A stretch of 64,000 nucleotides of DNA, taken from NCBI GenBank assembly GCA_903927345.1, contig CAIYMO010000053.1, positions 1 to 64,000 of the forward strand, given 5' to 3'. Each line of letters opens with the position of its first letter. Within the stretch, counting starts at the first letter, position 1. Positions 1-64,000 of this stretch are shown one piece after another. Made by a program: the position numbers and the translations under genes. Source of the stretch: an uncultured Armatimonadota bacterium. GTDB lineage: Bacteria; Armatimonadota; Fimbriimonadia; Fimbriimonadales; Fimbriimonadaceae. A model generated the notes under the pieces. That model saw nothing but the letters and a program-made list of their open reading frames with translations, did not search any database and was not told the origin of the DNA.

Positions 1-163
1 CAAGTTCAGCCTGCAACTTTGCGACTTCGTCGGAGGAGTCGCTTACAAAATGCTGGGTAGTTGACTTGCTCGAACCTCCCTTATCAAGGAGCCCCCAAAG
101 CACCGCCACAATGCCCGCCCCTGCAAGCAAGGATGGCAAAACCGTAAATTGTTCAAAGTTCAT
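1..163 (-). CDS. Partial membrane protein (N-terminus only)
   Basis: An open frame reads leftward from an ATG at 163 and runs off the window edge, so only about 54 residues are visible. It begins MNFEQFTVLPSLLAGAGIVA and has one likely transmembrane segment at about residues 8-26. A Ser/Thr-rich linker and the start of a charged, possibly coiled-coil stretch (DSSDEVAKLQAEL) follow. No family can be recognised from this fragment. It is divergent from the BNR-propeller gene and was missed by the ORF track because it is short and open at the edge. Confidence 0.6.
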   Translation of the reverse strand, partial: MNFEQFTVLPSLLAGAGIVAVLWGLLDKGGSSKSTTQHFVSDSSDEVAKLQAEL

Positions 164-291
164 AGCAACTAACGCTTCTCAGAAGCCCAATATCCATTTT
201 CGTGCAACTTAGTACGAAACATTAGGTCTTAGGAGAAAATCTTTCCGGCTCCGGAACTCATTTGACCTTGGAAAGGGGTAAAAGCCTTGCT
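164..291. other. Divergent intergenic region
   Basis: This spacer separates the leftward membrane-protein gene from the rightward BNR gene and must hold both promoters. I see an AGGAGAAAA run near 231 and a purine-rich GGAAAGGGG at about 270-278 that could be the ribosome binding site for the ATG at 292. No convincing -35/-10 pair stands out. Confidence 0.3.
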
Positions 292-3117
292 ATGCATTAT
301 CGGCAACTTCTTGCCCTATCAGTTGTGATCTGCGCGATTCCCGCAGGAACCTCCGCGCAAACTCCGATTCCCCGACCAAAAAGCGAAGGAAGCCTTGCAA
401 CGATCCTCGATGCGCTCAGACCAAGAGAGCTCGGACCAACGAACATGGGTGGTCGAATCATGGATTTCAGCGTATCAGAGGCCAACCCTGACCTCTTTTA
501 CGTGGCCACCGCCAGCGGTGGACTGTTCAAAACTCAGAACGGTGGAGATACCTTCGACGCGGTCTTCGACTACGGCAGCTCCGTGAGCATGGGCGCCGTC
601 GCAATCTGCCAATCCAAACCAAACGTGGTCTACGTCGGAACTGGCGAGCAATCAAGCCGCAACTCGGTCGCATGGGGCGATGGAGTCTACAAATCGGTCG
701 ACGGTGGAAAAACTTGGGCACACATCGGACTTCGCGAAACTCGACACATCTCTGAAATTTACGTCGATCCAAAGAATCCGGACGTGGTCTTCGTCGCCGC
801 AATCGGTCGCCTCTGGGGCCGCAGCGAAGAACGGGGTCTTTACAAGTCCACGGACGGCGGAAAAACCTGGCGACTCGTTCTCAACCGGGGGGATCGCGCG
901 GGCATCATCGACCTCGACGTCAACCCCAAGAACCCGAACATCATGTTCGCTTGCGCTTGGGATCGACTCAGAAAACCCTATGTCATGGCCAGCGGCGGTC
1001 TAGAAAGCGGCATCTTCAAGAGCGTTGACGGTGGCGAAACATGGAAGCCAGTCACGAAGGGATTGCCAAACACCACAGTCGGACGTTGCGCAATCAGCAT
1101 CCACGCCAAAGATCCTAAGATCATGGTTGCAACCGTAGAATTTGTTCCTCCTAAGGATACAAGCAATCCGTTTGCCGGTGAGGTCAGCGGTCAAGGCAAT
1201 GAGGAGCGAGAGATTGACGGTAGTCAGCCTAACATCTTTGCCGAGCAAGGTGGTCAGGCCCGAACCCAAACTCCAGCGGCAACCAAACCTGCCCCGCAAA
1301 AACCAGCAGACCCAGATGCCTGGCGAAAGTCGGTTCCTAACGGTAGCCAAATGAATGGCGGCGGAATCTTTATCAGCCGAGACGGTGGAGAGTCATGGTC
1401 GCTTCTACGAATGCTGAACCCCCGACCGTTTTACTTCAGCAACCCAAACATTGATCCAGTAAATCCAAACCGGATCTACATTGGCGGGCTCAATCTCCTT
1501 GTGACCGAGAACCTAGGAAAGGATTGGAAGCTGATTGGATCGAACACTCACGCCGATCACCACACCTTCTGGATCGACCCCAAGAACCCAAAACATTTGT
1601 TGACCGGATGCGACGGCGGTGTTTACTCTTCGAAGGACCAAGGAACCTCTTGGCGACATCACAACCAACTCGCGATCGGCCAGTTCTACGCCGTCGACTT
1701 CGACAACCAGTTCCCGTATTGGGTCTACGGTGGTCTGCAAGACAACGGAACCTGGGGATTGCCAACCCAGACCAACAACGGCCCCGTTGGACCATGGCAT
1801 GCAACCAACCTCAACGGTGGTGACGGATTCCACGTCGCCGTCGACAAGGTCGAATCCGAATGGGTCTACAGCGAAAGCCAAGGTGGCGCAACTGCCCGCC
1901 TAAACCGGAAGACTGGTGCCCGAAAGAGTATCCGACCGACTCTCCAAGGGGAGACTCTCAGGTTCAACTGGAGCACCCCATTCATGCTCTCCCCTCACGA
2001 TAACAAGACTGTCTATATCGGTTCTAACCGCCTGATGAAGTCGACAGACCGAGGAGACACCTGGAAAGCAATCTCGCCGGACCTCACCACAATGAGCCCG
2101 CGCAAGATCAAGTCTGGAGAACTCAGCAAGCGGCTAAGCATCAACATCGAATCCACTGGCGCAGAGAATCACTGCACCATCATCACCCTGGACGAATCGC
2201 GCCTGGTTCCTGGCCGACTCGTCACCGGCTCTGACGACGGTCAAGTGAACATTTCTCTCGACAACGGTGCCTCTTGGACTGATGTCACCTCCAAGCTCTC
2301 AGGACTGCCAACCAACACCTGGATCAGCCGAGTTCTTTGGTCAAAGTGGGAGAAGGATCGACTCTACGTCACCGCTGATGGTCACCGCAACAACGACTTC
2401 CGCTCGTACGTCTACGTTAGCGAAGACGCTGGTAAGACCTTCAAGTCCCTGGCGGGGTCACTTCCCGACTACGACAGCGTTTACGTTGTCAAGGAAGGCG
2501 AGAACAACCCAGACCTATTGTTCCTCGGTTCAGAAATGTCCCTCCGGTTCTCAACAGACCGCGGAGCAACCTGGAGCCGAATCCGTGGCAACTTCCCGAC
2601 CGTGGCTGTTCATGACCTCAAGGTTCACCCTCGAATGAAAGACCTCATCGTCGGAACCCACGGACGAGCAATCTGGACCATCGATATCTCGGCACTCGAA
2701 GGAATGCCGAAGAACTTCGTTGCAGACAGCTCGGACCGAGCGCCCAAGGAGCCAGTCATCCTCGGAGCATCCCCGGCAATCTACACCGCGTTCGACACCG
2801 GCTCACCTCTAGACGGCGACACCTTTGGTGGCTCCCCGAACAACGGCTCCGCCGTTCGTGTCTACGTCTGGATCCCCAAGGACCTCCCTGAAAACGCAGC
2901 GATCACCGCGACGTACCAAGGGGCCACTGGTGACGAACAATCAATCCTCCTAAATGACGCAGCGACTGCGTCACTCAAGAAGCGCGGAGTAGGCGTCTTG
3001 ACCTGGCAATCAAGAGGATTCTCCCGAACAATGCCTGGCGAGTACACCATTCGCATCAACGTCAACGGAACCGTCCTGAAGACCAAGACCGAGATCATCG
3101 CTCCTAAGTCCTTCTGA
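292..3117 (+). CDS. Secreted BNR/VPS10-type beta-propeller protein (glycosyl hydrolase-like)
   Basis: A 941-residue exported protein. The track starts at a TTG at 262, but the ATG at 292 gives a clean signal peptide (MHYRQLLALSVVICAIPAGTSAQ) and lies behind GGAAAGGGG. The mature part carries many BNR/Asp-box-like repeats of the form SxDGGxTW (KSVDGGKTW, KSTDGGKTW, KSVDGGETW, STDRGATW) spread over about residues 60-800. This is the pattern of VPS10/sortilin-like and WD40/YVTN/BNR propellers. A Pro/Ala/Gln-rich linker near residues 320-345 splits the propeller region, and the C-terminus resembles a small beta-sandwich. Such proteins are often labelled glycosyl hydrolases, but no catalytic residues can be assigned here. 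It is monocistronic and ends in a strong terminator. Confidence 0.85.
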   Translation: MHYRQLLALSVVICAIPAGTSAQTPIPRPKSEGSLATILDALRPRELGPTNMGGRIMDFSVSEANPDLFYVATASGGLFKTQNGGDTFDAVFDYGSSVSMGAVAICQSKPNVVYVGTGEQSSRNSVAWGDGVYKSVDGGKTWAHIGLRETRHISEIYVDPKNPDVVFVAAIGRLWGRSEERGLYKSTDGGKTWRLVLNRGDRAGIIDLDVNPKNPNIMFACAWDRLRKPYVMASGGLESGIFKSVDGGETWKPVTKGLPNTTVGRCAISIHAKDPKIMVATVEFVPPKDTSNPFAGEVSGQGNEEREIDGSQPNIFAEQGGQARTQTPAATKPAPQKPADPDAWRKSVPNGSQMNGGGIFISRDGGESWSLLRMLNPRPFYFSNPNIDPVNPNRIYIGGLNLLVTENLGKDWKLIGSNTHADHHTFWIDPKNPKHLLTGCDGGVYSSKDQGTSWRHHNQLAIGQFYAVDFDNQFPYWVYGGLQDNGTWGLPTQTNNGPVGPWHATNLNGGDGFHVAVDKVESEWVYSESQGGATARLNRKTGARKSIRPTLQGETLRFNWSTPFMLSPHDNKTVYIGSNRLMKSTDRGDTWKAISPDLTTMSPRKIKSGELSKRLSINIESTGAENHCTIITLDESRLVPGRLVTGSDDGQVNISLDNGASWTDVTSKLSGLPTNTWISRVLWSKWEKDRLYVTADGHRNNDFRSYVYVSEDAGKTFKSLAGSLPDYDSVYVVKEGENNPDLLFLGSEMSLRFSTDRGATWSRIRGNFPTVAVHDLKVHPRMKDLIVGTHGRAIWTIDISALEGMPKNFVADSSDRAPKEPVILGASPAIYTAFDTGSPLDGDTFGGSPNNGSAVRVYVWIPKDLPENAAITATYQGATGDEQSILLNDAATASLKKRGVGVLTWQSRGFSRTMPGEYTIRINVNGTVLKTKTEIIAPKSF

Positions 3118-3124
3118 CACAAAC

Positions 3125-3161
3125 AAAAGCGCACCCTCACAACAAGTGAGGGTGCGCTTTT
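3125..3161. terminator. Strong bidirectional intrinsic terminator
   Basis: A perfect 16-bp stem (AAAAGCGCACCCTCAC / GTGAGGGTGCGCTTTT) with a 5-nt loop AACAA ends in a T-run on either strand. It lies between the convergent BNR and EVE genes and can terminate both. Confidence 0.93.
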
Positions 3162-3174
3162 CTATTTCCCAATC

Positions 3175-3636
3175 TCAGAGCCCCTGAAGGCCGTTGATGA
3201 TGTTCCACTCGGCCTCTGTCACCGGCATCACCGAAAGTCGCTGACCACGAGCCAACAACAGCATCGCTTCTAGACCAGGCGTTTCGCGCATCTCGCTAAT
3301 CGGAATGATCCGATCAAATTTGCGAATCAACTGGACATTGCGGCAGATCCATCTCGACCCATCCGCTGGAGCTTTAGGATCGAAATAGTCACTGTTCGGA
3401 TCGAATTGCGTGGGGTCAGGAAAGGCGTCTCCGCATATCCGCATGGTCCCAACAATGCCGCTCGGCGTGGCGTTCGAGTGATGGAAAAAGGCAAGGTCGC
3501 CATCCGCCATAGAATCCCGAAAGAAATTCCGAACTGTATAGTTTCTGCACCCCTCCCACATAGCAGGTTCGGACGCTTTCGCCAGATCATCAATCGAATA
3601 TGTGTCAGGTTCAGACTTCATCAACCAGTAACGCAT
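3175..3636 (-). CDS. EVE domain-containing protein
   Basis: A 153-residue single-domain protein. It starts MRYWLMKSEPDTYSIDDL and contains the segments MWEGCRNYTVRNFFRDSM, DLAFFHHSNA and GIVGTMRI, which are typical of the EVE/PUA-like fold of thymocyte-nuclear-protein-1 relatives. The fold binds modified bases in nucleic acids; the exact ligand of this bacterial subgroup cannot be told from sequence. Length matches a full EVE domain. The start is supported by TAGACT ending 9 nt before the ATG (leaderless arrangement). It is convergent with the BNR gene and does not sit near restriction or toxin genes. Confidence 0.9.
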   Translation of the reverse strand: MRYWLMKSEPDTYSIDDLAKASEPAMWEGCRNYTVRNFFRDSMADGDLAFFHHSNATPSGIVGTMRICGDAFPDPTQFDPNSDYFDPKAPADGSRWICRNVQLIRKFDRIIPISEMRETPGLEAMLLLARGQRLSVMPVTEAEWNIINGLQGL

Positions 3637-3645
3637 TTGAACCTA

Positions 3646-3651
3646 AGTCTA
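3646..3651 (-). promoter_or_regulatory. Leaderless -10 element, EVE gene
   Basis: TAGACT on the minus strand ends 9 nt before the ATG at 3636, and there is no Shine-Dalgarno sequence. It matches the TANNNT pattern seen across the window. Confidence 0.5.
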
Positions 3652-3751
3652 CGCGGTTCATGAGACCTGAATCGCAGTCGAAACACCACGAGACCCAGTA
3701 AAAACAAATCGAAATTGATTCGGGGCGACGGGTATCGTATTGCTCACAGGG

Positions 3752-4474
3752 ATGAGACAGACAATTCTGGATTTAAGCGACGCCAAAGGCATTTTTGACC
3801 GCATTCTTAGCCATTGGACAACCGCTAACCTTGGTCTCACCGGCGCCGGAATCGTCCTCAAAGGCGACTTCGATAGAAACGCATTCCTGAACAAAGCTGT
3901 CGAATTCGATCACCTCTCCGAAGAGATCGAGCAGATCACCGAAACCCGAGACAAAGCCAGCGCGCAACTCACTCTCTACAAGGAGAACATGCGCTCGACT
4001 ATGCAGCGATTCGCTTACCTCGTCCGAGGCTTGTACCCAGACTCCGATTTCTCAAAGGGGCTCCCAGCGCTCCCCGATACTCGCTCCAACGAAGCCCGCT
4101 ACATGGCCCCCGTTGAGCGAACCCTCATGATTTGGCGACATGCCAACCGCGTTCGTCCACTCATCCTCCCTGATGGAACGGATGTCGAGGCGTTTGCCGC
4201 AGGAATCCAAGTGCTTCGACAGGCATTCAAGGCCCGCGACAAGGCATTCGCCCAAGAGCGCCAAATCCGCGCCGAGCGCCGCCGGCTCCACCAAGTCCTG
4301 ATCGACCGAGCCGTTCAGTATCGCCAAGTCGTTCTCGGAGTCTTCGGCGACGACCACGCCCTCGCTTTCTCCCTGCCACCACTCTGGCCAAAGCAGGATC
4401 GAAAGAAGAAGCCAACGCGCCGACTGGAAGTCATCGAAAACATAGCCGAGCCCGCCCGAGCTCTCCTCGCCTAA
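3752..4474 (+). CDS. Hypothetical coiled-coil protein
   Basis: I do not recognise a family. The product is about 240 residues with no signal peptide or membrane segment. It starts MRQTILDLSDAKGIFDRILSH; the TTG at 3740 used by the track adds four residues and is less likely. Residues about 50-85 (HLSEEIEQITETRDKASAQL) and 155-190 (KARDKAFAQERQIRAERRRL) look strongly helical and charged, so two coiled-coil arms are likely, with a basic tail near the end. GGTATCGT lies 13 nt before the ATG and could be a promoter with a very short leader. It precedes mqnC by 49 bp on the same strand, but mqnC has its own ribosome binding site. Confidence 0.7.
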   Translation: MRQTILDLSDAKGIFDRILSHWTTANLGLTGAGIVLKGDFDRNAFLNKAVEFDHLSEEIEQITETRDKASAQLTLYKENMRSTMQRFAYLVRGLYPDSDFSKGLPALPDTRSNEARYMAPVERTLMIWRHANRVRPLILPDGTDVEAFAAGIQVLRQAFKARDKAFAQERQIRAERRRLHQVLIDRAVQYRQVVLGVFGDDHALAFSLPPLWPKQDRKKKPTRRLEVIENIAEPARALLA

Positions 4475-4523
4475 ACCGCGTCATTCATCAACTTTCAAAC
4501 TTTCCTGAAACGTAGGGAGTAGA

Positions 4524-5618
4524 ATGTTAATGATGGCCGTTCTCGAAAATATCACTATTGACTCGATCTCCGAGAAGGTCTACAACAACGAGCGCATTAC
4601 CGCCGAAGAAGCGCTCTTCCTGTTCCATCACAACAATCCTCTCGAGCTTGCCGCTCTCGCAAACTTCCGACGGCAACAGCGAACCGATCCCAAAGTAGTC
4701 ACCTACATCGTTGGACGCATCCTCAACTACACCAACGTCTGTTGGGTCCGTTGTAAGTTCTGCGCCTTCTACCGAACCCCCGGTCACGAAGAGGGCTACC
4801 TCCACAGCGATGAGGACATCCTCGCCAAAGTCAAAGACACGGTTGACAAAGGCGGCGTAGAAATTCTCTTCCAAGGCGGTCTCAACCCGAAGCTCAAAAT
4901 CGAATACTTCGAGCACATCTTCTCGCTCATCAAGCGTGAGTACCCCGATGTCATCCTCCACGCGCTGAGTCCGGCCGAAATCATCTACATTGCGCACATC
5001 AGCAAGATCACTCTCGAAGAGTGTCTCACTCGCCTCAAGGCCAGCGGCCTCCACTCCATCCCTGGCGCGGGAGGTGAAATCCTTGTCGATCGCGTTCGCA
5101 AGATCATCGCGCCATACAAGGACACCACCGATGAGTGGCTTTCCTGCATGCGCGCAGCGTCGGCAATGGGCATCCGATCCACGGCATCCATGATGTTCGG
5201 GCATGTCGAAACACTTGAAGACCGTGTCGAACACCTCGGCCGAATCCGCGACCTGCAAGACGAGTGCCAACCATTCCGCGCCTTCGTCACTTGGTCATTC
5301 CAACCCGAAGACACAATGCTCCAGATTCCTGCCAAGTCAACCGCAGCGGACTACCTCCGAACCCTCGCCGTCAGCAGAATCTTCCTCGACAACTTCGACA
5401 ACATCCAGCTCTCCATCCTCACCCAGGGTCCAAAGATCGCCCAGATGGGTCTGGGCTACGGTGCCAACGACTTCGGCTCAGTGATGATCGAAGAAAACGT
5501 CGTCTCAGCGGCGGGCAACAAATTCATCTTGAATGCAACAGAGTTCGAGCGGCTAATCACAGATGCTGGGTACGAGGCGAGACGTAGGAACACGCGATAT
5601 GAGCTCCTCGAAGGCTGA
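4524..5618 (+). CDS. mqnC: Cyclic dehypoxanthinyl futalosine synthase (radical SAM)
   Basis: A 364-residue radical SAM enzyme of the futalosine route to menaquinone. It cyclises dehypoxanthine futalosine to the cyclic form. The CX3CX2C cluster motif is present as CWVRCKFCAFYR at about residues 71-82, preceded by the family-typical ILNYTNV. Further MqnC-like segments are LFQGGLNPKL, HALSPAEI, GLHSIPGAGGEIL and MMFGHVE. Length is normal for the family. GGGAG lies 6-10 nt upstream of the ATG. The other mqn genes are not in this window. The small gene downstream overlaps its 3' end, so the two are probably co-transcribed. Confidence 0.95.
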   Translation: MLMMAVLENITIDSISEKVYNNERITAEEALFLFHHNNPLELAALANFRRQQRTDPKVVTYIVGRILNYTNVCWVRCKFCAFYRTPGHEEGYLHSDEDILAKVKDTVDKGGVEILFQGGLNPKLKIEYFEHIFSLIKREYPDVILHALSPAEIIYIAHISKITLEECLTRLKASGLHSIPGAGGEILVDRVRKIIAPYKDTTDEWLSCMRAASAMGIRSTASMMFGHVETLEDRVEHLGRIRDLQDECQPFRAFVTWSFQPEDTMLQIPAKSTAADYLRTLAVSRIFLDNFDNIQLSILTQGPKIAQMGLGYGANDFGSVMIEENVVSAAGNKFILNATEFERLITDAGYEARRRNTRYELLEG

Positions 5619-5895
5619 AGTCCGGTTTTGGGCGGAAGTCAAAGAACTCCCGGAACGATATCGAATTGTTCCAATGCTCCATAGACTCGATTTCTTTTTT
5701 CCAGACGAGTTCCAGAGGGGCTACTGCATCTGGCCCAGCGCAGAGCGTAAAGGACACGAACTCGGCTTCACACCTCTCAACCCTGAACTCTATGAGCTCG
5801 AAGTGCTCCCCCGACTCTTCATCGGAGCGGAATTTCACCTCCGACAGGCAATGCGTCCCCATGCGATCTGCCGTGTAACGGAAATCTGTGTCTAG
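5599..5895 (+). CDS. Small hypothetical protein coupled to mqnC
   Basis: A 98-residue soluble protein that I do not recognise. The ORF track starts at 5563, but the ATG at 5599 (MSSSKAEVRFWAEVKELPER) is better because AGGA lies 8 nt upstream and the overlap with mqnC is then only 20 bp. It is rich in aromatic and charged residues (FFFPDEFQRGYCIWPS) and has no membrane segment. The overlap suggests translation is coupled to mqnC. A role in menaquinone synthesis would be a guess from position only. Confidence 0.6.
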   Translation: MSSSKAEVRFWAEVKELPERYRIVPMLHRLDFFFPDEFQRGYCIWPSAERKGHELGFTPLNPELYELEVLPRLFIGAEFHLRQAMRPHAICRVTEICV

Positions 5896-5954
5896 CGCGG
5901 TTCGCATCGCTTTGAATCAGTCCAACAACTTCCCCGCAACCTCACCAGAAGTGA

Positions 5955-5960
5955 TACAAT
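5955..5960 (+). promoter_or_regulatory. Extended -10 candidate for the ECF sigma gene
   Basis: TGATACAAT (extended -10 TGn plus TACAAT) lies about 45 nt before the ATG at 6006. No good -35 hexamer is seen 16-18 nt further upstream. Confidence 0.35.
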
Positions 5961-6005
5961 AGGAAGTTCTTTTGCGCCGTTCGGATGCGGTGCAACGTCT
6001 GTATC

Positions 6006-6542
6006 ATGCCCGGTGAAACGAATCACGATTCCCTCCAGGAAAAACGCTGGCTCACCGCCCTCAACGAGGGCGATACCCGCGCTTTGGGTGGAATCTATGA
6101 ACTGTACGGAGAAAGGATTTTCCGATACACGTTTCGCATGCTGGGCAATCGTTCTGATGCCGAAGACATCACAGCCGAAACATTCCTTCGCGTCCTTCGC
6201 CGATCTGGCGAACTCCGCGCAGATGGAGCGTTCCGAACGTGGCTCTTCCGCATCGCAAGGAACCTTTGTATCGACAAAATGCGGCAGCACAAACTTATGG
6301 AGCTGCCCCCAGACGCATCAATCGCGGGAACCGAAGAGAAGTCAACACTGCGCATCACAGTGCAGCAAGCTCTCTCCGAACTCCCAACCGAATACCGGGA
6401 GCCATTAGTGCTTTGTGATCTCGAAGAGATGGCAGCCCGGGAAGCAGCGGAGGTTCTGAAAATCAGTGTTCCAGCACTGAAATCTCGCCTATACAGAGGA
6501 CGTAGGGCGCTCCGTGACAAGCTAGGAGGCACACAAGAATGA
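6006..6542 (+). CDS. RNA polymerase ECF-type sigma factor
   Basis: A 178-residue sigma-70 family protein of extracytoplasmic-function size. Region 2 is visible at about residues 20-85 (IYELYGERIFRYTFRMLGN, DAEDITAETFLRVLRR, FRTWLFRIARNLCIDKMR). Region 4 is at about 120-175 (LSELPTEYREPLVLCDLEEM, ISVPALKSRLYRGRRALR). There is no region 1 or 3. I prefer the ATG at 6006 (MPGETNHDSLQEKRW) to the track's 5985, which adds seven atypical residues. The next gene begins inside its stop codon (ATGA), the classic arrangement for a sigma/anti-sigma pair. Confidence 0.92.
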   Translation: MPGETNHDSLQEKRWLTALNEGDTRALGGIYELYGERIFRYTFRMLGNRSDAEDITAETFLRVLRRSGELRADGAFRTWLFRIARNLCIDKMRQHKLMELPPDASIAGTEEKSTLRITVQQALSELPTEYREPLVLCDLEEMAAREAAEVLKISVPALKSRLYRGRRALRDKLGGTQE

Positions 6543-6823
6543 ATAACATCTACGACAAACTCGTCGATATGTACGCGGGCCAAGAGCTCGCCGAAGACCT
6601 AAACGCCGAACTCGAAGCCGTTGCTTCGACCAACCCAGCACTCAAGTCGGACATGACTTCCCTTCGCGCAACCGTCACTCGGCTGCAAAGCGACGACGAC
6701 GGAGCCTACACCGACGAAACCCACGCTCGAATCCTGATGAAACTGTACGCACGAGCGGGAGAGTTGCAGACCGGCGCACCCGAACCCATTTACTTGCAAT
6801 ACCAACTGCCAATGTCTGGCTAG
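6539..6823 (+). CDS. Small protein translationally coupled to the sigma factor (possible anti-sigma)
   Basis: A 94-residue soluble, acidic protein (MNNIYDKLVDMYAGQELAED). Its ATG overlaps the sigma stop codon by 4 bp. The N-terminal part resembles the short helical start of anti-sigma domains, but the HxxxCxxC zinc motif is absent and there is no transmembrane helix. If it controls the sigma factor it would be a cytoplasmic, zinc-free regulator. That is inferred from position. It might instead be a truncated remnant of a larger membrane anti-sigma factor. Confidence 0.7.
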   Translation: MNNIYDKLVDMYAGQELAEDLNAELEAVASTNPALKSDMTSLRATVTRLQSDDDGAYTDETHARILMKLYARAGELQTGAPEPIYLQYQLPMSG

Positions 6824-6856
6824 TAAACTGATTCCCTTAAGGCACCCCAACCTCAG

Positions 6857-7960
6857 ATGAAAATCACCTGTCCACGAAAAGAGTTCTTCGAAGCCGTCAG
6901 CGCTGCTGGCCAAGCCGCTTCGACCCGCACCTCGGTTAACATCCTGCAGACCCTTAAAGTCGAGGCAACCGAAACCACCATTCGCGTCGTCGGATGCGAT
7001 GGCGAAATGTGGGTCGAGCGATCGCTCCCTTGCGTTGTCGAAGAGCCGGGCGCAATCTGCGTACCTGCACGACTTCTCGTGGACATCGTCTCCTCTCTTC
7101 CCGATGGAGATGTCAGCCTATCCACCTCGGACGGCACCAACGTTTTGCTTACCCACGGAGCGTCGGAATACCGACTCCACTCCCTCGACCCCGTCGATTT
7201 CCCTGACGCTCCAACATTCGGTGGCGATAGCGACTTCAAGATTCCAGCCGGCGAACTTCGCTCGGCAGTCGACTCCGTCATCTTCGCGGTCTCGACTGAC
7301 CCGCACCGACAGCTTCTCACCGGTGTCATGCTCAACTACACCGGAGATCGACTACTCCTCGTAGCAACCGATACCCACCGACTTGCCGTTCGCCAAATCA
7401 CCAAGCCAGGTCTCGGTGGTGAAGTCAACGCAGTCGTCCCAGAGAAAGCTCTCAAGGCGATCAAGGCCCTTCCGGTATCGGACGACACCGAGGTCAAGCT
7501 CGAATTCGGCGCCGGTCGTGTTGGCGTCGATGCTGGCTCAGCCAAAGTTGTCACTCAGCTTCTCCAAGGCACCTATCCCAACTGGGAGCGCGTCGTTCCT
7601 GCCGAAACCACCCGAACCTGGTCTATCGAAGCCGACCAGCTCGGTAGCAAAGTCAAGCGCGCAATGATCGTCGCCCGAGACAGCGCCAACCGAATTCGCT
7701 TCAAAGGCGGAGAAGAGACCCTCACCATCGTCGCCCGCTCCGAAGAAAAAGGCGACGCGAAGGAAGAGCTCCCAATCATCTCGTCCAACGGCGAGATCGA
7801 AATCGCATTCAATGGCAAGTATGTTCTCGACGCCCTTGAACCAATCAGCGGCCCTGGAGTCAAAGTCGAAATGACCGAACCCTCACGCCCTGCAGTCTTC
7901 AAGTCTGGCGACGAAGAGTCCAGCTACTTCTGCGTCATCATGCCGATGTCGTTGATGTAA
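6857..7960 (+). CDS. dnaN: DNA polymerase III beta subunit (sliding clamp)
   Basis: A 367-residue protein with the three clamp domains of the DnaN family. It begins MKITCPRKEFFEAVSAAGQAAS and contains NILQTLKVEA, the middle-domain segment GVMLNYTGDRLLLVATDTHRLAVR, and the C-terminal FNGKYVLDAL with the typical ending SSYFCVIMPMSLM. It encircles DNA and tethers the polymerase. Length is normal. Unusually, neither dnaA nor recF is adjacent; it lies between an ECF sigma pair and an acetyltransferase. No strong ribosome binding site is seen. Confidence 0.97.
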   Translation: MKITCPRKEFFEAVSAAGQAASTRTSVNILQTLKVEATETTIRVVGCDGEMWVERSLPCVVEEPGAICVPARLLVDIVSSLPDGDVSLSTSDGTNVLLTHGASEYRLHSLDPVDFPDAPTFGGDSDFKIPAGELRSAVDSVIFAVSTDPHRQLLTGVMLNYTGDRLLLVATDTHRLAVRQITKPGLGGEVNAVVPEKALKAIKALPVSDDTEVKLEFGAGRVGVDAGSAKVVTQLLQGTYPNWERVVPAETTRTWSIEADQLGSKVKRAMIVARDSANRIRFKGGEETLTIVARSEEKGDAKEELPIISSNGEIEIAFNGKYVLDALEPISGPGVKVEMTEPSRPAVFKSGDEESSYFCVIMPMSLM

Positions 7961-7961
7961 G

Positions 7962-8549
7962 GTGCCATTCCACTTCCCAGTCCTCAGCGGATTGACAATC
8001 CGTATCCGCGCCATTCGGCGAGAAGACGCAAATCTTCTCGCCGGAATCACTAGCCTCGATACGTTCAAGTACTACGTCACTTGCGTGCCGACCAGCGATG
8101 AACCTGAAGGTTGGCAACCGTTTGTTGACTACATCCTCAACACTCCGACCATCCACGGCCAAGTCATCGAAGACCTCCAAACCGGCCAGATACTCGGAAT
8201 GTCCAACTACCTCGATATCCGAGAAATTGATCGTCAGGTCGAGGTCGGCATGACGTGGTACATCGAGGAACGCCGTGGTACCAGGCTCAACCCCGAAGCC
8301 AAACTTCTCGTCCTCACCCACGCCTTCGAAGCGCTAAACTGCGTTAAAGTCACCCTCAAAGCCGATGACCGAAACGCCCACAGTAAGGCCGCAATCCTCA
8401 AACTCGGAGCAAAACCCGAAGGCTTGTTCAAAAGCCACCGCCTCACGCCATGGGGCGAATTCCGTGACACTGCTTGGTTCGCAATCATGGCCGAAGATTG
8501 GCCCACCGTAAAAGCGGGACTCCTCTCTAGGTTAGAACGTCAAAGTTAG
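7962..8549 (+). CDS. GNAT acetyltransferase, RimJ/RimL-like
   Basis: A 195-residue GNAT-family protein that starts at a GTG one base after the dnaN stop. It opens with the RimJ/RimL-like segment LTIRIRAIRREDANLLAGIT. GMSNYLDIREIDRQVEVGMTWY is the central strand, TRLNPEAKLLVLTHAFEAL is the acetyl-CoA loop region, and NAHSKAAILKLGAKPEG is the typical C-terminal motif. Likely substrates are protein N-termini or small amines. The tight spacing suggests co-expression with dnaN. Confidence 0.87.
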   Translation: MPFHFPVLSGLTIRIRAIRREDANLLAGITSLDTFKYYVTCVPTSDEPEGWQPFVDYILNTPTIHGQVIEDLQTGQILGMSNYLDIREIDRQVEVGMTWYIEERRGTRLNPEAKLLVLTHAFEALNCVKVTLKADDRNAHSKAAILKLGAKPEGLFKSHRLTPWGEFRDTAWFAIMAEDWPTVKAGLLSRLERQS

Positions 8550-8767
8550 AAAGTCAAAAAGCTGGTTGACAATCAGGCTCCTGAACGACGTATAACTGAT
8601 GACCGCACGCTGCAAAACAGTTGATCCTCCAATCGAGGTTCAACCCAAATGACGAGCGCCCCATCCCGCCCTTTATTCCCTGTCCGAATTTCTCTCTTTG
8701 AACCTAGTGCGCCCATTAAACTGTGTACACACGGTAGTCAAACGACCAAAACTATAGCCATCCAAGA
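8550..8767. other. Intergenic region with weak promoter-like signals
   Basis: This 218-bp gap has no open frame that looks real. TTGACA at 8566-8571 and TATAAC at 8591-8596 are 19 bp apart, a poor spacing. A 10-bp palindrome TGTGTACACA lies at 8722-8731, 36 bp upstream of the next start, and could be an operator half-site. Confidence 0.3.
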
Positions 8768-9238
8768 ATGCAAATCCTCCCAGCCACCCCAAAAGACATC
8801 CCGATCATTCGCCGCCTGATCGAGGCGTTAGCAGATTACGAAAAGCTGCGCGAGGAATGCATCATCTCCGACAACGATCTGAACGAGTGGTTGTTCGTCA
8901 CGCCTAAAGCAAAGGCCGTCGTCTGCTGGCAGCAAGGAGAGCCCGTTGGCTTTGCGCTCTACTTCAACAACTTCAGCACATTCAAAGGCAAACCCGGTAT
9001 CTATCTTGAAGACCTCTTCGTCAAGCCTGAACACCGAGGCAAAGGCTACGGCAAAGCCCTCCTTCAATACCTAGCTAAAGAGGCAGTCGCGAACGGTTAC
9101 GCCCGGTTCGAATGGAGCGTCCTCGACTGGAACCAGCCAAGTATCGACTTCTACGAGTCGATGGGCGCCGTCCTGATGAACGAATGGAAAATCTGTCGGG
9201 TCTCCGGCGACGCGTTAATTAAACTTGCGCAAAGCTAA
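8768..9238 (+). CDS. GNAT acetyltransferase, diamine/thialysine N-acetyltransferase-like
   Basis: A 156-residue GNAT protein. The run YLEDLFVKPEHRGKGYGKAL at about residues 78-97 is the acetyl-CoA pyrophosphate loop (R/Q-x-x-G-x-G/A). LDWNQPSIDFYESMGA with the following MNEWKICR is characteristic of the spermidine/spermine and thialysine acetyltransferase branch. It probably acetylates a small polyamine-like or amino-acid substrate; the exact one cannot be fixed. TATAGC lies 9 nt before the ATG, an imperfect match to the leaderless promoter pattern. Confidence 0.88.
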   Translation: MQILPATPKDIPIIRRLIEALADYEKLREECIISDNDLNEWLFVTPKAKAVVCWQQGEPVGFALYFNNFSTFKGKPGIYLEDLFVKPEHRGKGYGKALLQYLAKEAVANGYARFEWSVLDWNQPSIDFYESMGAVLMNEWKICRVSGDALIKLAQS

Positions 9239-9282
9239 CAATCCCCTTCAGCAAATCAAAGTTCCGCCGATAACACTAGTAA

Positions 9283-9711
9283 ATGGCGGATGCAACGTTC
9301 AAATTCCGGCTCCAACGCGTGCTGGAATATCGAGAGATGGAGGAAAAGTGGGCAAAAGACCACTTCCTTGAGAAACAAGCTGCGCGATTTGAAGCCGAAT
9401 CGGAACTCGCCGAAATCGACCGAACCCGAAAGGCATACCTCGGCATGGGTGCCGGCGACCTAACCCAGCGCCGCGAACTTGAGATTCGGCTCCAAAAGCT
9501 TGACGACTGCGAACGCGCTCAGCGACTGCTTATCTACACCCTTCAAGAAGAAGAGGATGAAGCAAGAGCAATCTGGCTCGACAAACGCCAAGAGAAGTCA
9601 GTCATGGAAAAGCTCCGAGAGCGAGCTCACGAAGAATTCAAAGTTCTCATCGAAAAACAAGAACAGCAAGCCCTTGACGAATTTGCAACCCAGAGGAGAG
9701 TAGCAGCATGA
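9283..9711 (+). CDS. fliJ: Flagellar export chaperone FliJ-like
   Basis: A 142-residue, almost wholly helical, highly charged protein that starts FKFRLQRVLEYREMEEKWAKDHF, the usual FliJ opening. FliJ is the central-stalk and chaperone component of the flagellar type III export apparatus, working with the FliI ATPase. The whole length is predicted coiled coil. The next gene overlaps its stop codon by 4 bp. The fliI and fliH genes that normally lie upstream are not here. Confidence 0.85.
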   Translation: MADATFKFRLQRVLEYREMEEKWAKDHFLEKQAARFEAESELAEIDRTRKAYLGMGAGDLTQRRELEIRLQKLDDCERAQRLLIYTLQEEEDEARAIWLDKRQEKSVMEKLRERAHEEFKVLIEKQEQQALDEFATQRRVAA

Positions 9712-10316
9712 GTTTTGATATCAGCTTCAAACCCAAAGGACCTGAAGCCATCCAACAGCGCGTCGCCGAACTAAAGTCTCGATTAGGAATAGAAAACCCC
9801 GGTGAGTTTCAATCCGCGCTAAACCAAGCCGAAGGAATGCCTTCACCGATCCAAGGAAACATAGGTTCTGGCCCGATCGATCTACGTGGTGAAACGCCTC
9901 CGTTCGATCCAACGAGCACAGGAGGAATGCCAAGAAAGGTTGAGATTGACTTACTGATTGATCGCGTAGCAAGAGAACAAGGAGTTGACGCCAAATTGAT
10001 TCATGCCGTCGTGCAGGCAGAGAGCTCGTACAATCCATACGACATCTCCGATACCGGCGCTAAAGGTCTAATGCAACTGATGCCTGAGACCGCAAAAGAA
10101 GTGGGAGTGAGAAACCCATTCGACGCCTACGAAAACCTAACCGGCGGCACAAAATATCTCAAAAAGATGATTGATCGATACCCAGGACGACTAGATTTGG
10201 CCCTCGCCGCCTACAATGCCGGGCCAGGATACGTCGATAAGGCTAAAGGTATCCCAGAATTTGCCGAAACTCAAAGGTACGTTCCGAAAGTCTTAAAGCA
10301 ATATAACGGTCAATAA
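9708..10316 (+). CDS. Lytic transglycosylase (SLT domain) in the flagellar module
   Basis: A 202-residue protein with a C-terminal SLT/lysozyme-like domain at about residues 85-200. The catalytic Glu lies in LIHAVVQAESSYNP, followed by the typical GAKGLMQLMPETA and LALAAYNAGPGYVDK. It cleaves peptidoglycan glycan strands. The N-terminal 80 residues are helical and then low complexity, with no Sec signal peptide. Since it sits between fliJ and a motE-like gene with 4-bp and 1-bp overlaps, it may open the wall for flagellar assembly and could leave by the flagellar export route; that is inference. Confidence 0.9.
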   Translation: MSFDISFKPKGPEAIQQRVAELKSRLGIENPGEFQSALNQAEGMPSPIQGNIGSGPIDLRGETPPFDPTSTGGMPRKVEIDLLIDRVAREQGVDAKLIHAVVQAESSYNPYDISDTGAKGLMQLMPETAKEVGVRNPFDAYENLTGGTKYLKKMIDRYPGRLDLALAAYNAGPGYVDKAKGIPEFAETQRYVPKVLKQYNGQ

Positions 10317-10786
10317 TGGCAGAGAGCAGCAAGAAATCGAAGAAGAAGGGGTTGATGATTGTCATCATCCTCCTCGTCGTGCTGATTCTTGCTGCCGTAG
10401 CCGTTGTTGTCTTAGCGAAGCTCGGAAAGATCAACATCCCGGGCCTATCTCCCAAAAAGCCGGTTGCGGCGGCAAAGAAACCAGAGGTCAAACCCAAGAA
10501 AGCTCCGCCTAAAAAGAAAGAGCCAACAGCACCTCCCGTAGTTGCCGCAGCTCCGATCAACGATAAAGAAGGTGCAGTGAAGCTCGCCACGGTCTGGAAC
10601 GAGATCCCCACCGATGGTCTCGTCAAAATCACCAAGACGATGACTCCAACTGAAATCGCACCGGTCCTCGTCGAGATGGACACCGAAAAATCCGCCGCCC
10701 TACTCGCCGCTATGGACGCAAAAACCGCTACAATCGTTAGCCGAGAGTTAAAGCGTGTCGCTTCTCAGGTTGAGACTCCTAAATAA
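10316..10786 (+). CDS. MotE/YlxF-like flagellar membrane protein
   Basis: A 156-residue protein. A basic N-terminus leads into one transmembrane helix at about residues 13-34 (MIVIILLVVLILAAVAVVVL). A Lys/Pro/Ala-rich linker follows. The C-terminal helical domain (ATVWNEIPTDGLVKITKTM, EIAPVLVEMDTEKSAALLAAM) resembles the MgtE-N/FliG-like domain of MotE and Bacillus YlxF. MotE-type proteins stabilise the motor scaffold. The TAATG overlap and position after fliJ support the call. The family is divergent, so the symbol is withheld. Confidence 0.75.
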   Translation: MAESSKKSKKKGLMIVIILLVVLILAAVAVVVLAKLGKINIPGLSPKKPVAAAKKPEVKPKKAPPKKKEPTAPPVVAAAPINDKEGAVKLATVWNEIPTDGLVKITKTMTPTEIAPVLVEMDTEKSAALLAAMDAKTATIVSRELKRVASQVETPK

Positions 10787-10791
10787 CCTGG

Positions 10792-10797
10792 TACGCT
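10792..10797 (+). promoter_or_regulatory. Leaderless -10 element, pyrF
   Basis: TGGTACGCT (TACGCT preceded by TGG) ends 9 nt before the pyrF ATG. It separates pyrF from the flagellar genes as a new transcription unit. Confidence 0.5.
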
Positions 10798-10806
10798 CAT
10801 TCTTCG

Positions 10807-11499
10807 ATGGTTAGACAGGTTATCTGCGCCCTCGACACCGGCAACCTCGATGAGGCAATTGCCACCGTCCGCAAGCTAAGCCCTTGGGTCAACACGTTCA
10901 AAATAGGACATGGGCTGACTCTTCCCAACGGTCTATCGTGCATTGACAAGCTCCAAGACGCAGGCGCCGAACGGGTCTTTCTTGACCTCAAGTTCCACGA
11001 CATTCCCAACTCCGTTGGCCTCGCTGTCCGAGAAGCAGCTCGACACAACGTGTGGATGATGACCCTGCACCTCACCGGCGGTCCAGCTATGTTGAGCGCC
11101 GCAGTTGAGCAAGCCGACGCCTTTTCCGCAGAAAAGCGCCCACTCCTCGTCGGAGTCTCGGTGCTCACCTCACTCGACCAAGCTACGCTCACAGAGCACC
11201 TCGGTGTAAACCGCACAATCGAAGAGCACATGGTCAAGCTGTCTAAAGATGCGATTGATCTGCAACTCGACGGTGTCGTTTGCTCAGCATTCGAAATCAA
11301 GCCGATTCGCGACGCTATCGGAAAGCACGGCATCATCGTTACTCCAGGAATCCGACTCAGTGGGCCAACCCACGATCAAAAGCGTGTCGGTACCCCGCAC
11401 CAAGCAATTGCCGACGGCGCTGATTACCTCGTCATAGGACGAGCGCTCACCGATGCCGATGAACCCGAAGCCGTTCTTGCCGAGATAGGGCTTGAATAG
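10807..11499 (+). CDS. pyrF: Orotidine-5'-phosphate decarboxylase
   Basis: A 230-residue type 1 OMP decarboxylase, the last step of de novo UMP synthesis. The catalytic Asp-Lys-Asp array is in FLDLKFHDIPNSV at about residues 58-70. The phosphate-binding C-terminal segment is VTPGIRLSG with YLVIGRALTDAD. Length is standard. The mutY frame begins at a TTG 8 bp before its stop, so the two are probably translated together. No other pyr gene is present. Confidence 0.96.
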   Translation: MVRQVICALDTGNLDEAIATVRKLSPWVNTFKIGHGLTLPNGLSCIDKLQDAGAERVFLDLKFHDIPNSVGLAVREAARHNVWMMTLHLTGGPAMLSAAVEQADAFSAEKRPLLVGVSVLTSLDQATLTEHLGVNRTIEEHMVKLSKDAIDLQLDGVVCSAFEIKPIRDAIGKHGIIVTPGIRLSGPTHDQKRVGTPHQAIADGADYLVIGRALTDADEPEAVLAEIGLE

Positions 11500-12463
11500 T
11501 CTTCATAAAAAACTCATCCCCTGGTTCCAAGCGAACCAGCGACCGATGCCTTGGCGGAAAACCAAGGATGCCTATTCGATCTGGGTCAGCGAAGTCATGC
11601 TTCAGCAGACCCAGGTCAGCGTGGTGATTCCCTACTATGAGCGGTGGATGACAAGATTCCCGTCGGTCGGCTCCTTGGCGTCAGCGTCGGAAGAGGAAGT
11701 TCTGCAGTTGTGGCAAGGTCTGGGCTATTACCGCCGAGCAAAGAGCCTCCTATCGGGCGCTCAGTACGTCCTGGAGCGGGGGATGCCTTCTGACATCTCT
11801 GGCTGGCGGAAAGTGCCAGGAATCGGAGCTTACAGCGCGGGAGCAATCGCGTCCATCGCACAGGAGCTCCCTGTGGCTCTTGTTGATGGCAACGTGGAAC
11901 GCGTTTACGCTCGATTGCTTGGAGACGATTCTGTCGGTCCCAAACTCACGAAAGCAGCCTGGGGCTGGGCAGAAGCCAACATCTGTTCAGAACATCCCGG
12001 TGATTGGAACCAGGGCTTGATGGAACTCGGAGCAACAGTCTGTACACCAAAAGATCCCAAGTGTTCCGGATGCCCACTCCAACTCGAATGTAAAGGCTTT
12101 CTACGGGGACTAGTCTCCGAACTCCCGGCACCTAGCCCAAAAGAGTTAGTCAGGGACCTCACCATCACATTCCTGATCTTGCATCACGGAGGGAGTCTCT
12201 TTTTCTCCCGGGCGAAACAGGGTCAATGGTGGAGCGGAATGCTCGTGCTGCCCACCCCAGAGGATGTTCCCGTTGCAGGGTGGACCGAAGACCTGGGTCG
12301 TTTCGTCTTCAGAGTTACCAACAACCGAGTCAAAGCCGAGGTCAAGCTAATACGACTCGAAACCGCCCCACAGGGATTTGAGGAAGTACCCCTTGAGCGA
12401 CTCCAAGATGTACCAATTCCTGCCCCCCACCGAAAGGCACTCAAATTACTTCAGAGGATCTGA
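11492..12463 (+). CDS. mutY: A/G-specific adenine glycosylase
   Basis: A 323-residue base-excision enzyme that removes adenine opposite 8-oxoguanine. Visible features are PMPWRKTKDAYSIWVSEVMLQQTQV with the catalytic Glu, the helix-hairpin-helix VPGIGAYSAGAIASIA, the catalytic Asp in ALVDGNVERVYAR, and the 4Fe-4S cluster CX6CX2CX5C (CTPKDPKCSGCPLQLEC). A short C-terminal NUDIX-like 8-oxoG-recognition domain follows. The TTG start lies within the pyrF stop region; no other in-frame start fits before the conserved PWR segment. It is convergent with the next gene, with a 13-bp overlap. Confidence 0.95.
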   Translation: MNSLHKKLIPWFQANQRPMPWRKTKDAYSIWVSEVMLQQTQVSVVIPYYERWMTRFPSVGSLASASEEEVLQLWQGLGYYRRAKSLLSGAQYVLERGMPSDISGWRKVPGIGAYSAGAIASIAQELPVALVDGNVERVYARLLGDDSVGPKLTKAAWGWAEANICSEHPGDWNQGLMELGATVCTPKDPKCSGCPLQLECKGFLRGLVSELPAPSPKELVRDLTITFLILHHGGSLFFSRAKQGQWWSGMLVLPTPEDVPVAGWTEDLGRFVFRVTNNRVKAEVKLIRLETAPQGFEEVPLERLQDVPIPAPHRKALKLLQRI

Positions 12464-13536
12464 ATTTTGAAAGGCTCGCGACTATCGCCACCCGATGGAC
12501 CGGCCAGGTTTAACTCTACAGATAATCGAAAATCTGTCTGAATGACCAGTTCACCGGGGCGGTTTGGGTCAATTCGCTGAAGGAGGTTAGTTGGAAGCGT
12601 AACTCTGCTCTGACCTGGGCGACTGACGGTCGCGCCGGCCGTTGCCTTCGCCGAAACACTACGGATGAAATCTCCGATGTATTTCTTAAGCGATGGGTAA
12701 TTGTTTAAGTTGAGCCGAGTCACAGTGTTGGGAAACGCAAATGTTTGCTCAACAAGTTGATCGCTGAGAGAACTTACCGTTTGGTTGAGCAAACTAAGCG
12801 CAAGCCCTTTTGTCTCCGAAGTCTGCGCCAAGCTCTGCGCTAGAGGCTCACCAGTATCATCCGTTTCAAGGCGTCCAGGATTACGCGTTACCGACTCCGA
12901 CTTCGAGCCCGCCTGCGCCTTGCTCAGTAGTGTTGAGAACCCCCTACGCCAAGCCTGTGCGTCGAAGTCAATGAACCAGACCTTATCTGTCACTCTAAAC
13001 TTTCCGCCCAGCCCAGTGGCAAGTGATTGTGCGAACACAACGCCATCTACACCTTCTTTTGCCGAGACTGCAATCTTAAACGGCGACTCCTGGGCTCCCT
13101 CGAAGTACCCTGCCACCTGAATCTTCTTCTCAAACTTGAGCAAACTTATGGATTTGAGACTAATCGTTGAGTACGGTTTCGACGCAAAGAATAGTTTGCC
13201 AGTCTTGACAGCCTCACCAGGAACATCTTCGACTAGTACCCGACCAAGCGCGGGGGCATCTACCATTCCCTTCAGAACTCCCCAGTTCGCGACGGGCAGA
13301 ATCGTCGGTCGCAACACCGACATATCACTTTGCATTAGTACTGAACCCAGTTTCACAATCGGGTCAACGAATAGGTCCGGATTAGCCTCTCCTGAATCAA
13401 CCGCGAACTCTCCGGCTCCTGCAGAGACAACAATTGCCGGTCGCTTAGATTTCAGAGAAAGTAGCTCAGAAATCTGGGATAGCCCAGTAGTCTTTGAATC
13501 AGAAAATGATACAAGCATCAAAGCGAGTGAAACCAT
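12451..13536 (-). CDS. Exported hypothetical protein
   Basis: I do not recognise a family. The track begins at 13659, inside nadC and its promoter, so I choose the ATG at 13536, which gives a short hydrophobic export signal (MVSLALMLVSFSDS) and about 361 residues. The mature protein is moderately hydrophobic with repeated beta-like segments (SKRPAIVVSAGAGEF, KVWFIDFDAQAW) and a basic, polar C-terminal half. It looks like a secreted or periplasmic protein. It overlaps mutY by 13 bp at the 3' end and is divergent from nadC. TATATT lies about 16 nt before the ATG. Confidence 0.7.
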   Translation of the reverse strand: MVSLALMLVSFSDSKTTGLSQISELLSLKSKRPAIVVSAGAGEFAVDSGEANPDLFVDPIVKLGSVLMQSDMSVLRPTILPVANWGVLKGMVDAPALGRVLVEDVPGEAVKTGKLFFASKPYSTISLKSISLLKFEKKIQVAGYFEGAQESPFKIAVSAKEGVDGVVFAQSLATGLGGKFRVTDKVWFIDFDAQAWRRGFSTLLSKAQAGSKSESVTRNPGRLETDDTGEPLAQSLAQTSETKGLALSLLNQTVSSLSDQLVEQTFAFPNTVTRLNLNNYPSLKKYIGDFIRSVSAKATAGATVSRPGQSRVTLPTNLLQRIDPNRPGELVIQTDFRLSVELNLAGPSGGDSREPFKIQIL

Positions 13537-13582
13537 GATAATGGGACGCGTTAATATATCAGCCGTTACCTTTATTTTCTGG

Positions 13583-13588
13583 TAAATT
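13583..13588 (+). promoter_or_regulatory. Leaderless -10 element, nadC
   Basis: TGGTAAATT (TAAATT preceded by TGG) ends 10 nt before the nadC ATG. There is no Shine-Dalgarno sequence. Confidence 0.5.
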
Positions 13589-13598
13589 AGGCACTCGG

Positions 13599-14432
13599 AT
13601 GAGCAATTTGTGGCAAGAACCGCAACCTTTTGGTTGGGAGGAGCATGTGAAGTCCGCACTAAAAGAGGACATTCACTCAGGAGATATCACCTCTTCATCA
13701 ATTCCAACCGGACGGATGGTTGAGTGGTATATCGAGGCTCAAGCCCATGGAGTTGTCTGCGGAACTGGCATTGTTGCGTTCCTATTTGGGATTGAGACTG
13801 AAAGTCTGGTCTCAGACGGTACTGTCGTAGAACCGGGCACACTCATCACCAAAGGTCGACTCGAAGGAAACCGAGCGCTCCAAATCGAGCGCACTGCGCT
13901 GAATTACTTAATGATGCTGAGCGGCGTTAGCACCCTCACCTACTCGTTCGTCGATGCGGTACGCGGAACCCAGGCAAAAATCGTTGACACACGGAAGACG
14001 GTTCCACTCATGCGTCACCTCCAGAAGTACGCCGTGCGTTGCGGAGGTGGTCACAACCATCGGATGGGTCTCTACGACGCCGTAATGATCAAAGACAACC
14101 ACATAAGAGCCCATGGCTCTATTTCTGAGGCTGTCCTCGCGACCCGAAAGTCAATTTCACACCTCTATAAGATCGAAGTCGAGTGTGATCATCCTGAGCA
14201 AGTCGGTGAGGCGGTTTCCGCTGGTGCCGACGTGATCCTCCTCGATAATATGCATCCATCCGTTATGGCGGAAGTCGTCAGAACATACACAGGCAAAGCC
14301 GTTTTCGAAGCTAGTGGTGGGGTCTCCCTCGCTACCGTGCGCGCCATCGCAGAATCAGGCGTTGACGTAATTTCTGTCGGTGCACTCACGCACTCCGCAC
14401 CCTCACTGTCTTTCCACTTAGAACTCAGATAA
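13599..14432 (+). CDS. nadC: Nicotinate-nucleotide pyrophosphorylase (carboxylating)
   Basis: A 277-residue quinolinate phosphoribosyltransferase of de novo NAD synthesis, converting quinolinate and PRPP to nicotinate mononucleotide. Family segments are EDIHSGDITSSSI near the N-terminus, QIERTALNYLMMLSGVSTLT, the active-site run DTRKTVPLMRHLQKYAV with RCGGGHNHRMGLYDAVMIKD, and the C-terminal FEASGGVSLATVRAIAESGVD. Length is normal. birA follows after 2 bp, so the two cofactor genes form an operon. nadA and nadB are absent here. Confidence 0.96.
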   Translation: MSNLWQEPQPFGWEEHVKSALKEDIHSGDITSSSIPTGRMVEWYIEAQAHGVVCGTGIVAFLFGIETESLVSDGTVVEPGTLITKGRLEGNRALQIERTALNYLMMLSGVSTLTYSFVDAVRGTQAKIVDTRKTVPLMRHLQKYAVRCGGGHNHRMGLYDAVMIKDNHIRAHGSISEAVLATRKSISHLYKIEVECDHPEQVGEAVSAGADVILLDNMHPSVMAEVVRTYTGKAVFEASGGVSLATVRAIAESGVDVISVGALTHSAPSLSFHLELR

Positions 14433-14434
14433 CC

Positions 14435-15115
14435 ATGTACCCACCTACCGGCCCTACTGTATTTGTGCCCGAGGCAACGTCCACGCAGGACGTCATCAAA
14501 ACAACTGATGCTGGCGTAGTATGGACAGATAATCAAACAGCTGGTCGAGGTCGCTTAGACAGGGAGTGGCATTGCGAACCCGGTACAGCTCTTGCCGCTT
14601 CATTCAGATTTGACGAGTTCACTAATCACGAATCTCCATATTTGGTCGGCATGGGACTTGCCGTCGTTGTGGCAGGTGAATTTGATCTAAAACTTCAGTG
14701 GCCGAATGATATAGTATGGGAAGGTCGCAAAGTTGGAGGAATTCTTACCGAGGTCGTCGATGGTGTCCCGATCGTAGGTCTCGGGTTAAATCTCACGACT
14801 AACGAATTCCCTCCTCACCTCCGCCACCGGGCTACCAGCCTGCTCGCAGCCAAAGGTGAATCAGTCACTCCCGGAGAGGCCATTGAGCGGATATTAAGAG
14901 CGATAGAGCGTTGCTTACTGTGCGTCGATCAGTGGAAGAGTCTAGCGAACGAGTGGCGGAAGCGAGACAGCACCCGCGGGAAGACCTATGCGTTGCCTGA
15001 CGGTCGGTTGGTAGTGGCTCAACACGTCACGGATGATGGGCACCTGTTCTGGATGGGAAGCGGAGATTCTGGGATCTCAACGCTTGCCGAAGCGCATTAC
15101 GAACTCGACAAATAA
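14435..15115 (+). CDS. birA: Biotin--[acetyl-CoA-carboxylase] ligase (ligase-only form)
   Basis: A 226-residue biotin-protein ligase that activates biotin as biotinyl-AMP and attaches it to carrier proteins. The catalytic core is shown by FVPEATSTQDVIKTTD, the adenylate-binding loop TAGRGRLDREW, and LKLQWPNDIVWEGRKVGGILTEV. The N-terminal DNA-binding helix-turn-helix of group II BirA is missing, so this is a non-repressor, group I enzyme. It probably shares the nadC promoter. A short C-terminal SH3-like cap is present. Confidence 0.93.
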   Translation: MYPPTGPTVFVPEATSTQDVIKTTDAGVVWTDNQTAGRGRLDREWHCEPGTALAASFRFDEFTNHESPYLVGMGLAVVVAGEFDLKLQWPNDIVWEGRKVGGILTEVVDGVPIVGLGLNLTTNEFPPHLRHRATSLLAAKGESVTPGEAIERILRAIERCLLCVDQWKSLANEWRKRDSTRGKTYALPDGRLVVAQHVTDDGHLFWMGSGDSGISTLAEAHYELDK

Positions 15116-15118
15116 AAA

Positions 15119-15193
15119 TGGAGCGGGCAACGAGATTCGAACCCGCGACCTACTCCTTGGCAAGGAGTCGCTCTACCACTGAGCTATGCCCGC
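15119..15193 (-). tRNA. tRNA-Gly (GCC)
   Basis: On the minus strand GCGGGCA begins a cloverleaf with a 7-bp acceptor stem (GCGGGCA/TGCCCGC), discriminator T and an encoded CCA. The D-arm contains AGCTCAGTGGTAGAGC, the anticodon stem-loop is ACTCC-TTGCCAA-GGAGT giving anticodon GCC, and the T-arm contains GGTTCGAATC. It sits just after birA on the opposite strand. Confidence 0.97.
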
Positions 15194-15260
15194 TCGCGGA
15201 CTTATGTTATACCCCGATCGCTACACGCCCGGTCAAGACTTCCAGTCATAATCCTTTCTA

Positions 15261-15992
15261 ATGAGCCCTTCCCTCTCCAAACTTCTCTCAATTGTTCGGG
15301 AACAGGGGGATTTTGCTAGTTCAACTCAACTGCGTACAGAAATCAAAATCAAACCGGATGGGAGTGTTGTCACCGGCACTGATGTGGCTGTTGAGATGGC
15401 TTTGCGAGCGTCTCTCCCTCCCCTTGCTCCTGGAAGTGCGTTCTGGGGTGAAGAACTTGGCTGGGAGGCGATAAATGGTGAAGGCATCTGGCTCGTTGAC
15501 CCTATTGATGGGACCTCAAACTATGCGTCTGGGAACCCACTCTGGGGCATCTCGGTCGCATTCCAGGATGGACAAGGGCTGAAGCTCGGATGTATCGTGC
15601 TCCCCGAGCTCGGTATTGAGCTGGCAGCAGAGCGAGGAGAAGGAGCATTTTGGAACGGAGAACAGCTGCCACGCCTCGAGCCAGCTATAACAGCACCTCA
15701 CGAACTTGTTAGCGTCAACGACAGTGCTCTACGACTGCTTGAGGGAAAGGTCACCGGTAAACCTCGGCTATGCGGCGCGTTCGTCATTGATGGCTCATTC
15801 ACTGTGCGCCGTTGGTTTAAGAGCCTTTACGGAGTGAACGAGAAACTCTATGACGTGGCTGCAACCGTTCTTGCAGCGAGAGAAATCGGAATCCCGGCGA
15901 CTTACTGCGATGGCTCAAATTGGAATGAGGCAGATTTGCTCGCAGACATCCATATTCCAAAACCTTGGAAAATCGGATTCCTTAACGACTAA
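15261..15992 (+). CDS. Inositol monophosphatase-family phosphatase
   Basis: A 243-residue Mg-dependent sugar-phosphate phosphatase-like protein. Metal-binding motifs are GEELGW at about residues 62-67 and WLVDPIDGTSNYASGNPLWG, which is the DPIDGT signature. The usual C-terminal WDxAAG is degenerate (EKLYDVAATVLAAREIG), so the substrate may differ from inositol phosphate; histidinol-phosphate or fructose-1,6-bisphosphate phosphatase activity are options. It is convergent with ispDF and overlaps it by 11 bp. Confidence 0.88.
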   Translation: MSPSLSKLLSIVREQGDFASSTQLRTEIKIKPDGSVVTGTDVAVEMALRASLPPLAPGSAFWGEELGWEAINGEGIWLVDPIDGTSNYASGNPLWGISVAFQDGQGLKLGCIVLPELGIELAAERGEGAFWNGEQLPRLEPAITAPHELVSVNDSALRLLEGKVTGKPRLCGAFVIDGSFTVRRWFKSLYGVNEKLYDVAATVLAAREIGIPATYCDGSNWNEADLLADIHIPKPWKIGFLND

Positions 15993-17112
15993 CAGATGCC
16001 GTAGCAAATGCGCAGATACCCTCTGCTCGACCAATGGCGCCCAAGCCTTCGTTTGTAGTCGCCTTGATACTGACTCGGTCAAGTTCGACTCCGACTAGTT
16101 GAGCGAGGCGCTCCCGGATATCAGTCGCCCGGGGCATGATCTTTGGTTTCTCCGCCTGAATTGCGATATCAATATGATTGACCATCCATCCAGCCCCATG
16201 CACTCTCTGAACCGCCTCAACCAAAAAGTCTGCCGACGCACGATCTTTATTCGCTGGATCATCATTGGGAAAGAGTTGGCCGATATCTCCAGCCGAAATT
16301 GCGCCTAAGAGAGCATCGACTACCGCGTGAATCACCACATCGGCATCCGAATGACCCTCTAACCCTACTTCACCAGGGAACAGAACCCCACCCAGCCAGC
16401 ATGGTCGTGATGGGTCGTCGGAGAACCGGTGGATGTCGTATCCCAAGCCCGTCCGACTCTCGGAGCCGAGAAGAGCTCGAGCCCTAGCGAGGTCCTCAGG
16501 GGTAGTGATCTTGAAGTTTGCTGGGTCACCCATCACGTGGTAAGTACGGTACCCCGCTTTGGACAGGAGTTGAATGTCATCGGTCACGCCGTCAAGCCCT
16601 TGGGTAATTGCAAGCGCGAACATCTCCGTCGGAGCTCCCTGTGGAGTCTGAGTTGCGATCAGATGCGAACGATCAAGGTGTTCATCAACTTCAGGTCCAT
16701 CAATGGATTTGATCGTATCAACAACCGGCACTGCCGCAGCGACAGCTTTCCCCTCAAAGATCTTCTCGGCGACACGATCAATGATCTCGGCTGATACGAA
16801 CGGCCTTGCCCCATCGTGAAACATTAAACCTTCGCAACCAATCTGCGATGCCTTCCAAAGTCCGGCCACGGTAGATGCCGTCCGAGTATCGCCTCCCAAA
16901 AGCACTTCCGCCTCATTTCCAACAAGTTGTTTGACCGAGTGGTAGTTCGAATCACTGCAGACGACTAAAACCTCAGAGATAAGCGGATGGTCTCTAAAAG
17001 CAACAAAAGAGTGCCACCACACTGGTTTGCCTTTCAGAAGGATCGCAAGCTTGTCGGAACCAAATCGTTGTCCTGATCCCGCAGCGAGAATGACTGCGCC
17101 GAGCTTCATCAT
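15982..17112 (-). CDS. ispDF: Bifunctional IspD/IspF enzyme of the MEP isoprenoid pathway
   Basis: A 376-residue fusion. Residues about 1-217 are 2-C-methyl-D-erythritol 4-phosphate cytidylyltransferase (IspD), with the nucleotide loop GAVILAAGSGQRFGSDKL, VPVVDTIKSID and ATQTPQGAPTEMF. Residues about 218-376 are MEcPP synthase (IspF), with the zinc ligands in GYDIHRF and GHSDADVVIHAVVDALLGA, then GDIGQLFPNDDP and KATTNEGLGAIGR. It catalyses the third and fifth steps of the pathway but not the fourth (IspE). The ATG at 17112 overlaps the yacL stop (ATGA), so the order yacL-ispDF matches the conserved yacL-ispD-ispF order of Bacillus. Confidence 0.96.
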   Translation of the reverse strand: MMKLGAVILAAGSGQRFGSDKLAILLKGKPVWWHSFVAFRDHPLISEVLVVCSDSNYHSVKQLVGNEAEVLLGGDTRTASTVAGLWKASQIGCEGLMFHDGARPFVSAEIIDRVAEKIFEGKAVAAAVPVVDTIKSIDGPEVDEHLDRSHLIATQTPQGAPTEMFALAITQGLDGVTDDIQLLSKAGYRTYHVMGDPANFKITTPEDLARARALLGSESRTGLGYDIHRFSDDPSRPCWLGGVLFPGEVGLEGHSDADVVIHAVVDALLGAISAGDIGQLFPNDDPANKDRASADFLVEAVQRVHGAGWMVNHIDIAIQAEKPKIMPRATDIRERLAQLVGVELDRVSIKATTNEGLGAIGRAEGICAFATASVSR

Positions 17113-18248
17113 CGCCGAGGCTTTCGGGCGCGACCGTCGACTGGTTCGCCCTCAACCTCTGCAAAAATCAGTTTTCCTCGTTCGGTTTGGATGACCTGAG
17201 TGACCATAACTTCCAATGTTTCTCCGATATGATTTCGACCATTCTCGACAATCACCATCGTGCCATCTTCAAGATAACCAACGCCCTGACCAAGCTGGTT
17301 GCCTTCTCGAACAATATTGAGCTCCAGATGCTCTTGTGGCAACACGTTTGGTCTCAACGAAAGAGCCAAGTCATTGATGTTCAAAACCCGGACGTCCTGG
17401 AGTGTCGCGACACGGTTCAAGTTATGATCGTTCGTGACAAGGTCTCCACCAAGAGCCGTCGCCAAGCGCACGAGACGAGAATCCACTCCATCCCCCTGCT
17501 CAGGAGCAAGGCGATCATGAACGCCAACCTCAATGTTGAATTCGGCCTGCATCAACTTAAGAATGTCCAAGCCTCGACGGCCTCGTTGGCGACGAAGCGC
17601 ATCTTGGCTGTCCGCGATATACTGCAACTCCTCCAAAACGAATTGAGGGACATAGATCTGCCCTTCGACAAACCCAACCCGCGCAACATCATAGACACGC
17701 CCGTCGATGATGACGTTGGTGTCAAGAATCTTAAGCCCGGTTCGTCGTGCCCGAACCTTCCCTCGATACCAAGGCAAAGACTCCTTCATTGTATGGAGCG
17801 CGTACACCGAAACGGCAGTGAATAGGAAGCCGATTCCAATCACCGATGCAATTAGAGCTACCAACGGAAGCCGAATTGCCGAAAGGAAATTGATGAAGAA
17901 GGTCGCGACGAGGAAGCCGATCACTGTTCCGAAGAACCAGGTGAGCTTTTCACTGTCGTCGGTCCGGTCCCACCGGATACCGAGCTTCTCAACTATTCTC
18001 AGAAGAAGCGTCGCGGCGAACCAGCCAAGTAACACCCCTCCACCGACAAGCGGCAGGAGACCCCAAAACCCTTCTGGAGCGACGTAGTTATCGGTGACGT
18101 TCTTGGCAAACTGATCGCGCCAAATTGGACCGAACTGCGCAAAAATCAACGCGGAGGCAGTCGAAAACACCGCAAGAATGAGCCACTGAAGGAGAGTTCT
18201 CCGCTTCTGGGGGTTGACCGATCTTGGCTTCCGCTCTAGTTCACTCAT
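17109..18248 (-). CDS. PIN/TRAM-domain membrane protein (YacL family)
   Basis: A 379-residue protein. Four transmembrane helices lie at about residues 20-38, 65-85, 105-125 and 130-150. A PIN nuclease-like domain starts at the acidic motif LKILDTNVIIDGRVYD and continues through VPQFVLEELQYIAD to DLVTNDHNLNR. A C-terminal TRAM domain follows (VGYLEDGTMVIVENGRNHIG). The acidic residues of the PIN active site are present, so it may act as a membrane-anchored ribonuclease. Its ATG abuts the stop of the transglutaminase gene, and ispDF follows, so all three are co-transcribed. Confidence 0.93.
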   Translation of the reverse strand: MSELERKPRSVNPQKRRTLLQWLILAVFSTASALIFAQFGPIWRDQFAKNVTDNYVAPEGFWGLLPLVGGGVLLGWFAATLLLRIVEKLGIRWDRTDDSEKLTWFFGTVIGFLVATFFINFLSAIRLPLVALIASVIGIGFLFTAVSVYALHTMKESLPWYRGKVRARRTGLKILDTNVIIDGRVYDVARVGFVEGQIYVPQFVLEELQYIADSQDALRRQRGRRGLDILKLMQAEFNIEVGVHDRLAPEQGDGVDSRLVRLATALGGDLVTNDHNLNRVATLQDVRVLNINDLALSLRPNVLPQEHLELNIVREGNQLGQGVGYLEDGTMVIVENGRNHIGETLEVMVTQVIQTERGKLIFAEVEGEPVDGRARKPRR

Positions 18249-19649
18249 TTACTTCTGCTCCAGAACTTCAACTTTTGCCCCCGAAAGAACGGTGAACGCA
18301 AAAGCGGTATCGACGTTTCCTTCAGACAGTTTAACATGGGTTGCCGTGAATTCCGGTGAATTAGGAATACTATCGTACGGAACCCACTTCGATCCCGTAA
18401 AGACTTCGACCCACGCATGGTAGTAGAAGGTTCCGTCGAAGCTAACAAGACCGCTCACAAGCTTAGTTGGAAGCTTGGCCGCACGACACAAAGTTGCCGT
18501 TAAGATCGCATAGTCTCGACAAACTCCAACCTTTGTTTTCAAAACCTCAGAGGCATCTCTCAGGATCCCAATGCCAGCATCCGGCGTCATGATCGAGTTG
18601 ACGTAAGAACGAATTGCTTCCGCTGCCTTTGCAGAATTGGTTTGCGATCCAACAATTTTCTTTGCCAGGGCGATCATTTTCGGATGATCGGATGGCAGTA
18701 AGTGAGACGCCTTCAACCATGAAGGTTGCATTTTGGAGCAAGCAGAAATCGCCAGAGAAACTACCTTTTCTGGTTGGGTGATGCTCACCACCCAACCATC
18801 GCCAACCTTCTCGATTTTCTGAAAATCACCTGAAGCGAGTGTCTTCAGATTTTCCGCAGACAGCTTCAACTTTAGGAATCGCGTATTCATAGGATTCCGA
18901 ATCGAAGGTGAAGGTCTCAGTGCAGTCATCTCTGCCAAATCCGGACGAGTTGAAGATTCTTTGATTTCTGCCAACGCCTCTGCCTTGGTTAGCGGCTTCA
19001 TCTCCACTCCAATTGATGTTCCTACCTTGACAATATCTCCCTTGCTGGACAAATAAACTTTGGTCGTGAGCCGAGGATCTTCGACAATTACTGGCGCGAT
19101 CGAAACTCCGTCAACGTCTTCCTTCGGTCCAAAGAACGCACGATTCTTCATCAAAGCAACTGACGAAGGATCAAAGATGTAGAAGCTCAGCTCCTTGCCA
19201 ACTATTCCGGGGTGAGCCTGAAGCGCAGTAACGGGATCATCGTAAACAATCGCCCCCTTGGGAAGCTGAATCGTTGTCTTGGACGCGGCGCCGTTGTTAT
19301 TGATGTTTGCTTCGACCATGGTCGGCGAAAACCGAGCATCGACGGTCTGCGTTCGTCCGGCACTTGAGGTCACAAACTTCATCCTCACCGGACGATTTGC
19401 AACAGTGATCGTCTCCGAATCGATCCTCATATCTACTTCGGAGCCGATCAGTCCAATTTTAAGAACCGTCAACGAATGACTTCGCTCTGCGCTTTTTCCC
19501 GCGAAAACGATCGGATTAGACTCATAGAGCGCATATCCAACCCTCTGCCCTTGGAGATAAACCCCAAAATATTGCGATTCCAACACCGCGGCACCGAGCA
19601 GAAAGGTGATCATAGACCCTATATAGACGTGCTTAAGCCCCAAGTGCAT
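18249..19649 (-). CDS. Transglutaminase-like domain protein, membrane-anchored
   Basis: A protein of about 466 residues. I use the ATG at 19649 (MHLGLKHVYIGSMITFLLGAA) rather than the track's TTG at 19664. It has an N-terminal signal anchor. The C-terminal half carries a transglutaminase-like/cysteine-protease fold with Cys in KVGVCRDYAILTATLCRAA, His in FYYHAWVEVFTG and Asp in WVPYDSIPNS. The long middle region is beta-rich and unassigned. Such proteins may be peptidases or crosslinkers at the cell surface. It is the first gene of the unit that continues into yacL and ispDF. Confidence 0.85.
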   Translation of the reverse strand: MHLGLKHVYIGSMITFLLGAAVLESQYFGVYLQGQRVGYALYESNPIVFAGKSAERSHSLTVLKIGLIGSEVDMRIDSETITVANRPVRMKFVTSSAGRTQTVDARFSPTMVEANINNNGAASKTTIQLPKGAIVYDDPVTALQAHPGIVGKELSFYIFDPSSVALMKNRAFFGPKEDVDGVSIAPVIVEDPRLTTKVYLSSKGDIVKVGTSIGVEMKPLTKAEALAEIKESSTRPDLAEMTALRPSPSIRNPMNTRFLKLKLSAENLKTLASGDFQKIEKVGDGWVVSITQPEKVVSLAISACSKMQPSWLKASHLLPSDHPKMIALAKKIVGSQTNSAKAAEAIRSYVNSIMTPDAGIGILRDASEVLKTKVGVCRDYAILTATLCRAAKLPTKLVSGLVSFDGTFYYHAWVEVFTGSKWVPYDSIPNSPEFTATHVKLSEGNVDTAFAFTVLSGAKVEVLEQK

Positions 19650-19745
19650 TCCAAAGAATTGCAACCTTTTTGCAAAACTGGGTACGGTCAGCCCGCAAAC
19701 ACGGCATCATATCTATTCGCGGCAACGTAGAGACACAAGGAATTT

Positions 19746-22397
19746 ATGGCAACCAAACTGGTCATCGTGGAATCGCCTGCTAAGGCGAAAACCATCGGCA
19801 GCTATCTCGGAAAGGATTACGAGGTACTGGCGAGCATCGGTCATATCCGCGATCTTGTGCCCAACGCAAAGGGTCTTCCGCCGGAACTAAAGAAGAAATG
19901 GTGGAGTGACTACGGCGTCGACGTCGATAACAACTTCGAGCCATTTTACGAAGTCCCTGCTGAAAAGGCTGCTCAGGTCAAAAAGCTCAAGGACGCATTG
20001 AAATCCAAAGAAGAGCTCATCCTCGCTACTGACGAAGACCGAGAAGGAGAAGCCATCTCTTGGCACCTTCTCGCTGCGCTTAACCCTTCAAAGAAGGTCA
20101 AAATCAGCCGAATCGCCTTCCACGAAATCACCAAAGAGGCGATTCAGAAGGCCATTCGGGAGCCGCGACAGATTGATATGGACCTGGTTGAGGCGCAAGA
20201 AACTCGTCGAATCCTCGACCGGCTGTACGGTTACACACTCTCTCCGGTTCTTTGGAGCAAGGTAACCAAGAACCTTTCCGCTGGACGAGTCCAGTCCCCG
20301 GCCGTAAAGCTCGTAGTCGAGCGCGAACAAGAGCGGCGCGTATTCGTCGAAGCCGAATATTGGGACCTGCGAGCCCAATTCCGAGTGAAAGAAGGTTCCT
20401 TCACTGCTGACCTAAAGCTGGTCGACAAGAAGCGACTCGCCGAAGGTCGAGATTTTGAGCCAACAACCGGAAAGCCGAAAGGAGACGTACTCTGGGTCGA
20501 CGCGGCGGAATCGGCAAGCCTTGCTTCTGCGGCTGAAAAGGCAAAACCCTATGAAGTTGAAAGCCTGACCGAGAAAGAGGGACGAATGAATCCTTCTCCT
20601 CCGTTCATGACGACAACACTGCAACAAGACGCCAACCGAAAGTTTGGCTTTGCCGCGGATCGCACCATGCGAATCGCGCAAACCCTTTACGAAGGCGTCG
20701 ATATGGGTGGCGAAACGACGGGTCTGATCACGTACATGAGAACTGACTCGCTCACCCTTTCGGGCGAAGCGCTCAATGGGATTCGTGGCTACATCAGCAA
20801 GCACTACCCCTCAGCTCTTCCGTCCAAGCCAAACACCTACCGTAGTAAAGTCAAAAATGCTCAGGAAGCACACGAGGCGATCCGACCGACCGACGTCAAC
20901 CGGGCTCCTTCTGCGGTTCGGGGACACCTTACTGACGACCAATACAAAATTTACAACTTGATCTGGCAACGCACAGTTGCTTCTCAGATGATCCCAGCTA
21001 CGGTTTCTCGAACCGAGGCCCTCATCGGAGTCCAAAGCGACAAAGGACACCTCACCTTCCAGGCCAACGGATCGCAGATTCTTGATCCCGGCTTCCTCGC
21101 TGTCTATCGCGAAGGCCAAGACGACGAAGAGGATAATGGAGATCGACTCCTGCCCAGAATGCAGCAAGGACAGGCAGTTGATCTACTCGACCTTAATGCC
21201 CTTGAGCACCATACGTCCCCTCCAGCTCGATACACCGACGCAACCCTGATCAAGCGCCTCGAAGAACTAGGAATCGGTCGCCCTTCGACGTACGCCTCTA
21301 TCATTTCTGTCATTGTCGATCGCGGCTATGTTCGAAAGGGTGGCAAAACCCTCTTCCCAACTTGGCGCGCCTTCATGGCTATGGAAGTTCTCGACGTCCA
21401 TTTCCGTGAAGTCATGGACTACCAGTTCACTGCGATGATGGACGAGACACTCGATGAAGTCTCGGAAGGCAAAGCGAACGCGAAAGAGTATCTCCAGCAG
21501 TTCTTCCTCGGGTCTGAATCAAAGCCTGGTCTCAAAACGATGGTCGAAGAGCGGAAAACGCAAATTCCCTTCCCTGCACCAATCATCGGTAACCACCCCG
21601 AGTCAGGCGAAATCATTATTGTCCGCAATGGCAAGGACGGTGGTGCGTTCTTGCAACTTGGCGACAAAAAGCAATATGCAAACGTCCCTGAGGACCTCGC
21701 ACCTGCCGATCTAACCCTAGACAAGGCCCTAGAACTGTTCAGCACAAAAGCGGCCGGCGCCGAGTCGATCGGAGTACACCCCGAAACAGGTCGCAATCTG
21801 CTCCTCAAGTTCCGCCAGGGCTACTATCTCGAAGCAGAGCGAACCGAGCAGGAAGTCGAGGATAAGGTCAAGCCAACATGGATCTCCCTTCCTCCCGGAT
21901 CAGACCCTAAGGCACTGGCTCAAGATGATCTAAACATTCTCTGCTCCTACCCGCGTGAGATTTCCAAGGACGTCTTTTTCAAGATGGGCAAGTTTGGTCC
22001 TTACGTCGAGAAAGGTGAGGAGCGAAGAACCGTCGAGGACTGGCGATCCGGTGCAACCATGACACTTGAAGAGGCGGAAGTGATCCTGGCTCAGCCAAAG
22101 ACCTTTGGAGCCCGAAAGACCGCGGCCGCAGGACCGATTCTAGAATTCGGCACTCTCGAAGGTTGCGCAGGCAATGTGCGCGTCCTGTCTGGACGATTCG
22201 GCCCATACGTCACGGATGGCGAAACAAACGCGACGCTTCCGAAAGGAAAGGATCCAGCTACGGTTACTGCGACAGAGGCAGCCGAGATTCTACAGCGCAA
22301 GCGAGACGCCGGCCCCTCAACTCGTAAACCATTCCGAAAAGTCGCGGCGAAAAAGCCTGCCGCAAAGAAGCCAGCCGCTAAGAAAGCCAAGAAGTAG
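19746..22397 (+). CDS. topA: DNA topoisomerase I
   Basis: An 883-residue type IA topoisomerase that relaxes negative supercoils. The TOPRIM domain opens with MATKLVIVESPAKAKTIGSYLG and holds ILATDEDREGEAISWHL. The active-site tyrosine lies in TTGLITYMRTDSLTLS, and YASIISVIVDRGYV is a conserved later motif. Instead of C4 zinc ribbons the C-terminus has several topoisomerase C-terminal repeats (KFGPYVEKG, RFGPYVTDG) and a basic tail made of KKPAA repeats, as in actinobacterial TopA. A ribosome binding site (AAGGA) precedes the ATG. Confidence 0.97.
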   Translation: MATKLVIVESPAKAKTIGSYLGKDYEVLASIGHIRDLVPNAKGLPPELKKKWWSDYGVDVDNNFEPFYEVPAEKAAQVKKLKDALKSKEELILATDEDREGEAISWHLLAALNPSKKVKISRIAFHEITKEAIQKAIREPRQIDMDLVEAQETRRILDRLYGYTLSPVLWSKVTKNLSAGRVQSPAVKLVVEREQERRVFVEAEYWDLRAQFRVKEGSFTADLKLVDKKRLAEGRDFEPTTGKPKGDVLWVDAAESASLASAAEKAKPYEVESLTEKEGRMNPSPPFMTTTLQQDANRKFGFAADRTMRIAQTLYEGVDMGGETTGLITYMRTDSLTLSGEALNGIRGYISKHYPSALPSKPNTYRSKVKNAQEAHEAIRPTDVNRAPSAVRGHLTDDQYKIYNLIWQRTVASQMIPATVSRTEALIGVQSDKGHLTFQANGSQILDPGFLAVYREGQDDEEDNGDRLLPRMQQGQAVDLLDLNALEHHTSPPARYTDATLIKRLEELGIGRPSTYASIISVIVDRGYVRKGGKTLFPTWRAFMAMEVLDVHFREVMDYQFTAMMDETLDEVSEGKANAKEYLQQFFLGSESKPGLKTMVEERKTQIPFPAPIIGNHPESGEIIIVRNGKDGGAFLQLGDKKQYANVPEDLAPADLTLDKALELFSTKAAGAESIGVHPETGRNLLLKFRQGYYLEAERTEQEVEDKVKPTWISLPPGSDPKALAQDDLNILCSYPREISKDVFFKMGKFGPYVEKGEERRTVEDWRSGATMTLEEAEVILAQPKTFGARKTAAAGPILEFGTLEGCAGNVRVLSGRFGPYVTDGETNATLPKGKDPATVTATEAAEILQRKRDAGPSTRKPFRKVAAKKPAAKKPAAKKAKK
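22330..22394 (+). repeat. Lys/Pro/Ala repeat tail of topA
   Basis: The last 20 or so codons of topA encode short KKPAA/AKKPAAK repeats. Basic tails of this kind are known to bind DNA in other bacterial topoisomerases. Confidence 0.7.
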
Positions 22398-22404
22398 TCG
22401 CTGG

Positions 22405-22410
22405 TAATCT
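22405..22410 (+). promoter_or_regulatory. Leaderless -10 element, acetyltransferase gene
   Basis: TGGTAATCT (TAATCT after TGG) ends 6 nt before the GTG at 22417, leaving no room for a Shine-Dalgarno sequence. Confidence 0.5.
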
Positions 22411-22416
22411 GTTTTC

Positions 22417-22857
22417 GTGGAACTGAAGGAGATTCAGCACGGAACTGCGGATTACGACAAGGCGATTCAACTGCGCCGTGAAGTTCTTCGCTGGCCGCTC
22501 GGGCTCGAATACACCAGCGAGCAACTCGCGGGCGAAGCGAACCAGCGGCACTTCGTCGCCGAGTGTGGAGAAACGGGCAAGCCAGAATATCTCGCTTCAG
22601 CGTGCCTTGTCGAAGAGGAGCCAAGTGTTGCAAGGATTCGGCAGGTCGCCGTTCGTCAGGACTGCCAAGGTCGCGGGCTAGGGCGCGAACTCATGGAGTT
22701 TGCGGAGCGTCAAGCCAAAGAGGCGGGATACGAAAGCGTCATTCTTTGTTCGCGACACTATGCGATCCCGTTCTACGAAAAACTTGGATACGTCTGTGTC
22801 AGCGACTGGTTCGAAGAGGTCGGCATGCCGCACCGCTCCATGACCAAGACGCTTTAA
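22417..22857 (+). CDS. GNAT acetyltransferase
   Basis: A 146-residue GNAT protein starting at GTG 22417. The opening VELKEIQHGTADYDKAIQLR (GTG read as Met) with EVLRWPLGLEY resembles ElaA/YitI-type acetyltransferases. The acetyl-CoA loop is VAVRQDCQGRGLGRELMEFA, followed by HYAIPFYEKLGYVCVSDWF. The substrate is unknown. It sits 19 bp after topA but has its own promoter signal. It is convergent with the DUF948-like gene, with one base between stop codons. Confidence 0.88.
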   Translation: MELKEIQHGTADYDKAIQLRREVLRWPLGLEYTSEQLAGEANQRHFVAECGETGKPEYLASACLVEEEPSVARIRQVAVRQDCQGRGLGRELMEFAERQAKEAGYESVILCSRHYAIPFYEKLGYVCVSDWFEEVGMPHRSMTKTL

Positions 22858-22858
22858 A

Positions 22859-23251
22859 TCACTTCGAGCGATGCCGGCGACGCATGGTCGGGAACTTGAT
22901 TCCGGCCTGTTTGAGCATTTGAAGGGCTTTCACAACGGTTCCGATTGTCGCAAGTGCCGGCGCATACCGTCCAAAGTTAGCCGAACCAAGTTGGGCGATC
23001 ATTGCCAGAGAGTCTGCTCCGGTAGAAGTCTTCTCGCCAACGTTCTTGACGGTCGACTGTACATTTGTGGCGATGTCGTCCACCTTTGCTGAAATCGAAT
23101 CCAATCGATCAGAGATTCGATCAACCTTTGGCTTAAGATCTTTGCTTAATTCTAGAACCTTCAGCAGCGCAACGATTAGCACCACGAAGAACACTGCGTT
23201 GACCACAAAGAACAACCCAGAGATAATCAGCCACCAAAATGGAATTTCCAC
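22859..23251 (-). CDS. DUF948-like membrane-anchored protein
   Basis: A 130-residue protein. The track frame starts at 23422, but its first 57 residues are unlike the rest. The GTG at 23251 is better: TATCAT ends 6 nt upstream, and translation then begins directly with the membrane helix (VEIPFWWLIISGLFFVVNAVFFVVLIVAL). A coiled-coil stretch follows (DRISDRLDSISAKVDDIATNVQ), the DUF948 layout. A basic tail ends the protein. Function is unknown; relatives are small envelope proteins. It is divergent from the TMEM14-like gene. Confidence 0.72.
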   Translation of the reverse strand: MEIPFWWLIISGLFFVVNAVFFVVLIVALLKVLELSKDLKPKVDRISDRLDSISAKVDDIATNVQSTVKNVGEKTSTGADSLAMIAQLGSANFGRYAPALATIGTVVKALQMLKQAGIKFPTMRRRHRSK

Positions 23252-23257
23252 GTTAAT

Positions 23258-23263
23258 ATGATA
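23258..23263 (-). promoter_or_regulatory. Leaderless -10 element, DUF948-like gene
   Basis: TATCAT on the minus strand ends 6 nt before the GTG at 23251. It supports this start over the longer frame. Confidence 0.45.
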
Positions 23264-23323
23264 GTCGGTTTTCGATCTCTTCTCCGCAGGCGTCGATGCT
23301 CTCGTTGCCGCAATTTGTCGAAG

Positions 23324-23329
23324 TAGACT
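23324..23329 (+). promoter_or_regulatory. Leaderless -10 element, TMEM14-like gene
   Basis: TAGACT ends 6 nt before the ATG at 23336. The AGGAGA between them is too close to the start to act as a normal Shine-Dalgarno sequence. Confidence 0.45.
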
Positions 23330-23335
23330 AGGAGA

Positions 23336-23686
23336 ATGACTAAGACAATCAACATCGCAACCGTTGGCTATGCACTTCTGTGCATCGGACTCGGAGTAGC
23401 CGCCTACATATCGAAGCACCACATCATGTCATTGGTTGGCGGAGTGGGAATTGGCCTCGTCGAACTGTATGCGTTGAATCTCTGGAAGTCGGGTAAGCAA
23501 CGAGTGGGACGAATCGTTTCGCTGGTTGCCGCCGTAATCACGTTCTTGATGTTCATTCCAAGATTCCTCGGTGGTGCGATCTACCCCAACGGAGTTATGG
23601 TCATCGCTTCGCTGATCTTTATCGGTCTTCTTCTGGCTGGTCACATGCAAGCGATGAAAGCGAAGCAGGAAACTCCCGCCGCTTAG
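23336..23686 (+). CDS. Small four-helix membrane protein, TMEM14-like
   Basis: A 116-residue integral membrane protein. Hydrophobic segments lie at about residues 8-25, 30-48, 60-78 and 86-104, with short polar turns. The GYALLCIGLGVAAYISKHH and SLVGGVGIGLVELYAL segments resemble the TMEM14/UPF0136 family, whose bacterial role is unknown. The last 68 bp overlap the 3' end of comF on the other strand, an unusually long convergent overlap. Confidence 0.65.
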   Translation: MTKTINIATVGYALLCIGLGVAAYISKHHIMSLVGGVGIGLVELYALNLWKSGKQRVGRIVSLVAAVITFLMFIPRFLGGAIYPNGVMVIASLIFIGLLLAGHMQAMKAKQETPAA

Positions 23687-24317
23687 CCGCAAAACACGCG
23701 ACACCAACGTAAACCGCACCAGCCAACTTCAAAGCTCGAGCACACTCACTGGCAGTAGCTCCGGTCGTAAACACGTCGTCGACAAGTAGAACCCGGCACC
23801 CGGCCGGGATCGGCAAAGATTCGAACGCACCTTCGAGGTTCTTTGCTCGGTCCTGGGCAGAGAGTTGCACTTGGGGTGTTGTCTTTCTCGTTCGCACCAA
23901 GCCCTCTCGAACCATGTTCTTTGGCAAACGCTGACAAAGCCCCGCGGCTTGGTTGAAACCTCGCCATGCTAATCGCGAACGGTGGATCGGAACCGGAACA
24001 ATAAAGTCGACCGCCGAAAAGTGAGCAAGATAGACATCCAGAACGTCGCCTGCCATCCGATGTTCAAGAGCGGTTTCTCGGCGATACTTAAGCGCTTTGA
24101 CCATCTCAGCCGAGGTTTGTTCATAGGCGTGAAACGCCCAAACCTCGTCAACGTGAGCGATTGGCTGAATAAAGTGCAACTCCTCCCGAATGAGTTCCTG
24201 CTCGCACTGGTCGCAAACTGTTGCGGCACTGATCGAACCACAAACCCCGCACTTCGGAGGATAGATCGCCTCAAAGAAGCTGTTCAATAAGGACTTGACT
24301 GCGTTCATCGAGCTCAT
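23619..24317 (-). CDS. comF: ComF-family phosphoribosyltransferase-like protein
   Basis: A 232-residue ComFC-type protein. An N-terminal zinc ribbon (CGVCGS with CDQCEQEL) is followed by LKYRRETALEHRMA, VPVPIHRSRLAWRGFNQA and the PRPP-binding motif VLLVDDVFTTGATASECA. In competent bacteria ComFC helps internalised DNA be processed; in non-competent species its role is unclear. No other competence gene is near. The start at 24317 lies inside the DUF1854 gene (47-bp overlap), so translation is coupled. Confidence 0.9.
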   Translation of the reverse strand: MSSMNAVKSLLNSFFEAIYPPKCGVCGSISAATVCDQCEQELIREELHFIQPIAHVDEVWAFHAYEQTSAEMVKALKYRRETALEHRMAGDVLDVYLAHFSAVDFIVPVPIHRSRLAWRGFNQAAGLCQRLPKNMVREGLVRTRKTTPQVQLSAQDRAKNLEGAFESLPIPAGCRVLLVDDVFTTGATASECARALKLAGAVYVGVACFAAKRREFPASLSSLACDQPEEDR

Positions 24318-24762
24318 CCAAGTTCAAAATCTCATATCGACCACCATCGACGCTCGTAATCTGCCAGCGTCCAGGAGTCAACTCGTGTGCGTTATCTCGC
24401 CAGTTCCGCACATAAAAGTCAGATGGCCCTCGAGTGGTCTCAACATCAAACCACCACATTGAAGCATCGTTCTTCAGCGACTTGATGCGAGTAATCGCAG
24501 GAGTGAAGTACCGCCGATCCAACTCTTCGTGCGCAAGGTCTCTTGACTGCACATCCAGAGCATCAAGCTGCTCAATGATCCCGTACTCCTTGTTCTCCTC
24601 GTCACGAATTGAGATAAATGCTGCCGTGTGTGAAAGAGGAAACGCCCGAACGAGTCGCACGTTTTCAACCCACTCGCCACCAATCTTGACATCAAGAAAC
24701 AGCGACTCCTTTCGGCGACGCAGTTCAACTTCGGACGGTACAAGATAGGTAAGCCGAGACAT
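24271..24762 (-). CDS. DUF1854 domain-containing protein
   Basis: A 163-residue soluble protein. The track starts at 24804, but that would place the start codon inside a terminator stem. The ATG at 24762 (MSRLTYLVPSEVELRRRKES) has TACTTT ending 5 nt upstream. The body shows the DUF1854 pattern: VRLVRAFPLSHTAAFISIRD, FTPAITRIKSLK, WWFDVETTRGPSDFYVRNW and DGGRYEILNLDELDERSQ. DUF1854 genes occur beside cyanophycin genes and ABC transporters elsewhere, but here the partner is comF. Function is unknown. Confidence 0.8.
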   Translation of the reverse strand: MSRLTYLVPSEVELRRRKESLFLDVKIGGEWVENVRLVRAFPLSHTAAFISIRDEENKEYGIIEQLDALDVQSRDLAHEELDRRYFTPAITRIKSLKNDASMWWFDVETTRGPSDFYVRNWRDNAHELTPGRWQITSVDGGRYEILNLDELDERSQVLIEQLL

Positions 24763-24767
24763 CAGAC

Positions 24768-24773
24768 AAAGTA
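24768..24773 (-). promoter_or_regulatory. Leaderless -10 element, DUF1854 gene
   Basis: TACTTT on the minus strand ends 5 nt before the ATG at 24762, just downstream of the preceding terminator. It is weaker than most members of this class because it has no GG before it. Confidence 0.35.
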
Positions 24774-24787
24774 TGCCCCAGCCAAAG

Positions 24788-24821
24788 CAAAAAGTGCCCT
24801 CCACCCGAAGGAAGAGAGCAC
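24788..24821 (-). terminator. UUCG-loop intrinsic terminator of the LuxR-type gene
   Basis: On the minus strand GTGCTCTC ... GAGGGCAC forms a stem with one G-T pair, closed inside by CC-TTCG-GG (a stable UUCG tetraloop) and followed by TTTTTGCTTT. It lies 29 bp after the HTH gene and before the DUF1854 start. Confidence 0.8.
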
Positions 24822-24849
24822 GTTCGCGATTGATTCAATCAGTCTGTGA

Positions 24850-25125
24850 TCAAGCGTCGCCGCGAGCATGGCCGAAGCTTGGCTCGAACGGAATCAGACC
24901 CAACCGTGTCGCGGCGCGGAACGCCTGGACTCGGTTATTCACCTGAAGCTTGTCGTAAATATTGGCAAGATGGAAATCAACAGTTCGCTTTGAAACATAT
25001 AGAACGTCTGCGGCTTCCTTGCTGCTATGTCCTTGTGCAATCAAACTTAGAACTTCGATTTCTCTTTTTGTTAATCGAACCGACCGGCTTGCGCCTTCAG
25101 TTCGTACAGTCGTTGTTATTGGCAT
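24850..25125 (-). CDS. Stand-alone LuxR/GerE-type helix-turn-helix regulator
   Basis: A 91-residue protein consisting almost only of a LuxR-family DNA-binding domain: VRLTKREIEVLSLIAQGHSS, then KEAADVLYVSKRTVDFHLANIYDKL and VNNRVQAFRAATRLG. There is no receiver or ligand-binding domain, so activity is probably set by its amount or by a partner. GAGGGGTGGG precedes the ATG, so unlike many neighbours it has a leader. It is divergent from the methyltransferase gene across a 195-bp gap and ends in a strong terminator. Confidence 0.9.
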   Translation of the reverse strand: MPITTTVRTEGASRSVRLTKREIEVLSLIAQGHSSKEAADVLYVSKRTVDFHLANIYDKLQVNNRVQAFRAATRLGLIPFEPSFGHARGDA

Positions 25126-25320
25126 AACCCACCCCTCACTTCTCTATCAACCGCCTACACAAATCTAATTCCACACGGTGACGCAAAATATGAGATAGAA
25201 ATTGACAATTTTCTCAGCTAGGTGTACTGCCAGGTATTAACCTAGCAGGATTGCTGGGGTGCCTACTCAGGTTATTGGATACTCTTCGGCGATCTTTAGG
25301 GGTCTGGTAGCCTCTTTCAT
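25126..25320. other. Divergent intergenic region with inverted repeat
   Basis: This 195-bp gap separates the HTH gene and the methyltransferase gene. It holds TTGACA at 25203-25208, with no good -10 after 17 bp, and a 7-bp inverted repeat GCTAGGT/ACCTAGC (25217-25223 and 25240-25246). The repeat could be a binding site for the HTH protein. Confidence 0.3.
25308..25313 (+). promoter_or_regulatory. Leaderless -10 element, methyltransferase gene
   Basis: TGGTAGCCT (TAGCCT after TGG) ends 7 nt before the ATG at 25321. There is no Shine-Dalgarno sequence. Confidence 0.5.
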
Positions 25321-26070
25321 ATGGGAACACAGACATGGGACCCGGAGCAGTATCGAAAAAATGCGGGATTTGTCGCATTTTACGGGGCAACCGTGTCTGA
25401 TTTACTCGGCGAAGTAACAGGTCGAAGAATTTTAGACCTTGGGTGCGGCGACGGAGTCCTCACCGCATCATTGGTCGAAAAAGGGGCATCTGTGCTCGGT
25501 GTGGACTCCTCGGCAGAGATGATTGACGACGCCGTAAAGCGCGGTCTAGACGCCAAGGTGATGGATGCAACAAGTCTTTCGTTCTCCAACGAGTTCGATG
25601 CAGTCTTTACCAACGCAGTCCTTCACTGGATCAAAGACCACGACGCCGTGCTTGCCGGCGTTCACCGAGCTCTTAAGCCACACGGTCGGTTTATCGGAGA
25701 GTTTGGGGGGCACGGCAATATTGCCGCAGTCCGAACCGCTCTACTTGCCGGAATCGCCAGCCAAGGAATCGACATCAAGAATCGATACGAACACAATTTC
25801 CCAACCGAAGCGTCCTTCCGATCTCGACTAGAGAAGCACGGCTTCACTGTTGACTCGATAGAAATCATCCACCGTCAAACTCCACTCCCCGAAGGAGTCC
25901 GGGGTTGGTATGTAACATTTGCCAAAGGCCCTCTCGCTGGTCTCACTCCTGAACAGACAGAATCAGCCATCGCTCATGCCGAAGATCTTCTGCGTCCGTC
26001 GTTGTGCGACGACTCCGGAGTCTGGTCGGCCGATTATGTACGCCTTAGGTTCGTCGCCCACCGCTCATGA
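25321..26070 (+). CDS. Class I SAM-dependent methyltransferase
   Basis: A 249-residue Rossmann-fold methyltransferase. The SAM-binding motif I is ILDLGCGDGVLTASLVEKG at about residues 37-55, the acidic residue of motif II is in VLGVDSSAEMI, and DAVFTNAVLHWIKDHDAVL with ALKPHGRFIGEFGG are motifs IV-V. The closest recognisable type is the trans-aconitate/UbiE-like group; the substrate is unknown. Its stop overlaps the mnmE start (ATGA), so it is translated together with that tRNA-modification GTPase. Confidence 0.88.
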   Translation: MGTQTWDPEQYRKNAGFVAFYGATVSDLLGEVTGRRILDLGCGDGVLTASLVEKGASVLGVDSSAEMIDDAVKRGLDAKVMDATSLSFSNEFDAVFTNAVLHWIKDHDAVLAGVHRALKPHGRFIGEFGGHGNIAAVRTALLAGIASQGIDIKNRYEHNFPTEASFRSRLEKHGFTVDSIEIIHRQTPLPEGVRGWYVTFAKGPLAGLTPEQTESAIAHAEDLLRPSLCDDSGVWSADYVRLRFVAHRS

Positions 26071-27359
26071 CCCCGTTCGACACGATCTGCGCACCAATCA
26101 CTGCCCCTGGCGGTGCAGTTGCGATTATCCGAATCTGCGGACCTGAGGCTTGGGAGACGGCAGCCACTGCATTTAACTCGTTCCCAACGGAGCCAACATC
26201 GCATCGCGCCTACTACGGTCACTTCAGTAATGGAGACGACGGTCTCCTCGTCCTCTTCGCCGAAGGGCACTCCTATACGGGCGAGCAATCCGCCGAGCTA
26301 AACATCCACGGCTCTTCCGCGTCTGTTGCCACTCTAATCGCCCATCTTGAGCAAAACGGTGCCCGTCTCGCTCGGCCCGGCGAGTTCACCGAACGCGCGT
26401 TTTTAAACGGTCGCATTGATCTATCGCAGGCGGAAGCCGTTAACGATTCCGTTCGAGCGATGACCGATCGCCAGCTGAGCATAACCAACGAGCTGCGAGA
26501 GGGTGGGCTCAGAACTGCTGTCATCCAGGCAAGCAAAAGCATCGTGACGGCTCTCGCGGCGATTGAAGCAAGCGTCGACTTCAGCGAAGAAATCGGTGAC
26601 GTCGATCCACTTCTTCTCGCTGAGCGGCTCAACGCCGCCCAAGGCGTCCTTACCCCGCTCATTATCAGCGGACAAAACGGCAGGTTCATTCGAGAAGGGA
26701 TCCGGATCGCTATCGTCGGTCCCCCCAACGCCGGCAAGTCTTCACTCCTAAACCGTCTACTCGGAGTAAACCGAGCCATCGTGACAAACATCGCAGGTAC
26801 AACCCGCGATTACGTTGAAGAAACTTGCATCCTCGCCGGGCTTCAATGCAATCTCATCGATACCGCCGGTCTGCGTGAGGCGACCGACGTCGTCGAGTCA
26901 CTCGGCATCCAGAGAACCCGCGCAATGGCCGCCCAAGCCGATCTGATCTGGTACGTCTTCGACGCCTCAGTCGGCCTCACTCCAGAGGATCAGACCGAGC
27001 TCGAACAGTTTGAAGCTCCCGTAACGATAGTTGCCAACAAAGCTGACCTTGGCTACTCCGAATCAGGGGTCTGCATTTCGACTTACACGGGGAGTGGGAT
27101 CGACATCCTCATACGAGATCTCAACAAGTGGGCGGGTGACGTGAGCGGCATTGTCCCCAATCGACGACACGTAGAACACCTCCAAAATGCCTCCTCTTCC
27201 CTTTCCTGTGCACTGACGGGCATAGAGCTTGATCATCCTTTCGACCTCCTAGTAACCCACCTGCGCTCCGCGATCTACGAGCTTGGCCTCATCACAGGTG
27301 AAACCGCCGACCAAGATCTACTGCAGAGAATCTTCAGCGATTTCTGCATCGGCAAGTAG
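26067..27359 (+). CDS. mnmE: tRNA modification GTPase MnmE
   Basis: A 430-residue protein that, with MnmG, modifies the wobble uridine of certain tRNAs. It starts with the tetrahydrofolate-binding domain (DTICAPITAPGGAVAIIRI, ARPGEFTERAFLNGRIDLSQAEAV). The G domain has P-loop GPPNAGKSSLLNRLLG, switch-region GTTRDYVEE, G3 DTAGLRE and G4 NKAD. The C-terminal FCIGK holds the conserved catalytic Cys. Length is slightly short. It overlaps the upstream methyltransferase by 4 bp rather than lying in the usual yidC-jag-mnmE order. Confidence 0.97.
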   Translation: MTPFDTICAPITAPGGAVAIIRICGPEAWETAATAFNSFPTEPTSHRAYYGHFSNGDDGLLVLFAEGHSYTGEQSAELNIHGSSASVATLIAHLEQNGARLARPGEFTERAFLNGRIDLSQAEAVNDSVRAMTDRQLSITNELREGGLRTAVIQASKSIVTALAAIEASVDFSEEIGDVDPLLLAERLNAAQGVLTPLIISGQNGRFIREGIRIAIVGPPNAGKSSLLNRLLGVNRAIVTNIAGTTRDYVEETCILAGLQCNLIDTAGLREATDVVESLGIQRTRAMAAQADLIWYVFDASVGLTPEDQTELEQFEAPVTIVANKADLGYSESGVCISTYTGSGIDILIRDLNKWAGDVSGIVPNRRHVEHLQNASSSLSCALTGIELDHPFDLLVTHLRSAIYELGLITGETADQDLLQRIFSDFCIGK

Positions 27360-27362
27360 TCG

Positions 27363-27827
27363 TCACTGTCTCTTTCGGGATCTTCTGCGCTCAAGCCGAG
27401 TCTTGATCGTATTGGAGCAAAACTCACAAGCCTCCCAAATCCAAACCACCGGCTCCAATACGCAGGAACCCATCTCAAAGACATGCAGGGGAACAACCAC
27501 CATCCCATACGCGGCGTAAGTTGGGGGCTGTTTACACAATTTGAGCACAATTGAGATCAAGCTCAAAACGACAAAGACGGTAAACCCAGCCTTAACTCCA
27601 AATAAGGCAACACATTCCGAAGAGTCTCGTGTAGTTACCCACTTGTACCAAGCAGTTACAACCCCAATTGTGAACCCAATTGACCCATTCAGACCAAGCG
27701 CCAGCAACATGCTAAACCTAAGTGGACCTAATAGCTGGTCGTCATGGGCATAAATGCTGTAGGCCAAACACACGACCGCCAAGATCAATGGAAGAGCAGA
27801 CAGAGGAAACCACCACGATCGTCGCAT
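27363..27827 (-). CDS. Hypothetical four-helix membrane protein
   Basis: A 154-residue protein with hydrophobic segments at about residues 7-25, 38-60, 75-95 and 103-130, and a basic C-terminal tail (TRLERRRSRKRQ). I do not recognise a family. It contains several cysteines (CVALFGV, LCKQP, CEFCSN) without a clear metal motif. It is convergent with mnmE (3-bp gap) and divergent from clpB. No TANNNT element or ribosome binding site is clear upstream. Confidence 0.6.
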   Translation of the reverse strand: MRRSWWFPLSALPLILAVVCLAYSIYAHDDQLLGPLRFSMLLALGLNGSIGFTIGVVTAWYKWVTTRDSSECVALFGVKAGFTVFVVLSLISIVLKLCKQPPTYAAYGMVVVPLHVFEMGSCVLEPVVWIWEACEFCSNTIKTRLERRRSRKRQ

Positions 27828-27964
27828 GATTCACAAGAGAACGTCGTTCATCAAAGAACGGTTGCGGACACTTCCGCGTCATTCATTCAAACCACATCAC
27901 GTTTCATTGCTTGAAACAGCCGTAAACTCAGAGACGTAACCTGATTTGACACCAAAAGACTCAT

Positions 27965-30562
27965 ATGCGATTCGATAAACTCACCCTCAAGGCTCAGAAC
28001 GCATTCCAAGGCGCCCAAACCGTCGCGGAAAGGTATCAACACCAAGCTATCGATGCCGAACACCTCATGCTCGCTCTCCTTGAGCAAGAGCAAGGTCTCA
28101 TCAAGCCACTGCTGCAAAAGCTAAGTGTTGAAACCGTGTCACTCAAGTCAGAACTCGAAAAGTATTTGAGCAATCAAGCCAAAGTTTCCGATGCCGCCGG
28201 CTACGGGGCAACCATGACGGGTCGTCTCAACACGATATTCCAGGACGCCTTTAAAGAAGCCGAGAAGCTCAAAGACGACTACATTTCTACCGAGCACTTC
28301 CTCCTCGCACTACTTAAGGAGCAAGGTCAAGTCGGGAAGCTCTTGCGTGCATCTGGAGTCCAAGAAACCGACCTAATCAAAGCAATCGACGAGATTCGGG
28401 GTGGGCGCAAGGTCAACGATCCGAACGCCGAAGAAACCTATCAAGCTCTCGAGAAGTACGGAGTGGATCTGACCGCAAAAGCGCGAAGCGGAAAACTTGA
28501 TCCCGTTATCGGTCGCGATGAAGAAATCCGCCGAGTCATTCACGTTCTCAGCCGCCGGACCAAGAACAACCCAGTTCTCATCGGGGAACCCGGTGTTGGA
28601 AAGACCGCGGTTGTCGAAGGTCTCGCCCAACGCATCGTCGCCGGAGATGTTCCGCAAAGCCTGCAGGACAAAAGTGTCATCACCCTCGACCTGGGCGCCA
28701 TGGTCGCGGGTTCGAAGTTCCGCGGAGAGTTCGAAGAACGACTCAAAGCTCTGCTCGACGACGTCAAGAAGGCCGAAGGTCGCGTCATCTTGTTTATCGA
28801 TGAAATGCACACCCTCATCGGCGCAGGAAAAGCTGAAGGGTCGATGGACGCAGCCCAGATGCTTAAGCCAATGCTCGCGAGAGGCGAGTTAAGGTGCGTC
28901 GGCGCAACCACGCTCAACGAGTACAGGCAATACATTGAGAAGGACAAAGCACTCGAGCGACGTTTCCAAATGGTTCTCGTCGACGAGCCAACGGTCGACG
29001 AAACGATCATGATTCTTCGCGGACTCAAGGAGCGCTACGAAGTGCACCACGGCGTCCGCATCACCGATTCCGCTCTCGTCGCTGCCGCAACGCTGAGTAA
29101 CCGCTACATCACAGCGCGATTCTTGCCGGACAAGGCAATCGACTTGATCGATGAAGCCGGTAGCAAACTCAAGATCGAAATCGACTCTGTCCCTAACGAG
29201 ATAGACGAAGTCGAACGCGAAATCGTCCAACTCCAGATCAGCCAGCAACAGCTTCAGAAGGAAGAAGACGAAGCCTCTAAGGAACGTCTCGATGGTGTCG
29301 AACGAAAAATCGCAGAGCTCCGAGAGAAAGCAGGCGGACTCCGGGCGGTCTGGCAAAAGGAGAAGGATCAGATTGAAGTTGTCCGAGAAGGTAAAGCCGA
29401 GCTCGAACAGCTTAAAGCCGAGCTCGACCACGCAACCAACTCCGGCGACCTCGCTCGAGCCGGAGAGATCCAGTACGGCAAAATCCCGGCGGTCAACAAA
29501 CGCATCGAGGCGGCAAGCGAGGATCTCAAGGCCCTTCAAGCCGACGGAAAAATGCTCAAGGAAGAAGTCGACAGTGAGGACATCGCCGAAATCGTGAGCA
29601 AATGGACCGGCGTTCCGGTTCGAAACCTACTTCAGGGAGAAATGCAAAAGCTGCTCTCGCTCGAAGAGCAGCTTGAGAAACGCGTCGTCGGTCAGCGAGA
29701 GGCGCTCATTGCCGTCTCTGACGCGGTGCGTCGAAGTAGATCCGGATTGAGCGATCCAAACCGCCCCATCGGCTCGTTCCTGTTCCTCGGTCCGACTGGC
29801 GTCGGAAAAACGGAAACCGCAAAGGCGCTTGCAGAGCTCCTTTTCAACGATGACAAAGCGATGGTTCGCATCGACATGAGCGAATACGGCGAGAAGCACT
29901 CTGTATCCCGCCTCATCGGTGCCCCTCCCGGCTACGTCGGATACGATGAGGGTGGTCAACTTACAGAAGTCGTCCGCCGCCGACCGTACTGCGTCATTCT
30001 CCTGGACGAGATTGAAAAAGCGCATCCTGAAGTGTTTAACGTCTTGCTTCAAGTGCTGGACGATGGTCGACTCACCGATGGCCAGGGTCGAACTGTCGAC
30101 TTTAAAAACACGGTGATCATTCTCACGAGCAACATCGGCAGTCACCATTACGGCGACCCCGTCAGTGGACCCCCATTTGACGAAGTGAAGCCGCTCGTTC
30201 TCGCCGAACTGAGAGCCCACTTCCGACCAGAGTTTTTGAACCGGTTGGACGAAATGATCGTCTTCCGACCTCTGACCCAAAACGAGATCAAGGGCATTGT
30301 GGGAATCCAGCTCGAGGGTCTGAGGAGCAGGCTAGCCGAGCGTAGAATCGAGCTTGTTCTTACCGATGACGCTCTGAACAACCTCGCCGTTAAAGGCTTC
30401 GACCCCGTTTATGGTGCTAGACCTCTCAAGCGAGCGATTCAAGCAGAGCTAGTGAATCCACTCTCAACTCTGCTTCTCAAAGGAGAAGTACGTGAGGGAC
30501 AGACCGTTCGAGTAAGTGTCGAAAATGATGCCTTCATTTTCCAAGTAAAAGAATCGGCTTAA
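27965..30562 (+). CDS. clpB: ATP-dependent disaggregase ClpB
   Basis: An 865-residue Hsp100 chaperone that rescues aggregated proteins with DnaK. It has the N-domain repeats ([37 protein letters not shown]), first AAA module with [13 protein letters not shown] and [16 protein letters not shown], the long coiled-coil M-domain at about residues 400-530, and the second AAA module with [13 protein letters not shown] and [16 protein letters not shown]. Length is normal. CTTGAAA lies 54 bp before the ATG, and TAACCT 22 nt before it; neither CIRCE nor HAIR elements are visible. Heat-shock control is likely but not shown. Confidence 0.97.
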
Positions 30563-30593
30563 CCTGTTCTTAAAGACTCTTAGCTAACGTCTC

Positions 30594-30622
30594 CACATAT
30601 GCGCAATCGTCGCGCATATGTG
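30594..30622. repeat. Perfect 11-bp inverted repeat before the YncE/phosphoesterase gene
   Basis: CACATATGCGC and GCGCATATGTG face each other across a 7-nt loop, ending just before the ribosome binding site GAGGGAAGG of the gene at 30633. It has no T-run, so it is an unlikely terminator for clpB. An operator or a 5'-leader hairpin fits better. Confidence 0.75.
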
Positions 30623-30632
30623 AGGGAAGGTT

Positions 30633-33035
30633 ATGACAGCAAAGTCTTGGTGGATCGTTAGTGCAGCTCTTCTGGGGGTTGCAGGCTTGGTGGCCGCTGG
30701 TTGGAAGGCAAACTCGGGTGAACTTCCCGGACTTCGCCCAGATGGGTCGGTCAAGATTCCAAACGGCTGGACGATCAACAAGGTCGGCAATCTCATTGAC
30801 TTGCCAGGCGATTTTCCCCAAGATGTTGCGTTCCTGAAGGACGGGCGACACGCGTTGGTCAACACCGCAGGGTTTAACGATCATACGCTCAACCTGATTG
30901 ATCTGCAAACTGGTCAAATCGCCCAAACCATCACCGTTCCAACGGCATGGATTGGACTCGACGCATCCAACGAAGCCGAAATTCTTCTCTCCGCAGGTCA
31001 GCCAAAGTCGGGCGAAATGATTCACCGGTTCACCTACGACAACGAAAAACTCACTTCATCAAAGCCTTGGTCCGATGAGAGCACTGCAGCCAACGATCGA
31101 TTTGTTTCATCAATCGTGCGCACCAAGGACCGGATCTACGCTCTTAATATCCAAACCGACGAGTTGATCACCCTTGACCACGATTGGACAATACTTCGCA
31201 AAAACCGATTGCGCTACCGTCCGTATGCTCTGGCACTTTCTCCCGATGGCGAGCAGCTGGCCATTTCAAACTGGGGAGACAAGTCCGTCTCGATCTACGA
31301 AACAAAGACGATGTCGATGCTGAAGTATGCGGAAGTTGGACCTCTTCCATCTTCGCTGCAATATGCAAAAGATGGTCGCCTCTTCGTTACCGTGTCGGGG
31401 TCCGACTACGTCGCGGTACTTGACAAAAACAAGCAGGTCACCAAAGTAAATGTTGGATTCGGACTTGCTCAGCCAGTCGGAAGTAGTCCAGTAGCCCTCA
31501 GCATCTCCCGAGACGATTCTAGGCTTTATGTCGCTAATGCCGGAAACAACGCCGTTGCAGTATTAGATATCTCAAAATCAAAACCCACACTTACTGGGCA
31601 CATTCCAACCGACCGCTATCCGACGCTGGTCAAGGAAACTCCCGACGGCAAGCGCCTCGTCATTGGCACCGCCAAAGGTGAATACGGACCAAACGCTGGA
31701 GCTAAGGTCGATACAACTGTAAAGGGCGTTCGCGGCCAACAGTACAACATTCCCTACCGGTACATCTCCACCATGCTCAAGGGTCGACTGAGTGTCGTAG
31801 ACATACCCACATCTTCTCAGCTCAGCGCGTACACAAAGATCGCCCAGGCTGGAGCTTTAGCAAGAAAGAAGGAAGCGGACGACCTGCTGGTCAAACAAAA
31901 GGCCGTCATGGACGCCATGAAGTCCATCAAGCACGTCATCTACGTCATTCGGGAGAACAGAACCTACGACCAAGTGTTTGGAGACATGAAGCAGGGCAAC
32001 GGCGACCCAACCCTCTGCCTATTCGGCGAAGATGTCACCCCGAATTCTCACCAACTAGCCAAAGACTTTATCCTCTTTGACAACTTCTATGCAGATGGCG
32101 AATGCTCGCAGTGCGGTCACCAATGGACCGATGCCGCATACGCAAATGACTACTGTGAGAAGCAATGGGTGCTCGGATACTCTCGACGATCCCAAATCCG
32201 AAGCGACCTAAGGCTCACCTCGTCACCGGGTGAATACATTTGGACTCAGGCACGGAAGCAAGGGCTGAAAGCACGCGTCTACGGCGAGTACGTCGACGTC
32301 CAGGAAGATCATGACTCTCTAAACTCAGCCGAGATTAAAGCGGATCCAGAGAAGTACGGATACAGCGAAACCTGGGAAAAGATTTTTGCCACCGGAGGAC
32401 GCGATACGGAAAAGATCGATGATTTTCTGCGGGAGTTTAAAGAAGCCGAGCGAACTGGAGAACTACCGAACCTAATGGTCATGGCTCTCCCCGACGACCA
32501 CACCCACGGATTCAGCCCTGGAACCTACTCGCCGAAGGCGATGGTTGCGGACAACGATCTTGCGGTGGGACGTCTGGTTGATGCGGTTTCTCACTCCCGA
32601 TTCTGGAAAGACACAGCGATCTTTGTGATCCAAGACGACGCCCAAGACGGTCCAGACCACGTTGACGCACATCGAACCATTGCCCACTTCATCTCGCCGT
32701 ACACCCGACGGGGAGTCGTGGATTCCACACACTACACAACGTCTTCGATGCTCAGGACAATGGGCCTCATCCTCGGAACGGCCCCGCTCAGCCAGTACGA
32801 CGCCATCGCCCCGCCCATGATCATGGCGGCCTCATCAAAGCCCGACCTTCGCCCGTTCAAAGCGATTGCACCGAAATACAACGTCGATGAACGAAACCCC
32901 GAAAAAGGCAAACTTGCTGAATGGTCCAAGACCCTCGACTTCTCAGAAGTTGACCGGGCGGACTTCGATTCTCTAAACCGATTGCTGTGGGCTGGCTATA
33001 AACCAGGCATTCCGTATCCTGCGCACTTACAGTGA
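30633..33035 (+). CDS. YncE-like beta-propeller / phosphoesterase fusion
   Basis: An 800-residue exported protein. A signal anchor (SWWIVSAALLGVAGLVAAGW) is followed by a seven-bladed YncE/YVTN-type propeller at about residues 45-400 (GRHALVNTAGF, YALALSPDGEQLAISNWGDKSV, SRLYVANAGNNAVAVLDI). A phosphoesterase-family domain of the alkaline-phosphatase superfamily covers about 430-790 (HVIYVIRENRTYDQVFG, DNFYADGECSQCGHQW, FVIQDDAQDGPDHVDAHR). It probably hydrolyses phosphate esters outside the cytoplasm, with the propeller as a binding module. GAGGGAAGG precedes the ATG. Confidence 0.88.
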   Translation: MTAKSWWIVSAALLGVAGLVAAGWKANSGELPGLRPDGSVKIPNGWTINKVGNLIDLPGDFPQDVAFLKDGRHALVNTAGFNDHTLNLIDLQTGQIAQTITVPTAWIGLDASNEAEILLSAGQPKSGEMIHRFTYDNEKLTSSKPWSDESTAANDRFVSSIVRTKDRIYALNIQTDELITLDHDWTILRKNRLRYRPYALALSPDGEQLAISNWGDKSVSIYETKTMSMLKYAEVGPLPSSLQYAKDGRLFVTVSGSDYVAVLDKNKQVTKVNVGFGLAQPVGSSPVALSISRDDSRLYVANAGNNAVAVLDISKSKPTLTGHIPTDRYPTLVKETPDGKRLVIGTAKGEYGPNAGAKVDTTVKGVRGQQYNIPYRYISTMLKGRLSVVDIPTSSQLSAYTKIAQAGALARKKEADDLLVKQKAVMDAMKSIKHVIYVIRENRTYDQVFGDMKQGNGDPTLCLFGEDVTPNSHQLAKDFILFDNFYADGECSQCGHQWTDAAYANDYCEKQWVLGYSRRSQIRSDLRLTSSPGEYIWTQARKQGLKARVYGEYVDVQEDHDSLNSAEIKADPEKYGYSETWEKIFATGGRDTEKIDDFLREFKEAERTGELPNLMVMALPDDHTHGFSPGTYSPKAMVADNDLAVGRLVDAVSHSRFWKDTAIFVIQDDAQDGPDHVDAHRTIAHFISPYTRRGVVDSTHYTTSSMLRTMGLILGTAPLSQYDAIAPPMIMAASSKPDLRPFKAIAPKYNVDERNPEKGKLAEWSKTLDFSEVDRADFDSLNRLLWAGYKPGIPYPAHLQ

Positions 33036-33047
33036 GCATAGAGGCGG

Positions 33048-33053
33048 TATCTT
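33048..33053 (+). promoter_or_regulatory. Leaderless -10 element, HEAT-like gene
   Basis: CGGTATCTT (TATCTT after GG) ends 10 nt before the ATG at 33064. Confidence 0.45.
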
Positions 33054-33063
33054 AAAGTTAAGC

Positions 33064-34068
33064 ATGCCGCACAAACGCGTTGAACAACCGTTTGACTCGG
33101 ATGCCCTCGTAAAGGGCATCCGGGATTACATAACGCGTATGGTGACCAAGTCGGGAACCAAAGCAATCAACCCGCCGCATCGCATCAAATTCCATTGGCC
33201 ACCGCACCCGGTCAGCTACGAATACCACGTTCTAGCCTCAGACTGGACGGGCAAAACCACCTTCGAAGCCCACAACGAAACGTTTGACGTCGAAGTCGCC
33301 CGCACGCCCTTTGGCGTATTCGGAAGATGTCCCGCGCTTTGGCACGAGGCGCGTGGCACGAGCGAAGCAGAAATGCTAAAGGCTCTCAAAAAAACGGCGG
33401 AGCCACTGTTTAACCGACAATTTGCTATCGCAACCGCTCTTGAACAGCAATCCCGTTACAGTGGTGAGATTCGAAACCTTGAACCGCTCGACATCCTAAA
33501 ACTCTTCTACTGTCACGACCGAGACGTCGCAAACGCAGCTCACGAGTTCGTCGAAGTATCACACTTCCGCACCTCATACTTCCCTGCTCTCTGTGAGATC
33601 CTTGAAGATCGAAAGCACCCATGGCGGCGCACCGCACAGTGGTGTGTGCTCGATCTTTTCGAAGACCTCCCTGCGTACATCGACTCGGATGAAGACAACA
33701 GCCGAGCTGTCTCATCGATCAAGGGCCTACTTTGGGACGCCGAGGATGACTACGCACGAACAATCTACAAGGCCGGTGTTGTCCTAGGCGGTCACTTGCC
33801 CCATCGACAAGGTGGACAAGCCCTCCTCGAATGCCTTCAGGCACCATCGCTGGTCGGCCGACGGTCCGCAATCCACGGCCTATTCCACGTCTGCGAATGG
33901 GTGCCCGACATGGAGCCCCGCGTCGTTCAAGCGCTCCGAGAACACGCAAAGCGTGAAGTCGATCCACAGCTCAGCATATTTGCATTTGCAATGGCCGAAG
34001 ATATTGAAAAGGGCGGAGTGGACCATACTCCAGAACCAGTATTTGCCTTCGAAGCCAGCGCGATTTAG
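33064..34068 (+). CDS. HEAT-repeat-like hypothetical protein
   Basis: A 334-residue soluble protein. The first 110 residues contain beta-like segments (IKFHWPPHPVSYEYHVLASDW) that I cannot assign. From about residue 130 on, helix pairs recur (LDILKLFYCHDRDVANAAHEFVE, YFPALCEILEDRKHPWRRTAQWCVLDLF, GGQALLECLQAPSLVGRRSAIHGLFHV), the look of HEAT/PBS-lyase-like repeats that serve as binding scaffolds. No catalytic site is visible. It is probably monocistronic, since gcvT has its own promoter signal. Confidence 0.68.
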   Translation: MPHKRVEQPFDSDALVKGIRDYITRMVTKSGTKAINPPHRIKFHWPPHPVSYEYHVLASDWTGKTTFEAHNETFDVEVARTPFGVFGRCPALWHEARGTSEAEMLKALKKTAEPLFNRQFAIATALEQQSRYSGEIRNLEPLDILKLFYCHDRDVANAAHEFVEVSHFRTSYFPALCEILEDRKHPWRRTAQWCVLDLFEDLPAYIDSDEDNSRAVSSIKGLLWDAEDDYARTIYKAGVVLGGHLPHRQGGQALLECLQAPSLVGRRSAIHGLFHVCEWVPDMEPRVVQALREHAKREVDPQLSIFAFAMAEDIEKGGVDHTPEPVFAFEASAI

Positions 34069-34089
34069 ATGGTCGACTGACCTACCCGG

Positions 34090-34095
34090 TATCCT
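34090..34095 (+). promoter_or_regulatory. Leaderless -10 element, gcvT
   Basis: CGGTATCCT (TATCCT after GG) ends 6 nt before the gcvT ATG. No glycine riboswitch fits in the 33-bp gap. Confidence 0.5.
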
Positions 34096-34101
34096 AGAGG
34101 G

Positions 34102-35187
34102 ATGTCCCACGCCGCAATGTTGCGAACTCCTCTTTACGATGCGCACCTCAAACTGAACGCCCGCATGGTTCCGTTCGCCGGGTACGAGATGCCAGTTCAG
34201 TACTCAAGCATTATCGCTGAGTCCAAGGCAGTTCGAGAAGGCGCCGGCATGTTCGACGTCTCCCACATGGCACGCGTCAGCTTCTCCGGAGAAGGCGTTG
34301 AAGCATTCCTAGAGCAGATAACAACCAATGATGTCAGCAAGCTTGGCGATGGGCAGGGACAGTATTCGATGATGCCGAACCACGGGGGCGGAATCGTCGA
34401 TGACATCATTGTCTACCGAATCACCTCCGATCATTTTGAAGTCGTCTTCAACGCATCAAACCATGCCAAAGACGTAGCTTGGTCCAATCAGTTCATGCCC
34501 TCCACCGTCACAATGTCGGACAAGACTGCGGACACTGTTATGGTCGCCGTCCAAGGACCCTCAGCCCGCAAAATAGTCGCATCACTTTCCGACAACCCGA
34601 CTGCAATCAACGAAGCCGCTATGTTTGAAGTGGTCAATTGCAAAATCGCCGGCGTAGACACCTTCGCCGCGTGTAGCGGTTACACCGGAGAAGATGGCTA
34701 CGAACTCATCTACAGCAATTCTGAGGCTGAAACGGTTTGGAACGCCCTTTTGGAAGCAGGCGTGGCGGCCTGTGGGCTCGGTTCGCGAGACACATTGCGA
34801 GTCGAGGCTGGTCTCCCTCTTTACGGTCACGAACTTACCGATGAACTCTCACCAATAGCTGCTGGTCTTGGGTGGGTCATTAGCAAAACCAAGTCATTCA
34901 ACGGCTCGGTAGCGATCAACAAGGCACGAGAAGAAGGGACAGCAACCAAACTCCAAGGCATCAAACTCTCGGCAAAGCGATTAATCGCTCCTGGCATGAA
35001 GGTCTACCTCGGCGAAGAAGAAGTTGGCGAAGTCTCCAGCGGAGTCGTCTCACCCCTTCTCGATACCGGAATCGCCTTTGCATTCATCAATTCCGAAATC
35101 AAGCAAGGAACCGAGGTCGCCATTGATGTACGAGGTAAGCGAGAACCAGGAGTCGTCGCAAACAAGCGCTTCTTCAAACGTGCATGA
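34102..35187 (+). CDS. gcvT: Aminomethyltransferase (glycine cleavage T protein)
   Basis: A 361-residue folate-dependent enzyme that releases ammonia from the aminomethyl group on GcvH and forms methylene-tetrahydrofolate. Typical segments are RTPLYDAHLKLNARMVPFAGYEMP, FDVSHMARVSFSG, NHGGGIVDDIIVYR and SRDTLRVEAGLPLYGHEL, with the C-terminal barrel domain KRLIAPGMKVYLGEEEVGEV. Length is normal. gcvH and gcvP are not in the window. Its stop overlaps the next acetyltransferase start (ATGA). Confidence 0.96.
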   Translation: MSHAAMLRTPLYDAHLKLNARMVPFAGYEMPVQYSSIIAESKAVREGAGMFDVSHMARVSFSGEGVEAFLEQITTNDVSKLGDGQGQYSMMPNHGGGIVDDIIVYRITSDHFEVVFNASNHAKDVAWSNQFMPSTVTMSDKTADTVMVAVQGPSARKIVASLSDNPTAINEAAMFEVVNCKIAGVDTFAACSGYTGEDGYELIYSNSEAETVWNALLEAGVAACGLGSRDTLRVEAGLPLYGHELTDELSPIAAGLGWVISKTKSFNGSVAINKAREEGTATKLQGIKLSAKRLIAPGMKVYLGEEEVGEVSSGVVSPLLDTGIAFAFINSEIKQGTEVAIDVRGKREPGVVANKRFFKRA

Positions 35188-35726
35188 CGGTAATTGAAAC
35201 AACGCGAACGCGTGTTAGAAGGATCACAGCCGACGACTATGATGCAATGTTCGAGGTCTACTCAGACCTCGAACTCATGAAGTACGTTGGGGATTCCACA
35301 GCAATCAGCCCCGAAGACTGCTTGCGTTGGATGCACATCACTCTGGACAATTACGCAACGAAAAGCTATGGTCTCTTCCTGATCGAAGAGATCAATTCCA
35401 CGACTTGCATGGGCTTCGTCGGACTAACCCATCCCGGCGGAATTCCACATCCGGAGATCAAATACACCCTTAAAAAGGAGTTTTGGGGGTTCGGCATCGC
35501 AACCGAGGTTGTCCAGACCCTCACTCAATTTGCTCTAATGACCGGTTGGACAACCCGAGTCGTCGCTACAGTCAGCCCGGAGCACCTTGGTTCTCAACGA
35601 GTACTAGAGAAGGCTGGCTTTGTTCGTGAAGCAGATACTTGCAACGAAGACGGAACAACAACCGCATACTATTCATGTGAGAATCCCGTGCGGAGTCCTG
35701 CCCCTAATTCTTCTCAGCGGATGTAA
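35184..35726 (+). CDS. GNAT acetyltransferase, RimJ/RimL-like
   Basis: A 180-residue GNAT protein: TTRTRVRRITADDYDAMFEVY at the start, GFVGLTHPGGIPHPEIKYTLKKEFWGFGIATEV as the acetyl-CoA-binding part, and QRVLEKAGFVREAD near the end. It overlaps gcvT by 4 bp, and the BON lipoprotein gene starts within its last 50 bp, so the three are one translationally coupled unit. The substrate is unknown. Confidence 0.87.
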   Translation: MTVIETTRTRVRRITADDYDAMFEVYSDLELMKYVGDSTAISPEDCLRWMHITLDNYATKSYGLFLIEEINSTTCMGFVGLTHPGGIPHPEIKYTLKKEFWGFGIATEVVQTLTQFALMTGWTTRVVATVSPEHLGSQRVLEKAGFVREADTCNEDGTTTAYYSCENPVRSPAPNSSQRM

Positions 35727-36003
35727 TCCGACCGATCAGGCTGATATCAAACGCGACGCAGCCAAACTTGCCGAAAGCTCGACCCGCACTCTCGCCAATG
35801 CCGGTCTTGCCGCAAAAGTCAACACAGTGCTCTCATTGCGCAAAGGCCTCAATACGAGCACGTTCTCGGTAGAATCGGAAGCTGGAACCGTCACCTTGAA
35901 AGGGACGACTCCGACAATGAAGTCAAAAAAACTGATTCTTGAACTCGTTCGAGAAACCAAAGGCGTGGATCGAATCATAGACAAACTCACCGTTCGCCCT
36001 TAG
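35677..36003 (+). CDS. BON-domain lipoprotein
   Basis: A 108-residue protein. The track starts at 35620, but the GTG at 35677 gives a proper lipoprotein signal (VRIPCGVLPLILLSGCNP) with lipobox LLSGC. The mature part has one BON domain (NAGLAAKVNTVLSLRKGLNTSTFSVESEAGTVTLKGTTP, VDRIIDKLTVRP), a small fold linked to membrane or ligand binding in OsmY-type proteins. It is nested in the 3' end of the acetyltransferase gene in another frame, with a 50-bp overlap. Confidence 0.8.
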   Translation: MRIPCGVLPLILLSGCNPTDQADIKRDAAKLAESSTRTLANAGLAAKVNTVLSLRKGLNTSTFSVESEAGTVTLKGTTPTMKSKKLILELVRETKGVDRIIDKLTVRP

Positions 36004-36066
36004 CTCTGCCACTCGAGGAAGGTAGCAATCACCCTCGAGCATGTGCCAAAATCAGTGTCCGCCTGT

Positions 36067-36153
<87 letters not shown>

Positions 36154-36176
36154 AACTTCTTCGCGGAACACCCTTC

Positions 36177-37256
36177 TCAAGGGATCATCTCTGGTACCAG
36201 GCCGTACTTGAACCGATATCCGGCGTCTTTTGGTTCAATCAGACCGAACCAGCCTCTGTCGTCCCAGGGCGTTGCGGACGCTCCAGATTCTAAAACGGTC
36301 TTGGTCACAACTCGGTAGTACTCGCGCACAACGCCCGAGTCTCTATCGGACTGCTGTTCCTTCCTACCGACTCCGTACTCACCGTAATTCACTCCGATTC
36401 CAAGTTTCTTGGCATGCGCCAACACTCCTCTTAAGCTCTTAACCACCGCGTCCGCGCCCGGATACTCGCTCAATTTCCCATCCTGTCCACAGAACGGCCA
36501 AGGGTCGTAGGTGTGAAGAGTCGCTATAATGTTCGCGTCCTTTCCTGCTCCCGGCAAGCCGTCTCGGGTTGGATACATTGCCGCAAGCATTGAATGGTTC
36601 CCCTGCCCGTTCATCCCAAACATAACGATTCGAGTAGCATTCTTGCCCCCCGTCGCCCGGATCGCTTTGTAACCAACTTCGTTGATGTGCCGCGTCTTCG
36701 TAAGCGCTGCTGCATCATACGGCTTCACATATCCGCCCCAACTCCCGAACACATCCTCAGGCTCATTCAGCACTTCAAAGATCAACTTTGGACTCTCGCT
36801 TGAGAACTGAGTCGCAATTCCCTTCCATAGGTTCGCGAAGATCGAATCGTGCTTGTCTCCGCTATAACTTCGCTTTAGCCAATGTTCGTGGTGCGCATTG
36901 ATGACCACATAAAGATTCTTACTGAGAGCATAGCGAACCGCCGCCTTCAGATCCATAAATCGACTAGCTTGAACATTGATGTTCCCCGAGGCGTCGGCAA
37001 GGTGCTTACCGTCGAATCCGTCCATCCAGGTCACAGGAATACGCACATGTTTGGCACCCGCGCCCGCATACAAGTCAATCACTTTGCGAACGTCCGTCAG
37101 AGCAGTCGGGTTGATACCAAGATCAAAACAGTTTCCGAGGTTAAATCCGAACCCCATCTGCTTGGAAACTTCAATGCCGTTTAGGGGTGCGGCACCTGAT
37201 GTTACAACCGGACGAAACAGCACCAAAGTTGCCACTGACAACATGCTTAAACTCAT
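36177..37256 (-). CDS. Secreted GH5-family endoglucanase/cellulase
   Basis: A 359-residue glycoside hydrolase. The N-terminus has a short signal peptide (MSLSMLSVATLVLFRPVVTSGAA). The family 5 barrel shows GFGFNLGNCFDLG, HVRIPVTWMDGF, VINAHHEHWL, the acid/base Glu in IFEVLNEPED and the nucleophile Glu in GIGVNYGEYGVG. It probably cleaves beta-1,4-glucans or related polymers outside the cell. TATGAT preceded by GG ends 5 nt before the ATG. It is divergent from the YCII gene across 79 bp. Confidence 0.92.
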   Translation of the reverse strand: MSLSMLSVATLVLFRPVVTSGAAPLNGIEVSKQMGFGFNLGNCFDLGINPTALTDVRKVIDLYAGAGAKHVRIPVTWMDGFDGKHLADASGNINVQASRFMDLKAAVRYALSKNLYVVINAHHEHWLKRSYSGDKHDSIFANLWKGIATQFSSESPKLIFEVLNEPEDVFGSWGGYVKPYDAAALTKTRHINEVGYKAIRATGGKNATRIVMFGMNGQGNHSMLAAMYPTRDGLPGAGKDANIIATLHTYDPWPFCGQDGKLSEYPGADAVVKSLRGVLAHAKKLGIGVNYGEYGVGRKEQQSDRDSGVVREYYRVVTKTVLESGASATPWDDRGWFGLIEPKDAGYRFKYGLVPEMIP

Positions 37257-37261
37257 GCCCC

Positions 37262-37267
37262 ATCATA
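37262..37267 (-). promoter_or_regulatory. Leaderless -10 element, GH5 gene
   Basis: CGGTATGAT on the minus strand (TATGAT after GG) ends 5 nt before the ATG at 37256. Confidence 0.45.
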
Positions 37268-37296
37268 CCGATCCACCGCCCCTATTGCACAGTGTA

Positions 37297-37312
37297 TCGA
37301 TCGAACGATCGA
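37297..37312. promoter_or_regulatory. Inverted repeat in the GH5/YCII divergent region
   Basis: TCGATCG and CGATCGA are separated by AA. The repeat covers the place where a -35 box for the YCII gene would lie, so it could be an operator. Confidence 0.35.
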
Positions 37313-37323
37313 GGTGACTGAAG

Positions 37324-37329
37324 TATTCT
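37324..37329 (+). promoter_or_regulatory. Leaderless -10 element, YCII gene
   Basis: TATTCT ends 6 nt before the GTG at 37336. Confidence 0.45.
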
Positions 37330-37335
37330 GGGGCA

Positions 37336-37692
37336 GTGAAGTTCCTCTGTCTTGGCTACCTGAACATGGACAAATTCGACTCCATCCCAGAGTCAGAAAA
37401 GCAGTCCATTCTTGAGAGATGCGCCGAACAGTGCATCCCGTTTCGAGCCAGCGGAAACGTGATCATGGAAGAAGGCGTGCGGCATTACAGCGAGGCAAAG
37501 GTGATTCAGCCAATCAACGGTGTTGCGAAAGTTACCGGCGGAACCCTTCTTCCTTCCCCTCTCCAGTTAGGCAGCGTGTTTGTCATCGAAGCAACGGATG
37601 TTGACGAAGCAATCAAAACCGCCAGTCTCCATCCTGCGGCCCTATTTGGAGAAGAATTTGACTTTTCGATTGAAGTCCGTCCGCTCCAATAG
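37336..37692 (+). CDS. YCII-related domain protein
   Basis: A 118-residue protein starting at GTG. It opens with the segment KFLCLGYLNMDKFDSIPE, then has KVIQPINGVAKVTGG and VFVIEATDVDEAIKTASLHPA, which matches the YCII/DGPF-type fold of small ferredoxin-like proteins. Such proteins often accompany ECF sigma factors, but none is adjacent here. Function is unknown. It is convergent with lutC (8-bp gap). Confidence 0.8.
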   Translation: MKFLCLGYLNMDKFDSIPESEKQSILERCAEQCIPFRASGNVIMEEGVRHYSEAKVIQPINGVAKVTGGTLLPSPLQLGSVFVIEATDVDEAIKTASLHPAALFGEEFDFSIEVRPLQ

Positions 37693-37700
37693 CTCACTTG

Positions 37701-38276
37701 CTACGCCTTGACGACCAGAACCTCAAGCTTTCGAGGGCCGTGAACGCCTTCCACGCGGACCAGTTCAATATCGCTTGTCGCGCTGGGTCCACTGATAAAC
37801 GTCAACGGCCGTGTAACCATCACTCGCTCAAGACCCTCTTCCAGGCTCGAAACTACTTGGTCCGCACGAATGATGCAGACATGATGGTCAGGAATCAACG
37901 TTATTGCCCGCCGACCTTGCCCTTGCCCGGCATCCAAAACGATAGTGCCTGATTCGGCAATGCCAACCGCGCAGGACGTGATGGTCGTCTCGAAGTCAAC
38001 CAACTCGGCGTGGGTGAACCCAGCATCGGCAATAGCACCCTCGATCACAAACTCAAAGTCTGCAGCGACCAAACACCTCCGGCCTTCGCAGATCCGATTT
38101 AGAGTTGCGGACACCTCATCCTGTGAAACTCGGTGGACGATCGCCCGGTAGTCCGCTACACGTTCACAAAACAGATCTATCGAAGCTGGCTGAACTGGCG
38201 TTTCTGTCCGGAAGTAATCCTCCCGAGGAACCGCCGCCGTGCGTATTCTCGATAGAATCCTTTCCTTAGCGGTCAC
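37701..38276 (-). CDS. lutC: LUD-domain protein LutC, lactate oxidation
   Basis: A 191-residue protein. I choose the GTG at 38276 (VTAKERILSRIRTAAVPRED) because GGAGG lies 5 nt upstream; the track's 38369 start lies well inside lutB. The LUD domain is shown by AELVDFETTITSCAVGIAESGTIVLD and LIPDHHVCIIRADQVV. LutC works with LutA and LutB to oxidise L-lactate to pyruvate. It is the last gene of the rhamnose-lactate unit and overlaps lutB by 11 bp. Confidence 0.88.
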   Translation of the reverse strand: MTAKERILSRIRTAAVPREDYFRTETPVQPASIDLFCERVADYRAIVHRVSQDEVSATLNRICEGRRCLVAADFEFVIEGAIADAGFTHAELVDFETTITSCAVGIAESGTIVLDAGQGQGRRAITLIPDHHVCIIRADQVVSSLEEGLERVMVTRPLTFISGPSATSDIELVRVEGVHGPRKLEVLVVKA

Positions 38277-39651
38277 GTTTCCTCCACCAATCCCGGAATG
38301 ACTCCGCTGGCACTTCGGGCATCTCCCTCGAATCCGTCCAGCCCTTGACCAAGCCAAACATGGATGCAACCGAAGCTCCGATCCTCTTGCCCCTCAGTGC
38401 GGCGGAAAACCGTCGAGAATCCGACATCACCCAGTAGGCAACCTGAAACGCAGCCAACTCGACAGGCTGCTTGTGCGTCTTACCCCGCAGGTAAGCCAGA
38501 ACCTCAGGAATGTTGATCTTGACTGGGCATGCCTCATAGCAAGCCCCGCACATTGAGCTGGCAAAAGGAAGGGTATTCGCATTCTCGTCCGCCATGGCCA
38601 ACAGCTGTGGCGTGAGAATCGCTCCAATTGGCCCGGGATAAACGCTACCGTAAGCGTGACCGCCAACCCGCTGATAGACCGGACAAACATTTAGACACGC
38701 TGAACAACGGATGCACCGCAGAGTCTGCCTCCCCACGGGATCATCCAACACATTCGTCCGGCCATTGTCCAACAGGATCAAGTGAAACTCTTGGGGCCCG
38801 TCACCAGGCGTAACACCAGTCCACACCGAGGTATACGGGTTCATTCGCTCTGCTGTACTCGACCGAGGAAGGAGACGCATCAGCGTTGCAACATCAGACC
38901 ACTCAGGAAGGACTTTTTCAATTCCCATGATCGTGACAAGAATATCGGGCAGAGTCAAGCACATCCTGCCATTCCCTTCCGATTCAACAATGCCGATTGA
39001 TCCAGTTGAGGCGACCGCGAAGTTTGCCCCGCTGACCGCCATCTTAGCGGTTAAAAACTTCTCCCTCAAATGCAGTCGCGCTACTTCTGCCAAGCGATGC
39101 GGTTCAGAGGATTCGATCTCCACTCCCAACTTCGTGGCGAAGAGTTGCCGAATTTCCTCCCGATTCTTGTGAATCGCCGGTACCAGAATGTGACTCGGAC
39201 TATCATCGGCCAACTGGCAAATCAACTCTGCAAGATCAGTCTCGATTGCTTCAATGCCCTGCTTCTTCAAGGAATCGTTCAGCTCGATCTCATCGCTAGT
39301 GATACTCTTAACCTTGACGACTTCTGAGATCCGATGCGACCGGGCAATCTTAGCAACGATCTCAACTGCTTCCTGAGCAGTTGCAGCCCAATGAACAGTT
39401 CCTCCTGCAGCCTCAACTTGCTTTTCGAGCAGAAGGAGGTTCTCTTCAAGATTTGCCAATGCGTGATCCTTGAGGGCCGCCCCTGCTGATCGAGTCGCCT
39501 GCCAGTCTTCAATCTCGTCAACCACTCGCTCGCGCTTGGCGCAGATCGTTCGCGTCGCAAATCCCAGATTTGCCCGTAGCGTCCGATTCTTCAGCGTCTC
39601 ACGTGCAGCCGACGTAAAACTCGTAGCAGGTCTAATTCCCCCGCCGCTCAT
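38266..39651 (-). CDS. lutB: LutB-like iron-sulfur LUD protein, lactate oxidation
   Basis: A 461-residue protein. The ATG at 39651 (MSGGGIRPATSFTSAARETL) has GGAGG about 6 nt upstream and overlaps the lutA stop (ATGA), so the longer track start at 39744 is rejected. The N-terminal two thirds form a LUD domain (GANFAVASTGSIGIVESEGNGRM, VTIMGIEKVLP). Two 4Fe-4S motifs follow (CIRCSACLNVCPVYQ and CGACYEACPVKINIP). It is the electron-transfer core of the LutABC lactate-oxidising complex. Confidence 0.93.
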   Translation of the reverse strand: MSGGGIRPATSFTSAARETLKNRTLRANLGFATRTICAKRERVVDEIEDWQATRSAGAALKDHALANLEENLLLLEKQVEAAGGTVHWAATAQEAVEIVAKIARSHRISEVVKVKSITSDEIELNDSLKKQGIEAIETDLAELICQLADDSPSHILVPAIHKNREEIRQLFATKLGVEIESSEPHRLAEVARLHLREKFLTAKMAVSGANFAVASTGSIGIVESEGNGRMCLTLPDILVTIMGIEKVLPEWSDVATLMRLLPRSSTAERMNPYTSVWTGVTPGDGPQEFHLILLDNGRTNVLDDPVGRQTLRCIRCSACLNVCPVYQRVGGHAYGSVYPGPIGAILTPQLLAMADENANTLPFASSMCGACYEACPVKINIPEVLAYLRGKTHKQPVELAAFQVAYWVMSDSRRFSAALRGKRIGASVASMFGLVKGWTDSREMPEVPAESFRDWWRKRDR

Positions 39652-40382
39652 TCGGGCCTCCTTGATGCCAGGACCTCTGCAAGATGAATCACTTTCGGCG
39701 CCTTCCCCTGCTTCTTCAATCCACCCCCGATATGCATCAGGCAACTGTTATCGATTGCGACGCAATACTCGGCCTCAGAATCCCAAATGGTCGCGCACTT
39801 ATCCTCAAGCATCGCCGTGCTCGTATCTGCGTTCTTGACACTGAACGTCCCCCCAAAGCCACAACATTGCCACTTCTGATCTAGTTCAATGAATTCCAGT
39901 CCTTCGACTAACCGAAGCAGCTTCTCAGGCGAATCTGACAACCCAAGCGCCCTAGCTCCGTGGCATGTCGGATGGTAGGTAACCCGGTGAGGGAAGTACG
40001 GCTGAAGCTCCTCAACGCCGCCAAACTTGAGCAAAAACTCGCTGAGTTCGAACAGCTTTCCATCCATTGCCTGCGCACGCTCGACTAACCCCGGAGTCTG
40101 CGTCCACTCACCCATATGGGCAAACATCTCCCGAACGTTGGCGACACAGGATCCGCTCGGAGACACGATGCATTCCGCACCCTCGAAAACATCTAGCCAG
40201 CTCTCAGCTAACTTTAGCGCTTCATCTGTATAGCCAGAGTTCAGATGCATCTGACCGCAACACGTCTGCCGAGGATCAAATTCGACCGTGTGACCAAGAC
40301 GCTCCAAGATCTCCGTCGTCGCAACCCCGGTCCGCGGAAAGAGCGCATCATTCAAACACGTGATGAAGAGCTGGATTTTCAT
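39648..40382 (-). CDS. lutA: LutA-like (Fe-S)-binding CCG-domain protein, lactate oxidation
   Basis: A 244-residue protein with two cysteine-rich CCG domains: DPRQTCCGQMHLNSGY at about residues 37-52 and KWQCCGFGGTFSVKN at about 183-197. The opening KIQLFITCLNDALFPRTGVA is typical of LutA/GlcF-like subunits. It binds an iron-sulfur cofactor in the lactate-oxidising complex. Its ATG overlaps the rhaB stop by 4 bp, and lutB overlaps its own stop, so it is fully embedded in the rhamnose operon. Confidence 0.92.
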   Translation of the reverse strand: MKIQLFITCLNDALFPRTGVATTEILERLGHTVEFDPRQTCCGQMHLNSGYTDEALKLAESWLDVFEGAECIVSPSGSCVANVREMFAHMGEWTQTPGLVERAQAMDGKLFELSEFLLKFGGVEELQPYFPHRVTYHPTCHGARALGLSDSPEKLLRLVEGLEFIELDQKWQCCGFGGTFSVKNADTSTAMLEDKCATIWDSEAEYCVAIDNSCLMHIGGGLKKQGKAPKVIHLAEVLASRRPE

Positions 40383-41749
40383 GGCTTCGGCTCAAAAACG
40401 GTCAGTTCATAACTTCGCCGAACCACATCCCGAATTGTATCGCTTCCTAGGTCCCCAGCCGCATGAAACTGCATCAACAGATTTCCCATAAGTGTCGCTT
40501 CAACGGGACCCGCTACGACCGGCATTCCGCTGCGATCAGCGATCAGCTGATTCAGAACCCTGTTCTGCGACCCTCCCCCGACGATATGAATCCGATCAAT
40601 CTTCCGCCCCGTGATCTGAGCAACTTCATGCACCAACCTGGCGGTCTTCTCGGCAAGGCTAACCAAAATCGCTGCCACAATCTTTCCTCGATCCGTCTCA
40701 TCAATCTCAAACGACACCCGATCGGGCATATCTAGACCCGGCGCCAAAAACTTCGGCAGATCGGGATCAAATGTCCGAGCACTCGACAAAAACGGAATAC
40801 TTGCTTCGACCAGTGCATCCCAATCCAAAGACTCCCAAGATCGCGCACATTCCTGAAGGATCCAGAGACCCATCATGTTCTTAAGAAGTCGAGTAGTTCC
40901 GAAGGCACCGCCCTCGTTCGACCACCCTTTATTCCCATGCATCAAGGGTTCTTGGAGTTCAACACCCACAAGTGACCAGGTGCCGCTACTCACATACGCA
41001 CAGGTTTCGGAGTCTTCCATCGGAACCGCAAGAACAGCGGAAGCAGTGTCGTGAGTTGCCGGGAGAATAACTTCAGTGTTTGCCAATCCTTGGGCCGACT
41101 TATATCTCCAACTGAGTTCGCCAAGATTCGTACCTGGTTGCAAAATTTCAGGCATGAACGACTCTGAAACACCGCACCACTCTAAAAGCTCCGGAATCCA
41201 CTGTTTGGTGACGGGGCTGAGCATCTGCGTCGTACTCGCATTGGTGTACTCACTTGCTCTGCGATAGGTCAGCAAGTAGTGGAACAGATCTGGAATGAGA
41301 AACAGTTGGTTGTCCGCACCCTCAAGATCATCTTCCGCACACTTAAGCTGAAACAATGTGTTGAACGGTAAGAGTTGCAGACCGGTAAGGCTCGTGATTG
41401 TCTCTCGCTCACTGTCGGTCAGCCGTTCCAAAATGCCATCAGTCCTTGAATGACGGTAGCAATAAAGATCGGCCATGATGTCCCCGTCGTCGGAAACGAG
41501 CCCGTAGTCGACGGCCCAAGAATCTACGCCAACACTGGCGACCTCCCCGGCCGCTCCGGCAACTGATAAACCGGATAGAACTTCGGCAAAGAGCTTGTCA
41601 AAATCCCAAACGAGGCCGTTCGAGCTATCGATCGGATGATTCTCAAACCGATGAACAACTTCTATCTCTAGCCTGCCGTCAACGAGCACGCCAACGGCGA
41701 CACGGCCTGAGCTTGCCCCAAGATCAACCGCAACACGTCTAGCGGACAT
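40379..41749 (-). CDS. rhaB: Rhamnulokinase
   Basis: A 456-residue FGGY-family kinase that phosphorylates L-rhamnulose. I use the ATG at 41749 (MSARRVAVDLGASSGRVAVG), which places the phosphate-1 loop at the N-terminus as usual; the track start at 41839 adds 30 residues read from inside the aldolase gene. Further motifs are SVGVDSWAVDYGLV, ILPATHDTASAVLAVP, YVSSGTWSLVGVEL and RIHIVGGGSQNRVLNQLIAD. It overlaps the upstream gene by 11 bp and lutA by 4 bp. Confidence 0.95.
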   Translation of the reverse strand: MSARRVAVDLGASSGRVAVGVLVDGRLEIEVVHRFENHPIDSSNGLVWDFDKLFAEVLSGLSVAGAAGEVASVGVDSWAVDYGLVSDDGDIMADLYCYRHSRTDGILERLTDSERETITSLTGLQLLPFNTLFQLKCAEDDLEGADNQLFLIPDLFHYLLTYRRASEYTNASTTQMLSPVTKQWIPELLEWCGVSESFMPEILQPGTNLGELSWRYKSAQGLANTEVILPATHDTASAVLAVPMEDSETCAYVSSGTWSLVGVELQEPLMHGNKGWSNEGGAFGTTRLLKNMMGLWILQECARSWESLDWDALVEASIPFLSSARTFDPDLPKFLAPGLDMPDRVSFEIDETDRGKIVAAILVSLAEKTARLVHEVAQITGRKIDRIHIVGGGSQNRVLNQLIADRSGMPVVAGPVEATLMGNLLMQFHAAGDLGSDTIRDVVRRSYELTVFEPKP

Positions 41750-43796
41750 AAGCGGAAGGCACGCCTCCATCGACTGTAAGCACGCCACCGGTTGTCTTGC
41801 TACTCGCCGAACTCGTAAAGAAGTAGGTTGCCTCCGCAATATCCTCGGGAAGGATGTTAACCTTCAATGTCGTTCGACTTCGGTAGTGCTCCTCAAGCTG
41901 ATCCGGTTGCAAACCGTAGGTGGCTGCTCGTTCGGCGCGCCAAGTTCCATCCCAGATTCCTGAACCCGAAAGTACACCATCTGGCATCACGCTGTTAACG
42001 CGAATTCCGTATGCACCACCCTCTTCGGCAAGGCATCGCGCCATGTGCAGTTCGGCCGCCTTTGCCGCGCTGTAAGCAACCGCGTTCTTTCCGGCGGCAA
42101 CGCTGTTTTTCGAGCAAATGAAGACCAGATTTCCTCCGACTGCTTGCTGCTTAAACAATCGAAATGCCGTCCGAGCCACAAGGAAGTATCCCGTCGACAA
42201 AATGCTTTGGTTCAGGTTCCAAGTCTCAAGAGACGTCTCCTCGATTGGTGCACTTGAGGCGATTCCCGCATTGTTGACAACAATATCCACACCGCCATAC
42301 TCCAACACCGTTGCCCTGAAGGCTTCCTCAACAAGGTCCTCACTGGTCACATCGACGTGCGCTGCAAGAGCCCGCCGGTGTCCAAACCGAGCGACGAGAT
42401 CATCGGCAACCTCCTTCGCCCCGTCCATGTTTCGATCCACAATCGCAACATGGGCCCCCTCTGAGACCAGCTTCCTCGCAATCGCGCGACCGATTCCACT
42501 CGCCGCGCCGGTCACCAACGCCACCTTGCCAGCAAGTTCCTTCGGAGCAGGCTTCAGACTCAACTTGTACAACTCAAGAGGCCAGTACTCAACCCCAAAA
42601 GATTCCGCTGCTGACAACGACACAAATCCGCCCATCCTCGCCGCGTTTCGCATCGTCACAATTGCACGGTGATACAGCTGGTTCGCAACGTCCGCAGCTT
42701 GTGCATCCGCCCCCACCGAGATCATTCCAATTCCTGGAATCAAAATCACCCGCGGGGTTGGCGCAAACATCGTTTGCCCCTCAACCTTATTGGCCTCAAA
42801 GTAGGCTGAATATGCGGTTGCAAATGCTTCGGCTTTACTGAGCAGTTCTGCCTTCAAAGCCTCTTCGCCAGAGCTAGGATTCCACTCGACAAACATTGGC
42901 AACATCTTGGTGTGGACCAGGTGATCTGGGCAAGCCGCGCCAACCTGAGAAAGCTCCTTTGCATGTCCAGAGTTGACAAAATCCAACACCTCAGCCGAAG
43001 AGTCAATCTGGAAGACAGCAGGGCCATACTTCGCCAAGGCACCACGTAGCGTTGGCAAGACTCTCGACAGAAGTCCCTCACGGTCTGCCACTGGTTCAAC
43101 AATGCTTGCTTCCGTATCCAAAGGATCCAGTGCATTCAAATATGCTTGCGCCTCTCCAATAATCCGTAGGGAGTTCTCGTAGCACTCGTGCGACGTCTCG
43201 CCCCACGTCACCAACCCGTGCTTGCCCATCACAACGCACTCCAACTGCGGGTTGTCCCGGACCGCGGCACCAATCTGCTGGCTGAGGGTGAACCCCGGAC
43301 GGATGTAATCAACCCAAACTGCCCGCTCTCCATAAATCTCCGCCATGATCTCCTTCCCGCGCGGAGTACATGCGATCGCGATGATCGCATCAGGATGCGT
43401 ATGATCAACGTGTGTCGCAGGAACAAAAGCATGGAGAAGCGTCTCGATGCTCTGCCGGGGCCGACCCCGCTCGTAGGTAGTCATGTCGAGGTAAGCAATC
43501 ATCTCCTCGTCCGACATCCCCGGACGATCAAACAGCGGTTCGATCTCGTCCTGCTTCAGACCTGCAAATCCTCCAGCGGTGATGCTTGCAATGTCGGACC
43601 CCGAGCCCTTCACCCACAATACACGGCAAGGCTTACCCAGATGATCAACCCCGGCCGCTTTCGTGCTCGTGTTACCACCATAGATGTTGACGAGAGTACG
43701 ATCGCTACCGAGCAATCGGGACCGATAAACAAGAGAGTCCAGACCCTCTCCTGTTGGAGCGGTCTCACTATTCCATTGATTCTTAATTGTCACCAT
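41739..43796 (-). CDS. Bifunctional rhamnulose-1-phosphate aldolase / short-chain dehydrogenase (RhaEW type)
   Basis: A 685-residue fusion. Residues about 1-400 form a class II aldolase domain with zinc-binding histidines in VDHTHPDAIIAIA and VMGKHGLVTWG. It splits L-rhamnulose-1-phosphate into DHAP and L-lactaldehyde. Residues about 420-685 form a short-chain dehydrogenase with the NAD motif VTGAASGIGRAIA, DIVVNNAGIASS and the catalytic YSAAKAAEL. It is expected to oxidise lactaldehyde to lactate. I choose the ATG at 43796, 4 bp after the rhaI stop, over 43832. Confidence 0.92.
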   Translation of the reverse strand: MVTIKNQWNSETAPTGEGLDSLVYRSRLLGSDRTLVNIYGGNTSTKAAGVDHLGKPCRVLWVKGSGSDIASITAGGFAGLKQDEIEPLFDRPGMSDEEMIAYLDMTTYERGRPRQSIETLLHAFVPATHVDHTHPDAIIAIACTPRGKEIMAEIYGERAVWVDYIRPGFTLSQQIGAAVRDNPQLECVVMGKHGLVTWGETSHECYENSLRIIGEAQAYLNALDPLDTEASIVEPVADREGLLSRVLPTLRGALAKYGPAVFQIDSSAEVLDFVNSGHAKELSQVGAACPDHLVHTKMLPMFVEWNPSSGEEALKAELLSKAEAFATAYSAYFEANKVEGQTMFAPTPRVILIPGIGMISVGADAQAADVANQLYHRAIVTMRNAARMGGFVSLSAAESFGVEYWPLELYKLSLKPAPKELAGKVALVTGAASGIGRAIARKLVSEGAHVAIVDRNMDGAKEVADDLVARFGHRRALAAHVDVTSEDLVEEAFRATVLEYGGVDIVVNNAGIASSAPIEETSLETWNLNQSILSTGYFLVARTAFRLFKQQAVGGNLVFICSKNSVAAGKNAVAYSAAKAAELHMARCLAEEGGAYGIRVNSVMPDGVLSGSGIWDGTWRAERAATYGLQPDQLEEHYRSRTTLKVNILPEDIAEATYFFTSSASSKTTGGVLTVDGGVPSAYVR

Positions 43797-43800
43797 ATCT

Positions 43801-44982
43801 TCACTCGCTCGGATATCCACCGCCGGCATCAACTATTCCGCGCTCTGTAGCCACCTTTTCCGCATGGGGTCGAAGTGCTTCAAACGGATTCACCGGCAAA
43901 TTGTTGTTCTCTCTCCAGGCGGCAATCAGCTCCCGAACATCGGTGCGGAACGCATCGTTCAAAATCCGATGCGCCCCCAGGACGTCACCAGCCGACTGTG
44001 CCGTAGACAACGCTGCCTGATCGACCAATAACGCCTTCGCATAAGCTTCTTGGCAATTCAAAACGCTTTGCAGCATCGCCTCCAACTTCGGTTCGATGTT
44101 GTGGCTCTGATCGATCATGTAAGCGACATTCTTCGCAGTAGTGCTTGCGATAGACCCCGTCTCTCGCTCAGCAGAGACCAGTTCGTGATAGATGCAGAAC
44201 AGCTCGTACGGGTTTGTGCTGCCGACGATCAGGTCGTCGTCCGCATACCGCCGAGCGTTGAAGTGAAAACCGCCTAACTTCCCTTCATCCAAAAGGAACG
44301 AGACAATCGCCTCAATGTTGGTGCTCTGAGCGTGATGTCCCAAGTCAACCAACACCTGTGCCCGGTCGCCAAGTGCCATACAATGGCTCAGCGCCGAGCC
44401 CCAATCAAATGAATCGGTGTAATAGAACGCTGGTTCAAAGAACTTGTACTCCAACAGCAAGCGAGTTCCGTCAGGGAGTGCATCGTGGACGATCTGGAGC
44501 GCTTCCCGGACGTGACGCTTCCTCCGCCGAAGGTCGTCCTGACCGGCGTAGTTGGTTCCATCGGCGAACCAGAGGCTGAGATCCTTCGAACCGGTCGCCG
44601 TTAAAACCTCAACGCACTCAAGCAAATGATCAATAGCCTGTCGGCGAACTGATGGATCAGGATTCGCAATAGAACCCAGCTTATACTCGTCCCGCTGGAA
44701 CACGTTTGGGTTGATCGCTCCAATCGAAATGCCCTTCGCAGTGGCATACTCGCCCAATTCAGAGTAGTCCGACACTTTGTCCCAAGGAATGTGGAGAGCG
44801 ACGGACGGCGAAATTCCCGAAATCTGATGAATCAGAGCCGCATCGTCAACCTTCTCCCAGACCGTGCGTGCGGCGCCGGGAGCGGAAAACGTCTTAAATC
44901 GAGTTCCCGAGTTACCGTAACCCCAACTCGGCGTTTCTATATGCTGAGCACTCAGCATTGCAAAGATCTCTGATTGAGTCAT
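43801..44982 (-). CDS. rhaI: L-rhamnose isomerase (RhaI type)
   Basis: A 393-residue TIM-barrel xylose-isomerase-like enzyme converting L-rhamnose to L-rhamnulose. Metal-ligand and substrate segments include [57 protein letters not shown] and [19 protein letters not shown]. This is the type found in Rhizobium, Pseudomonas and other non-enteric bacteria rather than E. coli RhaA. It starts 2 bp after the regulator stop and is second in the minus-strand unit. Confidence 0.95.
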
Positions 44983-44984
44983 AA

Positions 44985-45785
44985 CTAGTCCTTCTGCCCC
45001 CCTGTTCGAGGTGAAGCAATGATCAACCGAACATCCTCCGCCTCCAACGCTTCTCGAACCGCCAAAGAAGGTTCTTGATCGGTGATGATAATGTCGACCT
45101 GGTCAGTCATGGCGGTCATCGCAAGCCCGCGACGACCAAACTTCGTGTGATCAATCAGCGCGATCTTCAGCCCACCACCCGCCAACAGGGCGCGCTTAGT
45201 CTCCGCCTCCTGTGGGTTTGCATCCGAAAAACCGAATTGGGGGCTAAACCCACAGCTAGAAAAGAACACCTTATCGGGTTGTAAGTGCTTTAACGTCTGT
45301 ACTGCAGCTCCACCCACAAACGATCTAGCCTTCGAGTGGAAAAAGCCTCCGCAGATGAAAAACTCAATCCCAGTTCCCTGAATCACTTCGACCGAATCAA
45401 GACCGGTAAGAACCGCCTGAACCTTGCGCGCTGGCAGTATTCGCGCTAGGGCCAGCGCGCTTGTGCTCGCGTCCAACCCGACCGAGTCACCATCTTGAAC
45501 AAGCTCCAAGGCCGCCAGCGCCATCCGCTCTTTCGCTTCTGCCTGGACCGCCGAACGTTGCAGATAGCTCTCTTCCTCGGTTGCCAGTTGTCGCAACCGA
45601 GCGCCCCCGTGGATACGCTCTATCTGCCCTTGGTCGGCAAGCTGATCCAGCTCACGTCGGATCGTCATCTCAGAAACGTTGAGTTCAACAGCCAGGTCTT
45701 TAATCCGCACTACGCGCTGGGCCAGCACCCGAATCATGATTTCATCCTGCCGATCAGCTGCAGGCAAGGATGGCGTTGTGAGCAT
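44985..45785 (-). CDS. DeoR-family transcriptional regulator of the rhamnose locus
   Basis: A 266-residue repressor-type protein. The N-terminal DeoR helix-turn-helix is [39 protein letters not shown], followed by the family-typical [12 protein letters not shown]. The C-terminal sugar-phosphate-sensing domain includes [31 protein letters not shown]. It likely senses rhamnulose-1-phosphate or a related intermediate and controls both divergent arms. It is the first gene of the catabolic operon, so it regulates its own synthesis if it binds the shared 106-bp region. Confidence 0.92.
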
Positions 45786-45794
45786 TTGAAAGAA

Positions 45795-45800
45795 ATCTTA
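45795..45800 (-). promoter_or_regulatory. Leaderless -10 element, rhamnose regulator/catabolic operon
   Basis: TAAGAT on the minus strand ends 9 nt before the ATG at 45785. It would drive the seven-gene unit down to lutC. Confidence 0.5.
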
Positions 45801-45862
45801 CATGAATTAACACGATAGAAGTCAAGTTTTACGTTGCAACCTGTACGGATATGTGTTCATGC

Positions 45863-45868
45863 TATATT
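45863..45868 (+). promoter_or_regulatory. Extended -10 promoter of the rhamnose transporter operon
   Basis: TGCTATATT (TGn plus TATATT) lies 23 nt before the ATG at 45892. A short leader follows with GAAGGG as ribosome binding site, so this arm is not leaderless. Confidence 0.55.
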
Positions 45869-45891
45869 AAACGCTCACGGCGAAGGGTTAG

Positions 45892-47412
45892 ATGGTCGAA
45901 GAAGTGGAGTCAAATGGGCTGGCTGATCAGACAGGGTTGATCGCTTCTGGGATCAGCCTCTCCTTTGGCGGGCAGAAAGTGCTCGACTCCGTAGATATTC
46001 ATCTTGAACCAGGTCGGGTCCATGCCATCACCGGTGAAAATGGTGCGGGAAAGTCTTCCCTTGCTAAAGTGATCGCAGGCATTTACCGCTCCGAAAGCGG
46101 CAGTATCTCGTTCAACGGGGCTAATCTCAACCTCAAGGACCCACGCTCGGCTCTAACGCAGGGAATCACTCTTATCCACCAAGAGCCCCTCATCTTCCCA
46201 GACTTATCTATCGGCGAGAATATTTTTGCCGGAAACCTTCCGAAGCGTGGGCCAAAGATTGACTGGGATCTCGTCTTCCAACGCAGTAGAGCGTTACTCG
46301 ACAAACTCGGATCGAATTTAGATGTTCGAACTTCGGCAGGCACCCTCTCTATCGCCGACCAGCAAATGCTTGAGATCGCAGCAGCGATGTCTTACGAAGC
46401 CAAGGTTTGGATCTTCGACGAAACCACCGCCCCTCTTACCCCCACCGAAGTCGCCCGACTCTTCGGATTGATCAACGAGTTGAAGCAGCAAGAGTGTGCG
46501 ATAGGTATTGTCACCCACCACATGGATGAAGTTTTCACCATCTCTGACGATATCACCGTCTTGAGGAACGGAAAAAAGGTCGTCCAGCTACTGACTCAGA
46601 ACACGACTAAAAACGAAGTTGTTAGCCACATGGTCGGCCGGGAATTGGACAATCAGACCCAGTGTGCAGAAAGAACCGACCAAGAAATCGCCTTCCAAAT
46701 CCAAAATGCCACTGGACCGGGCTTTCAAGCAGTGGACTTTACAATTCAACGTGGGGAAATCTTCGGTATTGCAGGTCTCGTGGGAGCTGGAAGAACGGAG
46801 CTAGCCCGCGCAATCTTTGGCATCACGAAGCCCACGTCAGGTCAGCTCAAACTCGACGGTCAGCCTTATGAGGTCAACAATCCTGGAGAGGCAATCAAAG
46901 CTGGAGTTGTTCTGGTTCCCGAAGACCGTCGCGGGGCAGGACTCTGCATCGAACAGTCGATTCTTGACAACACAACTCTCCCGGGGCTCAATCGCTTCGC
47001 GAGCAAGATCGGAATCTTAAGCCGGAACAAGGCTATTACAACGGTGCTGCCCAAACTTGACGACCTTGCCACAAAATACCAATCTCTAGACCAACCCGTT
47101 GGACAGCTCAGTGGTGGAAATCAGCAAAAGGTCGTTCTCACTAAATGGCTCCTAGAGGAGCCAAAACTGCTGATCCTCGATGAGCCCACACGGGGCGTTG
47201 ACATTGGAGCAAAAGCTGACGTTCACAGACAAATCCGGCATTTAGCAAGCCAGGGTGTAGCCATACTCCTCATCTCAAGCGATCTACCCGAAGTACTCAG
47301 TCTAAGCGACCGAATCGGAGTCATGCGCAAGGGCGAAATTGTCGGTACGTTAGCGGCAGCGGAAGCAACCGAAGCGCTAGTGGTTTCCCTAGCTAGCGGA
47401 GGTCAAGGTTGA
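45892..47412 (+). CDS. rhaT: Rhamnose ABC importer, double ATPase subunit
   Basis: A 506-residue sugar ABC ATPase with two nucleotide-binding domains, as in RbsA/XylG. The first has HAITGENGAGKSSLAKVIAG and VWIFDETTAPLTPTE. The second has a degenerate Walker A (IAGLVGAGRTELARAIFG) and signature LSGGNQQKVVLTKWLLEEPKLLILDEPTRGVD. This asymmetry is normal for the family. It powers import through RhaP and RhaQ. Rhamnose is assigned from the linked catabolic genes. It overlaps rhaP by 4 bp. Confidence 0.92.
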   Translation: MVEEVESNGLADQTGLIASGISLSFGGQKVLDSVDIHLEPGRVHAITGENGAGKSSLAKVIAGIYRSESGSISFNGANLNLKDPRSALTQGITLIHQEPLIFPDLSIGENIFAGNLPKRGPKIDWDLVFQRSRALLDKLGSNLDVRTSAGTLSIADQQMLEIAAAMSYEAKVWIFDETTAPLTPTEVARLFGLINELKQQECAIGIVTHHMDEVFTISDDITVLRNGKKVVQLLTQNTTKNEVVSHMVGRELDNQTQCAERTDQEIAFQIQNATGPGFQAVDFTIQRGEIFGIAGLVGAGRTELARAIFGITKPTSGQLKLDGQPYEVNNPGEAIKAGVVLVPEDRRGAGLCIEQSILDNTTLPGLNRFASKIGILSRNKAITTVLPKLDDLATKYQSLDQPVGQLSGGNQQKVVLTKWLLEEPKLLILDEPTRGVDIGAKADVHRQIRHLASQGVAILLISSDLPEVLSLSDRIGVMRKGEIVGTLAAAEATEALVVSLASGGQG

Positions 47413-48350
47413 AGCGATTCATCGTTCCACTTTTGGTCATCGTCGCGGCCTATGCGCTGCTTCCGAGGTTGTTCACCGCAGACTCGACCAACAGCATTCT
47501 CCTCTGGCTCCCGCTTGTCCTCACTGTTGCTCTCGGCGAATTTCTCGTCGTGGTGGCGGGAGGAATCGACATTTCGGTCGGTTCCATCATGGGATTCTCC
47601 TCCATGACGGTCGGAATTGTCTTCAAAGCCAATCCCTCAATGCCGCTACCCCTAGCAATCCTCGTCGCTGTGGTCTGTGGGCTGATTCTGGGTTTGATCA
47701 ACGGAGCACTTGTTGCCCGCGCTAAATTGCCGCCGCTCATCGTCACCATAGGAACTTTGGCTACCTTCCGAGGGCTGGCATTCCTGATCGCCAAGGGGGA
47801 AACCATCACCGGAAGCTACGTCCCTGACTCGTTTACAAAGCTATCCAATCATGGGATTCCGCTAGGTGAAGTCACCCTGAACTGGCTGGCCATCACGTCG
47901 ATTCTTTGCACAGCGGCGTTCCTTTGGTTCACAACGAACACCGCACTCGGTCGCTCCATTTTCGCCTTCGGCGGCCAACCCGAAGGAGCGCTACGTCGCG
48001 GCATCGCTGCCACCCGAATCCAAACCACCGTTTACGCCCTGAGCGGAGCCATGGCGGGACTTGGAGGAGCCATGTACCTTTCACGCTTTGGACAGGCTCA
48101 ACCAGGATCGGCCGGATCCGGGTTTGAACTCACCGTCATCGCGACGGTCGCAATCGCCGGTACAAAACTCACCGGTGGTGCAGGTTCCATCGGAAAACTC
48201 GTAGTCGCAGCCATAGGTGTCTCGGCTCTCAACGTCGCCCTGAGCATCCAGGGAATCAGCGACGACTGGCAAACACTGGTTTACGGCTCCGTGCTCCTGG
48301 TTATGGTCTGTGCTGACAGCTTCCGTAGACGCTCGGAGGTAGTCGTCTAA
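47409..48350 (+). CDS. rhaP: Rhamnose ABC importer permease 1
   Basis: A 313-residue integral membrane permease of the RbsC/AraH family, with eight or more hydrophobic helices. Typical segments are EFLVVVAGGIDISVGSIMG, ARAKLPPLIVTIGTLATFRG and GFELTVIATVAIAGTKLTGGAGS. It starts at TTG or the equivalent within the rhaT stop overlap and shares one base with rhaQ. It pairs with RhaQ to form the channel. Confidence 0.92.
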   Translation: MKRFIVPLLVIVAAYALLPRLFTADSTNSILLWLPLVLTVALGEFLVVVAGGIDISVGSIMGFSSMTVGIVFKANPSMPLPLAILVAVVCGLILGLINGALVARAKLPPLIVTIGTLATFRGLAFLIAKGETITGSYVPDSFTKLSNHGIPLGEVTLNWLAITSILCTAAFLWFTTNTALGRSIFAFGGQPEGALRRGIAATRIQTTVYALSGAMAGLGGAMYLSRFGQAQPGSAGSGFELTVIATVAIAGTKLTGGAGSIGKLVVAAIGVSALNVALSIQGISDDWQTLVYGSVLLVMVCADSFRRRSEVVV

Positions 48351-49300
48351 TGAGGCGCAATATACTTCCCGGGCTCTTGATCGTCCTGGTCGCAGTCATC
48401 GGCAACCGTCTCTCGCCTAACTTCCTCGATTTTGCCTACCTTCGCGATTCCGCAACTCTTGTGGCAGAGCTAGGCCTGATCGCCGTAGGCATGAACTTCA
48501 TCATCACCTCCGGCAACATCGACCTTAGTGTTGGTTCGAACATGGTTCTGACCGCCTGCATCACTGCCAAGTTCATGGTGGGTGGAATGCCTGCACCGCT
48601 TGCCCTTCTCCTTGGTGTTGGTATCGGTACCCTACTTGGTTGGCTAAACGGCGTACTCATCACCTACTTCCGCGCGCCCTCCTTCCTCATCACCGTCGCA
48701 ACCATGGCGATGTACCGAGGAGCAGCGAAAGCGCTCCTTGGTCCGCAGTCGGTGAAAGCCCCCTCTGGAATCGTCGGTATCGATACCCAGACCTTTGCCG
48801 GACTCACGATCCCCCTCCTGATTCTTCTCGTTACAGCTTCGATTGGTGCTTTTGTGATGCAAAAAACGATCTTCGGCAGCTGGGTGGTTGCGGTTGGTTC
48901 CAATTCCCGCACGGCCCTTTACTCAGGTGTTCCGGTTGCCCGTGTTGTCCGCACGTCGTACACCCTGACAGGCTTCATCTGCGGTATTGCCGCAATGTTG
49001 ATGCTCTCACGACTTGGACTCGCACGTCACGACCTTGCAATGGGCTCCGAACTTGATATCATCACCATTGTCGTCGTCGGTGGAACCGCTATCCAAGGCG
49101 GCGCCGCAAACGTCATCGGCTCCCTCCTCGCCTTCATCTTGATCGCACTCCTTCGTTCAGTCATGGGCGTCGCAAACTTCACTGCCGAATATCAGATGAC
49201 CATCATTGGCATCCTTCTGATCGGCATGGTGCTAGCGAATCGGCTTCCACTTAAGCTAATCTTGCAGAAACTCCGTCCCAAATCACAAAGAGCACCATGA
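48350..49300 (+). CDS. rhaQ: Rhamnose ABC importer permease 2
   Basis: A 316-residue permease paralogous to RhaP: GLIAVGMNFIITSGNIDLSVGS, YFRAPSFLITVATMAMYRGAA and ELDIITIVVVGGTAIQGGAANV. Two different permease genes next to one double ATPase gene is the RhaTPQS layout described in Rhizobium. It overlaps its neighbours by 1 and 4 bp. Confidence 0.92.
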   Translation: MRRNILPGLLIVLVAVIGNRLSPNFLDFAYLRDSATLVAELGLIAVGMNFIITSGNIDLSVGSNMVLTACITAKFMVGGMPAPLALLLGVGIGTLLGWLNGVLITYFRAPSFLITVATMAMYRGAAKALLGPQSVKAPSGIVGIDTQTFAGLTIPLLILLVTASIGAFVMQKTIFGSWVVAVGSNSRTALYSGVPVARVVRTSYTLTGFICGIAAMLMLSRLGLARHDLAMGSELDIITIVVVGGTAIQGGAANVIGSLLAFILIALLRSVMGVANFTAEYQMTIIGILLIGMVLANRLPLKLILQKLRPKSQRAP

Positions 49301-50370
49301 AAACTCGCCTGCACATTCTCTCGCTTCCGATCCTCGCGATGATCGCAATATCCGGATGCGGCTCAACGAAGACCGATTCTGGCTCCAAGCCCGACGCCTC
49401 GACCCCATCTGCCTCTTCCGGTACTAAGACCAAGATCGCCTTCATTCCCAAAAGCGCCGGCAACCCCTATTTCGCACGCCTTGAGTCAGGCTTCAAGTCC
49501 TCCGCCGATCAGTTCGGCGTAGAATTCACCTCGCAGGCTCCAACAACTGCCGACGCCACTTCACAGATTTCTGTCATCAAAGACCAGGCTCAGCGAGGAG
49601 AAGAAGTAATCGTTCTCTCTCCAAACAGCCCCGACGCCCTCAACGAAACGTTGGATCAAGCGTCCGCAAAGGGAGTCGTCATCATCACTGCCGATGCCGA
49701 CCTCACCGGGAACGAGTCTCACCGCTCAATCGGCGTCCTGTCGTGCGACTTCAGCACGATCGGTCCCGAGCAAGTTGAGCTCCTCGGCGCCCTAATCGGC
49801 TACGAAGGTGAGATTGCGATTCTCAGCGCAACATCCGACGCGCCAAACCAAAACGCTTGGATCGAGGGAATGAAAAAGACCCTGACCGATCCAAAGTACA
49901 GCAAAATGAAGCTCGTCGAAGTGGTCTACGGAAACGATGAGCCCCAGAAGTCCACCACTGAAACCGAAGCCCTCATCACGAAGCATCCGAACCTGCGGGG
50001 AATTATCGCCCCGACATCCGTCGGTCTTGCCGCCGCTGCTCAAGTCCTCAGCCAAAAGGAGCTTGCACCGGGCGCAAAGAATGCGAAAAACGGCGGACTG
50101 GTTCTCACCGGACTCGGAACTCCTAACGAACTGAAGAAAGCTGTCAAGGCAGGCACCGTTGCTAAATTCCAACTTTGGGATCCTGCAGACATCGGTATCG
50201 TTGCCTCCTACCTCGGCACCCAGCTGAGGGCGAAAAAGCTTGAAGCCAAAGTCGGTACGAAGTTCGAAATCCCGGGCAAGGGCTCCTTCGAAATCAAAGA
50301 CAAGAACATCGTGATCGCTGGCAAACTAGTCACCTTCACCAAAGAGAACATCGACCAGTACGACTTCTGA
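49297..50370 (+). CDS. rhaS: Rhamnose ABC importer, substrate-binding lipoprotein
   Basis: A 357-residue periplasmic-binding-protein family 4 (RbsB-like) lipoprotein. The signal ends in lipobox ISGCGS, followed by a Ser/Thr/Pro linker. The binding domains show IAFIPKSAGNPYFARLESGF, EEVIVLSPNSPDALNETLDQA, GVVIITADADL and GIIAPTSVGLAAAAQVL. It captures rhamnose for the permease. It is the last gene of the transporter operon and ends 16 bp before the GH172 stop on the other strand, next to a long palindrome. Confidence 0.92.
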   Translation: MKTRLHILSLPILAMIAISGCGSTKTDSGSKPDASTPSASSGTKTKIAFIPKSAGNPYFARLESGFKSSADQFGVEFTSQAPTTADATSQISVIKDQAQRGEEVIVLSPNSPDALNETLDQASAKGVVIITADADLTGNESHRSIGVLSCDFSTIGPEQVELLGALIGYEGEIAILSATSDAPNQNAWIEGMKKTLTDPKYSKMKLVEVVYGNDEPQKSTTETEALITKHPNLRGIIAPTSVGLAAAAQVLSQKELAPGAKNAKNGGLVLTGLGTPNELKKAVKAGTVAKFQLWDPADIGIVASYLGTQLRAKKLEAKVGTKFEIPGKGSFEIKDKNIVIAGKLVTFTKENIDQYDF

Positions 50371-50379
50371 TAGAGACCA

Positions 50380-50412
50380 GTCTGGATTACTTGATCATCA
50401 AGTAATCCAGAC
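50380..50412. terminator. Perfect 16-bp palindrome between convergent rhaS and GH172 genes
   Basis: GTCTGGATTACTTGAT, one central C, and ATCAAGTAATCCAGAC form a perfect 33-bp inverted repeat. Its right half encodes the last residues and stop codon of the GH172 gene on the minus strand. There is no T-run, so it may be a two-way terminator that needs no U-tract, an mRNA 3'-end stabiliser, or a protein-binding site. Confidence 0.6.
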
Positions 50413-52378
50413 CAAACATTCGTGACGGCGGATTTGCTTTCGCATTAGATCCCTTGCACACGATCTTCAACTCGTTCTTCCCTTTATTGAGAACGACTCG
50501 GCCCAAATCAACTATCTTCCAAAGCAGGTCCGGGCTATAGAAGTCAATCACCCCGACTGATCGGCCATTCACATATAGCTCCTGGATTCCGTAATCCCGA
50601 GCAAAGCATAGATTCGCCGAGAGGCTTTGTAAACCAGACCGATTCGCCTCAAATTCGAGCACGATCATTTCGCCATCTTTGGCTTCCTTCCACCAAAGTT
50701 GCTGACCGCTCGAGAGACCACCAAACGCTTGCACCTCGTTCTTACCTCCCGTCGTCGAAGTGATTCGTAGCTTCTCACCTTCGATCGCACCCTTGACTGG
50801 CGTGGGTGGCTTCGGTCCATCAATGATTTTCATCCCTTCGAGATCAAGCTGTGGGGCCGTCCACTTGCCCGGCTTCGCGTACCAAAACGCCGTCATATCA
50901 AACCGGCTCGGCACATCCTCCCAGTGCCACTGCTCGATGTCAAACCGAATCTTCTTCTTGAACGGAATGTCGTCCATCACGTGCCAGCGCACGTTTCCGA
51001 TTTGCCCGCCACAACCCGGCCCATCCGCCCGAGCCTGTCCGTGATATGGCCTTGAGAACACCTCCGGATTCGACCACGCATACCCAAAATAGTCCTCCGT
51101 CCCCGTCCCAATCCAACTCGGGAAACGCTCGCCATCCACCCAAACCTTCTCGTCCCCCTCACCCCACCAGGCCTGAGTCGGGTTCTGGACATGCATCACC
51201 GTCCCCACATACCGCCCTTCACCAAAGAAGTTGACGAGATTCATATCCCGCATTGGCCTACTCCGAGCAGTGTCGGCGGTCCACTGGGCGTGAAGAATGT
51301 AGTCAGCAGCTGGGTTAGAAGCTACCGAAGTCTGAATCGTTCCACGGAACGGGAGCTTGCCGTGGTTCACCAGCCGAAGGCTAGCCGTTCTCTGAAACGG
51401 CATAGGCAGCTTAAATCGAAGCAACCCATCTTGCACAGATGTAGCCACGGTTTCTAGCTTGGCAGGCAGGACGCCCGCCCCAAAGAAGTCCGGCAACGGC
51501 ACGCGGACAGTCTCTTGCCCGTCAAACGTTCCAACAACTTCAATCAGTTTCGTTCGGCTCTCCATACTTCGCGGGTCAGATGGTGCGAACTTCCGGTCGT
51601 CTTTCTCCAACTGGATGACCACTTCGTCAATGGCGCTCTGGTTCGATTCACTAAAGGGCACTACATGGCTTTTGCCGGCTTCAACAGTAAATCGCTGAAG
51701 TCGACCCGGTTTGCCGGCAGGTGTGGGAGGTGGAACACCGATAGGATTCCGGTTAGAATCCCGTTCGAGTAGCAGCGCAATTTGCTTAGCTTCAAGCGAG
51801 TAGACGGAGGTGTTCGCAGCGTACAACCTCGTATTCAATTGATAATAGAGTCCGTTTAATCGCTCACCAGGGGTTGACTCACTTACCGTCACCTTCAGCC
51901 TCTTTGAAAATGAGAACGGAAAATAGAGGTTCGTTCCTCTCGCGGCATTGTAAGAGAAGCGCTCGTCCCAAGGCTTCACCTTTCCTTGAAGCAAATCAGC
52001 CATCTTTGCCTCCACAAGGGGCTCCGATGATCCATCAAAATACAATCGAACAATCCCCATGGGATTCGCCGACCAGAATCGCACCATTGCCCCGGGACCT
52101 TCAAAGTCACCCATCACCCACTCAGTCCGACCCTCGTTCACCTCGCTTCGTAGATATTTGCCGTAGTCGGCGTTGGCAAACCAGCCTTCAGCGCCTGCAG
52201 ATGTTGATGCACGATCAAAGCTACTTGCCTCAATGGTCTTGTATTCATGCACCGGTCCTCCACTTGGCAGCTTGCCTGAATCCCGGGTGAGGCGATACAA
52301 ATCGGACGTTTGACTCAGCAACGTGAACGTATGAACCCAATCCCGCTGAATCGATAACACCAAGGCGATGGCAAGCAT
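50387..52378 (-). CDS. GH172-family (DUF2961) glycoside hydrolase
   Basis: A 663-residue exported protein with an N-terminal hydrophobic signal (MLAIALVLSIQRD). The DUF2961 core shows FEGPGAMVRFWSANPMGIVRLYFDG, ARGTNLYFPFSF, the conserved GTGTEDYFGYAW with the likely catalytic acid residues, and HVMDDIPFKKKIRFDIEQWHW. Characterised members of GH172 act on fructofuranosyl or D-arabinofuranosyl linkages. The C-terminal 130 residues look like a carbohydrate-binding beta-sandwich. TAAGGT preceded by GG ends 9 nt before the ATG. It is divergent from the DinB gene with only 32 bp between the starts. Confidence 0.88.
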   Translation of the reverse strand: MLAIALVLSIQRDWVHTFTLLSQTSDLYRLTRDSGKLPSGGPVHEYKTIEASSFDRASTSAGAEGWFANADYGKYLRSEVNEGRTEWVMGDFEGPGAMVRFWSANPMGIVRLYFDGSSEPLVEAKMADLLQGKVKPWDERFSYNAARGTNLYFPFSFSKRLKVTVSESTPGERLNGLYYQLNTRLYAANTSVYSLEAKQIALLLERDSNRNPIGVPPPTPAGKPGRLQRFTVEAGKSHVVPFSESNQSAIDEVVIQLEKDDRKFAPSDPRSMESRTKLIEVVGTFDGQETVRVPLPDFFGAGVLPAKLETVATSVQDGLLRFKLPMPFQRTASLRLVNHGKLPFRGTIQTSVASNPAADYILHAQWTADTARSRPMRDMNLVNFFGEGRYVGTVMHVQNPTQAWWGEGDEKVWVDGERFPSWIGTGTEDYFGYAWSNPEVFSRPYHGQARADGPGCGGQIGNVRWHVMDDIPFKKKIRFDIEQWHWEDVPSRFDMTAFWYAKPGKWTAPQLDLEGMKIIDGPKPPTPVKGAIEGEKLRITSTTGGKNEVQAFGGLSSGQQLWWKEAKDGEMIVLEFEANRSGLQSLSANLCFARDYGIQELYVNGRSVGVIDFYSPDLLWKIVDLGRVVLNKGKNELKIVCKGSNAKANPPSRMFGLDYLMIK

Positions 52379-52387
52379 AGTTTCTGC

Positions 52388-52393
52388 ACCTTA
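52388..52393 (-). promoter_or_regulatory. Leaderless -10 element, GH172 gene
   Basis: GGGTAAGGT on the minus strand (TAAGGT after GG) ends 9 nt before the ATG at 52378. It lies 5 bp from the opposing element of the DinB gene. Confidence 0.45.
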
Positions 52394-52398
52394 CCCGC

Positions 52399-52404
52399 TA
52401 TACT
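52399..52404 (+). promoter_or_regulatory. Leaderless -10 element, DinB-like gene
   Basis: TATACT ends 6 nt before the ATG at 52411. Confidence 0.5.
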
Positions 52405-52410
52405 CTCGGC

Positions 52411-52869
52411 ATGACAAAGACCGAAATCATCGAGAACCTAAAGGGTTCCTTCTCCCTGCTCGAGAAGGACCTCAATGCAATGCCCGAAGATTTGATCATC
52501 AAGTCTCTTGGCGGAAAGGCGCGGACCGCGGCCGATGTCATCTACGAAATCATCGTCGTCAACGACCACATCGGAGCGACCATCCGCGACGAAAACCCTG
52601 CTCCATGGACATTCGAAGGATGGATCACTGCCCCAACGGATTTCCAATCCAAAGAAGTCATCATCGCCGGACTCCTAGCCTCGCGTGACCGGTTCATCTC
52701 TGGAGTAGAAGCAATGTCCGAAGAGGACCTAGCGGGAACTGTAAAAACCGAACATGGAGAATCCACCCGGGCCTCACGTTGCCGGTTCGTCGCCCTCCAT
52801 AACTGGTATCACTCGGGCCAACTCAACTATATCCAAGCCCTGACTGGTGATGATGGTTGGAACTGGTAA
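52411..52869 (+). CDS. DinB-like (YfiT-type) four-helix protein
   Basis: A 152-residue soluble protein of the DinB/YfiT superfamily. It starts with the helix TKTEIIENLKGSFSLLEKDL, has a metal-ligand His in IVVNDHIGATI, and ends with FVALHNWYHSGQLNYIQALTG, where the HxxxHxGQ-type pair completes a likely three-His metal site. Members include metal-dependent thiol transferases, but the reaction here is unknown. Its stop codon abuts the stop of the convergent SRPBCC gene. Confidence 0.85.
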   Translation: MTKTEIIENLKGSFSLLEKDLNAMPEDLIIKSLGGKARTAADVIYEIIVVNDHIGATIRDENPAPWTFEGWITAPTDFQSKEVIIAGLLASRDRFISGVEAMSEEDLAGTVKTEHGESTRASRCRFVALHNWYHSGQLNYIQALTGDDGWNW

Positions 52870-53295
52870 TCAGGATTGTTCGCAGATTTGGGCTAGCCCA
52901 ACCGCCTCGGTTTGTAAGTAGCGTTTGGTCATCCGTGCAAACAGGAGCCCAAACAGCGATCCAAGGAAACCGCTGTATTCAAACGTCAAGACAACCTGAG
53001 TAGCTGCGTCCGTGCTTAAGAGCTGATGATCTGCACGGGTGCGTATTCCCGGCAACCGAGACTCCCAGCAAAAGCTCCGCCCCTCAACTAACTGGGTGAC
53101 CTTATAGATTGCGGGAGCAAATCTGGGCTGCTTTATCTGAAATCTCCGACCCACCCCTAGTTCCGAACCATCGAGACCCTTGATCCATTCCATGGTCGAA
53201 GTCCAGGTGTGCCACTGCTCAACATCCGCCATCACCGACCAAACGTGCTCAAGCTCACACTCAATCTCTGTGCTGATTGAATAGATGATTGCCAC
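52870..53295 (-). CDS. SRPBCC-family (START-like) protein
   Basis: A 141-residue protein starting at GTG 53295. The SRPBCC helix-grip pattern is visible in YSISTEIECELEHVWSVMADVEQWHTWTSTM, ELGVGRRFQIKQP and VVLTFEYSGFLGSLFG. These folds bind hydrophobic ligands, and the ligand is unknown here. TAGACT preceded by GG ends 6 nt before the GTG. It is divergent from the TolB-like gene across 106 bp. Confidence 0.83.
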   Translation of the reverse strand: MAIIYSISTEIECELEHVWSVMADVEQWHTWTSTMEWIKGLDGSELGVGRRFQIKQPRFAPAIYKVTQLVEGRSFCWESRLPGIRTRADHQLLSTDAATQVVLTFEYSGFLGSLFGLLFARMTKRYLQTEAVGLAQICEQS

Positions 53296-53301
53296 ACCGG
53301 G

Positions 53302-53307
53302 AGTCTA
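53302..53307 (-). promoter_or_regulatory. Leaderless -10 element, SRPBCC gene
   Basis: CGGTAGACT on the minus strand (TAGACT after GG) ends 6 nt before the GTG at 53295. Confidence 0.5.
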
Positions 53308-53323
53308 CCGACCTCATCCAGTG

Positions 53324-53372
53324 GGTTCTGCATTGAAAAGCGAGGTCAGTTTTAGCTGCGACGTGCAGAACC
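53324..53372. repeat. 9-bp inverted repeat in the SRPBCC/TolB divergent region
   Basis: GGTTCTGCA and TGCAGAACC are separated by 31 bp. The repeat lies between the two divergent -10 elements and may be a spaced operator pair. Confidence 0.4.
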
Positions 53373-53389
53373 TATTCGGGAAACGGCGG

Positions 53390-53395
53390 TAACGT
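53390..53395 (+). promoter_or_regulatory. Leaderless -10 element, TolB-like gene
   Basis: CGGTAACGT (TAACGT after GG) ends 6 nt before the ATG at 53402, supporting that start. Confidence 0.45.
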
Positions 53396-53401
53396 GTATC
53401 T

Positions 53402-54295
53402 ATGACCGCGGTCCTCGCGGCTCTTCTGCTGAGCCGGAACAATACGATGAATCTACAAAGAAGCTATCTCGAAACCTTCGATCTCCGCGGCAAGGGTTCA
53501 CGCACCGTCGTCCAAACATTCGACCGCCACATCGAAGCCCCAAACTGGACTCCAGACGGCAAGTGGCTTATCTACAACTCCGAAGGCAGGCTATACAAGA
53601 TCAGCGCAAAAGGAGGCGACTCCACCCCAATCGACACCGGCTTCGCAATCCGATGCAACAACGATCACGGAATATCGCCCGACGGAACGTCGCTTGTCAT
53701 TAGCGACCAAACCCATGAAGATGGCTCATCCAGAATCTATACGCTGCCAGTCCAAGGCGGAAGGCCAAAACTCATCACACCAAACGCGCCCTCCTTTTGG
53801 CACGGCTGGTCACCAGATGGGAAAACTCTCGCTTACTGCGCGCAGCGCAACCTCCGCTTCGGCATCTTCACCATCCCAGTCAACGGCGGTGAGGAAACGC
53901 GCCTCACAACCAGCGACGGCCTAGACGATGGCCCCGAGTACTCTCCTGACGGAAAGCACATTTACTTTAACAGCGACCGGACAGGACGGATGCAAATCTG
54001 GCGAATCAGGCCCGATGGGACTGACCTGACGCAGATCACGAATGACGAATATGGCAACTGGTTCCCCCACATCTCTCCAGACGGGAAATGGATGGTCATC
54101 CTCAGTTACGACAAATCAGTCATCGGCCACCCGCCAAACCAAGAAGTACAGCTGCGCCTAATGGAGATCAAAAAGGGCGAAATTCGCCCGCTTGTCAATC
54201 TCTTTGGCGGACAAGGAACCATCAATGTTCCCTCCTGGGCGCCTGACAGCAACCGATTTGCCTTTGTCAGTTACGACCGCCTTAGCGCCGACTGA
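53402..54295 (+). CDS. TolB-like beta-propeller protein
   Basis: A 297-residue protein built of PD40/WD40-like blades: [77 protein letters not shown] and [18 protein letters not shown]. This resembles the propeller of TolB and of DPP-type proteins. The first 15 residues ([14 protein letters not shown]) could be a weak signal; the internal ATG at 53447 would give a cytoplasmic form. No partner tol or pal gene is near. It overlaps the convergent GHL10 gene by 14 bp. Confidence 0.82.
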
Positions 54296-55616
54296 CCAAG
54301 AACTCCACGGCCTCAGCTCCCGCAGCCGTAACCTGCACCATCTTCGGCCGGTCAACGGTGAGTGTAGAAATCGTTCGCCAGGAGTCCCCAAATCTGCCGA
54401 TCATCCGCCACTTTCCGGCTGCCAAGTTCGCCTTCCACGTCGAAACTTTGGGTCCAGGTTGAGCGACAACCGGAGCCGGACGCCAGTTCGATCCGAAGCG
54501 AGGGTGAGGAGCCTGTCCGTTCTTTGCGACATCGTAAAAGGCTGCTATCTCGCTGGAAAACTTCTCCAACACTCCCTTGCTGTACCACCAGCAGTGACCA
54601 CCACTTTGAGTCTCACGGGTTAGCGAAGGGTGCTTCACAACATCCTCCGCTTTCTGATCTGGCCCATCCCCAACAAGTCGAATTCCCGCTATAAGGTCGC
54701 GGTTACGGTCTCCCATAAAGCCAACCTGCTCCTTCCAATCTCGCTCAAAGGACGGATAGTTCATTCGATAGACCTGCGGGGCGTACTCATCCCAAGTCGG
54801 AGAATCCGACCACCGACTCCATGCGGGCCAGTCAATCAGATAATTGTCCAGTGCCCAAGGGTGCGGACCAGGCGAAAGCGAGATGATGAAGTTCTTCCCC
54901 GCTGCCTCCCGAACCTCACGGACGAACCGCTTTGCAAAGGCCTGTACCTTCTCGGTGCGCCAACGCACCCATTCCGGTTCCTTCGGGTCCAAAGACGGAC
55001 GTTGCCCACCGTGTTCTGAGGCGTAGAGATTCTGGGTGAACTCGTCGTAACCCATGTCGATGTACGGCCATACAATTCGATCATCGAGCTGAATTCCGTC
55101 CATGTCGTATTTGAGGATCGCCTCTTTCACGATCCCAAGGAGCAGTTTCTGCGCATCGGGATGGAGAGGGTTAAGCCAAACAAAGCCGTTCTTGGCGACA
55201 TCCTTACCGTTTCGGTCCAGACTCAGCCAATCCTTCCGAGCGCGAAGTTCATTCTGAGTGTCCTTCCATGCCGCCATGAACCCGTACTCGAACCAACCGA
55301 GGTAGACAAGACCGTTCCGATGTGCTGCGTTCAGCGTCTCGTCGAGCAAATCCCTCTGAACCGCCCCACTTGGCGAGGCAGAGACCTTCATCGGAACTCC
55401 AACTGCCTTTCGCATCACCTCGGAAGGAAACTCTGTGTAGCCATTCTTCCAGCACTCGACATAAACCGTATTCAGACCTATCTCGCGCAGTCGCTTCATC
55501 GAGGCCGCCGTGTTCGCTGGAGTGCTGATCGCCTCGTTTGCGGTGGTCGTCATCCACGTTCCGCGCACTTCTGCAGAGGCAGAACCGACCATCAAACCCA
55601 ACATGCTGGCGAACAT
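54282..55616 (-). CDS. GHL10-family (DUF187-like) secreted glycosyl hydrolase-like protein
   Basis: A 444-residue exported protein with signal peptide [15 protein letters not shown]. The barrel begins [18 protein letters not shown] and continues with [58 protein letters not shown] and [22 protein letters not shown], which is the GHL10/DUF187 pattern. The family is related to glycoside hydrolases, but its substrates are not well known. The last 80 residues form a separate beta domain. TATACT ends 8 nt before the ATG. Confidence 0.87.
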
Positions 55617-55624
55617 TATTCGGG

Positions 55625-55630
55625 AGTATA
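55625..55630 (-). promoter_or_regulatory. Leaderless -10 element, GHL10 gene
   Basis: TATACT on the minus strand ends 8 nt before the ATG at 55616. Confidence 0.5.
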
Positions 55631-55792
55631 TCTAGGCGCTCTACGAGTCTAGAGAAGCCAGCTGCAAAAACGGAAGGTGAGCCCCTACCCAACCGAACCA
55701 AGAGGTCGGGTCAGTGATTCAAACGGGTTCCATGGTGGGGCTTTGGTCACACCACCGTTGTTTGTGTCAGTTTTCTCTGGAACAATGTTAGG

Positions 55793-55812
55793 ATTCCGCA
55801 AAGAGGCGGAAT
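55793..55812 (+). promoter_or_regulatory. Small hairpin covering the protease ribosome binding site
   Basis: ATTCCGC and GCGGAAT pair across AAAGAG, placing the GAGG ribosome-binding sequence partly in the loop and stem. It could modulate translation of the protease. Confidence 0.3.
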
Positions 55813-55823
55813 GAGTGATTTGC

Positions 55824-57161
55824 ATGCAATCCAAAACCTTGTTTTCTGCGAGCCTTGTAGTCGGACTAGCTGCCATGGGTATGGCCCAGTCCAAGTTCAT
55901 TGGGCCAATCAACGGCCCCACGTTCGTCCCTGGTGAGATCATCGTCAAGTTCCGAGAATCCACCTCCGCCAAGTCCCGACTCGTCCTCACAAAGAGGCTG
56001 GGTTCAATGACTGCAATCCCGCTTGCTGCCCCATCGCTCACCGCGACGTCGGCAGACAACACCTTGCTCGTTCGCATTTCCGGTGACGTCAAAACCACTG
56101 TTGATGACCTCAAGGCAAACGGAGACATCGAGTACGCAGAGCCAAACTGGGTCTACCGAACTCAGGTCGTCTCGAACGACACCCGATACACCAATGGCAC
56201 TCTTTGGGGCATGTACGGTGCAGCCACTCCATTGTTCAAAAACCAATTTGGCAGCAACGCAGCCGCCGCGTGGAATGTAAACAAGACCGGCTCATCAACC
56301 GTCTACGTCGGAATCATTGACGAGGGAGTCATGTTTAACCATGCTGATCTCTCGGCAAACTTCTGGCTCAACCCATACGATCCCGTTGACGGTCTTGACA
56401 ACGATGGCAACGGCTATAAAGACGACTCACGCGGTTGGGACTTTGCCGGAAACAACAACTCCGTCTACGACGGAACCTCCGATGACCACGGGACCCACGT
56501 TGCTGGAACGATCGGCGGCAAGGGCGGAAACGGAACTGGAGTAGCAGGCGTCGTCTGGAACGTCAAGATGATCTCCGCAAAGTTCCTCGGAGCCTCCGGT
56601 GGAACCACCGCGAACGCAATCAAGGCGATTGACTATATCACCGATCTGAAAGTTCGTCACGGTCTCAACATCGTCGCGACCAACAACTCATGGGGTGGCG
56701 GTGGCTTCAGCCAGGCACTCTCCGATGCGATCAACCGCGCTAACAACGCTGGAATCCTCTTCATCGCTGCAGCAGGAAACAACGGCACCAACAACGACAC
56801 CACCGCGAACTACCCAAGCAACTACAACTTGCCAAACGTCATCGCAGTTGGTGCTCTTACCAGCACAGGAACTCGAGCAAGCTTCTCAAACTACGGCAAG
56901 ACCCAAGTTGACCTGTTCGCTCCAGGTAACGGAATCTGGTCCACAGTTCCTGGCAACGGAAACACCTCAAGCTACGCTTCCTACAGCGGTACTTCGATGG
57001 CAACGCCCCACGTCGCCGGTGCAGCCGCTCTGTACAAGTCGCTCAACCCTTCCGCAACCGCGGCGCAGGTGAAAGCAGCTCTGCTAGGACAAACAACTCC
57101 AACCACCTCGGTCTCAACGCTCTGTGTTACAGGCGGACGGCTGAACGTCGGCGGATTCTAA
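55824..57161 (+). CDS. Secreted subtilisin-family serine protease (S8)
   Basis: A 445-residue exported protease. The signal peptide is MQSKTLFSASLVVGLAAMGMA; the GTG at 55815 is an alternative start with better spacing to GAGG. A fervidolysin-like propeptide follows (FVPGEIIVKFRESTSAKSRL). The catalytic triad is Asp in VYVGIIDEGVMFNHADL, His in SDDHGTHVAGTIGG and Ser in YSGTSMATPHVAGAAAL, with the oxyanion Asn in FIAAAGNNGTN. The family is normally autoprocessed and degrades external protein. There is no extra C-terminal domain. A good terminator follows. Confidence 0.95.
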   Translation: MQSKTLFSASLVVGLAAMGMAQSKFIGPINGPTFVPGEIIVKFRESTSAKSRLVLTKRLGSMTAIPLAAPSLTATSADNTLLVRISGDVKTTVDDLKANGDIEYAEPNWVYRTQVVSNDTRYTNGTLWGMYGAATPLFKNQFGSNAAAAWNVNKTGSSTVYVGIIDEGVMFNHADLSANFWLNPYDPVDGLDNDGNGYKDDSRGWDFAGNNNSVYDGTSDDHGTHVAGTIGGKGGNGTGVAGVVWNVKMISAKFLGASGGTTANAIKAIDYITDLKVRHGLNIVATNNSWGGGGFSQALSDAINRANNAGILFIAAAGNNGTNNDTTANYPSNYNLPNVIAVGALTSTGTRASFSNYGKTQVDLFAPGNGIWSTVPGNGNTSSYASYSGTSMATPHVAGAAALYKSLNPSATAAQVKAALLGQTTPTTSVSTLCVTGGRLNVGGF

Positions 57162-57170
57162 CTCCAACCT

Positions 57171-57207
57171 GCCTCCGATCGTCCAACCAGACATCGGAGG
57201 CATTTTT
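57171..57207. terminator. Intrinsic terminator after the subtilisin gene
   Basis: GCCTCCGAT and ATCGGAGGC form a 9-bp stem with an inner GTC/GAC extension, followed by ATTTTTATG. It lies between convergent genes and overlaps the last bases of the NlpC/P60 gene. Confidence 0.85.
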
Positions 57208-57757
57208 ATGCCTGAGGTCTTAGGATGATCACATCGGCGCGACCTACCCCGTAGGCCTTTGCCGTCGCATAAAACTCGCCTAAGCGTTGAATCACCAGCC
57301 CCATCGAAGCGCAATTGTGGACTACCCAGAATCCATCTGGTTTCTTGAGAACGACCCCACAATGCCCTGCCATCCCTTCCCGGCGCTGCGATTTGTAGCG
57401 GTAGTTCAAAACATCACCCGTTTTGGTATCGCCAGCAATCACCAGACCGTACTTCTCAACTCCAATCTGGGCCAACTCCCATGTCGTTACGCGAGACTTG
57501 AGCATCTTCGACTGGCGAGACAGGTAATCCGAGACGAAAGCAGAACAATCATTCGCTCCCCAAATGTATTTCGCACCACGCCGGCGGTACTGCTTCTCAG
57601 CAAAGACCAAAGCCGGGTGAGAAGCAATATCGGCTGATGCAACTGGACGTACTGAAGGCTGCGGAGGAGCAACTCGAGTCCGTTTCGAAGCAAACAGACC
57701 TCCCAACACAAAAAGACAGGCGCAGGTAAATCCAACAACAACGATCCTGCGACGCAT
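57206..57757 (-). CDS. NlpC/P60-like cell-wall cysteine peptidase
   Basis: A 183-residue protein with an N-terminal membrane anchor or signal (MRRRIVVVGFTCACLFVLGG). The NlpC/P60-like domain is shown by KYIWGANDCSAFVSDYLSRQ (catalytic Cys), GDVLNYRYKSQRREGMAGHCGVVL (catalytic His) and WVVHNCASMG. Such enzymes cleave peptide stems of peptidoglycan or act as amidases. TACAAT ends 10 nt before the ATG. It is convergent with the protease and tandem with the lacI-type gene, probably separate. Confidence 0.82.
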   Translation of the reverse strand: MRRRIVVVGFTCACLFVLGGLFASKRTRVAPPQPSVRPVASADIASHPALVFAEKQYRRRGAKYIWGANDCSAFVSDYLSRQSKMLKSRVTTWELAQIGVEKYGLVIAGDTKTGDVLNYRYKSQRREGMAGHCGVVLKKPDGFWVVHNCASMGLVIQRLGEFYATAKAYGVGRADVIILRPQA

Positions 57758-57767
57758 CTCCGGAAAG

Positions 57768-57773
57768 ATTGTA
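57768..57773 (-). promoter_or_regulatory. Leaderless -10 element, NlpC/P60 gene
   Basis: TACAAT on the minus strand ends 10 nt before the ATG at 57757. Confidence 0.45.
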
Positions 57774-57796
57774 ACCGAAGTCCCCCGATTCAGCCC

Positions 57797-58837
57797 CTAC
57801 CGAGTCGAGTCGCGCTTAATGAATTCCATTGCGTACGTCTCCAGTTCGCTCGGAAGAGCAGGGTCCTGAATACGCTTGATCAGCTTCTCCCAAGCCCTCG
57901 GAATGACTTCACCAATCGGCGAACGAAGAGTCGACATGGGAACCTCAAAGTCTTCGGCATCCGGGTGAGAGCCGTAGCCCATCACTTGGCAATCTTCTGG
58001 AACCCGTTTGCCGCTCGTTGTGACCGCGCGCACCGCACCCATCGCCAGCATATCTGTCATCCCTACAAAAGCATCAGGAATCCCGTGCTCAGCAATGTGC
58101 GCCTTGACCGCCCGTGTTGAGCCTGCTCGCGACTCCTCGTCAACGACCACGATCTGAATAGGCAACCCCGCCGCTTCCATCGCTTGCACGTAACCCGCAC
58201 GGCGCCGCTCGTAAGGAAAGTCTCGCACCTGCCAATCCATCGTAATGTAAGCAATTGACCGGCTGCCGGAAGCAATCAACCGCTCCGTAGCCAGCTTCAT
58301 CGACTCAGTAACGTTCCAGGCAACCGCATCCCCGTTTGAAACAAGCTCGTAACCAATCACGACAACCGGCGTCGTCTTCCCCTCTGGCGTTTCTCTGTAA
58401 ACCTCTACCGCCGCGCCCGAGTCCATCGCAATGATTCCATCCACCGGCCACATATTGGGTGCAATCGCCTGATCGCTCAAACCAGACTCTCGGTCCAACG
58501 GCACAATCATCAACTCATGTCCGGTTCTCTTTGCTTCGCGGGAAATGAGTTGGAGCATCCTGATGTAGCTCACAATGGGACGATCAACAGGCATCCAAAT
58601 GCCGATCACGTTGGTCTTCCCACTACGAATCGCCTGGGCGTGTCGGTTCGGAGTGTAGCCAACCTTTTTAGCCGCCTCGCGAACGCGTTCCCGCGTTGCC
58701 TCCGGCAACTTGACCGTAGGGTTTCCCGTCATCACATGCGAGACCGTTTGAATCGAAACTCCCGCCTCCGCAGCGACATCGTGAAGAGTAATCCGTTTTG
58801 AGTTTTGCTTCTTAGGCGGCACTGTGTCTCTCCTCAC
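57797..58837 (-). CDS. LacI-family transcriptional regulator
   Basis: A 346-residue regulator starting at GTG 58837. The LacI helix-turn-helix and hinge are ITLHDVAAEAGVSIQTVSHVMTGNP and RERVREAAKKVGYTPNRHAQAI. The rest is a periplasmic-binding-protein-like sensor (NVIGIWMPVDRP, DAFVGMTDMLAMGAVRAV, YGSHPDAEDFEVPMSTLRSP). It is divergent from the GH127 gene with a palindromic operator between them, so it very likely controls GH127 in response to an arabinose-type sugar, and itself. Confidence 0.94.
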   Translation of the reverse strand: MRRDTVPPKKQNSKRITLHDVAAEAGVSIQTVSHVMTGNPTVKLPEATRERVREAAKKVGYTPNRHAQAIRSGKTNVIGIWMPVDRPIVSYIRMLQLISREAKRTGHELMIVPLDRESGLSDQAIAPNMWPVDGIIAMDSGAAVEVYRETPEGKTTPVVVIGYELVSNGDAVAWNVTESMKLATERLIASGSRSIAYITMDWQVRDFPYERRRAGYVQAMEAAGLPIQIVVVDEESRAGSTRAVKAHIAEHGIPDAFVGMTDMLAMGAVRAVTTSGKRVPEDCQVMGYGSHPDAEDFEVPMSTLRSPIGEVIPRAWEKLIKRIQDPALPSELETYAMEFIKRDSTR

Positions 58838-58847
58838 ATCCTCGGCT

Positions 58848-58864
58848 CATGATAATTTATCATG
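58848..58864. promoter_or_regulatory. LacI-type operator palindrome between regulator and GH127
   Basis: CATGATAA-T-TTATCATG is a 17-bp perfect palindrome. It overlaps the TATCAT -10 of the regulator gene and lies just upstream of the GH127 promoter, so one bound repressor could block both. Confidence 0.75.
58849..58854 (-). promoter_or_regulatory. -10 element of the LacI-family gene inside the operator
   Basis: TATCAT on the minus strand ends 11 nt before the GTG at 58837 and is one arm of the operator palindrome. Confidence 0.4.
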
Positions 58865-58890
58865 GCAGAACCAAGCTCTTCTTTGCTAGG

Positions 58891-58896
58891 TAATCT
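58891..58896 (+). promoter_or_regulatory. Leaderless -10 element, GH127 gene
   Basis: AGGTAATCT (TAATCT after GG) ends 9 nt before the ATG at 58906. Confidence 0.5.
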
Positions 58897-58905
58897 CTAG
58901 GGACG

Positions 58906-60771
58906 ATGCCGTCCGCAATCCCCCTCAAGCAATTTGACTCCGTTGGAGGTTTCTGGGGTGCCTACCAAACCGAGCTGGCCACCAAGGGCCTCATGCATCA
59001 GTGGCAACAAATCGTCGGGACCGGTCGGCTCCAACACTTCCTCGACGTCATTGACGGAAAATCAGGCACCCACACCGGTTACCGTTTCAACGACAGCGAT
59101 CTCTACAAGTGGCTCGAAGCTGCGGCGTACTCACAGGTCCTGAACCCCAATCCCGAGGTCAAAGCGGCTATGGAGCTGGCGATAAACGCGATCATCGGCG
59201 CTCAGGCCGAAGACGGATACCTATTCACCCTAATCCAGCTCAACAAGCCTGAGTGGAAGTGGAGAAACCTCGTTCACATGCACGAGATGTACTGCCTCGG
59301 ACACTTGATCGAAGCATGCATCGCACTCAACCAAATGGGAGACAGTCGCCTCATGCCCGTAGCGACAAAGTCTGTCGACTGCATCACAGCTACCTTTGGT
59401 CCAGGAAAGCGAGTTGGATCGTGCGGACACCCCGAAATCGAACTCGCCCTCTACCGACTCTGGCAAGAGACGGGTCAGAAGCGGTACGCCGAACTAGCAG
59501 ACTGGATGATTGATTGCCGAGGACAACGCCCCTCTCCCTTCGAGACAGAATTCGAAAATCCGACCGACAACTGCATTGTCTCGCTGGACCGTTGCTGTGA
59601 ATGGAAGGATGGCAAGTACTACGGCGAATACCTACAGGACGATAAGCCCATCCGCGACCAAGACACCATCGTTGGGCACTCAGTGCGTGCAGCCTATCTC
59701 TACGCCGCAGCTCAGCTCTCGGCGGGGCGCCGCAAGGACAAGCCCCTCCAAGACGCTCTCGACCGAATCTGGACCAACTTAACCGAGGCAAGAATGTACG
59801 TCACCGGCGGAATTGGCTCGACCGGAGACGGCGAAGGATTCACCGCCGACTACGATCTCCCAAACCTCAACGCCTACGCAGAAACATGCGCCGGAATCGC
59901 CTTGGCAATGTGGGCAAGACGATCATTCGAAGTTAACCCCTCAACCGACCCTCTCGACGTTCTCGAACGAGCTCTGTTCAACGGAATCCTCAGCGGAGTT
60001 TCTCGAGACACCACCCGCTATTTCTACGACAACCCCCTCGAAAGCCGGGCGAACACTGAACGTCAGCCTTGGTTCGGTTGTGCCTGTTGCCCTCCCAACA
60101 TCGCGAGACTCCTGGCCAGCATCACGGACTACGCCGTTCAAGCCGACGATAAAACGCTCTACCTCGCCTTCCCAATCGAGTGTTCGTTCACGCTGACCAA
60201 CGGTCTCAAGGTCAAAATCAAATCGCAGTATCCCAACCGCGGCAAAGCGGAGATCACCATCACTGCAAAGCAACCTACGCGGTTCCGCCTCGCTCTCAGA
60301 ATCCCTGATTGGGCCGAAGAAGTCACCACAACCCTGCCCGGCGCTCAACCAGCCGAATACGAAGAAGGCTTCGCCGTCTTTGACGAGGTATGGGAGGGAG
60401 ACCGAACGCTTACCCTCGAATTCGAGATGGAGCCCCGACTCATCTCAGCTCATCCAAAGGTGCTTGATAACCTCGGCAGGGTCGCGGTCCAGTACGGGCC
60501 AACCATTTACTGCGCCGAAAGCTCCTCTGAAGCAAACGCGCCTCAACGGGCAACTCTGGAGCTTAACGAAGACATTCAGCTCGGAGCGCAAAAATCGCCC
60601 GGTGGAGCGCCTACCTTACAGGTCAACGCGATTCGGCAAAACGACGCAGACGGACCTCTCTACGAGTACGAACAAGAGGCAAATTATTCCCAGGAAACCC
60701 TCACCCTCATCCCATACCGAGAGTGGAACGCGTCCGGAAAGAGCTACATGCAAGTTTGGCTCAGAGCCTAA
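58906..60771 (+). CDS. GH127-family beta-L-arabinofuranosidase-like enzyme
   Basis: A 621-residue protein of the DUF1680/GH127 family. It has an (alpha/alpha)6 barrel in residues about 1-410 and beta-domains after. Conserved segments are FNDSDLYKWLEAAAYS, GAQAEDGYLFTL, HMHEMYCLGHLIEACIAL, ITGGIGSTGDGEGF-like TGGIGSTGDGEGFTADY, and PWFGCACCPPNIARLLAS. In characterised GH127 enzymes the CCPPN cysteine is the nucleophile and neighbouring Cys and Glu bind zinc. There is no signal peptide, so it probably acts on imported oligosaccharides. It is regulated by the adjacent LacI-type protein. Confidence 0.92.
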   Translation: MPSAIPLKQFDSVGGFWGAYQTELATKGLMHQWQQIVGTGRLQHFLDVIDGKSGTHTGYRFNDSDLYKWLEAAAYSQVLNPNPEVKAAMELAINAIIGAQAEDGYLFTLIQLNKPEWKWRNLVHMHEMYCLGHLIEACIALNQMGDSRLMPVATKSVDCITATFGPGKRVGSCGHPEIELALYRLWQETGQKRYAELADWMIDCRGQRPSPFETEFENPTDNCIVSLDRCCEWKDGKYYGEYLQDDKPIRDQDTIVGHSVRAAYLYAAAQLSAGRRKDKPLQDALDRIWTNLTEARMYVTGGIGSTGDGEGFTADYDLPNLNAYAETCAGIALAMWARRSFEVNPSTDPLDVLERALFNGILSGVSRDTTRYFYDNPLESRANTERQPWFGCACCPPNIARLLASITDYAVQADDKTLYLAFPIECSFTLTNGLKVKIKSQYPNRGKAEITITAKQPTRFRLALRIPDWAEEVTTTLPGAQPAEYEEGFAVFDEVWEGDRTLTLEFEMEPRLISAHPKVLDNLGRVAVQYGPTIYCAESSSEANAPQRATLELNEDIQLGAQKSPGGAPTLQVNAIRQNDADGPLYEYEQEANYSQETLTLIPYREWNASGKSYMQVWLRA

Positions 60772-61298
60772 CCAGGCATCAGATTCGGCGAATATCGGGT
60801 ACTTGGGGTGTGACAAAGATCGGCGAGACGGGCCATTAACACCCCAACTGCATCCCCAAACTCCGCCGTAGACACTGGTCCATTCTGACCAGTCACCAGC
60901 GGCCCAAGCGGCATCACCAGTCCACGGATAACCAAGCCGCTGATCAGAGTTGAGTTGCCATCTGCACGGAACCGCGCGGCGTCAAACGAACTCGGGCGGG
61001 GCGAACGCTTAAAACTCGCCGCACTCGCCTTAACCAGCAGATCAAACTCTGCGAGAATCTCGTTCTTTGTGATTGGAGTCGCATCGGCAACCAGCTTGAC
61101 TGGAGAGCCACCGGCGAGTTTCAAACCCTTCTGAAGGACACTCCACGCCTTGTCCAAAACCTTTCTTGCTTCCGCCTTCGTCACTGGGGCTGTCGACGCC
61201 TTAACGACCTTTGTCGTTGGCTTCTTGAACTCTCCACCGTCCTGAGCTGGGCTCACCGAAGCAACCAACAAAACGAGAAACAAGAAAAGGAACTTCAT
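60768..61298 (-). CDS. Exported hypothetical protein in the murA-mreB operon
   Basis: A 176-residue protein with a clear signal peptide (MKFLFLFLVLLVASVSPAQDGG). The mature part begins Lys/Thr-rich, followed by helical segments (TKAEARKVLDKAWSVLQKGLKL, TKNEILAEFDLLVKASAASF). Its end (GPLVTGQNGPVSTAEFGDAVGVLMARL) resembles the secondary-structure order of S-layer-homology-like repeats, though too weakly for a call. It starts within the mreB stop (ATGA overlap), which suggests a role in wall or shape; that is inference. Its stop overlaps the GH127 stop. Confidence 0.7.
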   Translation of the reverse strand: MKFLFLFLVLLVASVSPAQDGGEFKKPTTKVVKASTAPVTKAEARKVLDKAWSVLQKGLKLAGGSPVKLVADATPITKNEILAEFDLLVKASAASFKRSPRPSSFDAARFRADGNSTLISGLVIRGLVMPLGPLVTGQNGPVSTAEFGDAVGVLMARLADLCHTPSTRYSPNLMPG

Positions 61299-62314
61299 AG
61301 TGTTGTCAGGGCTCCGCTGTTGCGTATGTTTTCCAAGTCCTCAATCGCCATTCCGGTCCCAGTTGCAACACACGTTAGTGCATTCTCGGCAACTCGGACA
61401 TCAACCTGAGTGACATCCTGAAGATATCGATCCAGCCCGCGCAAAAGTGCTCCACCACCGGTAAGAGTAATCCCTCGCTCGATGACGTCGCTCGCCAGTT
61501 CAGGCGGCGTCTCCTCAAGGACTTGACACAGCTTTTCAGCGATCTGACGGACTGGCTCGTTCAGCGCCTCACGAATCTCGATAGAAGAGATCTCAATGGT
61601 CTTTGGCAGGCCATGAATCATATCTCGCCCTCGAACTTCCATCCGAGCTTCCTGAGTAGCCGGATAAGCCGTTCCGAGTTTGATCTTAATGTCCTCGGCC
61701 GTCATGTCTCCGATCATCAAGTTGTACGCACCACGCACATGCCGGATAATCGCCTCGTCCATCTTGTTTCCAGCAACGCGAATACTCGACGACAAGACGA
61801 TGCCACCCAGTGACAGAATCGCGATATCCGTCGTTCCTCCGCCGATATCGACAACCATATTGCCACCCGGAGCATTGATCGGAAGTCCAGCTCCAAGTGC
61901 AGCGACAAACGGTTCTTCAACCGTCATTGCAATTCCTGCACCCGCCTCTCGAGCCGCTTTGATAACTGCTCGGCGCTCGACGTTCGTCACCGCGGCTGGA
62001 ACACAGATCAAGGTCGTCGGAGCAAATCGGAAAGGCAGTCTGGTGCCACATGTTTTTTGAATAACATGCTCCAACATCTTTAACGTAATGGTGTAATCCG
62101 CGATGACCCCGTCCTTCATCGGACGCACAGCGCGGATGTTCGTCGGAGTTCGCCCGAGCATCTCACGCGCATCGTTTCCTACAGCGAGAATCTTGCCGGT
62201 GGTAATGCTCTCGGCGACAACAGTAGGCTCGGAAAGCACAATCCCTTTTCCACGCCGGTAGACCAAAAGGTTCGCGGTTCCAAGGTCAATGCCTAACTGG
62301 GGAACAAATCTCAA
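61295..62314 (-). CDS. mreB: Rod shape-determining protein MreB
   Basis: A 339-residue bacterial actin that directs sidewall peptidoglycan synthesis. It starts at TTG 62314 (MRFVPQLGIDLGTANLLVYRRGKGIVLSEP). Nucleotide-binding segments are the phosphate-1 loop GIDLGTANL, NMVVDIGGGTTDIAILSLGG and the adenosine motif GITLTGGGALLRGLDRYL. The conserved VRPMKDGVIADY is present. Length is normal. mreC and mreD are absent; murA lies 20 bp upstream and a small exported protein follows. TAACCT preceded by GG ends 9 nt before the TTG. Confidence 0.96.
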   Translation of the reverse strand: MRFVPQLGIDLGTANLLVYRRGKGIVLSEPTVVAESITTGKILAVGNDAREMLGRTPTNIRAVRPMKDGVIADYTITLKMLEHVIQKTCGTRLPFRFAPTTLICVPAAVTNVERRAVIKAAREAGAGIAMTVEEPFVAALGAGLPINAPGGNMVVDIGGGTTDIAILSLGGIVLSSSIRVAGNKMDEAIIRHVRGAYNLMIGDMTAEDIKIKLGTAYPATQEARMEVRGRDMIHGLPKTIEISSIEIREALNEPVRQIAEKLCQVLEETPPELASDVIERGITLTGGGALLRGLDRYLQDVTQVDVRVAENALTCVATGTGMAIEDLENIRNSGALTTL

Positions 62315-62323
62315 CTTAACCTA

Positions 62324-62329
62324 AGGTTA
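62324..62329 (-). promoter_or_regulatory. Leaderless -10 element, mreB
   Basis: AGGTAACCT on the minus strand (TAACCT after GG) ends 9 nt before the TTG at 62314. It overlaps the end of murA, so mreB may have its own promoter as well as read-through from murA. Confidence 0.45.
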
Positions 62330-62334
62330 CCTTT

Positions 62335-63591
62335 CTAACTGTCTTGAACTCGCGAGGCATCAGCTCCCAGTTCAGTCAATTTTCGCTCGATCGAGTCATA
62401 GCCTCGATCAATCCAATGGATGTTCTGAACAAGAGTTTCGCCCTCGGCAACCAAACCTGCCAAGCAGAGCGCGGCGCCGGCCCGAAGGTCACTCGCCTGC
62501 ACCTTTGCACCCCGAAGCTTATCTACGCCAACGATGAACGCAGACCGACCTTCCTGTCGGATGTTCGCTCCCATTCGGCTGAGCTCCGGCAAGTGGCCCG
62601 TTCTCGACTCATAAATTGTCTCTTCAACCACCGATGCACCATTTGCAACGCAAAGTGCGGCTGCCATCGGCTGCTGAACATCTGTCGGGAATCCGGGATG
62701 AGGCATCGTCTTGATGTTGACCCCGTTCAACCGGTTAGGAGCATTGACGGTCACCGAAGTCTCCGTGGTCTCAACCTCAGCTCCTGCCTCGCGAAGCTTG
62801 TTAACAACGGCCGTCTGATCGTCGGCGTTGATTTCCTTAACCGTAACATTCCCACCGGTCATCGCACCCGCAATCAAGAACGTTCCCGCCTGAATTCTGT
62901 CGGCCGGAATCTTGTATTCCGAACCACCAAGTTGCTCAACGCCCTCAATTGTGATGAGCGAGGACCCTTGTCCGGAAATCTTCGCCCCCAAAGAAGTGAG
63001 AAACTCGGCCAGAGCGACAATCTCAGGCTCCATAGCCGCATTTTGAATGGTTGTTACGCCCCTCGCCATACTTGCGGCGCACATAATGTGCTGCGTCGCA
63101 CCTGCGCTCGGCATGTCCAAATAAACTTCTGATCCACGAAGCACTCCTGCAGAAGCCTCGTAAACCCCGCCATCTAGCTCAACTTTCGCTCCGAGAGCAT
63201 GAAGTCCTTTCAGGTGAAGGTCAACCGGTCGAGCTCCTATTTTGCACCCGCCAGGAGCCGCCATCCTAAGAGAGCCAACCCGGGCGACGAGTGGTCCAAG
63301 CATGTAAAAAGATGTCCGGATAAGGCGAACCATGTCCTCGTCGGGCTCTGCAGAGTGTAATTCGGAACAGTCGATTCGCAAATCGCTACCCTGCCACTCG
63401 GCCTTTGCGCCAAACGACTCGAGAAGTTGAACTTTGATCTGTGTGTCGCTAATGACCGGAACGTTTCGAATCAAAACCGGTGTCTGAGCCAAAGGAACCG
63501 CTGACAGAACAGCTAGGGCGATATTCTTACTCCCAGCAACCTCAATGACTCCCGAGAGCCGCTTCCCACCCTTTATCAATAATGCATCCAT
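62335..63591 (-). CDS. murA: UDP-N-acetylglucosamine 1-carboxyvinyltransferase
   Basis: A 418-residue enzyme of the first committed step of peptidoglycan synthesis, transferring enolpyruvate to UDP-GlcNAc. Typical segments are GGKRLSGVIEVAGSKNIALAVLSA, the catalytic-loop Cys in RMAAPGGCKIGARPVDLHLKGL, PSAGATQHIMCAA, HPGFPTDVQQPMAAALCVA and the C-terminal GGYDSIERKL-like DRGYDSIERKLTELGA. The Cys means it should be fosfomycin-sensitive by family knowledge. AAGGAAGGG lies about 13 nt before the ATG. It is followed by mreB. Confidence 0.97.
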   Translation of the reverse strand: MDALLIKGGKRLSGVIEVAGSKNIALAVLSAVPLAQTPVLIRNVPVISDTQIKVQLLESFGAKAEWQGSDLRIDCSELHSAEPDEDMVRLIRTSFYMLGPLVARVGSLRMAAPGGCKIGARPVDLHLKGLHALGAKVELDGGVYEASAGVLRGSEVYLDMPSAGATQHIMCAASMARGVTTIQNAAMEPEIVALAEFLTSLGAKISGQGSSLITIEGVEQLGGSEYKIPADRIQAGTFLIAGAMTGGNVTVKEINADDQTAVVNKLREAGAEVETTETSVTVNAPNRLNGVNIKTMPHPGFPTDVQQPMAAALCVANGASVVEETIYESRTGHLPELSRMGANIRQEGRSAFIVGVDKLRGAKVQASDLRAGAALCLAGLVAEGETLVQNIHWIDRGYDSIERKLTELGADASRVQDS

Positions 63592-63672
63592 GAGCTAGAT
63601 CCGACCCTTCCTTGGGGATCATTTAAGCTCCAAATTTTACCCCGGAGCCAGTATCTCTACAAGGAAAACTTA

Positions 63673-64000
63673 TTACGATGCAAGGGGCATGGATTGCAAC
63701 TCGGGGAAATACGGCAGAAAATCTCGCCATTCATCTCGTCCCTGCGCCTTCACATAGGTCGGCAAGGATAGATAAGGGACAAATGAAGGTCGTTTTGGCT
63801 TCCGCGCCAACTTCATATTTGCCTGCTGAGGAGTCTTATCCGCCTTTTTCAAATTACATCGACGGCAACAAGCCACCAAGTTGTCCCAAGTGTGCGGCCC
63901 ACCTACCCAACGAGGCACAACATGATCAATTGTCATTTCTTTAGCTCGAACTCCACAGTACTGGCAAGTGTGGTTATCCCTGGCAAGCACCGCGTGTCTC
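63673..64000 (-). CDS. HNH endonuclease-like protein (partial, 5' end beyond window)
   Basis: The track gives a GTG start at 63990, but the frame stays open to the right edge and the residues just before it (RHAVLARD) match the usual run into HNH domains, so the true start lies outside the window. About 109 residues are visible. The zinc site and HNH core are CQYCGVRAKEMTIDHVVPRW, WDNLVACCRRCNLKKADKTP. Relatives are 5-methylcytosine-type or general HNH nucleases, often solitary genes in bacterial chromosomes. No phage genes are adjacent. Confidence 0.88.
   Translation of the reverse strand, partial: RHAVLARDNHTCQYCGVRAKEMTIDHVVPRWVGGPHTWDNLVACCRRCNLKKADKTPQQANMKLARKPKRPSFVPYLSLPTYVKAQGRDEWRDFLPYFPELQSMPLAS

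What the first reader, a model, noticed from the sequence alone, without database searches (positions are those of the whole stretch)
3636..62329. Widespread leaderless promoter class: (GG)TANNNT ending 5-11 nt before the start codon
Seen directly: 22 genes that head transcription units have TANNNT ending 5-11 nt before ATG, GTG or TTG (starts at 3636, 10807, 13599, 22417, 23251, 23336, 24762, 25321, 33064, 34102, 37256, 37336, 45785, 52378, 52411, 53295, 53402, 55616, 57757, 58837, 58906, 62314). I count about 43 unit heads in the window. With A and T near 23% each, about 8-9% would match by chance, i.e. about 4. In 12 of the 22 the hexamer is preceded by GG (TGG in four), which was not part of the selection; chance is about 7%. 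No -35 box recurs. Established knowledge: TANNNT close to the start marks leaderless transcripts in Deinococcus-Thermus and Actinobacteria. Inference: this lineage uses leaderless mRNAs heavily, with a GG-extended -10 element. Some starts were chosen with the motif in mind (23251, 24762), so the count is slightly biased.
Basis: partly seen in the sequence, partly recalled or inferred. Interest (0 to 1): 0.78.

Follow-up and report, generated by a model that had tools for sequence, protein, structure and literature searches.

The report
Leaderless genes in a Fimbriimonas bacterium
In this little-studied bacterium (phylum Armatimonadota), between a fifth and a third of genes seem to be read from a promoter placed so close to the start codon that the messenger RNA has no, or almost no, untranslated leader; the mechanism is known from other phyla, but I found no report of it in this one.

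Summary
The window belongs to a Fimbriimonas-like genome (Armatimonadota). All 22 listed TANNNT sites exist, 12 with GG. In 889 genes from 1.02 Mb of this genome, with starts called from codon usage alone, TANNNT ends exactly 6 nt before the start in 10.6%, against 0.4% before internal in-frame ATGs; the excess covers 6-11 nt and is gone by 12. Whole-genome counts of GTANAMT + 6 nt + RTG are 95, against 17 at 15 nt. The motif excludes Shine-Dalgarno sites, favours unit heads, has no -35 partner and prefers G at -14 and -13. TTG starts nearly vanish at 6 nt (1 of 94) but not at 8-11 nt, so I read 6-7 nt as leaderless and 8-11 nt as probable 2-5 nt leaders. Of 35 other families in the phylum, f13 and f20 share it clearly; most do not. 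New here: 31% of divergent gene pairs have start codons under 60 bp apart, often with back-to-back -10 boxes. Corrections: GG is weaker genome-wide (21%), and two of the 22 genes look like Shine-Dalgarno starts. No RNA data exist here. Known mechanism; no held paper describes it in this phylum.

The parts
3646..3651 (-). -10 box, 9 nt before ATG 3636 (EVE-domain protein); leaderless or 3-nt leader
   Evidence: model posterior 0.96; Pfam EVE begins at residue 2
10792..10797 (+). TGG + TACGCT, 9 nt before ATG 10807 (orotidine 5'-phosphate decarboxylase)
   Evidence: (0.95)
13583..13588 (+). TGG + TAAATT, 10 nt before ATG 13599 (quinolinate phosphoribosyltransferase)
   Evidence: (0.88)
   Evidence: model posterior 0.88; Pfam
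22405..22410 (+). TGG + TAATCT, 6 nt before GTG 22417 (GNAT acetyltransferase)
   Evidence: 0.99; not kept in relative L022
23258..23263 (-). TATCAT, 6 nt before GTG 23251
   Evidence: 0.93; kept at 6 nt in L022
23324..23329 (+). TAGACT, 6 nt before ATG 23336 (Tmemb_14 protein)
24770..24775 (-).
   Evidence: model prefers 7 nt (0.99); L022 has CATAAT in the same place
25308..25313 (+). TGG + TAGCCT, 7 nt before ATG 25321 (methyltransferase)
   Evidence: 0.98; box and 13 bp upstream identical in L022
33048..33053 (+). CGG + TATCTT, 10 nt before ATG 33064
   Evidence: 0.73
34090..34095 (+). CGG + TATCCT, 6 nt before ATG 34102 (glycine cleavage T protein)
   Evidence: (0.99)
37262..37267 (-). TATGAT, 5 nt before ATG 37256 (cellulase family); weak, probably a Shine-Dalgarno start at 37244
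   Evidence: SD 0.73
37324..37329 (+). TATTCT, 6 nt before GTG 37336
   Evidence: 0.87
45795..45800 (-). TAAGAT, 9 nt before ATG 45785 (DeoR-family regulator)
   Evidence: (0.84)
52388..52393 (-). TAAGGT, 9 nt before ATG 52378; half of a 32-bp divergent pair
   Evidence: (0.82)
52399..52404 (+). TATACT, 6 nt before ATG 52411 (DinB family); 5 bp from the opposite -10 box
   Evidence: (1.00)
53302..53307 (-). CGG + TAGACT, 6 nt before GTG 53295 (polyketide cyclase-like)
   Evidence: (1.00)
53390..53395 (+). CGG + TAACGT, 6 nt before ATG 53402 (PD40 propeller)
   Evidence: (0.95)
55625..55630 (-). TATACT, 8 nt before ATG 55616 (GHL10 glycosyl hydrolase-like)
   Evidence: (0.96)
57768..57773 (-). 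TACAAT, 10 nt before ATG 57757 (NlpC/P60)
   Evidence: (0.95)
58849..58854 (-). TATCAT, 11 nt before GTG 58837 (LacI-family regulator); weak, probably a Shine-Dalgarno start at 58822
   Evidence: (SD 0.97)
58891..58896 (+). AGG + TAATCT, 9 nt before ATG 58906 (GH127)
   Evidence: (0.94)
62324..62329 (-). AGG + TAACCT, 9 nt before TTG 62314 (MreB); 3-nt leader AAG expected
   Evidence: (0.98)

Best explanation
Shown: many upstream regions hold a -10-only promoter class, roughly T(-17), G(-14), G(-13), then TA-A-A-C/A-T, without a -35 box, placed so that the hexamer ends 6-7 nt (tail to 11 nt) before the start codon. Inferred: the housekeeping sigma factor starts transcription about 7 nt after the hexamer. 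At 6-7 nt spacing the first transcribed base is then the A or G of ATG/GTG, giving a leaderless mRNA that ribosomes bind through its 5' start codon with initiator tRNA. At 8-11 nt spacing the mRNA carries about 2-5 nt, still too short for a Shine-Dalgarno site. Other genes, mainly inside operons, use Shine-Dalgarno sites. Because such a start needs only about 12-15 bp, divergent genes can be packed with start codons 20-60 bp apart and -10 boxes back to back; RNA polymerase should then occupy only one direction at a time (inference).
For: Peak at 6 nt: 10.6% of 889 motif-blind starts against 0.4% of 5403 internal ATGs; whole genome 95 against 17, falling 95, 51, 32, 35, 30 over 6-10 nt. Start codons at 6 nt: 1 TTG in 94 against 10.5% elsewhere, p = 0.001, and GTG doubled. 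Shine-Dalgarno 4-mers 3.2% at 6 nt against 31% in genes without the box. Divergent heads 48% and close co-directional genes 24% in the class. Same peak in other genera of the family and in f13 and f20. Annotated T. thermophilus starts, a known leaderless user, give the box in 15 of 54 genes at 6-7 nt. The box is kept at several orthologous starts. Anti-SD intact in 16S. Divergent gaps below 60 bp: 44 of 144 here against 1 of 56 in SD-type relatives, and the motif rate rises as the gap shrinks (22% to 48%, p = 0.0002).
Against: No RNA or proteome data. The mixture model assigns 14.5% of shuffled decoys to the class (with no TA...T motif), so 36% is an upper figure and the raw excess of about 18% of genes a safer one. 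The ortholog test is small (52 pairs; a control spacing also reached p = 0.04). Genes at 8-11 nt need not be leaderless. Very short divergent gaps may include wrong starts, and other f1 genomes show fewer (4 of 61).
Confidence: 0.85

Rival explanations
1. The 8-11 nt group is also fully leaderless: RNA polymerase reaches further downstream and starts on the A of ATG.
For: In M. tuberculosis the -10 motif is centred 7-12 bp upstream of TSSs (PMC3898074), which allows some spread; the box quality is the same at all spacings.
Against: TTG starts occur at the background rate at 8-11 nt (10 of 106) but almost never at 6 nt. Annotated Thermus starts show none at 8-10 nt, though only 54 genes were read.
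Confidence: 0.3
2. The motif is not a promoter but a composition effect or an A/U-rich ribosome-binding (S1-type) signal before start codons.
For: Upstream regions are somewhat AT-richer, and S1-type signals are discussed for non-SD genes (PMC5397173).
Against: A sharp 6-nt peak with fixed T, A, T positions plus G(-14)/G(-13) is not general AT-richness; shuffles of the same upstreams give 10.3% against 28.3%; enrichment at divergent heads and TTG loss at one spacing fit transcription starts.
Confidence: 0.04
3. The boxes are ordinary -10 elements of standard leadered promoters whose true start codons lie further downstream.
For: Two of 22 window genes (37256, 58837) fit better with a start a few codons downstream preceded by a Shine-Dalgarno site.
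Against: Starts were called from codon usage without the motif; Pfam domains begin within the first residues at several of these starts (EVE residue 2, OMP decarboxylase residue 4, MreB residue 6, polyketide cyclase residue 6); genes with the box lack a Shine-Dalgarno site.
Confidence: 0.06

Closest known systems
Leaderless genes with TANNNT next to the ORF in Deinococcota (D. radiodurans, T. thermophilus; PMC12340547, PMC3160421)
   Same: TANNNT about 6-7 nt before the start, no -35 needed, coexists with a Shine-Dalgarno class
   Different: Here the box extends to 11 nt, G is preferred at -14/-13, and the share of genes is lower than the 30-46% reported there; I tested only 54 Thermus genes for the comparison
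Leaderless transcripts with TANNNT promoters in Mycobacterium tuberculosis (PMC3898074)
   Same: TANNNT -10, no conserved -35
   Different: There the preceding triplet is SRN, with CGN in 45% and TGN in 7%; here G-14 and G-13 are each about 50% and the middle bases are biased to A-A-C/A
Bidirectional promoters with a symmetrical -10 element (PMC12825309, PMC10268837)
   Same: Two divergent core promoters close enough that one polymerase should exclude the other
   Different: Here most pairs have separate back-to-back hexamers with predicted TSSs about 30-60 bp apart, not 7-25 bp around one shared hexamer, and both outputs start protein-coding genes

Membership tests
Leaderless (TA-led) genes | -10-like hexamer at a fixed spacing of about 6-7 nt before the start codon, far above chance | tested here: met
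   10.6% and 4.4% at 6 and 7 nt against about 0.5%; whole genome 95 against 17
Leaderless (TA-led) genes | No Shine-Dalgarno site in the same genes | tested here: met
   3.2% against 31%
Leaderless (TA-led) genes | Transcript begins at, or within a few nt of, the start codon | not testable with these tools
   No RNA data; indirect support from the loss of TTG starts at 6 nt
Leaderless (TA-led) genes | Translation works without a leader | not testable with these tools
   No reporter or proteome data
Classical extended -10 promoter (TGn) | T at -15 and G at -14 | tested here: not met
   G-14 about 45-55% but TG only 7-8%, equal to background
Standard sigma70 -35/-10 promoter | TTGACA-like element 15-19 bp upstream of the -10 | tested here: not met
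   No enrichment against control spacings; 6 sites against 8.9 in shuffles over 20 kb
Bidirectional promoter (shared symmetrical -10) | Opposite-strand starts 7-25 bp apart sharing one -10 element | tested here: not met
   Only 3 of 45 double-leaderless divergent pairs have overlapping hexamers; the others are 4 bp or more apart

The most novel reading that the evidence does not exclude
Fimbriimonadaceae have a start-site design of their own: -10-only promoters give both leaderless and 2-5 nt-leader mRNAs, and this has let divergent genes collapse to 20-60 bp start-to-start distances, so that a large share of divergent genes are coupled through mutually exclusive polymerase binding.
Probability: 0.35. 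Interest if true: 0.65.

Novelty: new member of a known kind. Interest (0 to 1): 0.48.

Why it matters
Leaderless initiation is described for Deinococcota, Actinomycetota, archaea and scattered others. No held paper describes it for Armatimonadota, although one noted that Fimbriimonadia have few Shine-Dalgarno sites (25%, PMC10783764). The trait is patchy within one phylum (strong in families f1, f13 and f20, near background in most others), so gain or loss of leaderless expression can be studied between related genomes. In practice, gene finders tuned to Shine-Dalgarno sites will misplace starts in these genomes, and the very short divergent promoters predict direct competition between neighbouring genes.

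Tried and rejected
(1) A -35 box: no enrichment at 15-19 bp spacing, no excess of sigma70-type promoters. (2) A special sigma factor: the housekeeping RpoD scores below the curated cut-off in f1, f2 and genus g30 of f13, but f20 scores above it and still has the trait, and sigma A keeps the usual contact residues, so I dropped a causal link. (3) GG as one joint element: G-13 and G-14 are independent. (4) A separate 9-nt class: 9 nt exceeds 8 nt in pooled counts (p = 0.0002), but some hits are second codons after a start at 6 nt, so it stays unexplained. (5) Near-cognate starts (ATT, CTG and others) at 6 nt: no clear excess. (6) My codon-usage gene caller failed on T. thermophilus plasmid pTT27 at 70% GC, so annotated starts were used for that control.

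Full report
Where the window comes from. Topoisomerase I from the window is 92% identical to that of a 'Fimbriimonas sp.' MAG and 65-68% to other Fimbriimonadales or Armatimonadetes MAGs. The genome is 3.1 Mb in 57 contigs, about 54% GC. The 16S 3' end reads GGATCACCTCCTTA on the RNA strand, so the anti-Shine-Dalgarno is intact.

Checking the list. All 22 sites are present with spacings of 5-11 nt, and 12 have GG before the hexamer. With starts chosen only from codon usage, 14 of 36 window heads match at 5-11 nt against 4.1 in shuffles.

Genome-scale test. In 1.02 Mb I called 902 genes from codon usage; 889 had enough upstream sequence. TANNNT ends exactly 6 nt before the start in 10.6% of genes, 4.4% at 7 nt, then 3.0, 4.5, 2.8 and 2.7% at 8-11 nt, and near background from 12 nt on; before internal in-frame ATGs the figure at 6 nt is 0.4%. 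A gene-free count over the whole genome, GTANAMT then 6 nt then RTG, gives 95 against 17 at 15 nt. A mixture model that also chooses starts puts 36% of genes in this class, 48% of divergent heads and 24% of close co-directional genes; shuffled decoys give 14.5%, without a TA...T motif. The raw excess (28.3% minus 10.3%) is a safer figure of about 18% of genes.

What the element looks like. The logo is T(-17) 40%, G(-14) about 45-54%, G(-13) about 52%, then TA, A-rich, A-rich, C/A, T. T at -15 is not enriched, so this is not the classical TGn element. There is no -35 partner. The housekeeping sigma factor keeps the residues that correspond to E. coli H455 and E458 and the region 4.2 helix (the roles of these residues are from general knowledge).

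Leaderless or short leader. At 6 nt the start codons are 72 ATG, 21 GTG and 1 TTG; in genes without the box TTG is 10.5% (p = 0.001), and at 8-11 nt it is 9.4%. A uridine would be poor both as a first transcribed base and as a 5'-terminal start codon, so this fits transcription beginning on the start codon at 6 nt and upstream of it at 8-11 nt. Shine-Dalgarno 4-mers occur in 3.2% (6 nt), 5.1% (7 nt), 6.6% (8-11 nt) and 31% (rest). Annotated T. thermophilus pTT27 starts show the box in 8 and 7 of 54 genes at 6 and 7 nt and none at 8-10 nt.

Relatives. Orthologous starts in family members keep the box in several cases, for example 23251 and 25321 in L022, while 22417 is not kept; this test is small. 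Across 151 genomes of the phylum the 6-nt to 15-nt ratio is 5.6 here, 4.6 in the rest of the genus, 3.4 in 20 genomes of other genera of family f1, 4.5 in four f13 genomes and 2.5 in f20, and near 1 in most other families. Genus g15 within f1 looks like a loss (ratios 1.1 and 1.4). Gene-based sampling agrees: f13 genome G012 has 14.8% at 6 nt with strong GG, and several families rich in Shine-Dalgarno sites show little or none.

Divergent pairs. In this genome 44 of 144 divergent pairs have start codons under 60 bp apart, against 1 of 56 in SD-type Armatimonadota (p = 1e-6) and 4 of 61 in other f1 genomes. Motif frequency at 6-11 nt rises from 22% at gaps of 120 bp or more to 48% below 60 bp, using motif-blind starts. 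Examples are window 52378/52411 (32 bp) and L048 15939/15971 (31 bp). The shortest gaps, under about 15 bp, probably include wrong starts. The other f1 genomes were sampled at 100 kb each, so their lower rate may partly reflect weaker gene calls. The two boxes of most pairs are separate, which differs from published bidirectional promoters that share one symmetrical box (PMC10268837, PMC12825309). Competition between the two directions is an inference.

Literature. Zheng 2011 lists phyla with leaderless genes, and Armatimonadetes is not among them (PMC3160421). The 2025 study of -10 boxes next to ORFs centres on Deinococcota and also scanned 'common phyla' that the text does not name (PMC12340547). 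A survey reports 25% Shine-Dalgarno use in Fimbriimonadia (PMC10783764). GeneMarkS-2, which surveyed leaderless use in 5,007 genomes (as cited in PMC9581028), is not held, so its species list could not be checked. I therefore claim only that no held paper describes the trait in this phylum.

Verdict. It is a known mechanism in a phylum where I found no description of it, with a broader spacing and unusual divergent packing that deserve RNA mapping.

Noticed in passing
window 52378-52411; L048 15939-15971; own-genome sample: Many divergent gene pairs have start codons only 20-60 bp apart with back-to-back -10 boxes (44 of 144 pairs below 60 bp).
   Followed up: partly
own genome, families f1, f13 and f20: The box is slightly commoner at 9 nt than at 8 nt before the start (pooled p = 0.0002), which would mean a 3-nt, in-frame leader; unexplained.
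   Followed up: partly
window about 25294-25317 (upstream of 25321): The stretch TTCTTTAGGGGTCTGGTAGCCTCTTT is identical in relative L022 while the sequence further upstream differs, so an operator or other control site may overlap this promoter.
   Followed up: no
L182 (G000:C55:98164-98844): A second RpoD-like sigma factor has R and A where sigma70 has Q437 and T440, and Y at H455, so it may read a different -10 box.
   Followed up: no
window 9011-9084: ARAGORN calls a tRNA-Gly(gcc) here, antisense inside ORF 8768-9238, which Rfam does not report at its gathering score; a second tRNA-Gly(gcc) at 15119-15193 is found by both.
   Followed up: no
G143 and G144 (genus g15 of family f1): Two small (1.5 Mb) genomes of the family have nearly lost the motif peak (66 against 48 and 75 against 69), a possible loss of leaderless expression.
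   Followed up: no
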